Shown: positions 1-64,000 of the stretch, piece by piece
Numbering within the stretch: the first letter of the stretch is position 1
Layout of the letters: each line of letters opens with the position of its first letter
DNA from: Tribonema minus
Lineage: Eukaryota; Sar; Xanthophyceae; Tribonematales; Tribonemataceae
Direction of reading: 5' to 3'
NCBI GenBank assembly: GCA_017506865.1
Contig: JAFCMP010000201.1
Span: 1,076,001-1,140,000 of the forward strand
DNA length: 64,000 nucleotides
The notes under the pieces: generated by a model
Seen by the model: only the letters and a program-made list of their open reading frames with translations
Databases searched by the model: none
What the model was told of the DNA's origin: nothing
Translations under genes and position numbers: made by a program

Positions 1-3000
1 TGCAGACAGGCCTGCTGCTATCATGCATACACCAGCTACATTTTTGTACTACACATCTCTTCACACGCGCTATGAGCCAGCAGCCACGCTGTGTGCGCCA
101 CCTCAAACCCTAAACCCTAACCCTACAGCGACGCTTGCCCACCACATGATGCATGCCACCACATGATACACACACATGCATACACTCACGTTCTGGTATA
201 TGAGCGGGTACGCCTCCTGCAGCTTGGGCGCAGTCAGCTTGCGCGTGATGAACATGGACACTTGCGCTATGGCGTCCTCTCCCACAAGCCAGCGCCGCAC
301 CAGGTCGCTGCCGGCAGCAACATCGCGCAGCAGCATGAACACCTGCAGTCGCACAGAAAAACATTAAAGCACGCGTACGCAGTCAGTGCACCATGCACAG
401 AGCTGACTGTGTAATCAGGCGATGGGTGCGTGTTTAATGGATAGTTGGATGCGGGTTTGCATGCTTCAAAGTACAGGCTCTGTGTAGACGCTTTTTCTGA
501 CTTTGGGTAAAGATGAGGTTACCCTTGCCTGAAAAAATGCGTTGGCCATATGGCAACGCACGTGTCTGGCAATATGCTGCTTAAAGACAGGTTATTCACT
601 CAGTACCGCCCTGAAGAGGTTCAATGCACGTACCATCAACATCATGGTGTAGTCCAGAATATGGCTGGCGTCACATGAGTTCTTTGTTCTTGTCTAGCCC
701 AAATCCTGCTTTGTGTCTCAGTTCCTCATGCAAACGCGAACCGCAACCCTATAATCCATATCAGGAGTCCCCAGTGTTGTCGCCCCAAATCATGGCCGTA
801 CCGCCCTGTTTGTGGTTCAGCAGAAGCTAAACCTGCTGGCAAGTACATAATTAGCACTCAGACACGAAGCACTGATCACATCAAAGCATTGTGTGCCAAT
901 GTACATGCCGCCACTGACCCTAACCCTACTCTAAACCTAACCCTAATCCCAATGCTAACCATACCCCCCTGACCCAGAAAAGCTCCTGAGCAATGCTACA
1001 CCCGCATCAGCGCTCACCTGCTCGCCGTGCCGGTGGTACTCCGGTATCTCCCCGAGCTGCTGCAGCAGCTGCCGCAGCAGCTCCCTCAACAGCGCCCCGC
1101 CCCCGCCGCCACCACCACCAGACACCGTCGCCGCCGCCGCCGATGCTGCTGCCGCGTCGCTCTCTTCAGCCTCCACGCTCGCTGCCAGGGCGCAGATGGC
1201 GCTGGCAAAGAGCTTGCAGGAGAGCGCGCGCGCGTTGTCGTCCACGCACTCAAAGATGAACTGGCGGAGGTAGCCGGAGGCGGAGGCGGGGGTGTTGGGC
1301 GCTGCTGCTTCGTGTTGAGCGCGCGACGCCGATGGCTTGAGCATGTTGGCCGCAAACTGCCTGCGCGAGTCAGAGTTCCGAGATTGAGAAGCAGTCGTTG
1401 GGAGTACAAAGTGCCTGCCCAAGTCAGAGTTTGCGAGTCAGAATGTCAAGGTTCAGAGGCAGTCATTATGGGTGCAAAGTGCAGTCAAAGTGCCAAGGTT
1501 TGACAGCAGTCCTTATGGGAGGGCATCAGTGCCCGTTGCATGCCCGCTTGTCTCTCGCCACGTCAAGTGGCGCTAACAAATGTGACCTAACAGGAGGCTG
1601 CAACGCCAGCACCGGTGCACTCATGGTCCTGATGACACTCACCAGCGGAAGGTCAGGAAGCACACAGGCACTGCTGCCGCAGCAACAGCATCTCAGGGTC
1701 TGTCCAGTGAAGAGAGCCTTTAGCCTACTCTGACCTAGAGCCTACTCTCGCCTATTGGTGATTCTACCTCCAACCCCAACCTCATGTTGCAGCAATATTG
1801 CGAAAAAAGAACGAGCGCAAAAACATGTTCACCCGCAGTGAATTCAGGCAGCATGCTCTCTTGTTGCTGGGACTGGCTGTTCTCTGGTTGTACTTTCTTG
1901 TGTACTGCCAGCAAAGAAAACCAGGGCGTGCAGCGAGAGCATCCAATCGACAGTTGCAGTGCGACAATCACTGTGACGCTTGCAGAATCACATGCTTTCC
2001 ACACGCGCGCGTCACTCACCTGCACGCCAGCGGGTCCGCCGCCATCGCGGTGCTGAGCAGCAGCTGCAGCTTCCTCCCCGCCGCCTTGCAGCGGTCGTTG
2101 GCATGCAGCATCACATCCAGTAGCGCTGTCACACCCAGTGCAGTGGCGCGGGAGTGGAGACTGGTGCCGCTGGCCTCCGTCGGTTGGGCATCAGGGGTGG
2201 GGAGAGTCACATCCTCGTCCGTCATCATGTCCTGCGTGCAGGGCGCGTTGCGGTTCGGAGTAGTTGAAGTTGGGGTTGGTAGGTGTTCGCATCGAGTGCG
2301 GCGTTGCAGCATGACATGGATCGGTGCATACAGTGGTGTGGCTCGGTGGTGTCGCGCAATAGTGAGTAGTTTTTTAAAAAAACAAAACTGCGCAGCTTCG
2401 GAGCAGGGCCGAGCGCTCAATGAGCGTGAGTGAGGATTTTTCCTGCTCTTGCAGTACTTGCAGGTGAACTGCTGTCGCACAGATTCCTGCAGATTGCTGA
2501 AGCATCTCCAGGCACCAAATGTGCATGGCCAAAGCAGGGCATGAGCACTGCCATGCTGAACAGAACTGTCGCACAAACCTGGAGAAAGAGCCACTGTTGC
2601 CTAGCCAGAGCAATCACAATTCTCAATGGGGGCGTGTGCATGTAAACCATGACATAGAAGTATGATTTGTACTTAATGCTGAGGTAGCACCACATAAAAT
2701 ACTTATTGTTGAAGTAGCACACACAGGTGACTTTCCAGCGGCTTTGATCAAACAGCTCTTCCTCACCGCCTGTGGCGCCGGTTCAGCAGAGTGCTCTGGA
2801 GAGAGCGCCTTCCGCTTGCTGCCGCTGCTGCCCTGCTGTGGCGCCTGACATGTTGAAGTTGCGTCGGCGTTCGCGTCACCCGCAGCAAGAGCCATGTTGA
2901 CCAGCTCATAGACGAAGGAGTGGAAGCCCCGGTCCAGCACATAGGACTGGACCGTTTGCTGCCAGGAAGGGGGGGGGGGGGGGCAACAATTAAACTTCAG

Positions 3001-6000
3001 CATCAACTGTGGCATGAGAATTTCGTCATCGTAGCAAGCTGTGAACCAGTGTACGACCAGGTGCAATGACACGGAGATGTCAGCCGCCAAGAGCGACTGG
3101 CGCTTTTTATGGTGCACAGTAACCTTGGTGCCAATTCAAACACAGCAGGGGGGGGCTCAAGCTGCCCCTGCACGACGCGCCAGCACCTAACCCTAGCCCT
3201 AATTCTCACGCAGGATAAGTGCACACAACAATCACCAGTCCGCACCAGTCCGTAGCATGCTGCGTGAATGTACATGCACCGTAAACTCGAGCCTAGCCTT
3301 ATGTTACAAAATGTAACCCCTACTTGTGTACACTGATGGTATTACAGGCAAACATGCGCCGGCCCTCACCTGCAAGCTAGACAGCCAGACCTCCCGCATG
3401 AACGCCTCGCAGATGCGGCTGAGCTTCAACCAGAGATCGGCATACACTCAACAGACTGTAGCATGCTGTGTAATACATGGTGACCTCAATCCCGAGCCTG
3501 ACATTCTTTAACGCGACCCCTGCCTGAATATACTAGGTGTATGATACATATATTTACATGTATTTTAAAAGTATATTTATTGATCATACATACCTGCAGG
3601 TTAGACAGCCAGACCTCTCGCGTGAACGCCTCGCAGATGCGGCTAAGCCTCAAGCCAGCAGGGCCAGCAGTGCCGCCAGTGGCAGTGTCCATGCTGCTCG
3701 CTGTGCCCACTGCTGCGGCAGTCGCAGGCTCCGTGGCAGTTACAGCAGCTACAGCGGGAGGTGCCAGCGGTGCACCCTCCACGGTTTTTGCGGTTGCTGG
3801 TGCTGGCTCCACGGGCAGTGGCTTGGGGGTCACCTGCCGTAGTCCAGATTTAATTCATTATTACGCGCATGAATAGTGCACAGAGACATGAATTGGCGTG
3901 AGTGACTCACGGCCTGTGAACATGCTCTCATTGATGCGTGGTGAGTCAGCTGCCAAGCTGCTTCCACGCAAGCGCGCTCCCGTCACTCGTCACAAAGCGC
4001 CTCTATTGAAAGCATCGGAGAAATGAGAACAAGGCCCTGTGGCGACCGTGCACAGAGCCGCAGACAAACTCTGCACAACAGAAGGTCATTGGCAATAGTC
4101 AAGGTTCTTGACAATGTTCTTCGTGACAGTCCTCTAAATCAGAGATGGCGCGTAGTGCCATTGTCGAACAGGTCGCGCGTAGCGCGAGAAAATTTTTGAC
4201 AAGTACGCGTACGAGTATTAATATACTGGTGAGAGCGGCTACGGGTAAGAGTCTAACCTGTGCTCTGAGACAACGGGTACGCGTATACCTGTGGAACAGG
4301 TTATTGCTGGTCGAACAGGTTTTTTGCCTGTTTCAGTGGGTTTTTGATGGCTTTCACCAGATTGTTCGCAGCAATGTCCTATTTCATGTAGCAGACTACG
4401 AGTTGCTTGAATCTGCTCTGGGGAAATCGTCTGAGGCTTGGTTAGCCTCGAAAGCCGTGCGTACTACTAGGGCACGAAACACGGGTGCAATGTACTGATT
4501 TAGATATGAAAGCACTGAGTAGCCGGCATGCACAATGTAAATGCAGCTTACTGACATGCACATCTCTTTGGCAAGAGGTAGCTCTCGGCCAGCGCAGCGT
4601 GGCGTTGAGTTGAGTCGGTGAAACGAAGCTCGCTAAAGCTCGCCTATGAGAAGCCACTGCGTCCGAGCCCAGCCGTTACAAGGTCAGCTATATCAGCTAT
4701 ATAGAAGATACGCTCTCTCGTCGGTGCTTGCTCGCAATCGCAGTTGCAACGCACGCTCAGGCTCCTTCACTCTTGTCAAAACGTCGGCCCAACCCAACTT
4801 CAACGGATTTATTCTCGAGAAGCTCGCGAAAACAAGCACGCAGTGTGTACGAGATTATCACTCGTGCAGCGCGTTATCAGCTGTGGACCAGTGCAGGTTT
4901 TACTCGTTGCCTCACACGACAGGTTACGCGTACGAGTTCTTTCGTGGCCACGGGTACGAGTTAAAACGCGCGTCAAAAACTCGTACCTGTACGCGTGCCA
5001 CAGGTGTACGCGCTACCTCTGCTCTAAATCCAATACTTCCTTCATCTGTGACGTATATCATGAGCTACGCGTTCATACAGTATTGGCTGCGCTGTCTTGC
5101 TGGACTAGTGCTGTGACGTTTTTATCCAACAGCAACACGGACCGTCGAGGCCTCATTATAACATACCTTCGCCACTGCAGCACCTGCACAGCACAGCCTA
5201 ATTGCAAACGATCATACGCGATTGCTCACAGACGTGAAAATGTTGATCTTGTAGGCAACAACAAGACAAACAATAACATTGCTTGAGTACATCCTGTAGG
5301 CAACACAAACATGGCGATGCAACACTCCTTCGTCCCAAATTCAAACTTCAAGACTTCCCGCCCCAAAACCACTTCAACTTGCATGCGCTCACCTTCTCAT
5401 AGAACAGCATGAGGGCGTTGGCCACCCTCTCCTGCTCCATGGGCACAGTGACAGCAGTGCTGCTGCTGTTGCCGCTGCCCCTCCAACTGGTGGCCCCTTG
5501 CACAGGACCCATGCCACCAAAGCAGCAAGTCTCAATGTTTGCTAGAAGAAGGTTGAGAAGGGGGGGGGGGGGGAGGGGGGCACAGAGGGGCATGGTCATA
5601 AGCAAGTGCAACTGTCACACAACCGAATGGAGCTTGCACTGCCGGAATGCAGACAGTACCACTTTTGTTGCTGGCACTCTAGAGTCTCAGCCTTTGCTAC
5701 CAGTTTCAGCACCATAGATCTCATCCCTGGCTGGCTTGTGTGACATGTTTGACGCAGTGCGCCCAAGGTAGGTAGGTAGGTAGGTCAACTACAAATCTGG
5801 TGAGACGTGACTCTCCAGCCCACTGTAGCAGTTGCCATTAAGTGTGCTGAACGATATTTGACGAGAGAGGCAAACTTCATCGCATTGCCTACCAGGCTGC
5901 GCAGAAAGCTGCACATTCTGACGCGAGACTGCTGCCACTTCTCACCGTAGTCAAATGGCAGCACGTCATTGTCTTCAAACTGAAAGTCACATTCATTGCA

Positions 6001-9000
6001 TCCTCAGCCTTGAATCACTGTTGTCAGGTCTCACTGGGGCCAAACGGCAATCACATGAAAGCGATCCCCAATCATTAATCAATGTTGGCATGTCTCACCG
6101 GGGTCAAATGGCAGTAGGACCAGATGGCAATGACATGAACATTAAGTCTGATCCTCAACCTTGGGTCAAATGGCAGCAGGTCCAAATGGCAATCACATGA
6201 AGGTAATCCTCAACATTGAATCAGTGTTCTCATGTCTCACCGGGGTCAAAGGGCAGCACGTCATCATCGTCACACATGCAGTGCATCTGCAGCCTTCAAT
6301 CACTGTTGTCAAGTCTCACCGAAGCCAGATGGCAATCACATGAAATTGATCCTCGACCGCGAATCAAGTCTCACCGGGGTCGAATGGCAGCACGTCATCG
6401 TCGTCAAACTTGAACCACTTGGGCTCGCGCCCTGTACGCGGCTGCCGCTCCTTGATGAAGCTGTAGTAGTGGCCCCCCTGTGCTACCCCCGCGTGCACCA
6501 GTATGCCCTTGAGCTCGTACAGGTACTCCGCATCAGCCGCCTGCGAGGAGCAGTTGAAGTCAACAGTTGAAGTTGACGGCATGATGAACGATACATTTGT
6601 GAAGTGTGACATAACTATGACATATCATGTTCATGAAGCAATGAAGTACATTTCACATAAGCACCAGTAGGGCAATCGACTCACGGCACTTCAACAATAA
6701 AAACTGAAGTTGCACAAGCGCATACATACATACCTGCGTGGCGGCATCCGGGGTAGCGCCCACCGCCGCCCCCTTCGGAGTGGAGGGCACACTGGCAGGG
6801 CCTGTCGCACCAGCGACTGGGCCACCATCTGCAGGCCCAGTCATCACCTGCTGCGAGTGTGTGTGCTTTAGGGTCTGGAGCTCATCCAGGGTGAGGTCGC
6901 CGCCGGCGCTGCTGACGGCCTGAGGCAGTTACGGCAGTTGCAGGAGGGTATGGGGAGGGTATGTATGCATAAGTGTGCATGTGGGGTCTGTAGTACATGC
7001 AAGGAAGGGGCTGGCGTAGCAGCGTCGTGTGCATCGTAACGTGTGCATGACAATGTCTTGCTGACAGCAGCTTCAAAGGAATGAGCCATTGCCGTGTGTG
7101 AACAAGGTGAAGCTTGGCGGGAATTGGCGCCTGCGTTGCAGGTTTCGTGCCCTCTCTGTGTTTAAGGGCGGCGCTATGCGCAGGGCATGAGTCATGAGAT
7201 CTCATGTAGCCAGCGTATGGTGCCATAGGCAGTTCAGCACTCGATAAGCAAGTGCTTCATAAATGTAGAATCTATCACGCGCACTCAACATTCAAGCAGG
7301 CAGCAATAAGCGAAAACCATTACATGCAGTGACCAGGGCCCTGTGTTCCATTGAACAACAAGGTATACTTCGAAGTACATACATACATTCATACGTCTTC
7401 ATCACACTCCTCACGGCGCATGCGCAGAGTAAGGTGTGTCATTGCACCAGCTCTTGTGAAAAAGCACAGTGGTGCCAATAAGTGCTGCTATGACGCAATC
7501 ACAAAGAATCCAATTCCTCTCGCATTGGTGCATGTGATTTGCAAGACAAATCATTTCAAGTACCAGCACTTGTGCTGCTATGGCGCAATCACAAAGGATC
7601 CGATACCTCACGCATCAACCCATGTGCTTCGCAAGACACATTATGGATAGCACTTGCGAATGTTCTACCTACACATTATGGATAGCACTTGCAAGTTGTC
7701 TACCTTGTCCAGAGCCAGTTGCAGCGCTTCCTTCTCTTCAATGCCCTCCTGTGTGTACGGCTTGACGTCCAGGGTCAGCGGAAACTCACACCTGCCGCAG
7801 CAGCACCGCAGTCAGTGACACTCCATGAAGGCGCAAAAAAACAGAATGAACACGAACGATGACACTGCCGTATTGCCGATGTGCTCAAAATTTGATGGCA
7901 TATGACAAGTTGAAGAAAATGAACCTATTACGTACGGCATAGATTCCTTTCTGAAACTACGACGGAAGACCCGGGACGGAGTGGAAACTGGGCTGCTGGA
8001 GCTAGAGAAACGAGGCTCGCCCTCTAGCGCGGCGAAGCTAGGGGGGCAGACAAGACTCTTGACCCGCGCTCCGCCTGCTGTGCTACTGCTCGTAGGTGAG
8101 GAAAGGATAACGCTACGGATAGCTCGTGCTAAACAACCTGGAGCCTCCATGTAAGGATGGTTCAAAACCCGCTCATCGCCTTCTGCACTACGCGCATTCA
8201 AGAGCGCTGTCACTAGCTGCTGAACCTCTGAGTTGGGCTGCCGGCTGGCCCTGGCCCACCTAACACGTGAGACCTTTCCATTATGAACACCCATGCCTCG
8301 GGCGCTAAAAAGCTTGCACACAGAAGTCTTTTTGCCTACTGTGGTTATGGTGGCACTGTTTGACTCGTGGCCAATGACTGCAGCAGCGGCGACCACGGTC
8401 ATTGGTGAAAGGCACATGCGCCTAACCATCCCTTAGGGTTAGGGTTAGGGTTAGGGTTACCTAACCCTAACTCTAACCCTAACCCTAACCCTCATTGGTA
8501 AAAGGCACATGCGCCTAACCATCCCTTGTCACGTAGAGCACTACGATCTTTTGATTCGTTTTTCATGACAGTCTGCTTTTGTTGAGAAGTGGAGGCAATT
8601 GCTGCATGGTGATTACAAGACACCAAGTTAGAGCAAACTCTTGTGACAACCGCTACACAGCCTATTCTTGACTACTTGGCAACTACAAAAGTAACCAGAA
8701 TAGATGCTTGAAAGTACCTCTATAAAACTCGGCTGGAATGGCACCATCCAGCACGCCAACAAACACTCCATCCAAATCAGCCGCCACCAGAAGCAATGTG
8801 ACCACGGCTCTTTTTGACCAAAAGCTGAGGCAGCCTCTCCATGATGGTTTGGAGGCTCTCAACGGTCGTCGACGTCTGATTCTTCACTGGTCCGTGTTCA
8901 TTGTCTCACTGCATGGCACGTCGGCACGTATTTGAGGTGCACCAGCAAGGGTTAGGGTTAGGGTTAGCCCTAACCCTAACCCAGCCGCTGAAGCACTCCA

Positions 9001-12000
9001 GTGCTTTGAGAAGCGCTATCCTTGTTGAGGTGGCGTATACCTGTTGTTGAGCCTGACGGTCTCAAAGGCCATGTACTCAATGGTGGTGTATGCTTGTTAA
9101 GGTACATAGCGTACGCCTGTTGTTGAGCTTGACGGTCTCACAGTGGTGCACTCAAATAGCCTACCTGTTGTTGAGCTGGACTGTCTCAAAGGTGGTGTAC
9201 TCATATATATATATGGTGTTTGCTTGTTAAGGTCCAACTGTAACCCTAATCCTAACCCTAATAGCCTGTACCTGTTGTTGAGCTTGACAGTCTCGAAGGT
9301 GGTGTAGTCCAGGTCAAAGCGCTTGAGGTGCAGTATGAGCAGGTTGGGCAGCGCCCCCAGGCTGGTGCGGCGCATGCTGTCCTTCTTGGTACCACACTTG
9401 TCACACTCCACCTGCAGCAATTTGAATTTGAATAAGGATTTTTATCAGAAGACTGCGGGCGCCAGTGTAGTAAGGGTTAGGGTTGGGATTGAGGTGCATT
9501 TCACATACTCAACCTGCTGTGATCAGCCGATGGTGCGGTCACAATATGGGAAAAGGTTCACGTCATGCAGTGCGCTGCCATTTCTGGTGCCATGACTGCC
9601 TTGTGACAACCTGTGTCTGTAACATGTGCACTGCAGAACGACTATGACTTGAAAGTAGACAATGAGTAGAGTCCGGCAAGGGTGCAAGCTCATGCTGACG
9701 CAGAGACATGCATCATGGAGCACTTGAGTTTAACTTATAGTTGCTCCATAGACTCGCTCACTAAGGGGCAGCGCTGGCACCCACTTCAAGGTTTTGGTTA
9801 CAGCACTACGCTTCACACAACCTCTGGCTGAGCACACCGCGATGGCAAGTTGGCAAACCTTACTGCAAGTACAAGCTGTAGTCTTCACGGCTGACGGTGA
9901 GTTTGACTTTGCAGTACCTGCGCATCTTTGCTCACACTGCTCTGTTCCAGAAGTGCTAAACTCTCCTCGTTATGCGGATTCCTGCATGAGGCTCTGTCAA
10001 TTCGACAGCGAATCATCCTCCCTAGGTGCAATTTGGGGTAACCAACAGGTTGCCTGCATGAGGTACCGACATTTCGACAATGAACCATCCTCTCTAGGCG
10101 CGATTTGGGGTATTCAATAGGTTTCCTGCATGAGGTACTGACATTTTGACAGTGAATCCTCCTCTGTATATGCAACTTCAAGTACTTGTTGAAGTTACCT
10201 TGTTGTCCCCCTCCATCAGTTCCCCCTCTACCAGAGCAGCCAGGGACTCCTGAATGGACTCCTTGCCCCTGATGATGAGCTCGAGTGCGATGAAAGGGTC
10301 CTCGCGAGAGGTGCGGTGCGAGCAGCCACGAGGAATTTTCTCCTGGACAAGTCTGCGGGCGCAATAGGGTACGTGAGCATGGAATTCCTGAAAAGGGTAT
10401 GTATGCATGGAATCCCTTGCGAGAGGTGCGGTGCGAGCGAGCAGCCACGAGGAATTTTCTCCTGGACGAGTCTGCAGGCGGGATAGGGTATGTATGTATG
10501 GAAATAAATACAAGGCACGCATTTAATCAGCCCCAGGCACTGTGGTATTTCCATAGGGTTCAGTAATGTAGGGTCCGAGGGTTTGCATGCTTGTTTTTAT
10601 TGTTATGGACACACAGAATCAGAGAGACGTGATACAGGCAGCATTCCCGTAAAGCCACATCAACAGCCCACACTAGGCCTGACCCTAACCGCAACCCGCA
10701 CCTCAAATATGAACCCTAGTCTCAACTCAACAGAAAAACGTCGTAGCGTACGTGCTGCTGCAAGAGACATGGGCACCGCAGTGGCCTTACACTAATCCAA
10801 AGCAAGGAGCACAGGCAACGGCACAGCCTAAGCCTAACCCTAACCCTAACCCCACTCCTAATCCTGAGGCGTAGACCACAAGCACTTGCTGCAGCCCTGC
10901 AGCTGACAAGCTGCACCCAACCCAAACTCTGGGGCTGACCACTCACCTTCCCCCAAAGCAGTTGGCGAGGGCCTTGGCGCTGTCACCCTTGACCGCTGTC
11001 TCCAGTCTGGAGCAGGCAAATGGAACCGGCGATAAAGTGATCGATTAGATCAATCAGCATGATGAGCACTGTCACAATGTCGACGTTGCACGCAGCAAAG
11101 TCGCATCATTTTTTGACGCTGCAAACGTTGACGCAGAGCTGCCGCAACCACGCTGCATTCAAGCAAGGTCATCTTATCTTGAGTAAAAACAGCGTGCGGC
11201 TGACGCATGTTCACACGTGGCACATGCAGACTTCAGCACTATCATGCTTACACTACGGGACAGATCTCACACAACACGATTGGAGTTGCATGGCGTGCAG
11301 GTCAACCAGATTTAGGGTTAGGGTTAAAGTCAATGATTTGGTGCAGGCCGCCGTTGTACTAGTGAACATTCATTCATTGATTCATGATCATGCATTCATC
11401 CATCAGCGTTACCTGTCTAGTAGGTGCAGAACTCGCTGACGTCAAAATGGCGGTAGGCATCCAATCGCTAATTCGTGATAATTCATCCATGCCCAATTTG
11501 GCCATTCACTCATGTGCACTTCCAACATAAACCATCGGAGCTTGGTGCTGCATTCACCCGCATCGTTGTGTTGGTGCACGCTCACTCAATTGCTCATGAT
11601 TGTTCATTTGTGCTTTCATTTACACTTCAAATGCGTCACCTGTCTAGCAGCTTGGTGCAGAACTCGCTTGCGTCGTTCTGATGGTAGACCGAGTACTGCA
11701 GGTTGAGGCACTTGCAGACCTACATGGATGCGTGCAATACAAAGAGTGGCAGCACAGGTAACAGCCAGCAATAACATGACGCGTAAGGTCCACATTGCAA
11801 TGTAAAGGCGGGAGGGAGGCTTGCGGTGGCCGGAGCATAATACGCTGTCTTGAAACCCCTTCTGTGACACCGTTAGGCATGTGATTTTCACAGTGCTGCT
11901 GGACGTCGCTGGTAGCATGACATCCGCTACACGAGCGCGCAATTGCCCTTTTGATGGCAATCATGGCGCCATGTGTGATGGCATTGATCTACGGTGGCGT

Positions 12001-15000
12001 GTCAAAAGGTTTGCAGCACAACTGTCCTGTGCACATTGTATGTTGTTAATGCAGGCGCTTCGTCGTTGAAAACACCTTCACTTCAAAAAGTTGTTAGGCA
12101 ATGCCTGCAACTCGAAGCACATGAGGTCACCGTTGAGATTTCAAGAAGCCCGTGTTGACCCCTGACAGCAGCCCTAGTGCGCACAACTCCACAAGCCCGA
12201 TCCTGCACTCTGGCCCCAACTTCGCGCCATGCTTATGCAAATGGACACTGCATACTGCACTCAGCACTGCCCTGATAGCGACAGATGTGCGCCAGAACGC
12301 ACCTCCACAAGCGGGCGGGGGTCGAAGTATCGGGTCTGACTGTCGTTGAGGTAGCAGAACGTTCTCTGAACCTGCTCCAGCAGCAGCCGCGTGTGCTCAT
12401 CCTCCGCTTCCTGCCAAAGCAAAAAGGTGACAATATATGGAGAATATAACGTCAGGGCATGTGTGCACGCGTCCTGACTCAGGGCAGATGCCTGCCAAGC
12501 AGGAAACTGATGATATGTGGGAGTCACCATGTCGGAGTAATATGGACTGCTAACGCTGACCCACCTCGAGAGCAAGATCAACTTGAAGTTCACTTGGCTG
12601 CTGAGACCAACAGGTACATAAGAGCAACTTAGGGCTAGGCGAGGCTACACTGAGGCTAGCTCTGATTTGACCCTAGCTGCAAGGACCTTGCATAAATACA
12701 ATGCACTGACAGAAAAAAAACACCATGTTGTGTCAGCACCTTGATTGTGTCGACCCTGCACCCCAGAGCTAGCGCATTTTGCCAAGAGATGATGACTGTG
12801 CAGATGATCTTTTAAATGCTGCTCAATGTTAACTACCATATCACACTGTAGATGTTTTGACTGTTTTGACTGCTGAATGCATGTCAGCATCAAGAAATGC
12901 ACCACTGCAACCCTATTCCATTTTGTGTCAACGCTAAATCACGCAGGCACTTGCAGCTGGAAGCCAACACTGCGGAAACACAACGGCCCGGTATACTGAT
13001 GTGGTCTGTAACATGACATGGCTCTGAATCTGCGACAAATCATGACGTCTATGACAAGCTATGAGTGCATTTCAACCATGGATGAACTGGTGCAGTGTGC
13101 TGACCTTCTCCTTCTCTTTGTCGGTGAGGTTGCGCTGCGGTACCACCGCCGAGGAGCCCTGTGCACAACAGCACAAGCATTGGCATTTCAGACTTGTAGC
13201 AAGAGGTTGTCTTGCTTTCACGAAGGTTAGGGGTGGCGTAAGGGCTAGGGTTTTGGCAGATTGCTGTTGTACATAGATTGCATCGCCGCCACTGGGGCCT
13301 GCACTGAGCGCTTGAACGCCCCTGCCTGCACTGTTGTCCTACAGTACAGTACCTTTACGGCACTGTCCGATGTGAAGCACGCACCCAAACATTGCATCTG
13401 TGTGTTGCTCGCAGCATTCATGCATCAAGTTCTGGCCAGGGTTGCATACGTGTGCACTAGCCGTGACCCTAATCCTAACCCTAAGTAAGTGTCCCATAAC
13501 GCCGCGCCAGTGCTACTGATCTCGTTCGCATTGATTGAACGTATCCCGGCTAGCATGATGCATGGGTTAGGTTTCAAAATAAGGGGCATGAATGCTACGC
13601 ATGGCATGGACCTCGCACCTAACCCCTAGACTTCGCACCTAACCCCTAGACCTCGCACCTAACCCTACCCCTGACCCTAAGCAAAGGGTTACAGTGTAAA
13701 GTGCGTGTCGTATGCGCACCTCGCACCTAACCCAAACCCTAACCCTGATCATACGCGACAGTTCTGCTACCCACCTTGTGCACCTTAGGCAGGGGCGTGA
13801 AGATCCCCGTCTCCTTGCCCGGCCGCCCGCTGCGTAGCACGAACGTGTGCACAATGCCCTGCCCCTCGTCGTCGCTGTTCTCCGCACTCGCCTCAGGAAC
13901 TGTCCCAGGAGCGGTCCCAGGCGCGGTCGCAGGGGGGCGGATGGTGGTGTATCTGATGGTGTGCATGCCCGTATCTGGCTGATAGCCCATCACCTTGGCC
14001 TGTACATACATGCATACATACCAGCGTCGAGAGCGATGTCAGCACCCAAAGAAGCGCTTAATTGAAAACAGTGGTCAAAGCGCTAGTCTATGTAGACGCC
14101 GCATGTGTCGGTGCTGGTGGGTCAGCTTGGACTGCTGCTGTGCATGTGGTTGTGGGTCAAATGACAGCCGTTGCCTTTCAATTTCGTAACAGATTACTGT
14201 AACAAACCGGGGATCAATGCAGGCGAACATGGCCAAGTTGCAGGCACACATATGCAGGTGGGCGTGCACCTTCTGACCCTTACTCAACCCTACCCTGACC
14301 TTGACCCTGTGCTCATGTGGTCATGGAGACAGGCGCTGACATTTGCCGTCCGCAGCAACGATACTATTGCAGTTCATGGAAGTGCACACGAAGGCACCAG
14401 GAATCGTTGCAATGCTATGGTGCAGACTGCTGCACAACGGGTGATATACAAACCCTTGCAGAGCCGCAAGTGCAGACCGGCTCGATCTTCCTTTTCATCA
14501 TCCATTTGGATAATTCAATGAACATACCTGCATGGGCTGCTGGCTCTCAAACTGCATCATCAAGCGCCTGCCGACCCACTGAGCAGGGTCCTCTGGCAGG
14601 CTGGCGTCACTGGGCCGCGGCATCGGAGCAGCGCTGCAGATGGCCTCACGGAATGCAGGGACCATAAACAGCTGCAAGTAGCACAAACCACAGGGCACAG
14701 CAGCAGTAGAAAGAAAAATGAGAATTAATCAGGGCAGCGCTGCAGATGGCCTCACGGAAGGAGGGCACTATGAGAAGCTGCTGGTATCACAGACCACACG
14801 GCACAACAGAGGTAGCGACAGGGTCAGATGTTCTGAAGCTAGCGCCAGTGATGGATCAATGGCACTGGATTAGTTGCAGCATCTAGGGCCAACAACTGAG
14901 GACTGCATACACTGCATGCATCTACCACATAAAAGTGCTATTTACAGTGCAGTGCATGCACACACATGCTGCAAATGCGAATGGTGCATGGTTCTGTGCA

Positions 15001-18000
15001 CCACAAAGCGGGTTTCTTTCAATTTAAAAAGTGCCTCGCGATTTTGTGCGCAAGAACCTAATGTACATGGTTGAGAAATTAAACCAACTTCAGGGTACAC
15101 ACCTGTTGCAACAAGCTGTTCATGTAGCAGGTGCAGCCCTGGTTCTTCAAGCCCACATACCCCGATCCACCCCTGCGATCGAAACAACAGCAGCATTGCC
15201 CAAGGCCAGGGTTGGTTTCATGATATCATAATGCAAATTTACACAAATGAAGTGCTACGCGCGGATATTACATCAAGGTATACCTACCAACCCCTGAGCT
15301 GACGTACCGCGTTTCTCAGAGTGCCTGCCTCACTACACATGCATTGGCTGCAGAATTTGCAGGCACGGGTCCCAGCGCAATTGCCATTTCAGCAAACAGA
15401 GAGTGTTTGATACCTACTTGAAGTATCTTGCATAACATGAATCTCATTATAGCCTGGAACCGTTCATGTTGCAGACAGTTTCAGGAATTGGATCTGACAT
15501 GCAATTCACAGGATACGCATGCCCAAACCCACTCTGTATAGTAGCGTTCAAGACTCAACGGCAAGGATGTGAAGAACAACAGAGACCAGCACAGCAGCCC
15601 AGTTCATGAGAGATCGCCTGTTGCAGGTATACACAGCTTCAAAAGGCTTTGCATAGAGCCAACATGCCTCCCCATGTATCGCTTGGCACTGGTGATGATC
15701 AAGTAGTGCCGCACAGAGGTTGCATGGTGAGCTTCACACGGACCCTAACCGTCACCCTAACGTAAGCCTAAACTCTGAGCCTACATACATTTACATAATG
15801 CCATCAAAGCATGCCAAATGTCCTCAAGATGGGTCCTAACCCTAACCCTAGCCCTAAGCGCCCTGAAGTCAGCAGTCCGTAGGACCTTCGAAGCATAGTA
15901 AAAGCCGGAAATAGGGCCACGAAATCTGCAAAATCCCTGAGAATAGCTATATTCACCCTCAGCAATCGCTCTGACTGCAAGCTGTCTGGGGTTATGGCAA
16001 AGGCTGCAGATAGGGTAACAAAGTCCATCAAAGTCCCTGAACCCAGCTACAGATACCCTGACATAACTCTCTCTGCGGTTGTCAACTGTCTCATGCAGAG
16101 GAGCCTCACCTACCCATAAACCCTAGCCCTAACCCTGATGTGATTTATCTGAAGAAAAAAGTAAGCTTGTCTCGTGCAGAGGGGCGTCACCTGTTGCCGT
16201 CAGCTGAGGTCTCGACGTGCCAACACGACCTGAGTCCAGGCGTGGCACCGCTCATCATGTTGCCGCACATGTACAGCAGCTGAGGCAGTGCCGTTGCCGT
16301 GTCCCTGCCAGCGGCTGCCAGTAACACCTAACGATGATGCCAAAAAGAGAAAAGGATGAATCACACTGCTGTGATTCATAATGCATGGTGCGCATGCAAA
16401 GAGAGTCAATGCCAGCAACACCTGCAGATGTTGACAAATGTAGAGAAGGTGAATTACAGTATGATTCATGCTCCTTGATGTGCATGAAACGAAAAGTGGT
16501 GAAAGGTGGGTTGGGGTGACTGCTGCAAAACGCTGCACGGCATATCCAGAGTTTTACTGTAGCCCCAAACAAATCACAACCATTTGATGGCAAAATATGT
16601 CGATGGCGACCATTGCTATGCAGTGCAAGTAAAAAGACCGCATTTAGATAGTAAAATTCATATTCGCCAGTTGAGGCAAGGGGGCATCACCCTAGCCCTA
16701 ACCCTAAGTGCCAACAACACAAACCCAAACCCTCATGCTTCCGGTCATCAGCACTGACGAGCGCTGCTGCAACCATTACATACATACATACATACCTGGA
16801 ATGCAGCGGCGCGCGGACCGTTCCCCTCGCACAGCGGGTGCGCCGTTGTCGCTGCTGTAACTGTCACCGTGGCAGACTGCGGCAGCGCAAACAACATGCT
16901 GCCAAAGACGTGGCCGATCAGGTTTTCGCCGAGCTCCGTGCCAGCCAATGGCATCATGCCCTCTGGGGCGCCCTGAGAGGGGCAGGAGGGGGAAGCGGTT
17001 ACACCAAAAGTGGATTTGTGTGCATATAGCGTACATACTTCTATGTGTATGGCATATGCACATGCTTCGAGGCACACCACAAGTGCAAATGCTATGGGAC
17101 ATGCACACGCTTTGAGGCACACTGCAAGCGCGAAAATGCTGAGCCTTTCAGTAGCATATTCACACAGCTGTACTGGCGATGACTGCAAGGCAGGGTGCGC
17201 AGCCATGCAGGTCAGGTGCTCTGCAATTTGTGCTGCAAGGGATGGTAGAGTGCCTGGTGACGCACGGTGCTGGTGCAGAGAATACAAAAGTTGTGCAAAG
17301 GGGCACCAAATGTCTCAGGCAAATGGCTGCAGGGACATTTCTGTACAAGAGTATGAGAGCAAAAAGACCTAATCAATGATCAACGTCAAAACTGTTGATG
17401 ACTTGCGTAACGAAAGGATGATCCAAGTTGCATCCCAAAGCTGAGATTGACGTTGACGTTTGATGTTGAAGTTCATAAACACATCCAAATGCATACATAC
17501 ATACATACCTTGAGCAGGCGCGTGAGCAGCACCAGGCAGCACTGCAGCACCAAGGTGCTGCTGGCACCCCCGTCGATGCCACCCCTGCTGCTGCCAGCGC
17601 CCTCGGTAGCGTGGGCAGATTCCCTGGATACACAACAAGAGCAAGCGGTCAAGATCAAAGGCGCAGCGCACCAGACAATCAGGTTGTTGTGAAGTTGGCA
17701 ATATTGCTGAGCACAGCACGTGGTGTCGCATGATTTTGATTCAGTTTGGGTTGACTAGTAGTACCAATACCTTCAAGTGCGTTCATCTGCAGTGATCAGC
17801 AATGGCCAGTGGAAGCCATTGTCATGTGATATCAAAGAATGTGTGTCTATGCTGGCTCACAGCAACTTGATGATGACTGACCTCCTCAACAACATATGAC
17901 ACTTTGCCTGAGGCCTTGCCCTTCGCCTGCGCCTCCACCCACACGGTCAAAAGCTTCAGACAACGTCATTGCTGCTGAAGTCTGGCTCTTATGCCAGCAA

Positions 18001-21000
18001 GTACTGACAACAAGGTCGACATTCCTCACCAATGTGCAGCTACTCAGCCCTTCAGCGCCTGTGTACCCTTACTAGCTCCTCTACCCAATACGCATTGTGT
18101 TGTTTGAGTGAGGGTTCTAGGTGAGGGTTGGAGTAAGGGATCGGCTTACTGCTCGGCAATTGATTGACAGCAGAGCTCTAAGTAACATCTCCAATCTGAT
18201 GCTAACCCTAACCCTAACCTTCACCCATTACATCATATACCCTTACACACGCTGTGATAATTCACTCGTGAGTTCATCACCTGCGCAGAGCCATGAGCTT
18301 GACACTGAGCGCGTACCCCAGCGCCTGCAGTTGCCCCTCCCTTCATAAAGCCATGATATATGCTACTGCTGATCAATTAATGTATGAATCCACTCGTGAA
18401 TTCATCACCTGCGCAGCACCATGAGCTTGACACTGAGCGCCTGCCCCAACGCCTGCAGCTGCCCCTCCACAGCCCGCCGCTCCGCGCTAGCCCCCGCAGC
18501 GTCTGCCATTTCCCCCTCAGCAGGAGCGTCACCTGCTAAGAACGCTCTCAGCATGAGCTCCAGCACCTGGTCCAGCGCCATGAAGTACTGCGTGCACTGC
18601 GAGTCCTGCACAGGGACGCAGAATGGAACGAAAATAGCCAGTTGAGCCAGGGATTTGTGAATGACACGGCAGGGGGTGAGGGGTAGGGTTGAACAAAACT
18701 CATTCTCAATGCATGTGCAGGGGTTGCATGCTGCACTGGTGCTGACGGAGGCTCAGAGCGCAGCAAAGGCTAATCCTAAGTAGCAAAACCTAAACTTAAG
18801 TCGGGAAGGTGACGGCAAGGTGCGTAATAGGGTTGAAGCGTGCTGCAGGTGTTGAAAGTGTACTTGCGAGCACTTGAAGAAAGCCTCGTATTGATAAGAT
18901 ATCATATGTGCTACATGTTGTAGGTGGCAGAGCCGCAGACCTCGTCTGTGCTCAAGAAGCTCAACGCTTTGCACTTCGAGTACATTTAGGATATGCGCAA
19001 GCGATACATGTTGTCGAAGTTTGCAAAACGCGACTGACAAAGCCTGCATGTCTACAGTGTGTGCAAACATTTCGTGAACAACACGAGCGGCAGATGAATG
19101 AGGACTGTCCACAAAGTGAGCGCTGCTTCTACGACAAATTGCACAAGCAAAGGGCAAGATACTATGAAGGCCTGCTGTGACAGTACACATGAAGTACACA
19201 ACAATACACACAAAGTGCATGCATGGTACAAGTGAAGTTCATAAACCCACCATGGGCTACAGGTGTACCACGAAAACGGTAGTTTGGTAGCATCCTCTTT
19301 GGCGAGTACAAACACTGCACAAATGAAGTACACATGTAGTCCATGAACCCACCGTGGGTGACAGGTGTACCAGCGGCTCTGTGAGCCATTGGAAGATGCC
19401 AGGGTCCATGCTGCCCAGCTCTGTTGCCAGCTCCACAGCTAGCTCGCTCATGGCCTGCCGAACCTGCGTTGTTAATTCACGCTCATTGTCAGCCATCATT
19501 GTCAGCCACGGTGCCTCCTTCAAGGAAACAACGTGTCAGGTAACATGGTCGATAGTAAGTATGCCTATGCCTGTGTAGGATATGATTGCCGTCCTGGTAC
19601 AGTACAGCGCGATGAACAACGTATGTGTTGTTTGCTGAAAGGCCCATAGTTCGAGGTGACAGGGTGGTATCATGATCGCATGATGTATGACTTCACAAGC
19701 CCTCAAGCGACAACCTTTGAAACACCATTGGCAGACCGTGCAAGCATGCAATGACATGCGTGTGATAGAGGCAGTATCGTCATACAACCTAATATATACC
19801 ACGACAATGCACATACTTCAAGTACTTGACATGCATACAAATCCACGGGATGCCACGCACATATCACATGTGCATCACCTTTTTTCTCCCTCTACAGTAT
19901 GAAGATGTCACAAAGCCTACCGCTTGATGCTGCAGTAGTCTATCAGTGAGGCAGCAGACACTATCATGCGACCTTCAAACTTGAGGAACATGGCAGGGTA
20001 TGTACGTATGCGTTCACTCACCTTCATGTGCGTGCTGCACAGCGATACTGACACCAGCCATTTCCTGGCAGCGCTGGTCTGCAGTACACAGTACACACAA
20101 ACACCAGATGTAGTTAGCAGAGTAGCAGAGTCGGCTACTTGAGAGGCCATAGCTTAAGTGACTCGAGAACCACTCACTCTTTACTCTGCATCTGATGCTC
20201 ACCAGCGAGCAAACCACTATGTGTACAATCAGCAGGGTGGCAGAGACAAGCCAACCTTACTTGACCACACCCCACGTGGGACACTCACATGGCAGCAAAA
20301 GGGGGGCAGTCAAACCATAGGCTGAGTCAAACCCCAGATCTACTGATTTCACACACCTGCAGAGCTTCGCAGCCACGTCTAACCCTAACTCAACTCTCAC
20401 CCCGAAACGCACCCCAGATCTACGGCGGCAAGCCCCCCATATCTACATACCTACATACTGCTGCAGTGCTCAGCATACCTGAAGCGCGCGCGCTGCCGTG
20501 GGCGCCCTCGGCAGCGCCCCAGATCTACAACCTACATACCGTTTCTACACTGCTGCAGTGCTCAACAGCCACACACGCACCTGCAGCGCGCGCGCCGCAG
20601 TTCTACATGCTCACATACTGACGCTACGTTGCTGCAGTGCTCAGCATAGGTGCCTGCAGCGCGTGCGCCGCCACCGCAGGCGCCCTTCGCAGCGCCCCAG
20701 ATCTACATACCTACATACTGAATAAATGCTGCTGCAGTGCTCAGCATACCTGCAGCGCGCGCGCCGCCGCCGCGGGCGCCCTCCGCAGCGCCCCAGATCT
20801 ACCTACATAATGATTCGACACTGCTGCAGTGCTCAGCGTAGTGCAGCGCGTTTGATGACGCAGCAGGCGCCTCAGAACTACATACCTACACGCTGAACAA
20901 AACCGTTGCAGTGCTCAGCATAGGTACCTGCAGCGCGCGCGCCGCGGCCGCGGGCGCCCTCCGCAGCGCCGCAGATCTACATACCGATTCTAACGCTGCT

Positions 21001-24000
21001 GCAGTGCTCAGCATAGGTACCTGCAGCGCGCGCCCCGCAGATCTACACACTCACATAAAGTAGTTATTATATGTTTCCACACTGCTGCAGTGCTCAGCGT
21101 ACCTGCAGCGCGCGCGCCGCCGCCGCGGGCGCCCTCCGCAGCGCCGCCCTGAACACCACCAGCCCGCACTGCACCGTCTGGTACAGCGTGAACTTGTCCA
21201 CCCCCTGCTCCTCCATCACACCGCTCAACGCCGGCCCCTGCACCGCTGCCAGCAGCAGCTTGGCGCTGGTAGAAGGCAGGGGCGCGTGCGCCTGCGCCGC
21301 CGCTGTCTGCTGCTGAGCGTCACCAGGGTTTGGCGGCGCGGCGGCGGTTTTGGCGGTTTCGGGGGTGGGCTGGTATGCGGCGATGGCGTCGGGCATCATG
21401 GCCGCGTGCTGCGCGGCCAGCCCCGCCTGATAAAGACAGCGCGGGAAGATGTGTAGGGTGACGTGTGAGTCGGAGTCGCCATTCGTGTGCAACGCGTCAG
21501 CCAGCTGCATGTAATACATACATATCGGCGAATTTGTGGCATGGCGTGTGTGGGGGCGCGCAAGCTGACCTACTTTTTGATGGAGCTGAGGGTAGGCAGG
21601 AGTGGTAGGCAGCATCTGAAACTCATGTGCCAGGTTCAAGGCAGCTAGCTGGATGCCGACTATAACTGCTGCGAAGCACATTTGTAAGGCACATTGATGT
21701 ACAAACTCTTTTGTATCGTGTGGCATAGACTATATACAAGCAGATGCTTTGTGCATCACGCCAGTTTGTATTGGTAGGTTAAGTCATCGAACTGGATTCG
21801 CAACAGAGTGCCGCAGCAACGGCCTCACAACACCTCGCAGCATCCGATGGCATCAGGAAACACCCCCCTCCTGAAGGAGTTGGGGGCACAACGCCAAAGC
21901 TCAGCCATGTAACAGTACGTGTGTTCAAGCACGTGACAGGTGGTACCACAGTGTTTGATATGCGTTAAGCCCCCAAATGGGGTTACAGTGAGGTTACCCC
22001 TAACGCTAACCCTAACCCAGAGTGAACGGCAGTCCGATTCACGCACCTGAATGGTCTTCTCGAGCAGCTGCGCCAGACTGACACCCACGACCGACTCCTC
22101 CCCCTCAGCACACCCCCCTGCCTGCCCCGACAGCCCCCCAGAGGCAGCGCCGCCATTGCCATTACCCCCAAGCCCCCCTCCCTTGCTGGCCCCCATGCCC
22201 GGGGGCCAGGGCTCTGTGTGGCGGGGGGGCGTGTCCTCTGGTGTTGACATTGACGGTTGGGGTGTGCCACCCTGTGGCGCGTAGGCAAGAAAAGAAGTGC
22301 ATGGGAAGGCACTAGTTTCAGGCACACGCGTGAACATTGGCAAATGGGATGTTCCGCTGCAGCTTCAAGTTGAACATGTGAACAAATTGCCGAAATGAAG
22401 CCAGGTTTTTGATCTGCACAAGAGAGCATGGCATCAGAAACTCAATGCGATACAGCACAATGCACCAACCCTCGCCCACACCTTACCATGCTACGGCAGT
22501 GCATGGCGTTGTCATATGACCCTCACCCTTACCCATAGCATCTACTTAAAGTAGTAGAATAGAATGGCGTTGCTGATGTGCACAAGAGACTGCCAACACA
22601 GTCCAAAATGGTGGTTTTGCCACCCTTGCCGTGTCTGTCCCTTGCACAATCTCAGCTCACAGGACAAAGCCAGGTCGGCGGTCACAATGAAGTTGAACTC
22701 GTCTACTGACCTCTTAATTTTGACTACGTCGAAGTACAATATTGAAATCTTCGTCGTGTGCATCCTTACCATGCTGAGCTGGCCCAGTACCCCTGCGACG
22801 GCAGTTCTCGGTGTAGCCCCCTCCGCATCAGACTCCCCGCCCCCCTCCCCCCCCGCCCCAGCCACATGCCCCGCGCCAACGACATCGCCAAAGCCAGAGG
22901 CCCCAGCCCCCAGCAAGCACGTGCGCATGATCTTGAGGGCCAGGCAGTTGACCCAGTAGTAGGAGGCGTCGCCCTCTGCCGGAGTGTGCAGCAGCGTTTC
23001 GAGCACTGCTTTGAAGCCGCCGGAGGTGACGAAGCCGTCCTGGAAGTGGGGGGAGGCCTGCGCCCAGGGGTGGGCTGCTAGGGGGGCGGCTGGCACCAGC
23101 AGGGCGTCCACGATCTGAGGGCAAGATTGGGGGGGGGGGCGGGGGGGGGGGGGCGGGGGGGGAGGGGGCAGGTGCATCAGAGTTGTTAAGGATGAAGAAG
23201 CCAACTGCTAGCGCTGAAGATTCTCATGTGCACTAAGTGAATGAAGGATGGCGGCTGTAAAGTGCCGCCGCAGGTTGAAGGTTTGTATTCAGCAGTAAAA
23301 ATAAATCAACCGCGGACAGATGGCAGGGCATGAAATCGATCAGTACAGTGGTAACAATGAAATGAAGAATCAACAGCTTCCGTCACGCATGTCGAGAAGA
23401 ATTTGCCTACCCATACCAACTCTCAAACACACGGAAAATGTGGAGCACTGCCACAAGAATATGTCTGATCCTATCAACACCAGACCAGCTCGTACACATA
23501 CGCATGAGCAACTTCAACAGTGTGCACGCTCACAGAAGTTGAGACGCTATGTACGCAGCATGCACGACATCACCAAGTTAGACTCTCTCTTCTGCTATGA
23601 CATAGAAGTAACAAATAGCTACGACTGCGCACCTGCAGCACGTAGACCAGCTTGTACACCGAGAGCGCAGGCGACACCAGGTGCTGCCACATGGCGGCCT
23701 GAGAGCCGGCCGGTGCACTGTCCCCCTTCACCACCCCCCCCGCCTGAAGCACATGGTCCAGTAGCACTGAGTCGGTGGGCAGTTTCATGAGCAGAGACCA
23801 GACGGCGCTGGCGGTGGGCTGGTCCTTGGCCAAGCGCGCTTGCTCCAGCAGACCAAACAGCACGTCAAAGTACCTGCGAGTGCCAGAAGAGCAGGGCGGC
23901 ATGCGGGGTGGCGTCAGCGCAGATGGATATGGTTGTTGCTGCAGTCGTTTGTCAGTCTAGTAAGCTAGACAGTGAGTCAGGCTCGATGTGCAGGCATTGG

Positions 24001-27000
24001 CGACAGATGCTGACAAACAATCGCCCGCGCCGCCATGCTGCAGTACCTGCATGCGCGACGCACGAGAAAGGTGGCTGAGCAGAGGATAATGTCTAATCTT
24101 TCATGCTATTAAAAACATTGGAGTATTGGGCAATCATAAACCAAGCAAATCCACAACAACGGCGTGTGATTCTGGTGCGCTTACATGCTGAGCACTGCAG
24201 CACTCGCCCGTCGTGCTGAGCAATGGCGCCCCCCATGTGCAGCGGGCCTGCTAGCACGCTGCTCGGGATATTGGTTACGATTGGTTGGCCCTAACCCTGG
24301 CCCTAACCCTCTGCACCCTAGGATCAAGCTGAGCACTGCAGCACTCACCCATCATGCTGAGCAATGGCGTCGCCCATGTGCAGGTGGCCCTCTGGGATGC
24401 CCACCTCACCCCGGGGCACAGCGGCAGGGGCCTCGGGACCAGCCACCACCCCCTGCAGCACGCAAAGGCAGGTATAGGCCAGGGGCGGACACATACATAA
24501 AACAACTGTCAGTGGTTACTGGGTGGGTGGTCCTTTTAGCGGTTTTTGAGTCAATGTGCAGGCCATGCGTACATGGGATTGCGCTAGCATGCTGCTAAGG
24601 GTTAGGATTCGAGTTAGCCGAATCCTAACCCCCACCCTATACCTGACCCTGTCTGCGCCCTAGACTAAGGGCATAATTGTGTGATTCGCTCTGTAGACCA
24701 ACGTTTGTTGCACCAAACGCCCATTCTGTGCATTGGAAGATGCGTACACACACTGGGGTGGGCATTCTACATATTATGTTGCCAGATGCGTTGCCGAGTG
24801 CACCAGTGGTGCGAGATTGTGCTGAAGTGCACAATGGAGTCAGGGCTAGACAGATTCTTTTGCAAGGAGTTCCAATCAGCATGCCTGACTTCTGCCTGAT
24901 GAGCAATGCACGCTTGGCTGCTAATCACAGGGCATCCAAGCCAACATCATGAATCTCCGAGGGAGAAATGGTTTTTGTATTCTGCGCTACAGGATTTATG
25001 CCAAACACAGTGGCAGTTACACCTCAGTGGCAGTTGGTCAGCCTCACCTGTGACACCCCCAGCTTGGGGTTGATGTTGACAATGAGCTCGGCTCCCTCCT
25101 GTCCAAAATTCAAGCAGCAACAGTCAAGAGATGTTAGCAGATGTGAATGTCTCACTTTAACCTCGCAACAAGTGAGGCAAAGGCCGGGTTGAGAGCTGCT
25201 AACCCTGACCCTAACACTGATCTTGATACGACATGGCATGCATTGTTGGTTAAAGCAATCTCTTATGTTTGCGCACAGCACATTGGACACTAGACGGAAG
25301 CACTACAGAGCGGATAACAAACAGCGCCACATTGTTGCCAATACCCGTACAAGTGTACCTAGGGCTCCAACAATTACGGTGTACAGTCACAGTACCGATA
25401 GTCGGAGTTCAGTGTGTTGGAGAGAAAGGGGCATAATGTAGCACACCCGCACGTGGTACATGAGTGCAACGTGACAACAAGTTTACATCAATCCCTGGAA
25501 GTGTAAATGCGTACATGAACCATGCTGATGAAGCCACCTACAGCACCCACTGAACCCTGAGCTATGCACTGATATGAATGCAGCTTGCAGGTGCATCTCT
25601 TGCATAAACCACTTGCCACGTGCAGTGGGGAAGACTACCCAAAAGCCCAGACTTCAAAGTCGACTTCAAGCATGAACTTGCCTCAACGCCGCAGGAGAGC
25701 ACCCTTGTCTTGTCCAGTGCGAGGCTCCTGAGCCCCTGCTTGATGAGCACCCTCATTTGGTAGGGGATTGCGGGTGTGCCATGGCGCCATATGATCCTGA
25801 TCATGACACCAATGGCACATATGAAAAAGCAAGTAATATCAGCATATCTTGGGTCTTGAAGATGGCTGCTAAAACCAAAAGAGAGAAGTGAACTCAACTT
25901 TGAGAGCAATGGCATATCGACGAGCAGGTCATGTCAGCAGATCCTGCAATTGAAAGTAGTCTTTGAACCGAAAGAGAGGCGAGGAACTCAATTGTGACCT
26001 CAACTATCTCATCTGCATCTGCCAGGTGCTCCGTGAACATTCCGCAAGAAAACATGTTTACAGCTTGCACGACAGAGAGTGCGCCTGCCGGTTTGTGGCC
26101 ACATTATACTCAATGAGGGCAGCGCGGGTAAGTATGCCTTCCGAAGCACGCCAATTGTTGTAACAACTGCCTCATGCAGAGTTCCCACATGCACGTGTGC
26201 GATATGTCCACTCCCATATGCCTGAGCAAATTGCACATGCGTCATGCTTCAATATACTTCTACACGTGTTGGAGTACATACATAAATACCTGGACTTGAG
26301 CGTGGCGACCGTGTCCAGCGGGTGCACCTCCTTCTATATGTAGTTTGAAGTATACTCATTGAAGCACATTCATACATACCTGGACTTGAGCGTGGCGACC
26401 GTGTCCAGAGGGTGCACCTCCACGTCAAACGGCTCCAGATCTGCAAACTGGTTGTGCTCACGACTGCGCACGACTTGCAGTGGCCTCAGGCCCTTGGGCA
26501 GGTAGTGGCTAGGGGGCGCACACCGCCCCGTGCGCCGCAGCGAAACGGTCAGCGTGCGCTTGACGGAGTCGGCGCGTTCCCCTGGTTACACACCACAGTG
26601 ATACATACGGTATACATGCGGTATTGTGAGCATGAAGACGTCAGGTTCGGGTGTATTATGGTTCACATATAAGTGCAGTATTGTGAGCGTAGTGACGCCA
26701 GGTTCAGGTATATTGTGTTTGAGGTGCAAGTACAGCAGAGTTCGCGAGTAGCTACTGCGCATGGTGTACTTCATTGAAGTTTGTGAGAGGCCTAGCATAT
26801 ATGGTTGCATCTGTTCGCAACATGACCTGCAACATGCGGTATTGTGAGCGTAGTTGCGCCAGGTTCAGGTGTGTTGCGGTTGATATATGAGTACAGTGAT
26901 CGTGAGCGCAGTAACGCCAGGTTGGGTGTTTTGTAATTGACGTGCAAGTGCATCAGAGTAGCTAATGCGCAAGGTGTACTTTGTTGAAGTTTGTGAGAGG

Positions 27001-30000
27001 CGCAGCGTATATCGTTGTATCTGTTAGCAACGTGACCTGCAACAATGTCCTTTCAAGTATGTAGGCATCAGTCTGTTAATGTGCTTGGCTGATGATAGGC
27101 CGCCAACACCGCAACATGTAGACGCAGCACTCACAATCAATCACTCAAAGTCATGTGATATTCACAGCTTGACACCAGCTTGAAACGAACAAGGTGTAGC
27201 TCACTGTGACGAGAAGACCAGCCTGTGCCTTCACTGAATCGGTGCATTCAAATCAAGACAGAGAATTGAGCCACAAGACAATTTTTTTTACACAGCACAG
27301 CCCAACATGAACGTTACCCCTGACTTCAACTTCAATGAGCTCACCATGTTTAGGGGACATGTCCCCCTCAGCCGCCTCGATCGCCTCCTGCAGCAACTTC
27401 AACAGCCTCTGCCCGCGCACGTGCACCGACTGCGCGCTGTACTGCGCGGTGGACTGCTGCTGTACTGCGGCTGTACCGCCGCTGCTGAGCGCTTGCCGCA
27501 TGTCGTTGAGCACTGCCTGCAGCCTCTCAAATATGCTGCCCACCAGGTCCTGCCGCGCTGTGCTCCGCTCTGCGCAGCGCAACAGTGCACAGTCCTAGTG
27601 TTAACAAACAAGAGCGCAACTGATGGCCTGCTGTTATCGCGCTGATGTGATGCAGCATGCCGGTCAATATAGCATGACTGACAGCGAGAAGCTGATGATA
27701 AGCTGATGAAGTGAAGCACGCAACAAGTCAGCACTCCCGTTCCCACTTCATCAAGTGCTTCTACCAAGTACCCATCACCATACTTCTGCATCGGCAACCA
27801 GGAATTGTGGGTGGCCATGTATGTGCGCATTCTTTGTCCTCGCCAGTAACAAGATACACGAACTAGGCTCACCATAAATACCTCATCGCCATGCGACAAC
27901 ATTGAATATACAAAACGCACCTTCGTCGACAGCGCTGCGCGTGTACACCGACAGCAGGTCGCGCGTGGCCGTATCTGCCACATTCTTATCCCCCGTGGTT
28001 AGCACAATCCGCCACAGCGTCTCCACCCCCAGCCTGTGCGCCTCCCGCAGCGGCAGCGGCGGCACCGCCACCGCCGCAGACGCCGCCACAACCTGAGCGC
28101 TGCTGTCAGCCATGTCATCGGGCTCAATCACTTCGGCAGTGACGGCGGTGATGGGGGCGGTGTCGCGTGCGAGGTCGCTCAGGTGCACGAAGAAGGCGTA
28201 GAAGCAGGAGTACGCAGGGTGGCCTAGGTGGGTCCAGTCGGCCTGGCCGCAGATGAGCTGGCTGAAGACAAAGGCCAGCTCAAAGGGGCCAAAGGCGGCC
28301 AGGGGTATCTGCGTGGGCGCGAGCATGAGAAAAAAAAAAGACAAATGGCAGCGTTTGGTGATGGTGGTGAGGGGTATTTGAAAGTTAACTTCAACAAATC
28401 AGGTGAAGTTAAGAGTCACTGGGTCTGGCACACAGGAGACGACGCAGGCGAGCTCGCATTCGCATAAGGCAACATCTGCTGGCACTGATGTAGTTGCTTC
28501 AAGGAGCATGCAGGCAAAAATTGGGAGTAACTGAACAGCTTGTGGCGACACCACTTCTAATAATGACTTCTTTTCTAATGCCATCCAGTCCACTGTTGTG
28601 CGCCTGGTGCGAGATGAGGGCTGCTGGGACTTGAGGCGCACCAGCTCTTGCCATCACTTCCACTCTCATGCAATCCAGTGCACTGTGTACTGTGCACTGT
28701 GTGTACTCGTGTACCTGGTGCGATATGTACTTACCAAGCAAGCAAAACAACCTGTGTGTACCTAGTGCGAGGTGAGCGCTGCTGGGGGCTTGAGGGCACC
28801 AACTCTACATAATTGTCAATGCAATCTAATGCACTGTGAACTGCAAAGTTCACTGTGGGTACCTGGTGCGAGATGAGCGCTGCGGGGGGCTTGAGGGGCG
28901 CCACGTGCGGCACCATCTGAGCACTGTCCCCCGCCTCGCTGGCCCCCTGCAGGAAGGCCATGTACAGCTCCCTCTCCTGAGGCATGCTGAGAATGTCCCA
29001 CAGGCGCTGCAGCTGCTGCACGCTCAGCTTGACCGCCTCCGATGCACCGTGGAGGTACCTGCAAATGCGGCAGTACGAGGTCAGGTTACTAATGGTATGC
29101 TTCGAAGTAGAAAATAGAATGCACACCATCAATTACACCAAGCAACGGCAGTGACAATGGCAGCGAGCTTCACTGCCTCCGATGCACCGTGGAGGTACCT
29201 GCAAATGCGACAGTACAAGGTCAGGTTACTGTAGGTATGGGAAATTAAATGCACACCATCGATTACACCAAGCAACGGCAGTGACAATGACAGCGAGCTT
29301 GACGGCCTCCAATGCACCGTGGAGGTACATACCTGAAAGTGCGGCGGTACAGGGTCAGCTTGACATCGGTCATAGAAAGTTCAATACGCAACGAGCAATT
29401 ACACCAAGCAATGGCAGTGACAACGACAGCAGCCACGTGTGCAAGTCCGCAAAAGTAACCCTAACCCCGGCCCCTAACCCAAAGACCAACGTGAATGCAC
29501 AGACATGACCATAATTTTATCAATCTGCTGATGCTACTGAAGAACGACAAACATACTAAATGTATGTCAAGTTCATGGTACCTGAGAATCTCCAGGCGCT
29601 GCTGCACGTGCTCTAGCCGCAGTGCCTCAGCACTCTCCGCCAATACGTGCTTGCCCACACACTACAGGTACCTGGCCCTAACCCCACCCCATGCATGTAT
29701 ACCCTCGATACATCTACACCTTCCATATCAAGTACTTGAAGTGGGTGTTACAGGTATGTCTGTAGTACCTGAGGATTTCCAGGCGCTGCTGCACCTGCTC
29801 CAGCAGCAACGCCTCAGCACTCTCCGCAGGTATGTGCTTGCCCACACGCCGCGGGTACCTGGCCCTAAACGCCTCAAGTTCCGCAAGCAACAGCTGCTGC
29901 AGCCCCAGGCTCTCACCCTCCATGTCTGCGGTACCTACGCCTGCATCATGGCAGCATTGCAGTGGGATAAGCGGTCAGAAGGAGAGGCATAGGGGGGTGA

Positions 30001-33000
30001 TACACGTCGCTCTCACATAAACTATAAAGTGGACACTTGAAGAGGTCAACGTCAAGAAAGAGCCGGGGTGACAGTGCGCAACAGAAGATGACTCTCCATT
30101 CCGCTCACGCACTTCTGCGTGCAACACTTTTGTGGAGCTGCAGCATGCAACCAGCAATGTTCAGCTTCAAGGTGCGGACACACATTGGACACAGTGATGA
30201 GTGCGCGGCACGTCACTACTCCTTAAATAATGAATTGGAGAGGAACAGCACAAGTACTTCAAGTTGCAGGCACGCATCAGACACAGCGCTCAATCTGTGC
30301 TCGGACACCCGCGAGAGCTCGCACACATGGCGCATGGGCCTATCGTGTCAGATTTCAAGCACGCCATGCTCGTCCTTCGCTTGCATTCTACACCAAAAAA
30401 CTTACAAACATCCTCTATCACACATCCGAATACGTGATCGTGAAACTCGCCTGCGAGCTCACACACGACGCCCCCCACGTCGCGCGGGTCGAACGTGTCA
30501 AAGATGAAGCGCGCCAGCTGCAGCGCGCGCCGTATCGCCTGCTCCTCGCTCTCGCTAAGCACTGCCTCCCCATCCAGCCCGCGCCGCTCCACGTACTCCA
30601 GGCACTGCTGCAGGTAGCGGTGCTGGTGGGCGTAGGGACCCCGGCCCGGCGGCAGTTGCGCGGTGCTGCTGTCGAGCGCTGCTGCGGAGGCGGTGGCGGT
30701 GCTGAGCATCGCTGCGGAGTTGTCCAGCGCGGCCGCCGCGCTGTTGCGCGCCGCATGCAGCATGGTGCCGAAGAACTGGGTGATGGCGTTGCCGGCCTGT
30801 GGTGGTGGTGCATGTGAGAAAAGGGGTTAGGGTTGACAATTAGGATGAGGGTGAGGGTTAGGCCGAGGATTAGGCCTAAGCCTAAGGTGGTGGTGAGAAC
30901 CAACAACTGGTCAATATGAGACATGTGTACGCACTGATCCTTAGATGGCGATTGGGAGTTTCAGCAAGTGCGGAAAGTGTCACGTCGCGATGCTTTGAGG
31001 TCTGAAAGTTCACCACACAAAATCTAGGACATTGTTGTCTTCAATGGCAGTTGAGAAGTAAGAGGAATAAATCATGCCTAGCCCTGGCCTCCACTTTCAC
31101 CATCACTTGCTGCCATAGCATATTGACAAAGCTATGCTCGAGCAGTCAAGCAGGGCACCAGAGTGCAAACAAGATGCTTGAATGAGTGATTTCCACGCAC
31201 ATGTCCTTTGTGACAGGCAGTTCTTTGCCACTTGACGCCGTAACGTAGGACATCACTGCGACCCTAAACTTCAAGACAAAAGGTACAGTGTACCTTGACC
31301 GTGCATAGCGCATCGGCGGGTCAGGCTTCTGCAGTGCCTGACTGCAACTTTGAACTTGAAGTAAACTCTACAGTGACCCTGACCTCGACCAGTCCTCTGC
31401 AGCATTGCGCAGCTGTAGCAAGCACCAGTACATCTACGTCAATTTGAAGTGTGCGTCAACTCGGGTGCCCAACTGTATCTATGAAGATCAAGTTGGACTA
31501 ATGTCGCGTGACTGCAGGCTTCAGCAGCAGTGCCCATCTGTAAACCTAAGCTTGAAGCAAACTTTGCGGTAAGCCTGACCTTGTGGCATGAGAGGCAGTC
31601 CTCTGCAGTAGTGCATTAATTTAATTTGATTTTCTTCAACTTTGAGTATGCATCAACCCTGACCTTGTGGCGTGCAAGGGCGGGCTTCTGCAGCAGCGAC
31701 CACAGCAGCTCCAGCATGGCACTGCCCACTGCCTCAGACGCCCACAAGAAGGTCTGCAGAGCCAACAGAAGCAGAGCAAGAATGAGCAATCGGCAGTGAA
31801 ACCCAGGGAATGACTCCGGCAGTCAGCAATTCAAACCAGGGGACTACTCCAACTCCTGCGTGCAACTCAAACACGCCTGGGGCTGTAACAGCCGCTGCAG
31901 GGGGGCCGGGGCAAGGTGGATCCCAGCAAACCTAGCATGAGAGAGTAGCGCGTTTGCGTGTGACAGGTTTATGTGCATTATACATACTTCGAAGTACATG
32001 ACAGTTACATACAGTACAATAGAGCAATTACATGCGCATGGCGCGCAGCGAGGAGCCGCACCAGCCCCACAGGTACCAATGCGTACGTACGTACACATGT
32101 TATGCAGTGTACACGCCAAAATACATGCAGCATACGGTGTGAAGTGCATACATTCGGTATGATAGATGCAGCGAGGCTGATATGCAGTACATACTCCAAA
32201 GTATGTGCATACGATATGAAGAACATACAGTATGATGGCAACTCACATGCGCATGCGATGCGGCAAGGCGCTGCACCAGCTCCACCGCCTCCGCCAGCGC
32301 AGTCGCGCCAGCGCCGTTCCCTGAACCGACCACCAGTTCCTCACTCTTGCTGCTGGGAGTTGCGGGCATGTTGGCTGCGGCGTTGACCTTGTTGATCAGG
32401 TACACAACGAGCTCCGGGGCTGCGCAGCGCATGAGTGTAGCCAGCAGGGCGTAGACCTCCGACTGCAGTTCCACCTCGGCCTGGGGTGAGGGGGGGGGGG
32501 GGTAATAGTTGGTGAGGGGTATCATAGGGGAGGGGGGGGGGCAGGGTGAGGGTGATAGTTTGTGAGGGGTACCCTAAGTGTCGTACGAACCATTGGTGCG
32601 TAAAGCACCAGCACAGCGCTCCACAACACAGCGTGTGCGTAGTTGAATCTTTGCACAGAAACAGGAGACCGGTTGTACAGGAACACGGAAGGATGACCTT
32701 TGATGTCACATCACCATGCCCGATTTTGTGCACACACACGCGCTACACAGGCTCCTGCGCCAGGTGCAATTGCGCACGAGCACCGCTCAAAGTCAACTGG
32801 CGCGCTTTGTTTTCTCGAGCCCTTGTCTATGTCCCTTGATGTGCCGCACGTTCCTGCACAGACTGTGTACGTACTTCAACTGTCCCTTCAACTGCTGCAC
32901 ACACACAGCTACATACATGCCCTACACATACTGCCCTGCGCAATCTCAGCGTGAAAATGAGCATACCGTAACAAATGCCCTACACAGACTGCCCCTGCGC

Positions 33001-36000
33001 AATCTCATTGCGAATTTGCATATGCGGCTTGCACACACCTTGCCCACACAGGCGGCCCATATGAGGTCGATGTGTGCTGCCGTCAGGTACCCCGGCATCT
33101 GGCTGCAGCGGAAACAGCACACGGGAGGCAGGTCACAAAACATCAACGTCAAACACTGGTCTTGAGTCAGCAGCAACAGCGCACAGCAGGAGGGTCACAA
33201 GATACATCAAGATCAACAACAACTGGTCTTGCCCGAGACCGTCAGCAACTACACTCGACAACATCAGAAGCAAGAAGCCTGTGACTTGCCGCTGCAGTGC
33301 CTTCACGCTGTATTTGAAAGTACTAGACGCAGCGCGAAGACCGGAAAAGGCATGGACTCTAATTGTGTGCGCCAAGAAATGAGATCGATAACGTAGTTTC
33401 AACATCCACGCAGCGTGTCAGTGCGCACACACAGTAACAGCATCAGCATACGATCGACATGAGTTGGATGCAAACTGGGTCATTGCTCAGGTAACCCCCC
33501 CCTAACCCTCACCCTCTCCCTGACCCTAATGCTGACCATGACCCTAGACTGAAGTTCAGCCACGCAAAAGCGAGACAAGAAGCAGCCCTATCTCATCATC
33601 CCTAGCCTGGTGCTCCAGCCTTGATTGTCCTGAGCCTAGCCTCATAATTAATTTTAAGCGCATTTCAAGTACCAGAGCATTGCCACAAGCAGTAGACCCT
33701 TGCCAACACTGTGTGATCCATGTCAATGACTACTACTGTACACTGATCGGTCAGTCAGTAAGATCAGTTGAAGATAGTGTGCTGATGCGCAGACAAACCT
33801 CGACAGAACACACCACACGTGAGGAATGTGAGCAGTGGCCCACTACCTGTAACCTGACACTACCTGTAACCTGAAAACAAACCCTAACCCTAACCCTAAC
33901 CCTAACCCTAAGTCAACCCGATCCCTAAGCAGCAATCCTGTCCCTCATTCCGACGCAACACACCTCACAAATAGACCAGGCACTCTTCTGCAGCATACTC
34001 CTGCTGATGCTCATCACGTGCCTGCACGATGCCGTTTCGCCAGACTTACTTCAAGCATTTGACTGGAGTTTGCCGTTTCGCCAGATTTACTTCAAGCATG
34101 TATTGAAGTTCGCCGCGAGCGCAGGGACAACACCCGTACACACATGAATGTCATACTGGAGGCCTCTATGTTGCATTCAGCGGCAACAGCCACCAAACTC
34201 CGTTGCCTACAACCTGTATCCTACACATAACGGTCATTATCAATTCATCTATCATAACCCTAGCCTAATCATCGATCCTGACCCTAATCCCGACGCAACA
34301 CACCACACCTGAGAAACTTGAGCAGCGGCGTGTAGCCAAACACCGTGGCTCACTATCTCTAACCTGAGCCTCGTTATCGGCCGTTATTGATCATCACCAA
34401 CGCTGACCCTTATCCCGATGCAACACACCTGAGAAACTTGAGCAGCGGCGTGCTCCTGCTGACCACCTCCCTGTGTATGCCACTGCCAAACACGTCCTCC
34501 ACAACTCTGTTGGCAATGGCCCACTTCGCCACCTGGTGCTCCTGAAATCATCATGAATAGGCACCGGAGGTTGCGTTGAGGTTAAACGCGAGCACCTGAC
34601 AAGACATGCGTCTGCAAGCAGTTGTTGCCATTGCTGAGTTGGCAATGGCCCATTGTGCCGCCTCGTGGTGATGAAGACGACATGTGTCAAGCCTAACTTT
34701 GACTCGGTCGTAGGTTTGAGCTAGGTTACACAATGTCACGCTTTGTTACATCAACATTCACCCAACGGCACCCTAAACACACACATGCGCGGCCTGCTTG
34801 TGTGACCTTACAAGGGTGAATGTTTTCGGCACTGCTGCGCATCACAATAAGCTACATAGCACAACCATGCCATCACCATCACGGTGATGTATATGTACAC
34901 AGACACACACATATTACTTTACGACACACGTAGTGCGAACTCAGAGTAGAGACTTGGGGGGAAAGGGTGTGTGCGCAGCAGCAGTGCAACTGCCCACCCA
35001 GACCAGGTACAGCCTGTTGCACTGACCCCCCCAAACCGAGCGATAGCTTTCACTTTGAGAGCAGCACCGTAGAACATTCCTGCAACTCTCCTGTAGACAG
35101 TTTCTTCCTGGGGAGCGTCATCCTAGGAGGCCATCAGGTTCATTTGCTGTTGTAGATGATCCTCATCACCAAATTCATCTCTTTGTGCCACCATCTAGAG
35201 CCTATAGGTCATTATATCTGCCCCACAAGCGCCCCGTTCCCCCCCATTCCCCCAAACAAAGAAAAACTGCGACAATAATGCTCCACTACAGTATACATAG
35301 GGGTCGCATGGCAGTGCTCACAAGAGTGTCCGTCTCGTCGTGACCCTCTGGGATTACGCGGCCAACGGGGGTGAGTACAGGGGGGGGGTCTTTGCCGCTG
35401 GCCCCAGTGCAAACGGCCGTCATCCAACCATGCCGCGGGGGCTCCTGCTCGTCCTGACGCAGGGTCTTGTGCTGGTAGTAATCCACATCCTGCAGGTCAG
35501 GAGGGCAGGGTTTACGCTTTCAGGTCAGGTAAAGACAAACCTAGGGCTAGGAGTAAATGAGGCACAGTAGAGATCGACATACTGCAAATTGCAGTTCAGG
35601 CACCAGACACTCAACAACAGGGATAGTAACATTGAGGTAAGCTCAGAATTGAGTGCTGACAAACTTGCAGTTTCTGTGGGGTGAGACCAGGCAAATGACA
35701 TCCTGAGGCAGTGGCAGCGATTATGGGTTGGCAGCAAATGAAGTTGTGTCAAACCTGGGCCAGGCATGTGGTATAAACAGCAATGTACACAGCGCTGCTC
35801 AATCCCTCAAGGCTTTTGAGGGGAGGACACACGGTAGCGACAGCTTCAAAATCAGCTGTCCATGACTGTACATATCTTGTGGACATGCGGTGCAGAGAGC
35901 CACAACAGTTGGAGCAATGAACTGCATGACTCGACAGCATCTGCTGATCAGCATGATTAATATGCACATACTGCAAACATGCTTTTGGACACACATCTGA

Positions 36001-39000
36001 AATGAGAAAACGAGAATCTGCAATTTGCTGATGGCATATTGCTTAAGGCCTCCAAAGATGTTGTACATTATGTGCCAATCGTCGTACTCCTCATCGGGCC
36101 AGTGAACGACCATGAGAACAACCTTCTGCAAAATGTGCACAGTGCCACCTGTCTTGTCACACACACGACAGTTCATATACAGTACACTCTTGCACTGTAA
36201 CAGTACACGCACCTTGTCCGTGCCCGGCGAATCGGGGTGCGCGACGCTGATGAACCAATTCTTTGTCTTGTTGCGCATGGTGCAGCGGAACAGTGTCAGG
36301 TTGGGGGGCCTCTCCGGCTCGGGGGTCCCCTCCGCAACTTCAATTGTGTACTTGGGCGACCCATCCTGACCCGTGCCCGAGTATCGGTAGCGCCCATTGG
36401 CCTTCTCAGTTCCGGCTCCCTCCACCACGTACTCTCTGCAGATACATACATACCACGGCAATGTCAGTGCTCAGTCAATGGCGTTCCGCGTCCCTCTACG
36501 CAAAGGAATGCGCCGTCGTGTGTGATGTGTATAATATAACTTCAAGTGAGCTGCCGCAGCCACGACTGTGTGGGTGCAGGATCCCCCCTGGACGTGTCTA
36601 AAACATCAACTTTGCTCGTGCATACTGTTTAAGTAAATGCATCCAGGTATGCAGCAGTAACAGGCATGCTGCCAACTTTGCTAGTCTACCTGACTGATAC
36701 TTCCTCCAATTGATGGCAGTGTAGATGCAGCGCCGCTTTGCCTGTACAAACCTTATTCTATTCCCACGCATCCATAGCAGTGTTGGCGTAATTGGTGAGG
36801 TACACTCTCAGGCAACCAAATCAAATTTCCTGCAGAAAGGCCAGCCCCCGCCAGCAATGTGTGGTCATCTCCTCACCTGGGGGGAGGCCGAGCACTGGGC
36901 CTTGCATGGGGGTACACAGCCTTTTCGCGCCCTGAGCAAGAACTAGTAAAAAGTACACAGCCCTTGTAACGCAAGAAAATTGAATTTTCCACAGAGAGGC
37001 CAGCCCCCGCCAACAATGTATGCAAAATCATCTCCTCACCGGGGGGGGGGGGGGGGGGGGGAGCACTAGTCTAGGTCTTTGCATGGGGTACACGCCCCTT
37101 GTAATGCCAGAAATCAAAATATATGTAGAGGGGCCAGCCCCCGCCATCAATGTGTGCAAAGTCATCTCCTCACCTGGGGGGGGGGCGAGCTTCTCCAGCC
37201 GTCTCAATCAACTCAGGGACTTGCTCCCAGCCAAACAAGCGCAGCGGCAGCGAACCACTCCTCAGATACTTCAACGTCAGCTGAAGCCAGAAGTCAAAGA
37301 CCTGGTGGAGGGAAGGCGATTGCGCGAGTGGAGTGTCAACTTCAAGTTGTATACAGGGGACCCGGAGCAGAGCACAGCGTCATTGTTGATTGGCACAGAC
37401 CGATAGAAGTGGGCACGCAGCTGCAGGCAATCCCAGGGCTAGGGTTAGGGTTAGGTTTAGGCTTGGAAAAGCAAGAGCTCACCCATCATTGCCTCTTGTT
37501 GTTTTGAGGTAATTGGGTCAACTGAGGCTGGAGTAGGGGCAGGCTGCCCTAGCCCGTACCGCAATCATAACCCTATCGCCCACTCAGCATGAGCTGCTTG
37601 CTTTGGGCTCTCAGGTCTCAGTGGCCTGTACTGGCTGCTTCCTCAAGCAACTAACTACCACACTTGAAGTACTGAAGTCAGTAATAATCCCTTGTGCAAG
37701 TTGTAGACATTGACAAGCCAGACCACTGATTATGCCAATGCCGGGCAGTCTCCCGCCTGCCACTACATATCACGCATCAGCTCCTTCAGCTTTCATCGGC
37801 CAGTAGGAGCCTTGCATACATACATATTATGCGTCAGGGACAAAAGCAACAGCGAAGAGCAGCACTTGACAACTTCCTTGATGCACATCACTAATAGTAG
37901 ATAAAGGCTGCGCATAGGTTAGGGCTGGGTTAACCTATCCCTTTGAGGGTTACCTATCCCTGTAGGGGTTGAGGTTAGGATAAGCCCTAAAACTAACCCT
38001 AAAGGCACCGTCACGAGACTGACAAGGCATCATGACACCAACCTCTTCAGAGTTCTCAGGACCATACCACCCCATGATTGTTTTCAAGGCCCGCAAGATG
38101 TCGCCGATTGTCTGTTACATCAAGACAAGCAGGGGGGTAGCGGTGAGCTTGAAAGTGACCTGAAGATGAGCATTACGCTGAGATTGAGGTGCGGGTGAAG
38201 GGCGAAACAAAATGCCGAGGGGTCCAGACTCTAGTATACCTACTGTTGGGCCATGACATTGCTGGTAGGTAGTGTTTCACACTAGCATCTGAGAGACAAG
38301 GGTTGATTGAAAAGCATAACCTGCCTGTCTGATGGCCTGATTAAGGCAAGTGCACTCCAATATGGCTAACAATATAAGGTGCACGCAATACAAATGAGTC
38401 ACCCCAGCACAGTGGCAAAGACCACGCCTATGTGCTGTAACACAGAGTCACCTTGCAGATGGGGCATTCATTGGGGATGGGACCAGGGACCGGTCACAAA
38501 TTGGCCACAGAAGGTGCCGCAACCAAGCCCACCCAGCACAGACACACATGCAAAGCCATCAAAGGGCTCATGACGCATGAAAATGTGGTGAGAGCGGCCC
38601 AACTTCAAACCAGATGTCAAATTTTCAACTACAGCAGAAAAGGCATATGGCCCTACTTCAACATTATGTTGAAACTTCAATTACAGGTGTAGGTTCGCCA
38701 AGGGTATGAGGGTACGTAGGTATGCCTTACCTCGCTGAGCTCTTTCTTGAGCTCATCCTCACTGAGCAGCAGCATCTGCTCCATGATCAGTTTGCACAGG
38801 TATGTGGTGCCCTCGATGTCATCGGTGCTGCTGCAAATGCGCAAATAAGAGGACGGAAAGCGACGATGATAGTTAGAGGCAGTGCACTGACTTGACCATC
38901 CTGTTACAACGACCAATAACAGTAGTGGGATGGCACAGGCAACTGTTCTTTCCGACACCAATGGCAGCCCCTGTGAATGATGACAAAGCACTGCGCAGAC

Positions 39001-42000
39001 TTGACCCTCATGTGCGCTGACTTGACCCTCATGCCAGGTGCCCAAATGACAGTGCATGTCACATGAACCTATATCAGGCAACGACACCGGCCACGTGCCA
39101 TTTAGTGAGGAAATGCAGCACCTTGCTACATTCCCCACATGGCCCAGTATGTGCATGCTGCATCAATCAAGTGTCACGGCATGGTATGTGTGCTGCATGC
39201 TTCATGATATGCTTGTCTGCTGTTGCAAAGCAGGCCGCAAGTTGAACGCATGGGTATCGCATCCTGGCGATAGATATATACCAGCCTCGCTGAACACCAA
39301 TGACCAGCACACAATAAATGCGAAATTGGAATCGGGCTACATCATGACCTCATCGCACGCATTCATTGTCAAATGGTGCTGAAGCAGCAGGCACTACATA
39401 CTGCAAGCTCCAGGCGGCAGCATGACCAATTGATGGCCAAATCAAAGTTTGGTCTTCATAACATGACACCGTGATTACAATAGACCACACTTGCTAAAAC
39501 ACTAATGCATGTGTATGCTGGCATCCCAGAAATGACACGTAACGCAATCTCTGTACTGCTGACATCTTCAGATCCTGACTTCGTCATTAAATTGTAGATT
39601 TCTAGCACATGTTTACATGTTTTGAAAGAAAGAGGTACTGTGCTTTGCCGGTTATCTGCATGCATGGCATCAGCCGCAGACTATCGAGTTGCAGTCACAT
39701 GTATTCCAACCCACCCGTTTGCAAACCACACTTCCACTGATGCATGTATAGAACGCACAACTGTTACATAGCGTTCCATGCCACTACTGCACTTAGTGGC
39801 ACGCAAACAACCTTCGCATAGAAGTATACAGTACTTGAAAGCATCCCACACTGCTTGCACCTGTGGCAACAGCACCGCTCTTCGTCAAAACCGCTTGCCA
39901 AACGCAAGCGACACCGCCTGTGACTGTGCCTCGCACGAATCACATGCATAAGTTCTACTTGTAGTACCGTTACCCAAGCAGTTTGCATCTCTGACCATAA
40001 AACTAACCATAGCCCTAACTCTACCTTTCTACCCACGCCATTCACAACATACCAAATATATGCACACTGGTGCGGTGGATGTATCTGGCAAGCACCTCAT
40101 AACTCTGCCTTGTACCCTAGTCCTACTGCTAACCCCAACCCTAAGCTTCGCTTGGCAAACACCACGCGTAACATTCCAAATGCATACTGCACCATCGTTG
40201 AAGTACGTCATCATTGAAGTACAGACTGTTGAAGTTGACATACCTGGCCAGCACTTTGCTCTCCGTCATCGCCTGCACCAGTATCTGCGTCTGCTCCGCC
40301 CCCATCCATCCTGCGGCCACGCTCTTTGACACCGGCGCAGGTGCTGGGCCCTGCAGCACAGCGCCACCTGCGACCTGCTGCGGTGCGGGCACCGACGCTT
40401 GTGCCCGAACCACCCGCAGCAGCTCCAGCAGTGCATCCACTCCCTCGTGCCGGAAGAACTGAGGAGGAGAAACGCAGAGCCAGCGCCGTGGGGTTGTGCC
40501 ATACTCACTAGGAAACACAAATTTCATGATAAGATCAAGAATGTTGTGCATGTGGTACCTACTCCACTTTGGTTAACGCACGTGTTGGAATGGTGGGAGG
40601 GGGCAAGTGCGTGCATAGAGCTAAGTGCATGATTTTGCAAATGTGAAGTCTAATGAACAAAGCGACAGACGCTGTCAGAAGAGAACATGATCATAGCACA
40701 TAATTGCCAGTATTAGTGTTTGAGTTGTATGAGGGCTATGGTAGTTGCTCAGCAGCGGCACAGGTAGCAACCCTAAAACCGAATTCGGTGATGCTTGCAA
40801 GCAACTTGACTGATACATGCATAACCACATGCATACATACACACGCTTACCCGGGCTCACACAAGATGGCATGCATCGTCCCTCCTCGACGAGCCTGCCA
40901 TACATGTATACCCCATACATACAAAGTCGCACTTACACGAGCTCACCAAGAGTGGCATGCATTGTCCTTTCGCCATGAGCCTGCCACTTCGGCTGATATG
41001 CAACCACAGTCATTACATGCGCCAGAAGCTAGCTAATGAGCTACCAACTGCCACTCACCGTGTCGATGCACCGCAGGCGAACCTCGGGCGCTCCAACCTG
41101 GTACGACCAGTGAGGGGAGCGGTGCCCCTTGTAGAAGGGCCTGTTGCTGTCAAACATCAGGCACAGGGTCCTCACGAACTGGCGTTGGGCGTGACTCATG
41201 AGCCACACCAGGATGACTATGGCCTGATCCAGGCTGCGCTCCACGCAGCTCCGCTCGTGCTGCCCGATCTGCCATGCACGTTAATAATGAGGTCGAGGGT
41301 CGTGTTAATGCAGAGTCACGAGCAAGCACGCGTTATCTGTTGAGCAAGCGTGTTTGAGTACAAGAAGTTCAGTGTTGAGGCGCAGGTGAAGTGTGAGGTC
41401 AAGTAGGCCGAGGGCTTGCCGCATGTAATGCCAGTATGCAGCCAACATATCGCTCAATCGGATGGCTGCTCACATAAGATGGACTCATGATTGGACAGCC
41501 CGCACACATTGCAAGGAGTACATCAGCTCAATACTCCACTGGCAATGACAGCCAGTATGGCAGCTCACATCAGTTTCTACATGCAAGCCATGCGACTAGA
41601 GAGCAGCGACAGCTGTTGCATCAGAAAGACGCTCTGCGAAGGCAGGCGACGGTTTAGCGCTGTCATGATGTACTCTGGCTTAGTGGACCATGCCAGACAT
41701 ACATGCATATAAACACACTTCAAAGTTCATGGCTTACTAGTGATGCTCACACCAGCAACACGCTCAACCTGCCATTGATGCAGCCTCGCTGTCGGAACCA
41801 GCAGGCATTGGGAGATAAAGTTGATGTGAACTTCAATAGTGACGCGCGTACCTTGGAGATCTGCTGGTCCAGCAGAATGCTGGTGACCTGGTGAAAGCAG
41901 TCTCGAATGAACGACTGCGTTTCCTCCTCCTCCACCCACTGCCTCGCCTGCGTGAACGACTTGACCGCCAGATCCCAGCCCACAGTCGCGCTTTTTGCCA

Positions 42001-43140
42001 GGCCACCGCGCACCTGCGAATGTGACATTGCGTATGATGCACCAAACTTCAACACTTTGTGTATGATGCACCAAACATCAACATCCTTTGCACCTGAGCT
42101 ATCGAGGCGGCCCAATGAGTCTGCGCGCGTCTTCTTTGAAGCATAAGCGGCATGTGCGGCGTATGGAGCGACAGACATACAGGCGCCATCGCAGCGATGT
42201 CAAGTACCGACTGAAGATGCATGAGTGGATGCTTCCGCACCGCTTTGCACCAAAGCTATACGGAGGTGGCCCACAAGTATGCGCACGTCTACTTTGAAGC
42301 ATAAGCGGCATGCGCGGCGTATGGAATGACAGACACACAAGCGTCATTGCAACAACGTCGAGTACCGACTGAAGATGCACGAGTGGATGCTTTGCAGTGT
42401 TGCACATCAATAGGCTGGTAGCAGCATGTGGCAACAAATCTAACTGGAGGAACTTGACCACAGAAGTACATACTTCGAAGTACATAATCTGATGAATCAC
42501 AGGGCAGATGGTTCTGTGGCCATTGGGACATGGTGTCCAAATCACCATCAACACTGACCGACGTCGAAAAGCAGCTTGAATTCATGAGCAGGACTGCTGA
42601 GAAGCAGCATTTGGAGGATGCGGTACGTACCGCCAGTGAAGCCACCTGAACAGCTCCAGCTGCTTCAGAACAGAAGACAGCTGGTCAGATGTCACTTTGG
42701 ACCATGTCGTAAAAGTGCCCTCTCACCTTATCGAACACCGGCGGCTCATAGTAGTGCACTGGCGCCGCACGGCCAGCTGCATAGTAGGCGCCGCCAACAC
42801 CACCACCAGCACCCACGCCACCACCGCTGCCGCGAAGCCCCCCTGCTACCACCGGCGGCACACCCGGCGGCGCCACCGTTTCCGCCACATGCTGCTGCTG
42901 CTGCGGCACATGCTGCTGCTGCTGCGGCAGCGGAGGTTGCGGCAGAGGCCCCCCGCTGACGCTGTTGCTGTTACCATCGCCGCCTGGGGAGTCGGTGGCA
43001 TCAGCATCGCCGCCGGTGTTCATGTCATCGCCAGCACCAGCGGGGTCCTCAGCATCGGGGTACTGCGCCGCGATTCCCGCAAGCCCTGTAACAGGGCCAT
43101 CGCCGCTGTCGTTGCTGCCAGGGGGCTCACTGGCTGACAT
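1..43140 (-). CDS. USP9X-like: Giant USP9X-type ubiquitin-specific protease (partial, 52 exons placed)
   Basis: Cysteine protease of the USP/UCH family, predicted to remove ubiquitin from proteins; USP9X relatives act on trafficking and signalling substrates. I assembled 52 exons (about 8.9 kb coding, about 2950 residues), start ATG at 43138-43140. Codon phase is consistent at every junction except the exon ending near 36000 (donor unclear) and the exon at 42627-42680 (two possible donors). Order: low-complexity N-terminus, alpha-solenoid, ubiquitin-like segment (about residues 1250-1350), second solenoid, UCH domain (about 2045-2585), C-terminal solenoid. Cys box (15103-15172) and His box (6375-6540) are both present, so the enzyme should be active. 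Human USP9X is about 2550 residues, so this is somewhat longer. The 3' end lies beyond base 1. Introns make up about 80% of the gene. USP24 or USP34 affinity is possible, but the order of blocks follows USP9X best. Confidence 0.92.
343..1017. other. Intron, nothing else recognised
   Basis: Between the last two visible exons of the deubiquitinase gene. It holds a degenerate telomeric stretch at 915-956. No coding or structured element seen. Confidence 0.6.
3368..3435 (-). repeat. Copy of exon 3594-3833 end with donor
   Basis: About 68 bp closely match 3592-3660 with an offset of 224 bp. They hold the last 18 or so codons of that exon (reads LSRICEAFMREVWLSNL instead of LSRICEAFTREVWLSNL) and a GT donor. 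It lies in the intron downstream of the full exon. It may be a relic or an alternative exon; its upstream side lacks the long Ala/Thr-rich part. Confidence 0.75.
4132..4139. repeat. Target-site duplication of the hAT element, left copy
   Basis: CTCTAAAT, identical to bases 5022-5029 on the other side of the element. The exact match implies a fairly recent insertion. Confidence 0.88.
4140..5021 (+). mobile_element. Non-autonomous hAT-family transposon in a deubiquitinase intron
   Basis: The element is 882 bp and sits in the intron between exons 5541-5393 and 3833-3594. Its left end reads CAGAGATGGCGCGTA; the right end read on the other strand is CAGAGGTAGCGCGTA, 13 of 15 matching. It is flanked by a perfect 8-bp direct repeat CTCTAAAT (4132-4139 and 5022-5029). 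Eight-base target duplication with CAGAG-type ends is the hAT signature. Subterminal TACGCGTACGAG-like motifs recur near 4203, 4277, 4926, 4950, 4990 and 5005, a usual arrangement for transposase binding. I see no transposase coding, so it must be mobilised in trans. Strand is arbitrary. Confidence 0.88.
5022..5029. repeat. Target-site duplication of the hAT element, right copy
   Basis: CTCTAAAT, identical to bases 4132-4139. Confidence 0.88.
5942..6345 (-). repeat. Array of degenerate copies of the His-box exon end
   Basis: The end of exon 6375-6540 (Asp run, VLPFDP, then the GTGAGA donor) is repeated about six times downstream in the intron: near 5942, 6030, 6095, 6162, 6235 and 6316. The core on the plus strand is TCTCACCGGGGTCAAATGGC with varying tails. 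Copies at 5942 and 6235 extend furthest into the exon sequence. Spacing is 55-140 bp. Confidence 0.75.
8400..8527. repeat. 35-bp direct repeat flanking the telomeric tract
   Basis: Both copies run from CATTGG through GGCACATGCGCC to ATCCCTT; the only difference is GTGAAA against GTAAAA. The layout resembles a target duplication around an inserted telomeric block. Confidence 0.88.
8435..8492. repeat. Head-to-head telomeric repeat tract
   Basis: Four TTAGGG units run into about five CCCTAA units (one CTCTAA variant), meeting head to head near 8459. On each side lies a 35-bp direct repeat (8400-8434 and 8493-8527) with one mismatch. The whole sits in a deubiquitinase intron. Confidence 0.9.
8948..8982. 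repeat. Second head-to-head telomeric tract
   Basis: Three TTAGGG-type units meet two CCCTAA-type units. No flanking duplication is visible. Confidence 0.85.
9045..9202 (-). repeat. Three degenerate copies of the end of exon 9272-9411
   Basis: Copies near 9048, 9116 and 9172 repeat the plus-strand core CCTGTTGTTGAGCTTGAC, which encodes the exon's last codons (VKLNNR) and the adjacent donor. All lie in the downstream intron. The true exon edge is at 9272. A short TA run lies at 9203-9213. Confidence 0.75.
10405..10490 (-). repeat. Upstream copy of the start of exon 10199-10352
   Basis: This copy holds the acceptor (CTGCAG) and the first 45 or so bases of the zinc-ribbon exon, including the KIPRGC codons, about 95 bp upstream in transcript direction. 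A 4-bp insertion (CGAG) shifts its frame. Here the acceptor side is duplicated, not the donor side. Confidence 0.7.
11407..11436 (-). repeat. Copy of the end of exon 11640-11719
   Basis: The plus-strand core TTACCTGTCTAGTAGGTGCA repeats the donor and last codons of the exon that holds the YHQNDASEF motif. It is 230 bp into the downstream intron and lacks several bases. Confidence 0.6.
14728..14805 (-). repeat. Upstream copy of the start of exon 14528-14671
   Basis: The copy preserves an acceptor and reads LLIVPSFREAICSAA where the true exon reads LFMVPAFREAICSAA. It lies about 105 bp upstream in the preceding intron. Because the protein sequence is nearly kept, use as an alternative exon start cannot be excluded, but it has no matching donor in frame that I can see. 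Confidence 0.7.
18268..18345 (-). repeat. Copy of the end of exon 18409-18605
   Basis: About 75 bp starting TTCATCACCTGCGCAG match 18401-18475. They contain the donor and the final 20 or so codons of the exon. The intervening intron bases (CACTCGTGA...) are also repeated, so the unit is exon end plus intron, about 138 bp. Confidence 0.75.
20460..21190 (-). repeat. Eight-fold array of the exon 21103-21426 end
   Basis: A unit of about 85-95 bp is repeated in the downstream intron at about 20470, 20570, 20650, 20745, 20835, 20925, 21015 and (true exon edge) 21095. Each holds GCTGCAGTGCTCAGC, most a TACCTG donor, and a GC-rich piece coding the exon's Ala/Arg-rich end. Between units lie short AGATCTACATAC spacers. 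This is the largest boundary array in the window. Confidence 0.85.
24182..24255 (-). repeat. Copy of the end of exon 24349-24452
   Basis: The plus-strand segment from CTGAGCACTGCAGCACTC through the AATGGCG and CATGTGCAG blocks matches 24328-24392. It includes the splice donor. Offset is about 143 bp. Confidence 0.7.
26265..26330 (-). repeat. Copy of the end of exon 26380-26581
   Basis: The stretch TACCTGGACTTGAGCGTGGC, continuing to the GGGTGCACCTCC block, is nearly identical to 26376-26422. It repeats the donor and the codons for HPLDTVATLKSR. Offset is about 91 bp. Confidence 0.75.
26600..27048. repeat. Nested tandem repeat in an intron
   Basis: A short unit around ATTGTGAGCGTAGTGACG with CCAGGTTCAGGT occurs four times (near 26618, 26680, 26840 and 26893). 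Two of these, with the following GAAGTTTGTGAGAGGC and TATATGGTTG blocks, form a larger unit of about 220 bp present twice. It lies in the intron upstream of exon 26380-26581. Confidence 0.7.
28586..28800 (-). repeat. Copies of the end of exon 28863-29058
   Basis: At least three partial copies of the plus-strand core CCTGGTGCGAGATGAG with the CTGCTGGG and CTTGAGG blocks lie near 28593, 28710 and 28755. Each repeats the exon end (codons for PLKPPAALISHQ) and its GTACCC-type donor. Intron sequence such as AATGCACTGTG is repeated as well. Confidence 0.7.
29164..29350 (-). repeat. Two upstream copies of the start of exon 28863-29058
   Basis: Copies near 29164-29225 and 29297-29350 repeat the first codons of the exon (RYLHGASEAVKL) and its acceptor. 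Both edges of this one exon are therefore duplicated, each on its outer side. Confidence 0.75.
29577..29680 (-). repeat. Near-complete copy of the end of exon 29769-29934
   Basis: About 100 bp match 29766-29865 with an offset of 189 bp. The copy reads VLAESAEALRLEHVQQRLE where the exon reads IPAESAEALLLEQVQQRLE, and it keeps a GT donor. It also has a possible upstream acceptor (TGTAG near 29669), so a small alternative or cassette exon is possible. Confidence 0.75.
31290..31620 (-). repeat. Degenerate copies of the end of exon 31664-31753
   Basis: The motif TGACCTTGTGGC with a nearby GCAG and TTCTGCAG block, from the end of the exon and its GTCAGG donor, recurs in weaker form near 31290, 31375, 31505 and 31577. 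These copies are more decayed than others in the gene. Confidence 0.5.
33880..33911. repeat. Interstitial CCCTAA array
   Basis: Five perfect CCCTAA units in a deubiquitinase intron. Shorter arrays of two to four units or degenerate forms occur near 105, 915, 9241, 10837, 13465, 13725, 15837, 16120, 18203, 22000, 24289, 37440, 46986 and 48452. Most are in the CCCTAA orientation on the plus strand. Confidence 0.85.
34300..34335 (-). repeat. Copy of the end of exon 34429-34541
   Basis: CACCTGAGAAACTTGAGCAG followed by CGGCGTG is repeated exactly here and at 34426-34452, each after a CGACGCAACACAC or CGATGCAACACAC stretch. It holds the donor and the codons for PLLKFLR. A related copy of the exon's other side (GGCAATGGCCCA) is at 34640-34655. 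Confidence 0.75.
36838..37075 (-). repeat. Copies of the end of exon 37174-37301
   Basis: The segment GGCCAGCCCCCGCCA, then ATGTGTG, TCATCTCCTCACC and a G run occurs at 36838-36890, 36990-37062 and (true edge) 37131-37190. Each copy holds the donor and the poly-C codons at the exon end. The G runs differ in length (6, about 20 and 10). Confidence 0.75.
36921..36958 (+). repeat. Dispersed short repeat, copy 3
   Basis: TTTTCGCGCCCTGAGCAAGA then ACTAGTAAAAAGTAC, in a deubiquitinase intron and in opposite orientation to the other two copies. Confidence 0.55.
38831..40243. other. Long intron, nothing recognised
   Basis: About 1.4 kb between exons 38731-38830 and 40244-40458. A small duplication CTGACTTGACCCTCATG lies near 39000-39035. 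No coding frame with domain-like sequence was seen. Confidence 0.55.
42085..42400. repeat. Tandem duplication in an intron
   Basis: Two units of about 155-170 bp, starting near 42085 and 42243, share CTTTGAAGCATAAGCGGCAT and GTACCGACTGAAGATGCA blocks. They lie upstream of exon 41852-42013. I see no exon edge in them; they encode nothing I recognise. Confidence 0.7.
42627..43140 (-). other. USP9X-like gene: N-terminal exons
   Basis: Exon 1 is 42727-43140, 138 codons starting MSASEPPGSND. It is Gly/Pro/Gln rich with two short Gln runs, predicted disordered as in USP9X. It ends in a Val-Phe-Asp-Lys motif before a GTGAGA donor. Exon 2 is 42627-42680 (LSSVLKQLELFRWLHWR...). Its donor lies in GGTACGTACCG; only the inner GTACCG keeps frame with exon 3, unless a small exon was missed. 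An in-frame stop lies upstream of the ATG with no earlier ATG between, which supports this start. Confidence 0.75.
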
Positions 43141-43940
43141 GGCTGGCGCTGCCGATGAGAAGGTGCCCCCCGTGCTGCTGCTGCGGGTCTGGCCAGGCTA
43201 GCCAGCACGCCGCGCCAGTTTCAGCATGCACGCACCGTGCCTGGATGTGGCAGTCAGAATGGTGATGGTGAGCTGACAGAATGCAGGCATGTGGAAAGGT
43301 TGCTTCCAAGAAAAGCAGACGTGACATGGCGGTGAGGAGAGACCAGGAATAGAGAGCTGGACTGTGCGCTGTCTGTAGGTACATTAACTCTCTTGCTGTG
43401 CGAGTTGCGGCAGAAGAGCTGATGAGGCTTTCATCAAGCAGCACCAAAGTTGAGCGCTCACTTTGAGACGTCTTAAAGTGATCGCTCACAAAGTCGACGT
43501 CTAGTCATGCGCATAGCGACGCCTGCCAGCTGCATGCTTCTGCACGTGGAGAGGTGGAATGTGAAGTCTTATCACTGTTCAACTGCGAATCAAAAGCTTG
43601 AGAGGCGCACGCCACGATCAGTCCGGCCAGAATGCGCAAGCTGCAGTAAAAAGCCTCGAACCTGCACCCACTGACCATGGCACAACCTACCTGCTATGCT
43701 GCCTCAACTCACGCGCAGGATCCAACTCGGAGAAATCTTGGAAGCGGATGACCTGAGGATGAACACAGGTGAGCGGCGATCCCTCTCGACCCGATTTCCA
43801 CCTGCACGCAACGCCTGACGGTGGGGCTGGCCTGCTTGCCGCGAAGCACACGTCCACTACTCTTTCAGCAAGTTGGATTCTTTAACCTAGACGCTGCTAC
43901 TAGGGCTGAAGATCGAGTCGACTTCAACTAAAGAGTGGTG
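43141..43940. promoter_or_regulatory. Probable 5' region of the deubiquitinase gene
   Basis: No TATA box could be assigned. A possible 22-codon minus-strand exon at 43688-43752 (VIRFQDFSELDPARELRQHS, between CAG and GTAGG) may be a 5' exon or belong to an unseen gene. The role as promoter or leader is inferred from position only. Confidence 0.3.
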
Positions 43941-43949
43941 TGTGCAAAA

Positions 43950-44128
43950 GGAGAGCACCGCTGCGGCGGCGGCGAATGGCGCAGCACATTATCACAATGC
44001 AGGAGCTGAAAGATTGAGGCATTGGCGATGGCGCAGCACATGATCAGGAGCCAGGGATTGGTGCCTCAGATCCTTTAGCTCTCTGTATTGTGAATCTGCT
44101 GCACCATCGCCGCCGCCGCAGCGGCTGC
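43950..44128. repeat. Imperfect palindrome, about 85 bp per arm
   Basis: The left arm begins GAGCACCGCTGCGGCGGCGG. The right arm, read on the other strand, begins GAGCAGCCGCTGCGGCGGCG, and both continue through TGCAGCA, TCACAAT, GAGCT and GAGGCA blocks to a centre near 44035. As RNA it would fold into a long hairpin. The left arm also contains a repeat of GGCGCAGCACAT. Confidence 0.8.
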
Positions 44129-44482
44129 TCCCGTACAGCTGCAGCTCAGCATCCATCCGCGACTGATCTACCATGAACGCGTCTCTCAGCAGCAGCTGGT
44201 GTCGCTGTTGTTCGTCTGCCGGCGCCGCCTCGACAGCTGCGGCCTAGGCAAGTTGTGCTGCACCTGCAGCTGCCGCTCCCGCTCATGGGCCATCGCAGCC
44301 GCAAGGCCTTCAGCCCTGCCGCATTCGCGCTGCAGCTGCTGCTGCAGGTGCCGTCGCCACTTCGCCGCCAGACCTTTGCTCACAGCCACACTGGCGTGTT
44401 GAACATCATGGAATGGAGAGATGCGATGGCATGCTTCGTGACAACGTGTGAAGACCACATCACTGCTTTGGTCATCTTGCAA
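43992..44482 (-). other. Possible coding segments, unassigned
   Basis: Two minus-strand frames look protein-like: KWRRHLQQQLQRECGRAEG and on (44220-44420), and DEQQRHQLLLRDAFMVDQSR and on (43992-44225). Both are rich in Gln, Arg and Leu and could form coiled coils. They are in different frames and no splice pair joins them convincingly. The second overlaps the palindrome at 43950-44128. Confidence 0.22.
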
Positions 44483-44554
44483 CTGAAGTGGCCTGAGGGT
44501 GCACCTCGCTTCACAATGAACTTCAATTGTCTAGTGGCGCTTCACGGTTCACGT

Positions 44555-45010
44555 GATCTAACGATCGAATGGTGCTGGAAATGGCGTGCCGATGCACTGC
44601 AAGTGCGGCAAGGGACAGTTTGGCGGACTTCGTGAGAGAGACAACCGCCTCGGCGACAGTGCCACACTGAAGCAGCGTGGCGTCAAGGGTAGGCAACCTC
44701 TTCGGCGACCTCAGCATGTCTCTCCGGGCGCATGACTGCAAGGCCAGCTGCTGCACGTCCAGAGTCCAGAGCGACGTCCAGACTCCAGAGCCATGGACTT
44801 GCAAGCAGCTGGCCTTGATCAGGCACGCCACGGAGAGACATGAGGCCGGCCTTGCTGGCTGTTGCTGATGACTCTATCCTTGACGTCACGCTGCTTCAGG
44901 GTGGCGCTGTCGTCGAGGCCGTTGTCTCTCTCACGAACTCTGCCAAACTGTACCTCGCCGCACTCGCGGTGCATCGCCACGCCATTTTCAGCACCATTCG
45001 ACTGATCGTC
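44555..45010. repeat. Imperfect palindrome, about 220 bp per arm
   Basis: The left arm from CGAATGGTGCTGGAAATGGC through CGTGAGAGAGACAACCGCCT to CAGCGTGGCGTCAAGG matches the reverse complement of about 44875-45005 at roughly 85%. The inner parts (CATGTCTCTCCG, AGGCCAGCTGC, GTCCAGAGTC) also pair, with the centre near 44785. I see no flanking target duplication and no gene in it. Confidence 0.82.
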
Positions 45011-45486
45011 AGAGCACTGGCGCCGAGGTCGGCGTTGTTGCAAGAGGCAGGGTCGAGGCCTGACTCACACACTCTTGGCTGATGCACAAGAATGCAGAAG
45101 TTGGCGTCAACATAGTGGCACCAGCACACCAAAAGCGAGGAACAGGACCGTGAAAACCCATGCTTGCACCGTGTGGAATTGGATGTCATTATTAAGGGCA
45201 TCGTCACATGGAGAGTTACAACTCTCACAGTGTGATCGAAGCGGTGGTTGTCATTGCCGCGCAGAGGCTCACGTGGCAGACGACAATACACCACAAAGCG
45301 GCACCGCCGCCGGCAGAAGTATGTAGCAGTACAGGCAGGAGATAAAAACAAAACTGCGCGGATGCTGTCAAGTATGTGTGCTCCGCCTAAAGTATCATAA
45401 ACGCTAGTGATCACTCGTGAGTGGCACTGTGTGGCCACTGCTGCTGAGTGTGCCGTGTGGCATGCTGCACTTCAAATGTGAAGTGC

Positions 45487-48400
45487 CTATACATCATCCA
45501 CCCATATGCGCTCTGTCAGCCATAAACCATCGTACCGCCCCAGCAGCCAGTTCATACTGGTCCATTCCGCATCACCCTGTACAGACCAGTAAACAATGGC
45601 AAAGAGCAGTAAAAGTGAGCAACGTGAACGTGCACTTTCATAAATACAGCAGCCGAACTTCATTGTTCGGAACAACGTTCATGCATGCATAAGGCGCTTT
45701 ACATCCGGCTGCTTGGCCTTCAAAGAAATGTGCAGTGCTTCTGATGTGGTATGCAGTACAAGCTGGAAGGATGCAACTGGATACTGTGCCATGCGCCCCG
45801 CCTATTTGATGACACACAGGCACCAGCAAGTCAAAAAGACAATGCTTAGTGAGCGATACTTGTTGAGCCATGCCTGTGCAAGCAGGCGTGAGCACTCTGT
45901 ACTGCAATTTGTGATCATTTATAAAACGGCGCAGTGGCTGCAACCCTGCGCTGCACAACACGTCACATGTGCAAAAGCAACAAAAAACGACCGCATTCAC
46001 ATCACTTTCTCGAGTCATAAGCAGGGCAAGTAGGTATTGTAGTACCTGTCGTTTAAGCAACACCACCAGGTCTGCTTCAGAGCCGTCTGCATTCATCTCC
46101 TCGCTGTGAAATGCCATTTCGGACCACTGCGCTATTATTTGATACCAGGGCTCCTCCAGATATGCAGCAAAGTGCGCCGGCGTCACTGCGAAGCATCATC
46201 ATGACATGAAATCAGGCGTGTCAGCAACACCGATTTGTGAGGATCATGCAGTGTATTGTAATCAAATGACTGAGCACGTGCATCATTTGCGTATGTATAC
46301 ATATATGCTACAAAGTATATGCGGTGTGCTTGGGCAGATGTAGCAGGTGTAACAAGAACGGACTAAATCTTACAACGCAGTGCTAATCCTAATCCATTTG
46401 TAGCCGGCAGGAACCAAAGGTGAGTGACTCATCACCAATGATGTCACCCTGAGTCACCTATCAGTGCTCTTGAAGCATGACATATCGAGTTTGTACATCC
46501 ACAGAGTGAGTCATACTCTGAGTATCATCAGACTGGATCCAAGCTGCAGAGCATTAAGCCAAATGCAAAAGAAGTGCGCAAACATGCATGCATCCTCCAC
46601 ACCAAGCCATTGAGCATGGAGGATGACCACAAGCAGCTTGACCAACAGACTGAAGCATACCACGCAGGGGAAATGCTGGTGAACAGCACTTGCCAACAGC
46701 AATGCCTGCAATCTTGCCACCAAGGGGATCAAGCGACTGAAGGCTGTGTGCACAGAAACGTCACTCACATGTGGAGGCAGCATTGTTGGGGCTGCAGAAG
46801 CGAATGGTGAGGGCACACCCTGCATTCCTGTGAGGTATGTCCTTGGCGCGCAGCGCACAGAGGCAGTTCAGGACAACCATCTGCAGTGTTGCGAACAGAA
46901 GAGGAGAGGGGGACACCCCCCAGTGCTGTTGTGAGCGGCAGCGTCTAGGCAAAACTTGCACCGACAATGCCTATCCCTGACCATAACGCTAACCCTAACC
47001 CTAACGATGTCTGGATAACCAGGTACTTTGGTGGAGACGTGTTGATGCGCTTTTGAAGAAGGCAGAAAGGCTGGTTCAGATGCAGTCAACAACGCCCGTG
47101 CTCATTGCTCAAATTGTTGCATTACAAAACGCACAGACCACGACGCACAGCTTACTACTTCAACTACATGCTAGCTGATTCAAGTAGTGCTGCAAGTAAC
47201 CACGCCTGCTGCAGCAGAGTAGGCCGCACGGCCAGTACACTAGTGCAACAGCGCTGCTCTCATCTCACTCTCTTTCAGTCTGAAGCTTCAGGTGCAATCA
47301 TGGTATGGTGGATGATGATGGCAAGTGTGCTATTACTGATGCAATCAATGCAATTACCTAGAGTAGGCTGCACCCATACACTTCTACAAGCAACACGGGG
47401 CTTCATGGCTTGCACACAAATCGTCTCAATGATGATACCCCATGCCACAGGTACGTTTGTCAACGCATACATACCCAGTTACCAAAGTGTCTGGTGCTCA
47501 TAGAACTGTGATCACCACTGCTCAACATCCAATGCATCAAACCGCAGACGCTTGCAAAGACTACAATTTGGCAACAAAGCAATGCTGCCGTGCTGAAACA
47601 AGCTGTTACACGTGCAGGTGCTGCATGTCCAGCAACTTCACAGATGGTACTGTAGCTGTGTAAGGCGAGCACACAGATGACGTGTATCAGTACATGTACC
47701 ACATCAGCGATTGCAGCCCACCGTCCAGGCAGATTCAGCCCAGCAGCCACTATAACGGTAACAAGAACACTCTTGTATACTTAAGTACACACAACTGACC
47801 TTTGGCGAGAGCTCCTCGGATGGGTCCTGCTCCAGCCAGCTGACCAGCTGCACAGGGTCATAGTCCCCAAACCGACAGCCCATGGCCTCATTCGCTGCGT
47901 CAGCCAGCATGTCCGCTATCCTCACGCTAGCGTCCACCCCCCCATCCACCCCGCTCACCGCCCCCCCCGCCGCCCGCGCACTTGGGTCAACTGATTGGTC
48001 ATCCACCCATAGTCTGTCGATGAGCCAGCAACCGTGCTCCCTTGACATCTGCAAGTTCACTGTGCTCCAAGTGCTGTCGCCGGTGCGGCGCACGAGAACG
48101 GCTTGGTAGGCGCTGTCCGCCGCATCCGCGGTGGGAGCGTCGCCGTTGGTGGAAGTGGAAGTTGAAGTTGGGTCTATGGAAGCGCTCAGGCTGAGGCCCC
48201 CGCCTCTGGTGTCCATTTCGTCCCATTCCGCCAGTATTCTGTGAGGCACCAGCAGTTGTGAGTTTGCCATGCTACGGTCAGGAACTCCGAGGCAGGCGAA
48301 CAAAGTTGAAGTGGACAGCGCCATGCAAGCCAGGCCAGGAAATACAACTGCAATTTGAAACTTCACCTCTGCTGAGGGTGATGGTAGACTACGTGTCACA

Positions 48401-50034
48401 GCAAGCAATGATATAACTATCAGTTTGCCCTACGCCTCATCCTCCCTGAACCCTAACCCTAGCCCAAACCTACCAAAGATGGTGAAAAGTTCCAGGTCCA
48501 AAAGAGCCAAGTTGTACAGCTAGGACCTGACTGCCGCGCAGCGCCTGCTATGTAGCATACCTACATACCTGTAGAATGGTAGCGCTGGGTCGGACAGGTA
48601 CCGCCGCATCTGGTGGGGGGTGAGGCTCGAGGCAGGGTTTGTGCTGGAGCTGCACAGCAGGAGAACACAAATCATGATGTGAGCACAAAAGTCTCATCAG
48701 ACGCAGATTGGAGTGTCACTGGCAGGTGATCATTGGCAATATGCTCTGAATGTTGCAATGCGCACACACTTGAACACGATGCTGTTGGCGCACCACATCA
48801 GCGCATGGTTTGGCCGTATGAGAGGCTGCATAATTGAAGGGCACAGGTGTCAACAAAAGTAATGGACAGTGTCAGCTATCAGTGGCGGGAACACGGCAGT
48901 CATGTGCAAAAGCGGCATCTGATACCTACATGCAGCTGCAGCAGGCAGCATGCACCAACAAACCAGCGGCGAAAGCACACACATCAGCTCATGACTACGA
49001 GAAATGCGATTATATAAGTTTATCATGCTTGTAAGCAGTTGCAGAGGGCCTGCTGAGGTGCTCTAGCGTAACAGTTGAAATTAATTTTGACACGTTGATA
49101 TCGTACGCATGCATACTCTTCACCTGAAGCGTATGGCCACTTCACAGCCATGGTCGGTGTAGGGCTCATTGGAATGGCGGAGAGCCGTGAGCACTGTTGC
49201 AGCCACATAATCTGGGCTCATAAGAGGATTTGGCGTGAGGCGTGTGCTGGAACGCCACTTTTCCTGTGCGGCTGCTGTTGTTGCTGCCCAGTCCTCAAGG
49301 CTGATGCCCGCTGGAGGGCTTTGAGGGTGCCGCGATAGCACATCTGCACACGATCAGGACATTCGTTGCAACAGTACAGGAAGGGATAAACATAAAGTGT
49401 ACCTGCGGGGTGGCCTATGAGGAAGTGGTGCTCAAGATCTGAATTAACATACGCCAGCAGAGCTGCAACGGGCTTATGGCAGCAGAAGGCATGGAAGAGA
49501 GCTTGCTATGACGCATTCCCACATGGCAACATGTGGCCCGGAGCTTGTACACTTCCTCAATTGTGTTGTGAAACCAGAAAAGTTCTTGCATTGATGGATC
49601 TTGATTGTTCGTGATTGGATGCCTACACTCAATGCACAATGGACGCGTCACTCAACCGCCAGATAGCTAGCTCCCTGACTGAGCCACGATAGCTAAGAAT
49701 CCTCGCACACAACGGGCTCTGTACGCAAGATATCCATAAGCTTCCATGTTAAGGCAGGCTAAATCAACTCACCTGGGATGAGATCCTCCTCCTTGTCTTG
49801 ACCCCCGCCTTCAGCATAGGTCATGATCAGCACCCTGGCCCTCTTCAGCGAATGAGGTCGCGTCCATCGGCTGCTACTGCAGGAAGGCGCCGCGGCGACA
49901 GGGCTTGCCGAGCCAGAGGGCGTGCGCCACCGCGACGCTGCCGATACCATCTGCGCATGCTGAGTGATCACAAGGCCCTCGCATCTGAGCGCCAATAGCA
50001 GCGCCGCGACACTGCTCCAGCCCCTTTCCGGCAT
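45487..50034 (-). CDS. Protein with a tandem-duplicated DUF4864-like domain
   Basis: Six exons: 50034-49773, 49343-49124, 48649-48569, 48238 to about 47793, 46185-46046, 45576-45487. Phases agree throughout if the fourth exon ends at 47793 (T before GTGTGT); the nearby GTCAGT at 47799 would break frame. The product is 412 residues. The same domain occurs twice: LTPHQMRRYLSDPALPFYRI to CWLIDRLWVDD (about 110-268) and LTPAHFAAYLEEPWYQII to LWLTERIWVDD (about 290-412). The layout resembles the DUF4864 family of unknown function; that name is tentative. The N-terminus has a hydrophobic stretch (SSVAALLLAL), then a Ser/Arg-rich region, so an organelle address is likely. An in-frame ATG at 50166 is an alternative start. 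Confidence 0.72.
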
Positions 50035-50305
50035 GCTGATTGCGCCCGCCTCTCCAACTGCGCACACGCTTTCCAACTTCAAGCGGTCCCCTTCTAGGTC
50101 TAGGGTTTGTGAGCCCCCCCCGAAGCAAGCCCCTTGATCCAATTGCAACTCGGAAAAAAAAAACATTTTTTACCACTCGCGGAGGAAGGAGCGTTAGCGA
50201 GCCAAAGACACGGGGAGTAGACCTGGCGCCGTGACGAGCCTTGCACCATCCATCTCTAACGGGAGGACTGCTGCAACGCGGCGGCGAGGCCTTAGCGCTG
50301 CGGTC
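50035..50305. promoter_or_regulatory. Divergent promoter region
   Basis: About 270 bp separate the start codons of the minus-strand duplicated-domain gene and the plus-strand PEBA-like gene, so both promoters must lie here or overlap the first exons. The stretch has an A run (50154-50163), a C run (50116-50123) and TAGGTCTAGGGTTT near 50095. No TATA box is clear. Shared regulation is inference from the layout. Confidence 0.5.
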
Positions 50306-51642
50306 ATGAGCGGCTTTGCCCCCTGCCCTGCACATGCTGGTGGCCTTCGCAAACCCCGTGGCGTGGCGAAGCTGGTGACGGCTGTTTGCGTGGCCAGCGC
50401 GCTGCAGACTGCTGCTGGCTTCACTGGCATGCGCAGGGCATCGTTTGGCCGGTCCACAGCCCCTGTCTGCGCAACAACGCAGGTTCACTCAGCACGACAT
50501 GCTTGCCAAGTCAGCTCAGGGGTTACCAGACGGCGTGCGCCCTCGCGGTCGGCGGCATTGACGATGGTGAGTCAGCATGGGCAGGACGGATGTTGCAAAA
50601 CACCGAATGGCAAGCATTGTATCTATGGTGGTGACATGGATGCGGATTTTGGATGCGATCCCAACATTCGTTCTCGAGATCAACTCGCTGATTGATGCCC
50701 CAATACCCTATCTCATTACAGGTTGCAACAGAGGTGCGCCCGGCGGCTGTATCTGCAGCACGGCAGGAACAACAGCAGCAAGATGCCGCCTCAGCCGAGG
50801 CGTTCTTGCCCTGGATCGAGTCCTGCGCCGGCGCCGAACACCCTCTTCTCTACATGCCCTTCATGGACTATAGCCTCGAGCAGCTGGTGTCTCAACTCGA
50901 GCTCCAGCCCACGCCCATGGACGAGGAGATGGCTCTCCAGCACTCTTTGCACCCGGCAAAGCCAGGGCGGATCGCCAGCCTGCTCTTCAATGGTCCGTTA
51001 ATCCGCAAGGCGAGGCTCACCTACTTCGACGCCGGACCTGCCGTCCAGGTGTTCAACATGGTGGTCTACCCCGACCCATCCATCGACGCCCCCATACTCG
51101 GCGTAGACCTGATCGCCTTCGGCAAGAAGCACCTGGCAGGCATCGACTTCCAGCCCCTCCACGCCGACGCGGGCTACGCCGACCGATACCTGAGCACCCT
51201 GGGGGACATCAAGGCACGCTACCCCGACCTGAGCCAGACCATGTCTGCGCGCTTCTACGACAGCGCGCGCTTCTTCTCGCCGCACATGCTCTTTGCGCGC
51301 TTCGAGGACCGGGACCTGGTCCCCTCGCAGCTCTTCCCGGCGTTCAGCGAGTACCTGAGCGAGTACGTGGAGATGCTCAGCAAGGCGCCGCGCGTGTCCA
51401 CGCCGGAGTTCAGGGACGCGGTGCTGGAGCGTCACACGGCGTACGACCAGTACAATGCGGAGCGCGACCCCGCTCACGGGCTGTTTGTCCAGTACTTTGG
51501 CCACGAGTGGTCGGAGAAGTTCATGGACGACTTCCTGTTTGAGCTCAGCACGCGGCCGGAGGAGGGGTACCCCAAGGTGGAGCACGGGCCGCCGCAGGCA
51601 AAACCGCAGCAGCCGGCGCAAGCAGCAGCAGCAACCGCTTGA
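50306..51642 (+). CDS. PEBA: Plastid 15,16-dihydrobiliverdin:ferredoxin oxidoreductase (PebA-like)
   Basis: Ferredoxin-dependent bilin reductase; PebA reduces biliverdin IXalpha to 15,16-dihydrobiliverdin in the plastid, which PebB turns into phycoerythrobilin. Exon 1 is 50306-50566, exon 2 is 50722-51642; the GTGAGT...CAG intron joins in phase 0, giving 393 residues. Residues 1-87 form a leader: a hydrophobic core (VAKLVTAVCVASALQ, 20-34), then AAGF with Phe39 and an Arg/Ser-rich transit part. The core reads FDAGPAVQVFN, ILGVDLIAFGKK with a conserved Asp at 216, IDFQPL, YADRYL, RYPDL, AERDPAHGLF and FMDDFLF (Asp356/357). This agrees with PebA better than with PebB, PcyA or HY2. The C-terminus ends in a Gln/Ala tail. 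The frame is intact. Confidence 0.85.
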
Positions 51643-52391
51643 GAGCAGGGGTATAGGGCGGTACCCCTGCTTGGGAGGGGCTAGGTATGCGATGTGGCTA
51701 GTGTGGTTGCTTGCGTCTCTGTTTGTAAAGGGGTGGCTGGATTGCCAGCGCGCTCGGAGTAGCGGATTGCGGCCGCAGCTGCGGTTTTTGCTCTTACGCC
51801 GATCGCTTTACTCTCATTTAGTGTGGTGGACCTGTGCAAGACAAGTGTAATTACACACATTGTGGCAGTCGATACATTGCGAGAGACGCAGATCAAGAGA
51901 GCCAACGCGCGCAAGAGATGATAGCGGTACATGTACAATTTTATAAACATGCACAGGGAGGCACACACCATGTGCATCACCTACACATAAAAATCACCGT
52001 TCAATGAGCTTTGCCTCTTCTGTTTGGTGTTGTGGCTTGCCTACTCGGGTACGCTGTGTGCTGGGTGACTATATTGTGAAGGGGTACTTGCTCTGTGTCC
52101 TGCTCATTGTGCTGCGCAATGTGCGCGCAGTGCATGCCTTGCCGTTGCTGGCAACGATTTGGTCAAGAGGTACATACATGACTGACTACGATAGATCTTG
52201 CTGGCTTGTTGCTACATAAACCTATTCTCCATGCATCAGGCTTATGATAGGGGCTATCATTGAGTGTGTATGTTGGCATCTGCGTGTGTGTTAGTACTCA
52301 TCCTGAATGTCAGCACTGTTGTTGAGCTGTTGTGGGCAATTTCGTAATCATCTTCCCTGTTGAAGTTTAGAGCACTTGTCTCCAGTGCCTA

Positions 52392-52562
52392 GGATCCTCG
52401 CAAAGTGCTTTCCGTCGTTTCCTGGCTAGCTTTGGCCAGTTTTGTCAAGTGCAAGCAAGGGCACCAGCTGCAATCGGATCCTCGCATAGTGCTTTCCGTC
52501 GTTTCCTTACTAGCTTTGGCCAGTTTTGTCAAGTGCAAGCAAGGGCACCAGCTGCAATCGGC
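52392..52562. repeat. 84-bp tandem duplication
   Basis: Two units start GGATCCTCGC at 52392 and 52476 and run through GCTTTCCGTCGTTTCC, TTTGTCAAGTGCAAGCAAGG to CAATCGG. They differ at only a few positions, so the event is recent. Intergenic. Confidence 0.9.
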
Positions 52563-53675
52563 CACGTGTTTTTGGTATCACTTGATGATTTGCATGCGTG
52601 CATGTAGTGCCTCTGCTCCCTTGCACGGGCACCTCTGAGACTACATCCTTTTTGCGAACTGCATGTATGCTCCTGCGTTGAGCTCCTTTTTTTGAAGCAG
52701 TGATTGAAAACGCATGCACGTGTGCTCTTCACAAGGTTACTCTGTTGTACCTGAAGCATCGGCGTCGTGAGCCAATCAAAGATGTGCCACATGGGCTTTG
52801 TGAGTCAATGAATGATGTCACATCTGCAACAGCTACATATGTTGGACTGCATTGCCTTCATTTTTCAACAAGAACGGTGATCTGCCATTTACCTGGCTAT
52901 GTACATATCGACATGGCAGCAGCAAGCATGGAGAACATCTGTACTTTTATTATATTCCACTTGTGGCTGTGGAAATGCCATCTGTACTTGCCAGGCTCAT
53001 GTGCATGTGCATGTGCAGATTTCTGACTCTCAAGCCCCAACTCTACTCCTTATTCTCCACTTTGAAGGCTTCTGTTCTCACCGTCACACAACATGCTGCT
53101 AAACACTTCCATCGGCTAAAGCGAACGAATCAACATTGCGTGCACGAGCAAGCTCAGTTGAAGCGCTTAAAACAATCTGTGGTGAATTTCATTTGTGCTT
53201 GAGTTGACTGCAGTGCGCACTTGGGTCTGGGTTTGACCGAATGCACCCTACAAATCCAGTCATGCGCATTTGTCGGTTTTGCCAGTTCATTGTTGACTGT
53301 CAAGATCCAGTCAGGAATATCACAGAGGTGTGTGTCGCATGGTTTTTCTGCTGTAGTCTGCATTTGGAGCACTTGCGCATCCTGGCCCCTCTGCTTGTGC
53401 GTTGTTGTGACAGAGAGACTAGACTTCATTGAATGCACAGCAACGGAGTATGCAGTGTTCAAGATACCAACACAGCTTCTGAAATGCATTGCACGAACTC
53501 ATCAGGTCACCTCATACAGATCACAACATACAGTCACCATGACAAAGCTAGCAGCAGTGCACACATGCTCAACCCATGTATTGGCGGTTCCCGGTGCCTG
53601 ACCAGGTCTGAACTTTCACAATTGCAAAATGTGAGAGAGCACGCCTGATGCAAATGCACAACAAAGAAGTCACTA

Positions 53676-53711
53676 CATGTACTTTTTATTAATTCTCGCT
53701 CAGGGCGCGAA
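53676..53711 (-). repeat. Dispersed short repeat, copy 1
   Basis: On the minus strand it reads CGCGCCCTGAGCGAGAAT then TAATAAAAAGTAC. Related copies are at about 55988-56018 (minus) and 36921-36958 (plus). Copy 1 lies about 330 bp past the stop of the CRAL-TRIO gene on the same strand, so it could be part of a 3' UTR with a poly(A)-like AATAAA. Confidence 0.6.
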
Positions 53712-54033
53712 AAAGCCCAGATGATTGGCATCTAGCTGTAAGGAATCTACATGTCGTATGCAAGGCTGGAGACAGGCGCAGCATATGCATTCAGCATGCC
53801 TCAGCACGCACACAGCTTGCCTAGCATGTTGGGCATGACAGTGCACGCATCATGCATTCATACAGACCATTGAGCACATTGCAAGCGGCCAGCAAGCATA
53901 GGGCAACAGCGCGCAACTGACTATGCCAGATATTTACATTCATTTGCTCGCTGTGTGATGCACAAGTGAAGGGAAGGGAAAGGGTAGGATCGACGCAGGG
54001 ATGGGAGACTTGTTCTCCACTTCCACAAATCTA

Positions 54034-55086
54034 CTAGGCCTCGGTCTGTTCGGTGACGTGGTTCAAGTGCACGCAAGCAGGCAGTGTCTGCATAAAGTCA
54101 AACGTGCGGTCACCGCCGTAGTCAACCTCGAGCGTGCTCAAATCGATGGTCTGCGCCAGCGTGGTCCTCAGGCACTGACGCTTGGAGTTGGGAGAACCGT
54201 GCCCCCGCACGAACACTATCTTGTTGCGCGTGTTAGCCTCTAGAAGGGGGCGAACGACGCGCCACGTGAGCGCGAACGCGGTGCCCGGATTTACGACGTA
54301 CAGGCGGTGGAGGCGCGAGGGGTAGTGCCGCATCAGCACGTTGACTGCCTCTCTGACGGCTGCTAGCCGCGGCATCTGCCCCGCGTCCCCGGTATCGCAG
54401 TTGAACAGTACGCAAAACGAGGCCAGGGCTCTCTGCTCCTGAGGCACGCGCAACAAGGCTCTTTCTAGGTTGTAGACCATATACTCGATGAAGTCTTCGG
54501 TGGTCTCTGTTCCTTTGAAGCGGGCCAGGCGGAACATGACGAGCGGATGGTCCCCGCTTGCATCAAAACCGTCTACGTAAATGGACCCAGTGCACAGATT
54601 GGTCTGAAGGGCGGGCGAGAGCAGTGTTTCCGCAGCCAGCTTCGGCACCTTCAAATTCCGACGCCACTCCAGCGTGTCCCGGATATATTCGGAAATCGGC
54701 TTGCTGCGGACACACTCCCGCCATCCTGCTGCGTCCAGGTAGCGCCAGCACAGGGCCTCGTCGGGTGGGAAGCTGACGCCCGCCTGCTCGAAGAGGTCCA
54801 CAGGCACTTCCTGAAGCTGCCGCAGAGTTGACTGAATCATGGCATGCTGGTCCTCGGAGAGCTGTACGCCAAATCGCACGCTTCCTCCTGGGGACCGTAC
54901 CAGCCGTGGAGAGGGCGGGGGGCTGCTGACAGGCGTGCGGTATGCTTGACTACTGTCGCTGTCGGAAGAGGTGGGCGAGCTGACAGCAGCAGAAACAGCA
55001 AGAGGGGAGGAAGACACTGCTTCCGCGGGCAGTTGCGATGCCAGGGCTGCCATGAGAAGTACTGCTGGTAGCCTCAGCAGGATCAT
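54034..55086 (-). CDS. CRAL-TRIO (Sec14-like) lipid-binding protein with signal peptide
   Basis: Single-exon gene of 350 residues; the first ATG is at 55084-55086. CRAL-TRIO proteins bind phosphoinositides or other hydrophobic ligands and move them between membranes. The N-terminus MILLRLPAVLLMAALAS is a clear signal-peptide core, followed by a Ser/Pro-rich linker (about 25-85). DTLEWRRNL (about 150) fits the CRAL-TRIO N-terminal helix. The lipid-binding domain then shows GDHPLVMFRLARF, FIEYMVYNLERAL, YPSRLHRLYVVNPGTAFALT, VRPLLEANTRNKIVFV and LEVDYGG. Most family members are cytosolic, so entry to the secretory route or the plastid is unusual. The gene converges on the PEBA-like gene. Ligand unknown. 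Confidence 0.85.
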   Translation of the reverse strand: MILLRLPAVLLMAALASQLPAEAVSSSPLAVSAAVSSPTSSDSDSSQAYRTPVSSPPPSPRLVRSPGGSVRFGVQLSEDQHAMIQSTLRQLQEVPVDLFEQAGVSFPPDEALCWRYLDAAGWRECVRSKPISEYIRDTLEWRRNLKVPKLAAETLLSPALQTNLCTGSIYVDGFDASGDHPLVMFRLARFKGTETTEDFIEYMVYNLERALLRVPQEQRALASFCVLFNCDTGDAGQMPRLAAVREAVNVLMRHYPSRLHRLYVVNPGTAFALTWRVVRPLLEANTRNKIVFVRGHGSPNSKRQCLRTTLAQTIDLSTLEVDYGGDRTFDFMQTLPACVHLNHVTEQTEA

Positions 55087-55257
55087 GCAGTGGTCACAGC
55101 TGTGCTCGCCGTCGAAAACTGTCACTGCAGAAGGTTCTTACCCCCCAGCTGTTAGGTCAGGTCAGTTGAACTCGAATGTGACCCTTTTTAGCATGTAGCC
55201 ACTACTACAACCTTGGGGTAAGCTACAACAGCTCTCTAGAAACAGCACTGCTGAGAT

Positions 55258-56058
55258 TCATAGAGGCATGTATGCTGTGCATTGACATGCTGTAAAGCAC
55301 CCATTTTCTGTTGCAATGACATCTGCTGTACCATCTATTTTGAGTGCCCTTCGTCCTGCCAATGCGAAAGAGTCAGTAGTGCGTGCTTTAACCATAGAAC
55401 CCATGTGCACATCCCCCACAAAATGTGTACATTCTGCTTTAATGTTTGTAGCGGATGAGTGAATGCAAACCGTCATGGGAGCAACGACGTACGTGGTGCA
55501 GAAAGAGTTGTGAAAAGGAATGCGACTGGAAAACGAACACACAATTGTTGTTGACATCATCAAGATGTATGCACATACCGACATGAATATGCCACTGTGT
55601 GAGCCTCATTGAGCTGCAACGGTCCTGTGTCAAGTTTGTATTGCCATGCGATTTCGTCCTCCTCGGGTCTCAAAATCGCACCTTGCCATGAAGGCCACGA
55701 AAAGCGGCCGCGTGGTGACATTTATGTTGTGCCTTGCCAGTGGGCAATTGCCTACACATGAAGTGTAGATCAACCAAAGTCACACAATGCATATGATGGT
55801 GTAGAGCCATACGTTGGCTTACCAGGGGCGCAGAGAGGGCAGAAGTAGCAGCAGTCAGTGCACAGACCAACAGGACGAGAGATGCTTGGACCGCGAGCTC
55901 ACAGGGAGATGTTTCTCTCTGCAAGCCAGGTGATCCTATTCCAGCTCAGATCTCCCTAGCATGAGCCCAAATCTTCAGGTCAACGTCATGTTTACTTTTT
56001 ATTGATTCTCGCTCAGGGCGCCATGTGTACGTCGGGACCTAACCTGCACCCTGGCCAT
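55258..56058 (-). CDS. Small predicted secretory protein, function unknown
   Basis: Four exons with matching phases: 56058-56044, 55918-55823, 55613-55579, 55525-55258, giving 137 residues. The joined start reads MARVQRETSPCELAVQ, followed by ASLVLLVCALTAATSALSA, a good signal peptide ending in an Ala-x-Ala type site. The rest is rich in Thr, Cys and Val (six Cys), with SFCTTYVVAPMTVCIHSS and RRALKIDGTADVIATENGC. I do not recognise the family. The 15-base first exon is an inference: it supplies an ATG in the right phase, with a GTTAGG donor. The stop lies only 171 bp before the start of the CRAL-TRIO gene on the same strand. Confidence 0.5.
55988..56018 (-). repeat. Dispersed short repeat, copy 2
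   Basis: Same core as 53676-53711 (GCGCCCTGAGCGAGAATC, AATAAAAAGTA). It lies in the first intron of the small minus-strand gene, so it is not simply a 3' end signal. Confidence 0.6.
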
Positions 56059-56212
56059 CACAATTTCAAAGTTCCTCTGATGTGATCACTAGATTTTCGT
56101 ATACCGCTTTAAAACACTCTAAGCCGCTGCGCCTTGTTGCATTGCGGGGGCCAAATGCATTATACCTGCATCAAAGATTAGTGCTGCTGCTGCCGCAGGC
56201 GCTGGAGCAGCT

Positions 56213-56380
56213 ATGCCGCCTGCTCGCTGGCTACTGCTGGTGCTGCTGCCGCGCCGGGCAGTCGCGGCACCTGCCGCATCTACCGCTGCCGTCACCGTTA
56301 TCGCAACCGTGGTCCATCATCGTAACGGCCGTGGCACCGCCTGCCGTAACAATGGGTGCTGCGGTGATACCGGCACACAG
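56213..56380 (+). other. Possible exon with signal-peptide-like start
   Basis: An ATG opens MPPARWLLLVLLPRRAVAAP and continues 56 codons to a GTAGGA donor. The start looks like a signal peptide, but the rest (Cys/Asn-rich) has no recognisable family and no partner exon was found. The minus strand is also open here. It may be chance GC-rich sequence. Confidence 0.2.
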
Positions 56381-56873
56381 GTAGGACGGCAGCAGGCTGA
56401 GCGCGGGCGGCAGCCGTGGCGGACACAACACGTACAGCAGGGGTGCAATCTCACGCCAGCCCTCTGAGAGTCTGCGTGGGGGGAGCGCTTGGGGGTTCTA
56501 GCGTGTTGCCACTCAGTGTGGCATTACTGCAACCATTTTAAAAACTTGCTGCTCCAGCTGGCTACCGAGGCGAGTAAGTACGTATGGACTTGTATTTGTA
56601 AAGGCCCAAGGGAGGCCGGGTTGCCTATGCAATCGAAAAGCTTGCGTCAACGCAGCAGCCTAGTCTGCGCTAAGAGCTTGGATATATGCGTACTTGGTAG
56701 ACCGAGTAATCAGTAATTTATTCTGACGTTGCTGTGTTGGGGGTCGATCCCACGCTGTGCTGAGCTGCTGCTGAGCTCAGCAGTACAGCCGCAGCTTCTG
56801 CTGTGGGAGTAACAGCAGCGCAGCAGCAGCAGCAGAAACCCTTTACTTGTCCGCTGCATTGCTGGCCAGCAGT

Positions 56874-58800
56874 ATGTGGTCGATGGCACGAGTGCCCCGT
56901 GTGCGAGCTTTCACCTTGAGCAGTTTCAGGCCGCAGCAGCGGCGTGTGGGCCAACTTGAAAGTTCTGAAGGTGAGTGTTCGAAGCTTCCGCGGCATTAAA
57001 ACTGAAACGTTTGCCATGAGCATCATTGATCTGCCTTTTGGCACGCTACCATGGTGGTGACCGCGGAGAAGTGTTGATACTAGTAGTGCCGCTTCTGCTG
57101 GCTGTGCAAGGTCTTGGTCGAGTTCTGCAGAGCTCCATGCTTTGATGCTGACCGAAATTCGTGGCAGCAGCAGCAGAAGTGAGGCCTGCCACTATAGAGC
57201 AGAGCGACCTCATAGTTCCTACGAGGCTTGAGCAGCAGGAGTCGAAAGCTCGCTCCCCCACCATAAACGCATTGAGCATGTCGCACTGCATCACTGTACC
57301 TGTGGTTGGCAGTGCAGCGTGTATGGGCATTGACTGTTGTTGTCATCGAATTTGGCTGTTGGTTGGTGTTTGCAGCAGCATTCAAGCCCGCAGCTGACAA
57401 GCCTGCGGCAGCACAACAGCCCAAAAGGGCCTTCATTTTTCTGCCAGCAAGCGAGCGGGCAATCCCATTCGTACTCAAAGGAGATAGAGACTTCCAGCGC
57501 CTGCTGGACAGACTGCGCGCAGCTGCATTGATGCGCGCATCAGACAACTTGGAGTGGGAGCGTGACCCTGCAGTCACTGAATGGGCAGATCTGCACGATG
57601 GAGCGACATACTCTGTCATCACATTCTCGCGCATAGGGAGTACCCTCAAGAACCATGACGGCTGCTTCAAAGCGCGGGATACGGGTTTTGCGCACAAGGT
57701 GCTACTATTGTAGTGGGCATGCTATGTTTGCATTGTGCGAAATACTGTGTAGCACTTGTGCGAGTGTATGTGTAGCAGCACATGTCTTCTTCTTGTGCAC
57801 TCGCTGAACACCGAACACAACAACTAGCATGCAGTCACACTGAAGCTGAGCTCGACGAAGCAGGCATGCACATGTCCGTGCTTGTGATGTGCTGTGCCTC
57901 AACATACTCTTCATGCGCACCGTACTGATGGTTGCTGCTTCGTCGTTCATTATGAACCTTCAGGCCAATGACGCGCTGGCCACGCTTCTTGCACCCAGCT
58001 TCTCTGGGCTGCGCATCGTGGGCAAAGCCATCAAGATCATGGAGGGCAAACAACCTGTGGGCGAATTCGATGGCGTGCTGCACGATAGCGTCAGCGGCAC
58101 TGCTGTCATTGCTGAGGCCCAACACCGTGTGAAGGTGGGTGCCGCTCATGTCGTCGGCGATCTTGTTGCTGCAAAGGTCCGCCAATTGTCATCTCAGGGC
58201 ACCTGCCGTACTCCTCGACCTGCCTGTTGTCCCTTCCAAGGCATGTGATGTATGCGTAAGCAAGCGTGATCAACAGTCTATGCTAGCTGCTTTGGCGGTT
58301 TTCCACCTTCTTGGGGGATAGCTTGTGTTAAGCTGCTGATGCTGTACGACGGTTAACTTTGGAGCATGCTGCCAATAAATGTGGCACCATTGGTTCTGCC
58401 TGCCTGGGTCACCACTTCACGGCTGGCATGCGCACCACCTGCGTTGTGTTTGGACTGCGGCTTTCGGCATTGGATTGGTAGCAAAATGGAGCTGCATACT
58501 GCCCTGATGTTTGCCAGACTGGAGAGCTGATGCAGTGTGAGGGCTCAGCATCTGCTATCGTCCCATCGCTTACTAACATTTCATCTCATGCTGCTGCAGG
58601 CAGAGCACCTGCTGCAAGTGCTCCGCAAGCGTGAGTGTTACACAAAGTACTGCCGCTCGCTCAATCTGCCGAGGGCCAGCGAAGTTTTGCTGGTGCTGGC
58701 CGGAAAAACTTTCCCGCGCAACCTTCGGGAAGATGCTATCAAGCTGGGCATTATGGTGCTAGTATCAGATGGCCCGGGCAACTGGCAGCTCGCTGGCTAG
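56874..58800 (+). CDS. PD-(D/E)XK nuclease-like protein, probably organelle-targeted
   Basis: Four exons: 56874-56970, 57376-57698, 57964-58134, 58600-58800. All junctions are GT-AG and in phase; the product is 263 residues. The start MWSMARVPRVRAFTLSSFRP is Arg-rich with no acidic residue for 28 positions, like a mitochondrial presequence. The middle has ADLHDGATYSVITF. Then VGEFDGVLHD (Asp176) and GTAVIAEAQHRV (Glu191, Gln193) fit the beta-hairpin of PD-(D/E)XK folds, with Gln in place of the usual Lys. The end has VLLVLAGKTFPRNLREDAIK and LGIMVLVSD, typical of the strand-helix-strand finish. The family call rests on this pattern only, and the Gln suggests reduced or lost cleavage. Confidence 0.6.
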
Positions 58801-61800
58801 GACAAGTGTCTGAAGGCTGCAGAGGGTGCGCTCAGCATTGCTGAGGGTAGCAGGTGAGACTAGTGCTGCAGCCTTGTATGAAGAGACTGGGTACCATCAT
58901 GTACTTCTGCGCTTGTGCAGCCCGGTGCATGCCGTACAGAAAAGTCGTAATACCCACCCCACTGAACAGGCATGACTTGGGCCCTTCAAGCTATGATTTG
59001 TGATTCTGACCCAGTGTCACGCTTGACCCCCAACGAGTCTACATGTGCTTCATGGACTTCAGCTCTCCCCGCTTGATGCAAAAATGAGGGCCATCGCCGT
59101 GACACTAATAGTGTTAAACAGTTATCGTCACACACGCACGAACACGTCACATGCTGATGTGCCCTGTCATGCGCTGGGGGAGCTGGAGAGTCGCTTCGAA
59201 CATCACGTTGAATGATAGCATTTTCAATTCTCCATGCGTCCTTCAGCGTAGCGTGGGCGATTCGGTGACTTCAATCGCCATATGCCATCCTTCAGAGCAT
59301 ATGTCATACCTGCTCACCATCTGACCATCAGCAAGGGCATGCAAACTCTGACAGCAGACATGTCCAATGATATTCAAGCTGCCTTGTGTGTGTCGCGGCA
59401 TATGAGCAATGCACTTTTGATGTTGCCACGAATGATGGCGCACAGCTGTCCTGCCATGTATGCAATGCTGCCTTGCTCGGTATGTTCACCACGTATGGCC
59501 TCGGTCATGGTGCTTGTGGCATGCTGGCGATTTACCATCAGCGTATCGGAGCGTAGCACAGTACTACTAGTGGCCTCACAATCAGTTTCTGCTAAATACC
59601 TTGGCGCTTCGGATAATTTGCCGTTTGTTTTGGGCGAATCCCCAAAATAACATGATTGTCAGAAAGTATTGAAAAAGCTGTCTGCGCTCGTTAATAGATT
59701 GTTGGGCAGGTTACTGCCATTATGACAACTTGCCGCTTGAACAAATTGGCTTTTTTCAGTGACCACCGGCCCCGCAAGTTATCGCGAGGCTACTGTATTA
59801 CCAACTGCTATGGAGCATCTGAATACACTGCAATGCGCAATCTTCCTGCCAGCAGGACGCTGGCGCCCAAATGTACTTTGTAGTCAGATGCAGCGTAAAC
59901 CGCTGAGCCAGCGAGCAGCCATTCCGATTTGGTAGTCAACATGCAGTGTCGTCCTTGATGCGACCAGTTCATGACATGCACACTTTTCACTGCAGAATCT
60001 GACTTGACCGCAGCATGCACCCCATACATGGCTGCTGATGTGCTGTTGTCACTGGTTCACGGCGGTCCAATGGACTCCCAAGCGCCCGGCAAGGGCAGGT
60101 GCATGGCCCTGCGCTGCGCTAGCGGGCACCAAATGATGGCCCACTGAAGGTGAACAAGCAGCGAAATGCTAACGGGAAGCAACTCGCCCTAGATTGACCT
60201 TCCATAGTATGAATTGTGAGATGCTTTATACATCATTGCCATTTGGCATTAGTGTCACCTTTATATGGTGGCCGACCTTCTTTGGGCTCGCTTGCCTTCA
60301 AATATCTCGTGCCATGCCCAGGCTGCCGGCACCTCTGGTGCAGACCAGCAAGGACAGTTGGGATGAAACGCACACAAACCGTGAACGTTCTATGACATGG
60401 AAGGCCCTGGGATGGGCCCTAGCGACTGGAGGGTGTGGACAGCAAGCTGCTCAATGGTGACTGCCATGTTCGCCACAATCTTTGAGGTCAGTTCCATTGT
60501 GCTTTACAGTTAGGGTGTACTGCACCCAATATGGTGACCGCTGTAGGCAGAAAGAGTTGGAGGCCCTCTAACGCGACATCACAGGTGCTCAGAGTTTCGG
60601 GCCCTTCCTGCTGCAAGGCTTGCTGTGATGTGTTCAATACTCGCCTGCCGGTGCGTTTGCAAGTTGTAACGAAGCAAGCGGCTGCAATTACTCTGCACTG
60701 CTTCTGCATTGGATCAGACACTCACATACTCAGCGAGGCGGAATGAACGTAGTTCAACCATTGTGACGCAATCTCCTGACCTATTTTCTGTGCGAACAAC
60801 AGCAGAACTCTGATAGCTGTATACAAACAGATGCGCTTGGGCAGCAACAGTAGACTAAAGTGCGGGCATTCCGATAGACAACTCTGTTTTTTTCTTTCAG
60901 ATGTCATTGACCTGCCTGCATGTGCACCAGTCAAAACTGTGACATCAGGTGTGTCCTACATGTGTGCTCGCTAGGACATCCAGATGCCAATGCCACAACA
61001 GAGTGTCAAGCATTCATTTTGACAGACAAGTTGGTTGCCTTGCTGGAGCAGTCAGCACAAGCTTTTCTAGCTTCTCAAGGTCTATAACGTCTTGTATCAT
61101 GAGAACGATGATTCACTAGCGCAACACATGGGAGATCTTTTTCTTGCTGCGCAAGAAGGTGACCCTTGTGTGTTGTGTTCGTTTGCCTGTCTTGCATTCG
61201 TTACAGGATTTATGTGTCAATGCCATTGACAATGGCGAGCAGGGCGGCTGCCTGCCATTGCACCAGCAAATACTGCCCCAGTGAGCAAAAGCAGCGACGG
61301 CAGCTGCACTGCAGCGGCTGCGTGCCATTGCAGCAGCTGCATCACTGCAAGAGCTGCAGTTGAGGGCAGAATCATGGGTCAGGGAGAGAGAAGGCTGGAG
61401 TTTAAACTTGACAATGTGTTGAAGTCGCCAGACATGGGGCAAGGCGCGCGCAGCATGGGCAGACAATGAACTGTCATGTGGTCAGGTACATGCACTGCGT
61501 GGCACTTGTGCAGATTACGACCGGACAGCTTGGCGATCAACCTGCTGGCTCCCAATATGTTCGAGATGCGCTCACTGTCATGTCAAGGAGGCCAGACCAT
61601 CTCGCCTAGGGTTTCACTGGTTCGGTAGACGAGACTTCGGCACACATGAAAGGCTGCCCTTCTTTGTCTATCATAGTATGCATCAATACTCATGTACCAC
61701 ATGCCAACTGCCTTACTCGTTTGCTATCTGCTGTTGTTGCCTTCTTGCATGTGCATAAGTTTGCAAGCTACTGATGGGTAGTAGAATCAAGGGGTTGTGG

Positions 61801-63102
61801 GCCTACACATAATTACAATAGTATGATTTGAGCATACTTGTTGCAGCGAACTTGAAGCTGTGGGTGTTCAGCTGTCGCCTGCCTGCTGCAGCAGCAGCAG
61901 CACGCTGCAGCTATCCCAGGGCCCTGGTGCACAATGTCATGCAAGTTACAGCACATGCAGGTGACTGCAAGTCACTGCATGCAACTCACTGCGCATGGAA
62001 GTCATGCTATATATATAGGAAGAGACTCAGTTCGACCAGTGCATACACAGACCCGATCCGGGTGAACGCAACAACAATTGGCCTCCCTTGCAACCCCCGG
62101 AAGGCTTAAGCCCGAGAGCTGTGAAGCGGTGGACAGCTAGGTAAAGCAACACGCAAATGAGGACACCACGACACAAATATTGCGAACAGTGCCAGCAGTA
62201 GCCAAACAGGGGAGTGTGTGTGGTGGCTCTGAACAGCTCAAAACTAGCTCATAGGGCTAGGGGTTGACAATACCCTTGGCCCCAAGTCGTGCTATCATAA
62301 AGCACCCTCTGGAACTCCCTGGTGGCATGCACCTCCCTGACCAAGCGCACCCAAAACAGGAATAACCCCCCTACCAAGACAACTCCGCCCCTGGAGTTGC
62401 TCAAGGCCTTTGCATGGGAAGCAAGAAACAGACCAGATAGGACGGGTTGTGCAGGCCAGATGTTTAGCCCCGCTGTGCCAACAGCCCTTGCCACCTGCGC
62501 CTTCAGCCCACGCAATTTAACTTAGAAACTAATTAGCAACCCCCGACCGCCTTGCGTTAGAAGCCAGGCTGCAAACCACCGTGCACAGTTGTGACTGTTC
62601 CATGAACAGGAAACCTCAGGTTTGTAAGTGTGCTTGCTCCGCCGCGGCATACTTTATATGCAATCATCAACACGTATACAACAACCAACACATATAATTG
62701 TGATGCAAGGTTTCTGCAGCCGACGGCCGAACCATGAGGTAGTACTTCGAGTGCCATTCGTGCAGGAGTCGTACGGACGGCCATGCAAGCACAAAAAGCT
62801 TTTGGTCAAGGAGTTGGCAATGCGCTCAGCACTGTGCTCAGGCGGGGGAGGCATGTGTGTTGCGCAAGGCCGGGCTTGCTGAGAGTCAGATCCTCGTTGA
62901 GCTGAGAGTGTCATGGCGCGGGAGCTGGCGGAGCGCATAATGACGTACACGCGCGAAGCGGAAATGCTGGGCTGTGTTGCAGCGCCGGTTGCTAAGCTCC
63001 TACATAGGGCGAGGTGCAAGCTGAGCAAATGTAGTTACCTACTTCAAGAGTTACTTGAAGAGAACTCCACGTTTATTCTTCAACGCGGAAACACACGTGC
63101 TG
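58801..63102. other. Region without a confident gene
   Basis: No frame shows known motifs. Minus-strand open stretches at 59374-59650 (RYLAETDCEATSSTVL..., then RGNIKSALLICRDT) and 60488-60721 (QQALQQEGPETLSTCDVALE) look somewhat protein-like. An Ala/Leu/Gln-rich stretch is open on the plus strand at about 61280-61410. None could be joined into a gene model. An open frame at 62913-63110 (MARELAERIMTYTREAEM...) lies just before the ATPase start and may be a leader or an upstream frame. Confidence 0.5.
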
Positions 63103-64000
63103 ATGAAAACAGTGCTACTGGCCCTGCTGGCGTCTGGTCATGTCCTTGTCGCCGGTTTTCAGGTGTGGACGGCCGCGACGGTGAATCATGCTCGCCCGTC
63201 CAGCAGGTACAGCGACATATTGATCTTCCTTCGTGCTCGTGCTTGCTCGTGCTGCGCTCAATCTGCACGGTGCCCGAGCCTTCTACGGAATCGACCCCTT
63301 GATACGACGTGCCCTGCAATCTGTAATCTGCTTCGAATGTGCAGGACCTCAGCGTGCTCCACTGACAGCGGCGCAGGACCAAGCCCAAGCTATCCCTGGT
63401 CGAAAGTGCCATGCTACAACCGCGAGGAGGAGATGCGCAACATACACGAAAGCCTCACGCGCTCCCCCAGCCTCATTCAAATGTGGTTGGGACCCTCAAA
63501 CTGCGGAAAGACAAATATGATCGTTGACTACCTCGAAAAACATAACGCCGACGGCACCATTTGCTACATCGACTGCCGGGGCGTGACGCTGGGCATGTTC
63601 ACAACAAAGCTGGCCACTCGCGGCCTGTCTTCTCTTGTGCACGGGTGGTTGGAGGGGGATCTCGGTTCTGTGGAGACCCTCAAGGCCATCTTGCAGGACA
63701 AAATGACGAATTTCATCCAAAGCCTGCGCGCGCGCCTAACTTCAGCTGTCACCGGCACTTCCACACTGCCAGCGCCGACCCCGCTTGCCCGTAACTACGG
63801 GCTCACAATCAGCGCAGTAGACGTGATTACCAAGCTGCAGGGTGTGCGTGCCGGACACCTGCAGCCAGCCGCTGTCGGCGCCGTCATTGACGCGTACCTG
63901 GGGCTGTTGGCAATGTGGGAGAACATCCGTGAGACGGCGCAGTTGCGGGGAGAGTTTCAGTTGCCCGTTCTGATCATCGACCACGCCGACATACTGCTGG
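63103..64000 (+). CDS. P-loop ATPase with plastid-type leader (3' truncated)
   Basis: Exon 1 is 63103-63206; exon 2 starts at 63345 after GTGCAG and runs off the window. Phase is consistent (AG + G). The leader MKTVLLALLASGHVLVAGFQ has a signal-peptide core followed by AGF (Phe19) and an Arg/Ser-containing stretch, matching the bipartite plastid address of the PEBA-like protein. FNREEE-like YNREEEMRNIHESL precedes the Walker A motif GPSNCGKT (84-91) and CYIDCRG. A Walker B, LPVLIIDHADILL, lies at the window edge. The pattern fits the archaeal-ATPase/STAND group, whose members often regulate or remodel other molecules. About 253 residues are visible; the partner and substrate are unknown. Confidence 0.82.
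   Translation, partial: MKTVLLALLASGHVLVAGFQVWTAATVNHARPSSRYSDILIFLRARACSCCAQSARCPSLLRNRPLDTTCPAICNLLRMCRTSACSTDSGAGPSPSYPWSKVPCYNREEEMRNIHESLTRSPSLIQMWLGPSNCGKTNMIVDYLEKHNADGTICYIDCRGVTLGMFTTKLATRGLSSLVHGWLEGDLGSVETLKAILQDKMTNFIQSLRARLTSAVTGTSTLPAPTPLARNYGLTISAVDVITKLQGVRAGHLQPAAVGAVIDAYLGLLAMWENIRETAQLRGEFQLPVLIIDHADILL

Follow-up and report, generated by a model that had tools for sequence, protein, structure and literature searches.

In Tribonema minus, a yellow-green alga, the ends of exons, splice sites included, are copied into the neighbouring introns, and the decaying copies give a readable record of intron growth. The copies were analysed in a gene lying in the window, the stretch of 64,000 nucleotides under study, and in other parts of the genome. 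We consider, at a probability of about 0.75, that they reflect pervasive short tandem duplication that is purged from exons and tolerated in introns and at their edges.

The gene (2019..48649, minus strand) is a USP9X/USP34-like deubiquitinase and was modelled with 50 exons. The joined reading frame, obtained with our own gene finder, has 3027 codons and is free of stops. The gene finder gave 60 exons, 11 of which were taken out by hand ahead of counting: six were judged to be copies of the ends of adjacent exons, three were short and weak, and two were questionable first exons. The translation of the 21 exons from 19454 down matches the public T. minus protein P0121, in which the UCH domain is present; 16 of these 21 exons were also listed by tblastn at an identity of at least 85%. 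P0121 skips two of the six removed copy-like exons, and the other four lie upstream of the part that P0121 covers. After the comparison with P0121, exon 2486-2019 was added and one exon start was shifted from 5496 to 5541; the Smith-Waterman edge test is still based on the start at 5496.

Two tests confirmed that exon edges are copied into the neighbouring introns of this gene. By Smith-Waterman alignment, 12 of 49 donor edges matched their own downstream intron with a score of at least 36, as against one of 2401 non-cognate pairs of donor edges with all other introns. The acceptor edges reached this score in 3/49 cases with their own upstream intron and in 0/2401 non-cognate pairs, and no edge copies were found on the wrong side of the exon (0/49 and 0/49). 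Self-BLAST gave 21 clusters in the gene, 12 spanning a donor, three spanning an acceptor and six lying in introns only; none of the 21 was exon-internal. When the two tests were united, 14 donors and three acceptors had copies, and 16 of 49 introns were affected. By self-BLAST, the smallest offset within each junction cluster was between 62 and 224 bp, and the best identities lay between 79.5 and 92.1%. It is therefore unlikely that collapsed or doubled reads are the source of the copies. Markov-3 shuffles of two sequences, the window and one 50-kb block, gave no hits.

The sequence-only reading had claimed copies in at least 13 introns, mostly of the donor side, with three acceptor-side cases (10.4, 14.7 and 29.2 kb), graded decay, and arrays that are each specific to their own exon and include its splice site. 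These claims proved right, and the acceptor clusters were found at 10352, 14671 and 29058. The features are as follows, each detected by both Smith-Waterman and self-BLAST unless stated otherwise.

3368..3658, minus strand: end of exon 3833-3594 (source 3658-3592) and copy 3433-3368, offset about 225; the spacer is homologous (matched by 0/300 shuffles)
5940..6412, minus strand: end of exon 6540-6375 and several copies
9038..9309, minus strand: end of exon 9411-9272 and three further copies
10300..10503, minus strand: start of exon 10352-10199 with acceptor and upstream copy, offset 115-119
11413..11660, minus strand: end of exon 11719-11640 with a weak copy whose donor maps to 11413, offset 227 (Smith-Waterman only, score equal to the threshold of 36)
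14622..14815, minus strand: start of exon 14671-14528 with acceptor and upstream copy, offset 106
18259..18468, minus strand: end of exon 18605-18409 (60 exon and 22 intron bases) and 90% copy 18340-18259, which P0121 skips
19226..19372, minus strand: end of exon 19454-19353 (20 exon bases) and copy, offset 102 (self-BLAST; Smith-Waterman 26, below threshold)
20425..21147, minus strand: end of exon 21426-21103 and copy array (also TRF, in rows of periods 93 and 96 with 4 to 5 units each)
24184..24389, minus strand: end of exon 24452-24349 and copy, offset 141
26269..26421, minus strand: end of exon 26581-26380 and 92% copy, offset 90
28587..28903, minus strand: end of exon 29058-28863 and copies
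29026..29430, minus strand: start of exon 29058-28863 with acceptor and tandem upstream copies, offsets 140 and 270
29578..29868, minus strand: last 100 bases of exon 29940-29769 with donor, and copy 29681-29578, offset 187
32032..32290, minus strand: end of exon 32480-32247 with a weak copy whose donor maps to 32032, offset 215 (Smith-Waterman only, score equal to the threshold of 36)
33924..34452, minus strand: end of exon 34541-34429 and copies, first offset 120-125
36812..37190, minus strand: end of exon 37301-37174 (12-17 exon bases, mostly intron) and two copies (self-BLAST; Smith-Waterman 25, below threshold)
26614..27044, minus strand: intron-only tandem duplication, offset 218 (self-BLAST)
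7482-7644, 8399-8980, 9976-10178, 40813-40986 and 42086-42392, minus strand: other intron-only clusters (self-BLAST)

The pattern had been described in this gene. It is not confined to it: the same copying was observed in most other stretches of the genome that we sampled. We examined 220 kb taken from six further places and found 83 clusters of local duplications; 61 of these run across the edge of a predicted exon, 20 lie away from predicted exons and two are exon-internal. Exons in these loci were dropped if they scored below 6, were shorter than 45 or were beaten on the opposite strand; 164 of 364 were kept. A copy was present within 1 kb at 56 of the 210 donor edges tested, about a quarter, and edges with copies numbered 56 for donors versus 33 for acceptors (p=0.02). 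The duplications are local and direct: within 1 kb, there were 204 direct versus 5 inverted hits (284 kb, window included). The earlier proposal that introns gain length by local duplication was right, and exon boundaries are indeed favoured as its site; they are not exclusive, as shown by the intron-only clusters in the gene and those away from predicted exons elsewhere. Two HSP70 genes also show exon-edge duplication. Polarising duplications by means of paralogues was tried and given up: two HSP70 paralogues on contig C522 have no local direct duplications, and none could be polarised.

In most pairs, though not in all, the copies are what is left of larger tandem units. The alignments were close enough for anchoring in 47/56 donor and 24/33 acceptor pairs. 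Homology continued past the splice site on the intron side, above 95% of shuffles, in 42 of 47 donor pairs and in 19 of 23 acceptor pairs. Of the 55 informative pairs, six had no such homology. The whole spacer was homologous in two of eight pairs and marginally so in one more, and five of the eight had no detectable homology there. As they stand, 63 of the 204 hits are near-contiguous. Sixteen hits have an identity of at least 90%, nine spaced and seven contiguous. All nine spaced hits lie at predicted exon edges (eight span the junction, and the ninth is 34 bases inside the exon), and two of the seven contiguous ones are at junctions. The gaps of these seven are 0, 0, -2, -3, +2, +3 and +10 bp; in this sample of only seven breakpoints, two are blunt, two have 2-3 bp of overlap and three have 2-10 bp of filler. 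At an identity of at least 85% there are 11 near-contiguous duplications, with gaps from -10 to +24.

Differences between exon and copy at the three codon positions were 103/1490, 105/1497 and 243/1480, and 1398 codons contained 188 synonymous changes, 193 nonsynonymous changes and 4 stops. By our own arithmetic, this is near the expectation for a neutral copy compared with a constrained exon. Simulated tandem duplication followed by neutral decay at 0.1 substitutions per site resulted in an identity of 0.88-0.89, an aligned length of 47-48 and homologous flanks in 0.85-0.92 of pairs; the observed donor pairs showed 0.893, 45 and 0.89, respectively. Plain tandem duplication plus decay thus reproduces most of the copies' shape. 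Intron sides that were too diverged, however, made up 0.16-0.33 of the simulated pairs (K 0.05-0.1) and more of the observed ones (19/47 donors, 12/23 acceptors). This difference, the six pairs lacking intron-side homology and the position of all nine spaced hits at exon edges speak against plain tandem duplication.

The copies might be functional alternative splice sites, or alternative exon ends under selection. The mapped GT is retained in 44 of 56 donor copies, the donor score of the copy equals or exceeds that of the original in 24 of 56, and the exon part is better preserved than the intron flank. In fully aligned pairs, however, the copies keep GT (38/44) about as often as they keep ordinary exon dinucleotides (0.81), and the codon pattern is neutral, with about as many silent as replacement changes and equal rates at positions 1 and 2. 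The offsets modulo 3 (16, 16, 24) and the stops in 10 of the 12 extensions to copied donors in the gene also argue against this explanation, which we regard as very unlikely. At all six donors with copies inside the P0121-covered part, P0121 is joined at the outer site. No sign that copied donors are used was seen in the sequence data, that is, in the codon pattern, the extensions or the P0121 joins, and the copied sites are probably not used.

Gene conversion between exon and copy would keep the exon part alike while the flanks diverge, and some pairs do combine 95% exon-part identity with strongly diverged intron sides (for example, 9758-10063 in block C35). Since plain decay by itself gives most of this profile, gene conversion seems unlikely. 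It is highly improbable that the introns were born by tandem duplication of AGGT-bearing exon pieces and that the copies are leftovers of birth. Several copies have AG|GT at their mapped end, but 0/137 introns have donor and acceptor contexts that align when shifted by the length of the intron (ungapped, 56 positions), and in nine alignments the copy ends 310 to 1274 bases short of the next exon. Insertion of an introner-like mobile element with a long target-site duplication is scarcely credible. The spacers without detectable homology between source and copy (5/8) would suit such an insertion; on the other hand, a single spacer was tested and had no second occurrence in the genome, a 3.8-kb segment of the gene has no second copy except one 49-bp match, and the intron sides are homologous in most pairs. 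Together with the near-absence of non-cognate matches, the single spacer bears out the sequence-only reading that the arrays are not a transposon family.

Clusters are in excess at splice junctions. In the gene, 12 donor clusters were found versus 5.1 by rotation (about 2.3-fold; 0/1000 rotations reach 12), and the acceptor clusters, 3 versus 5.2, showed no excess. The 220 kb elsewhere gave 40 donor and 25 acceptor clusters versus 16.2 and 15.5, and the strictest exons gave 12 and 11 versus 4.7 each, so that junctions outside the gene have 1.5 to 2.7 times the rotation expectation. Exon-internal clusters were below rotation both in the gene (0/21 versus 2.2) and in the 220 kb (2/83 versus 7.7). 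Detection bias as the sole cause of the enrichment was rejected because simulation yields just 1.3-1.4-fold at junctions. Some of the excess therefore stays beyond random placement. The donor bias is clear in the gene (12:3) and not secure elsewhere; as a genome rule it was rejected, since stricter exons give 23 versus 18 clusters and the strictest 12 versus 11. Faster decay of copied acceptors was likewise rejected as its source: in fully aligned pairs AG is kept in 12/18 and GT in 38/44 (p=0.09), and the upstream acceptor is still intact in a 97.7% duplication in an HSP70 gene. The difference over all pairs (AG 14/33 versus GT 44/56, p=0.001) is inflated by poorly aligned pairs.

The remaining excess might arise if exon edges were mutational targets, with breaks and fill-in favouring GC-rich transcribed exon ends and introns growing from their ends. 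This possibility, about which we are doubtful, is compatible with tandem duplication and would account for the residual excess. The rotation results, apart from those for acceptors in the gene, are in line with it, as are the GC contents of the exons (64.6%) and introns (50.1%) of the gene and the share of bases in duplications, 15.9% in predicted introns versus 6.0% in other non-exonic DNA. Against it, junctions hold few (two of seven) of the contiguous duplications whose identity reaches 90%, the acceptors in the gene itself are not enriched, and detection bias makes part of the excess. It seems rather unlikely that a factor tied to exons or transcription directs duplication to junctions, that introns grow from their ends by re-duplicated exon edges and that spliceosomes routinely choose the outer site where two or more nearly identical ones are present.

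According to the preferred reading, pervasive short tandem duplication, short stretches are duplicated head to tail across much of the T. minus genome, the most probable route being the repair of staggered breaks by end joining after their ends are filled in. Selection would remove duplications inside exons. Those within introns or across exon edges would persist, since splicing goes on at the original, outer site and removes the spare copy together with the intron; the spare copy would then decay as neutral DNA. The gap seen between copies would come from the intron part of each unit, which changes in both copies, whereas on the exon side one copy is held constant. Introns would thereby gain length, partly at their ends. 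The data show local direct duplication, specificity for exon edges, a tandem origin of most pairs, neutral-looking decay and the junction excess; the repair mechanism, the disuse of copied sites and the reason for the remaining excess are inferred.

To our knowledge, intron lengthening other than by transposons is poorly documented. Gao and Lynch (2009) are cited on intron gain by tandem duplication. Vaughn and Bennetzen (2014) are said to have found that short tandem duplications, which the present ones resemble, are a common natural insertion type in rice; a relation to exon edges like that in T. minus is not known from that work. In intron gain by tandem duplication, exonic AGGT is duplicated and a new intron results (PMC3443670). 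Common to both are local tandem duplications that involve exon sequence together with splice signals; that process makes a new intron, whereas T. minus enlarges existing ones, the signature of intron birth being absent from the 137 introns. In potato RdRp, an intron was gained by duplication across an intron-exon boundary, and splice signals were likewise copied (PMC4974935). That is one case with a new intron, whereas T. minus has 61 junction-spanning clusters in 220 kb and 15 in the gene but shows nothing to suggest new introns. Small tandem duplications from end joining of overhang-bearing breaks (PMC5730883, PMC8355091) are also direct head-to-tail units, formed when overhanging ends are joined with fill-in. 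They were described in mouse stem cells with Cas9 nicks and overhangs of some tens of bases, whereas the offsets are larger in T. minus, for which we infer the mechanism. Introners shape introns in algae, including Aureococcus and Florenciella (PMC9860276), but are dispersed families with transposon marks, whereas each copy in T. minus is specific to its own exon. Among the matches listed in a literature search outside which most subscription journals lay, there was no report of genome-wide exon-edge copying into adjacent introns and no Tribonema genome paper.

Exon-edge copies can serve as dated fossils for which the exon is a fixed reference. Duplication age, neutral rate and tolerance of duplicated splice sites would be readable from one genome, and the donor edges with a copy, most of which keep GT, amount to a natural experiment on splice-site choice.

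Duplication offsets are mostly 80 to 500 bp, with a median of about 177. The donor offsets look bimodal (about 81-145 and 196-257), and the acceptor offsets do not.

Copies of exon edges, with their splice sites, in adjoining introns are real and occur beyond the deubiquitinase gene of Tribonema minus, a xanthophyte of the PX clade; the genome holding the window (G000) comprises 158 Mb. The gene (48649 to 2019, minus strand) was modelled in 50 exons with our own gene finder and changes by hand, and its joined frame runs for 3027 codons without a stop. In a translation comparison, the 21 exons from 19454 down match P0121, the predicted protein encoded in the window (JKP88DRAFT_316761), and 16 of these are also among the tblastn matches at 85% or above; for the 29 upstream exons, the evidence is the gene-finder call and the uninterrupted joined frame. 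P0121 contains the UCH peptidase domain, and the best solved relative, with catalytic pieces and one generic motif as the query, was USP9X (FAF-X).

Self-BLAST of the window gave 46/50 direct matches less than 3 kb apart. Twelve of the 49 donor edges were copied in their own downstream intron, versus 1/2401 in non-cognate introns, and 3 of the 49 acceptor edges in their own upstream intron, versus 0/2401; wrong-side copies were found for 0/49 donors and 0/49 acceptors. These counts bear out the sequence-only reading that exon edges recur with their splice sites in neighbouring introns, and that the copies, being specific to their own exon, are not a transposon family. The 21 duplication clusters of the gene comprise 12 donor, 3 acceptor, 6 intron-only and no exon-internal clusters, where rotation of the clusters along the sequence gave means of 5.1, 5.2, 10.7 and 2.2, respectively. 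Twelve donor clusters were attained in 0/1000 rotations, and the acceptor clusters of the gene showed no excess (3 versus 5.2). The donor side was rightly said to predominate in this gene (12 versus 3 clusters).

The pattern had been described as a trait of one gene; it is present there, but also at other sampled loci. The sample comprised two 10-kb stretches, one taken around a UCH match, and four 50-kb blocks placed arbitrarily on contigs that the UCH search had identified. Local direct matches covered 8.0 to 14.5% of the bases in the blocks, 8.2 and 1.6% in the stretches and 8.3% in the window. All seven sequences together held 204 direct versus 5 inverted local matches, and the shuffled-sequence control suggested earlier upheld the pattern, Markov shuffles of two of the seven giving none. 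Relative to predicted exons, the 83 clusters outside the window were donor-spanning (36), acceptor-spanning (21), both (4), exon-internal (2) or elsewhere (20). Donor and acceptor junctions were thus spanned by 40 and 25 clusters, versus 16.2 and 15.5 by rotation. The excess stayed on both sides when six pseudo-exon candidates were dropped (39 and 23 versus 15.5 and 15.3), and the counts were 23 and 18 versus 8.4 and 8.1 with stricter exon scores and 12 and 11 versus 4.7 and 4.7 with the strictest. The similarity of exon ends to the next intron, proposed as a genome-wide test, was examined here on the sampled loci: within 1 kb, copies were found for 56/210 donors and 33/210 acceptors (the 210 include 49 of the deubiquitinase gene), versus 7/210 and 6/210 on the wrong side and 5/895 in the distant control.

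Among 13 further loci, six, including the overlapping L007 and L033, had at least one local direct match; seven had none, including both HSP70 paralogues on contig C522. The pattern also occurs in HSP70 genes, whose exon ends the protein family makes known. In one HSP70 gene, L034 (contig C190), the gene finder calls intronic copies as pseudo-exons, two each from two exon ends; another, L035 (C41), has one copied donor, and one of its acceptors is crossed by a duplication of 97.7% identity. Each of these two paralogues carries a duplication at one and the same exon end by homology (following GIFEVK / GVFEVQ), perhaps a site of recurrence or of inheritance. Two HSP70 exon matches of identical score lie at G000 C179 221650-221982 and C90 846742-847074, possibly because a segment was duplicated recently or because the two contigs are allelic; if so, they could polarise intron duplications.

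For the most part, the copies are explained as what neutral decay has left of short tandem duplications, which are common here. Exon and copy differ at 7% of first and of second codon positions and at 16% of third positions, with 188 silent and 193 replacing codon changes. This is the pattern expected for a freely decaying copy of a constrained exon (silent fraction 0.49 observed, 0.48 by our estimate). GT was retained about as well as other dinucleotides. A copied donor in the deubiquitinase gene, if used, would bring a stop in 10/12 cases and a frame change in 9/12. P0121, a predicted protein, covers six of the 14 copy-bearing donors (19353, 18409, 11640, 9272, 6375 and 3594) and has each of them joined at the outer donor.

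In nine donor alignments, the exon contributes 12 to 100 bases to the duplicated block and the intron 2 to 50. The copies look spaced at first; spacers were homologous over their whole length clearly in 2/8 and marginally in 1/8. In alignments anchored at the splice site, intron-side homology was found in 42/47 donor and 19/23 acceptor pairs. Intron-side divergence often exceeded twice that between exon and copy, the intron sides falling below the 5% simulation bound in 19/47 donor and 12/23 acceptor pairs. The simulation combined duplication, neutral decay and the same pair selection, at 0.1 substitutions per site and 0.15 to 0.3 indels per substitution.

Simulated and observed pairs (identity; aligned bases; homologous flanks; too diverged)
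Simulated: 0.88-0.89; 47-48; 0.85-0.92; 0.19-0.33
Observed donor: 0.893; 45; 0.89; 0.40
Observed acceptor: 0.902; 44; 0.83; 0.52

By these statistics, much of the anatomy, though not the whole of it, is accounted for by plain decay after tandem duplication; a few pairs (C35 8663-8910, C35 9758-10063 and window 29578-29868) have sharper edges than the simulation predicts.

The concentration at exon edges is the sum of three parts. Exons purge internal duplications (0/21 in the gene, 2/83 elsewhere), exon-anchored copies remain visible longer than others, and an excess is left over. In simulation, the visibility gain was 1.3- to 1.4-fold across all ages and higher in old cohorts; the observed identity corresponds to about 0.1 substitutions per site, where both kinds of copy are about equally visible. 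By our arithmetic the leftover junction excess is perhaps 1.2- to 2-fold. Contiguous duplications of at least 90% identity were not gathered at junctions (2/7), which favours visibility; spaced duplications at the same threshold all lay at exon edges (9/9, eight crossing the junction), which favours a genuine preference, both numbers being small. Donors exceeded acceptors in the deubiquitinase gene (12 versus 3, p=0.035) and in the pooled data (52 versus 28, p=0.01). Since this bias vanishes under the strictest exon set (12 versus 11), we do not claim it as general.

Introners as the source (PMC9860276) are disfavoured because each copy is specific to its own exon. Other sources describe tandem duplication as a model for the origin of new introns (PMC3443670), a new potato intron made by a boundary-crossing duplication (PMC4974935), and small tandem duplications from end joining at overhang-bearing breaks in mouse cells (PMC5730883, PMC8355091). 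Tribonema minus differs from all three in scale and in the relation to exon edges, and its outcome is lengthened introns, in contrast to the new introns of the model and the potato case. No account of this exon-edge pattern was found in the literature searched, which covers part of the whole; its extent and its usefulness as a record are new to us.

The telomere-type hexamer TTAGGG is enriched on the sense strand of the introns at window 2019-48649 (53 sense, 14 antisense, about 9 expected), 47 of the 53 lying within the first three fifths of their introns. Predicted introns elsewhere hold 76 sense versus 34 antisense, and other non-exonic DNA 18 forward and 23 reverse; counted per intron, the figures are 42 versus 15 (p=0.0005). 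Telomere-like runs lie within introns at window 8433-8492, where TTAGGG and then CCTAAC runs are opposed, and 33880-33911; such runs make up 5/6 inverted or distant self-matches at a stricter cut-off. Two neighbouring genes were recognised in the window:

50692-51639, plus strand, gene for a ferredoxin-dependent bilin reductase (PF05996), which a transcriptome protein matches at 99% identity
54037-55137, minus strand, CRAL/TRIO domain protein, single open frame

The closest relatives of the bilin reductase that bear an organism name are from Phaeothamnion and brown algae (55-58% identity).
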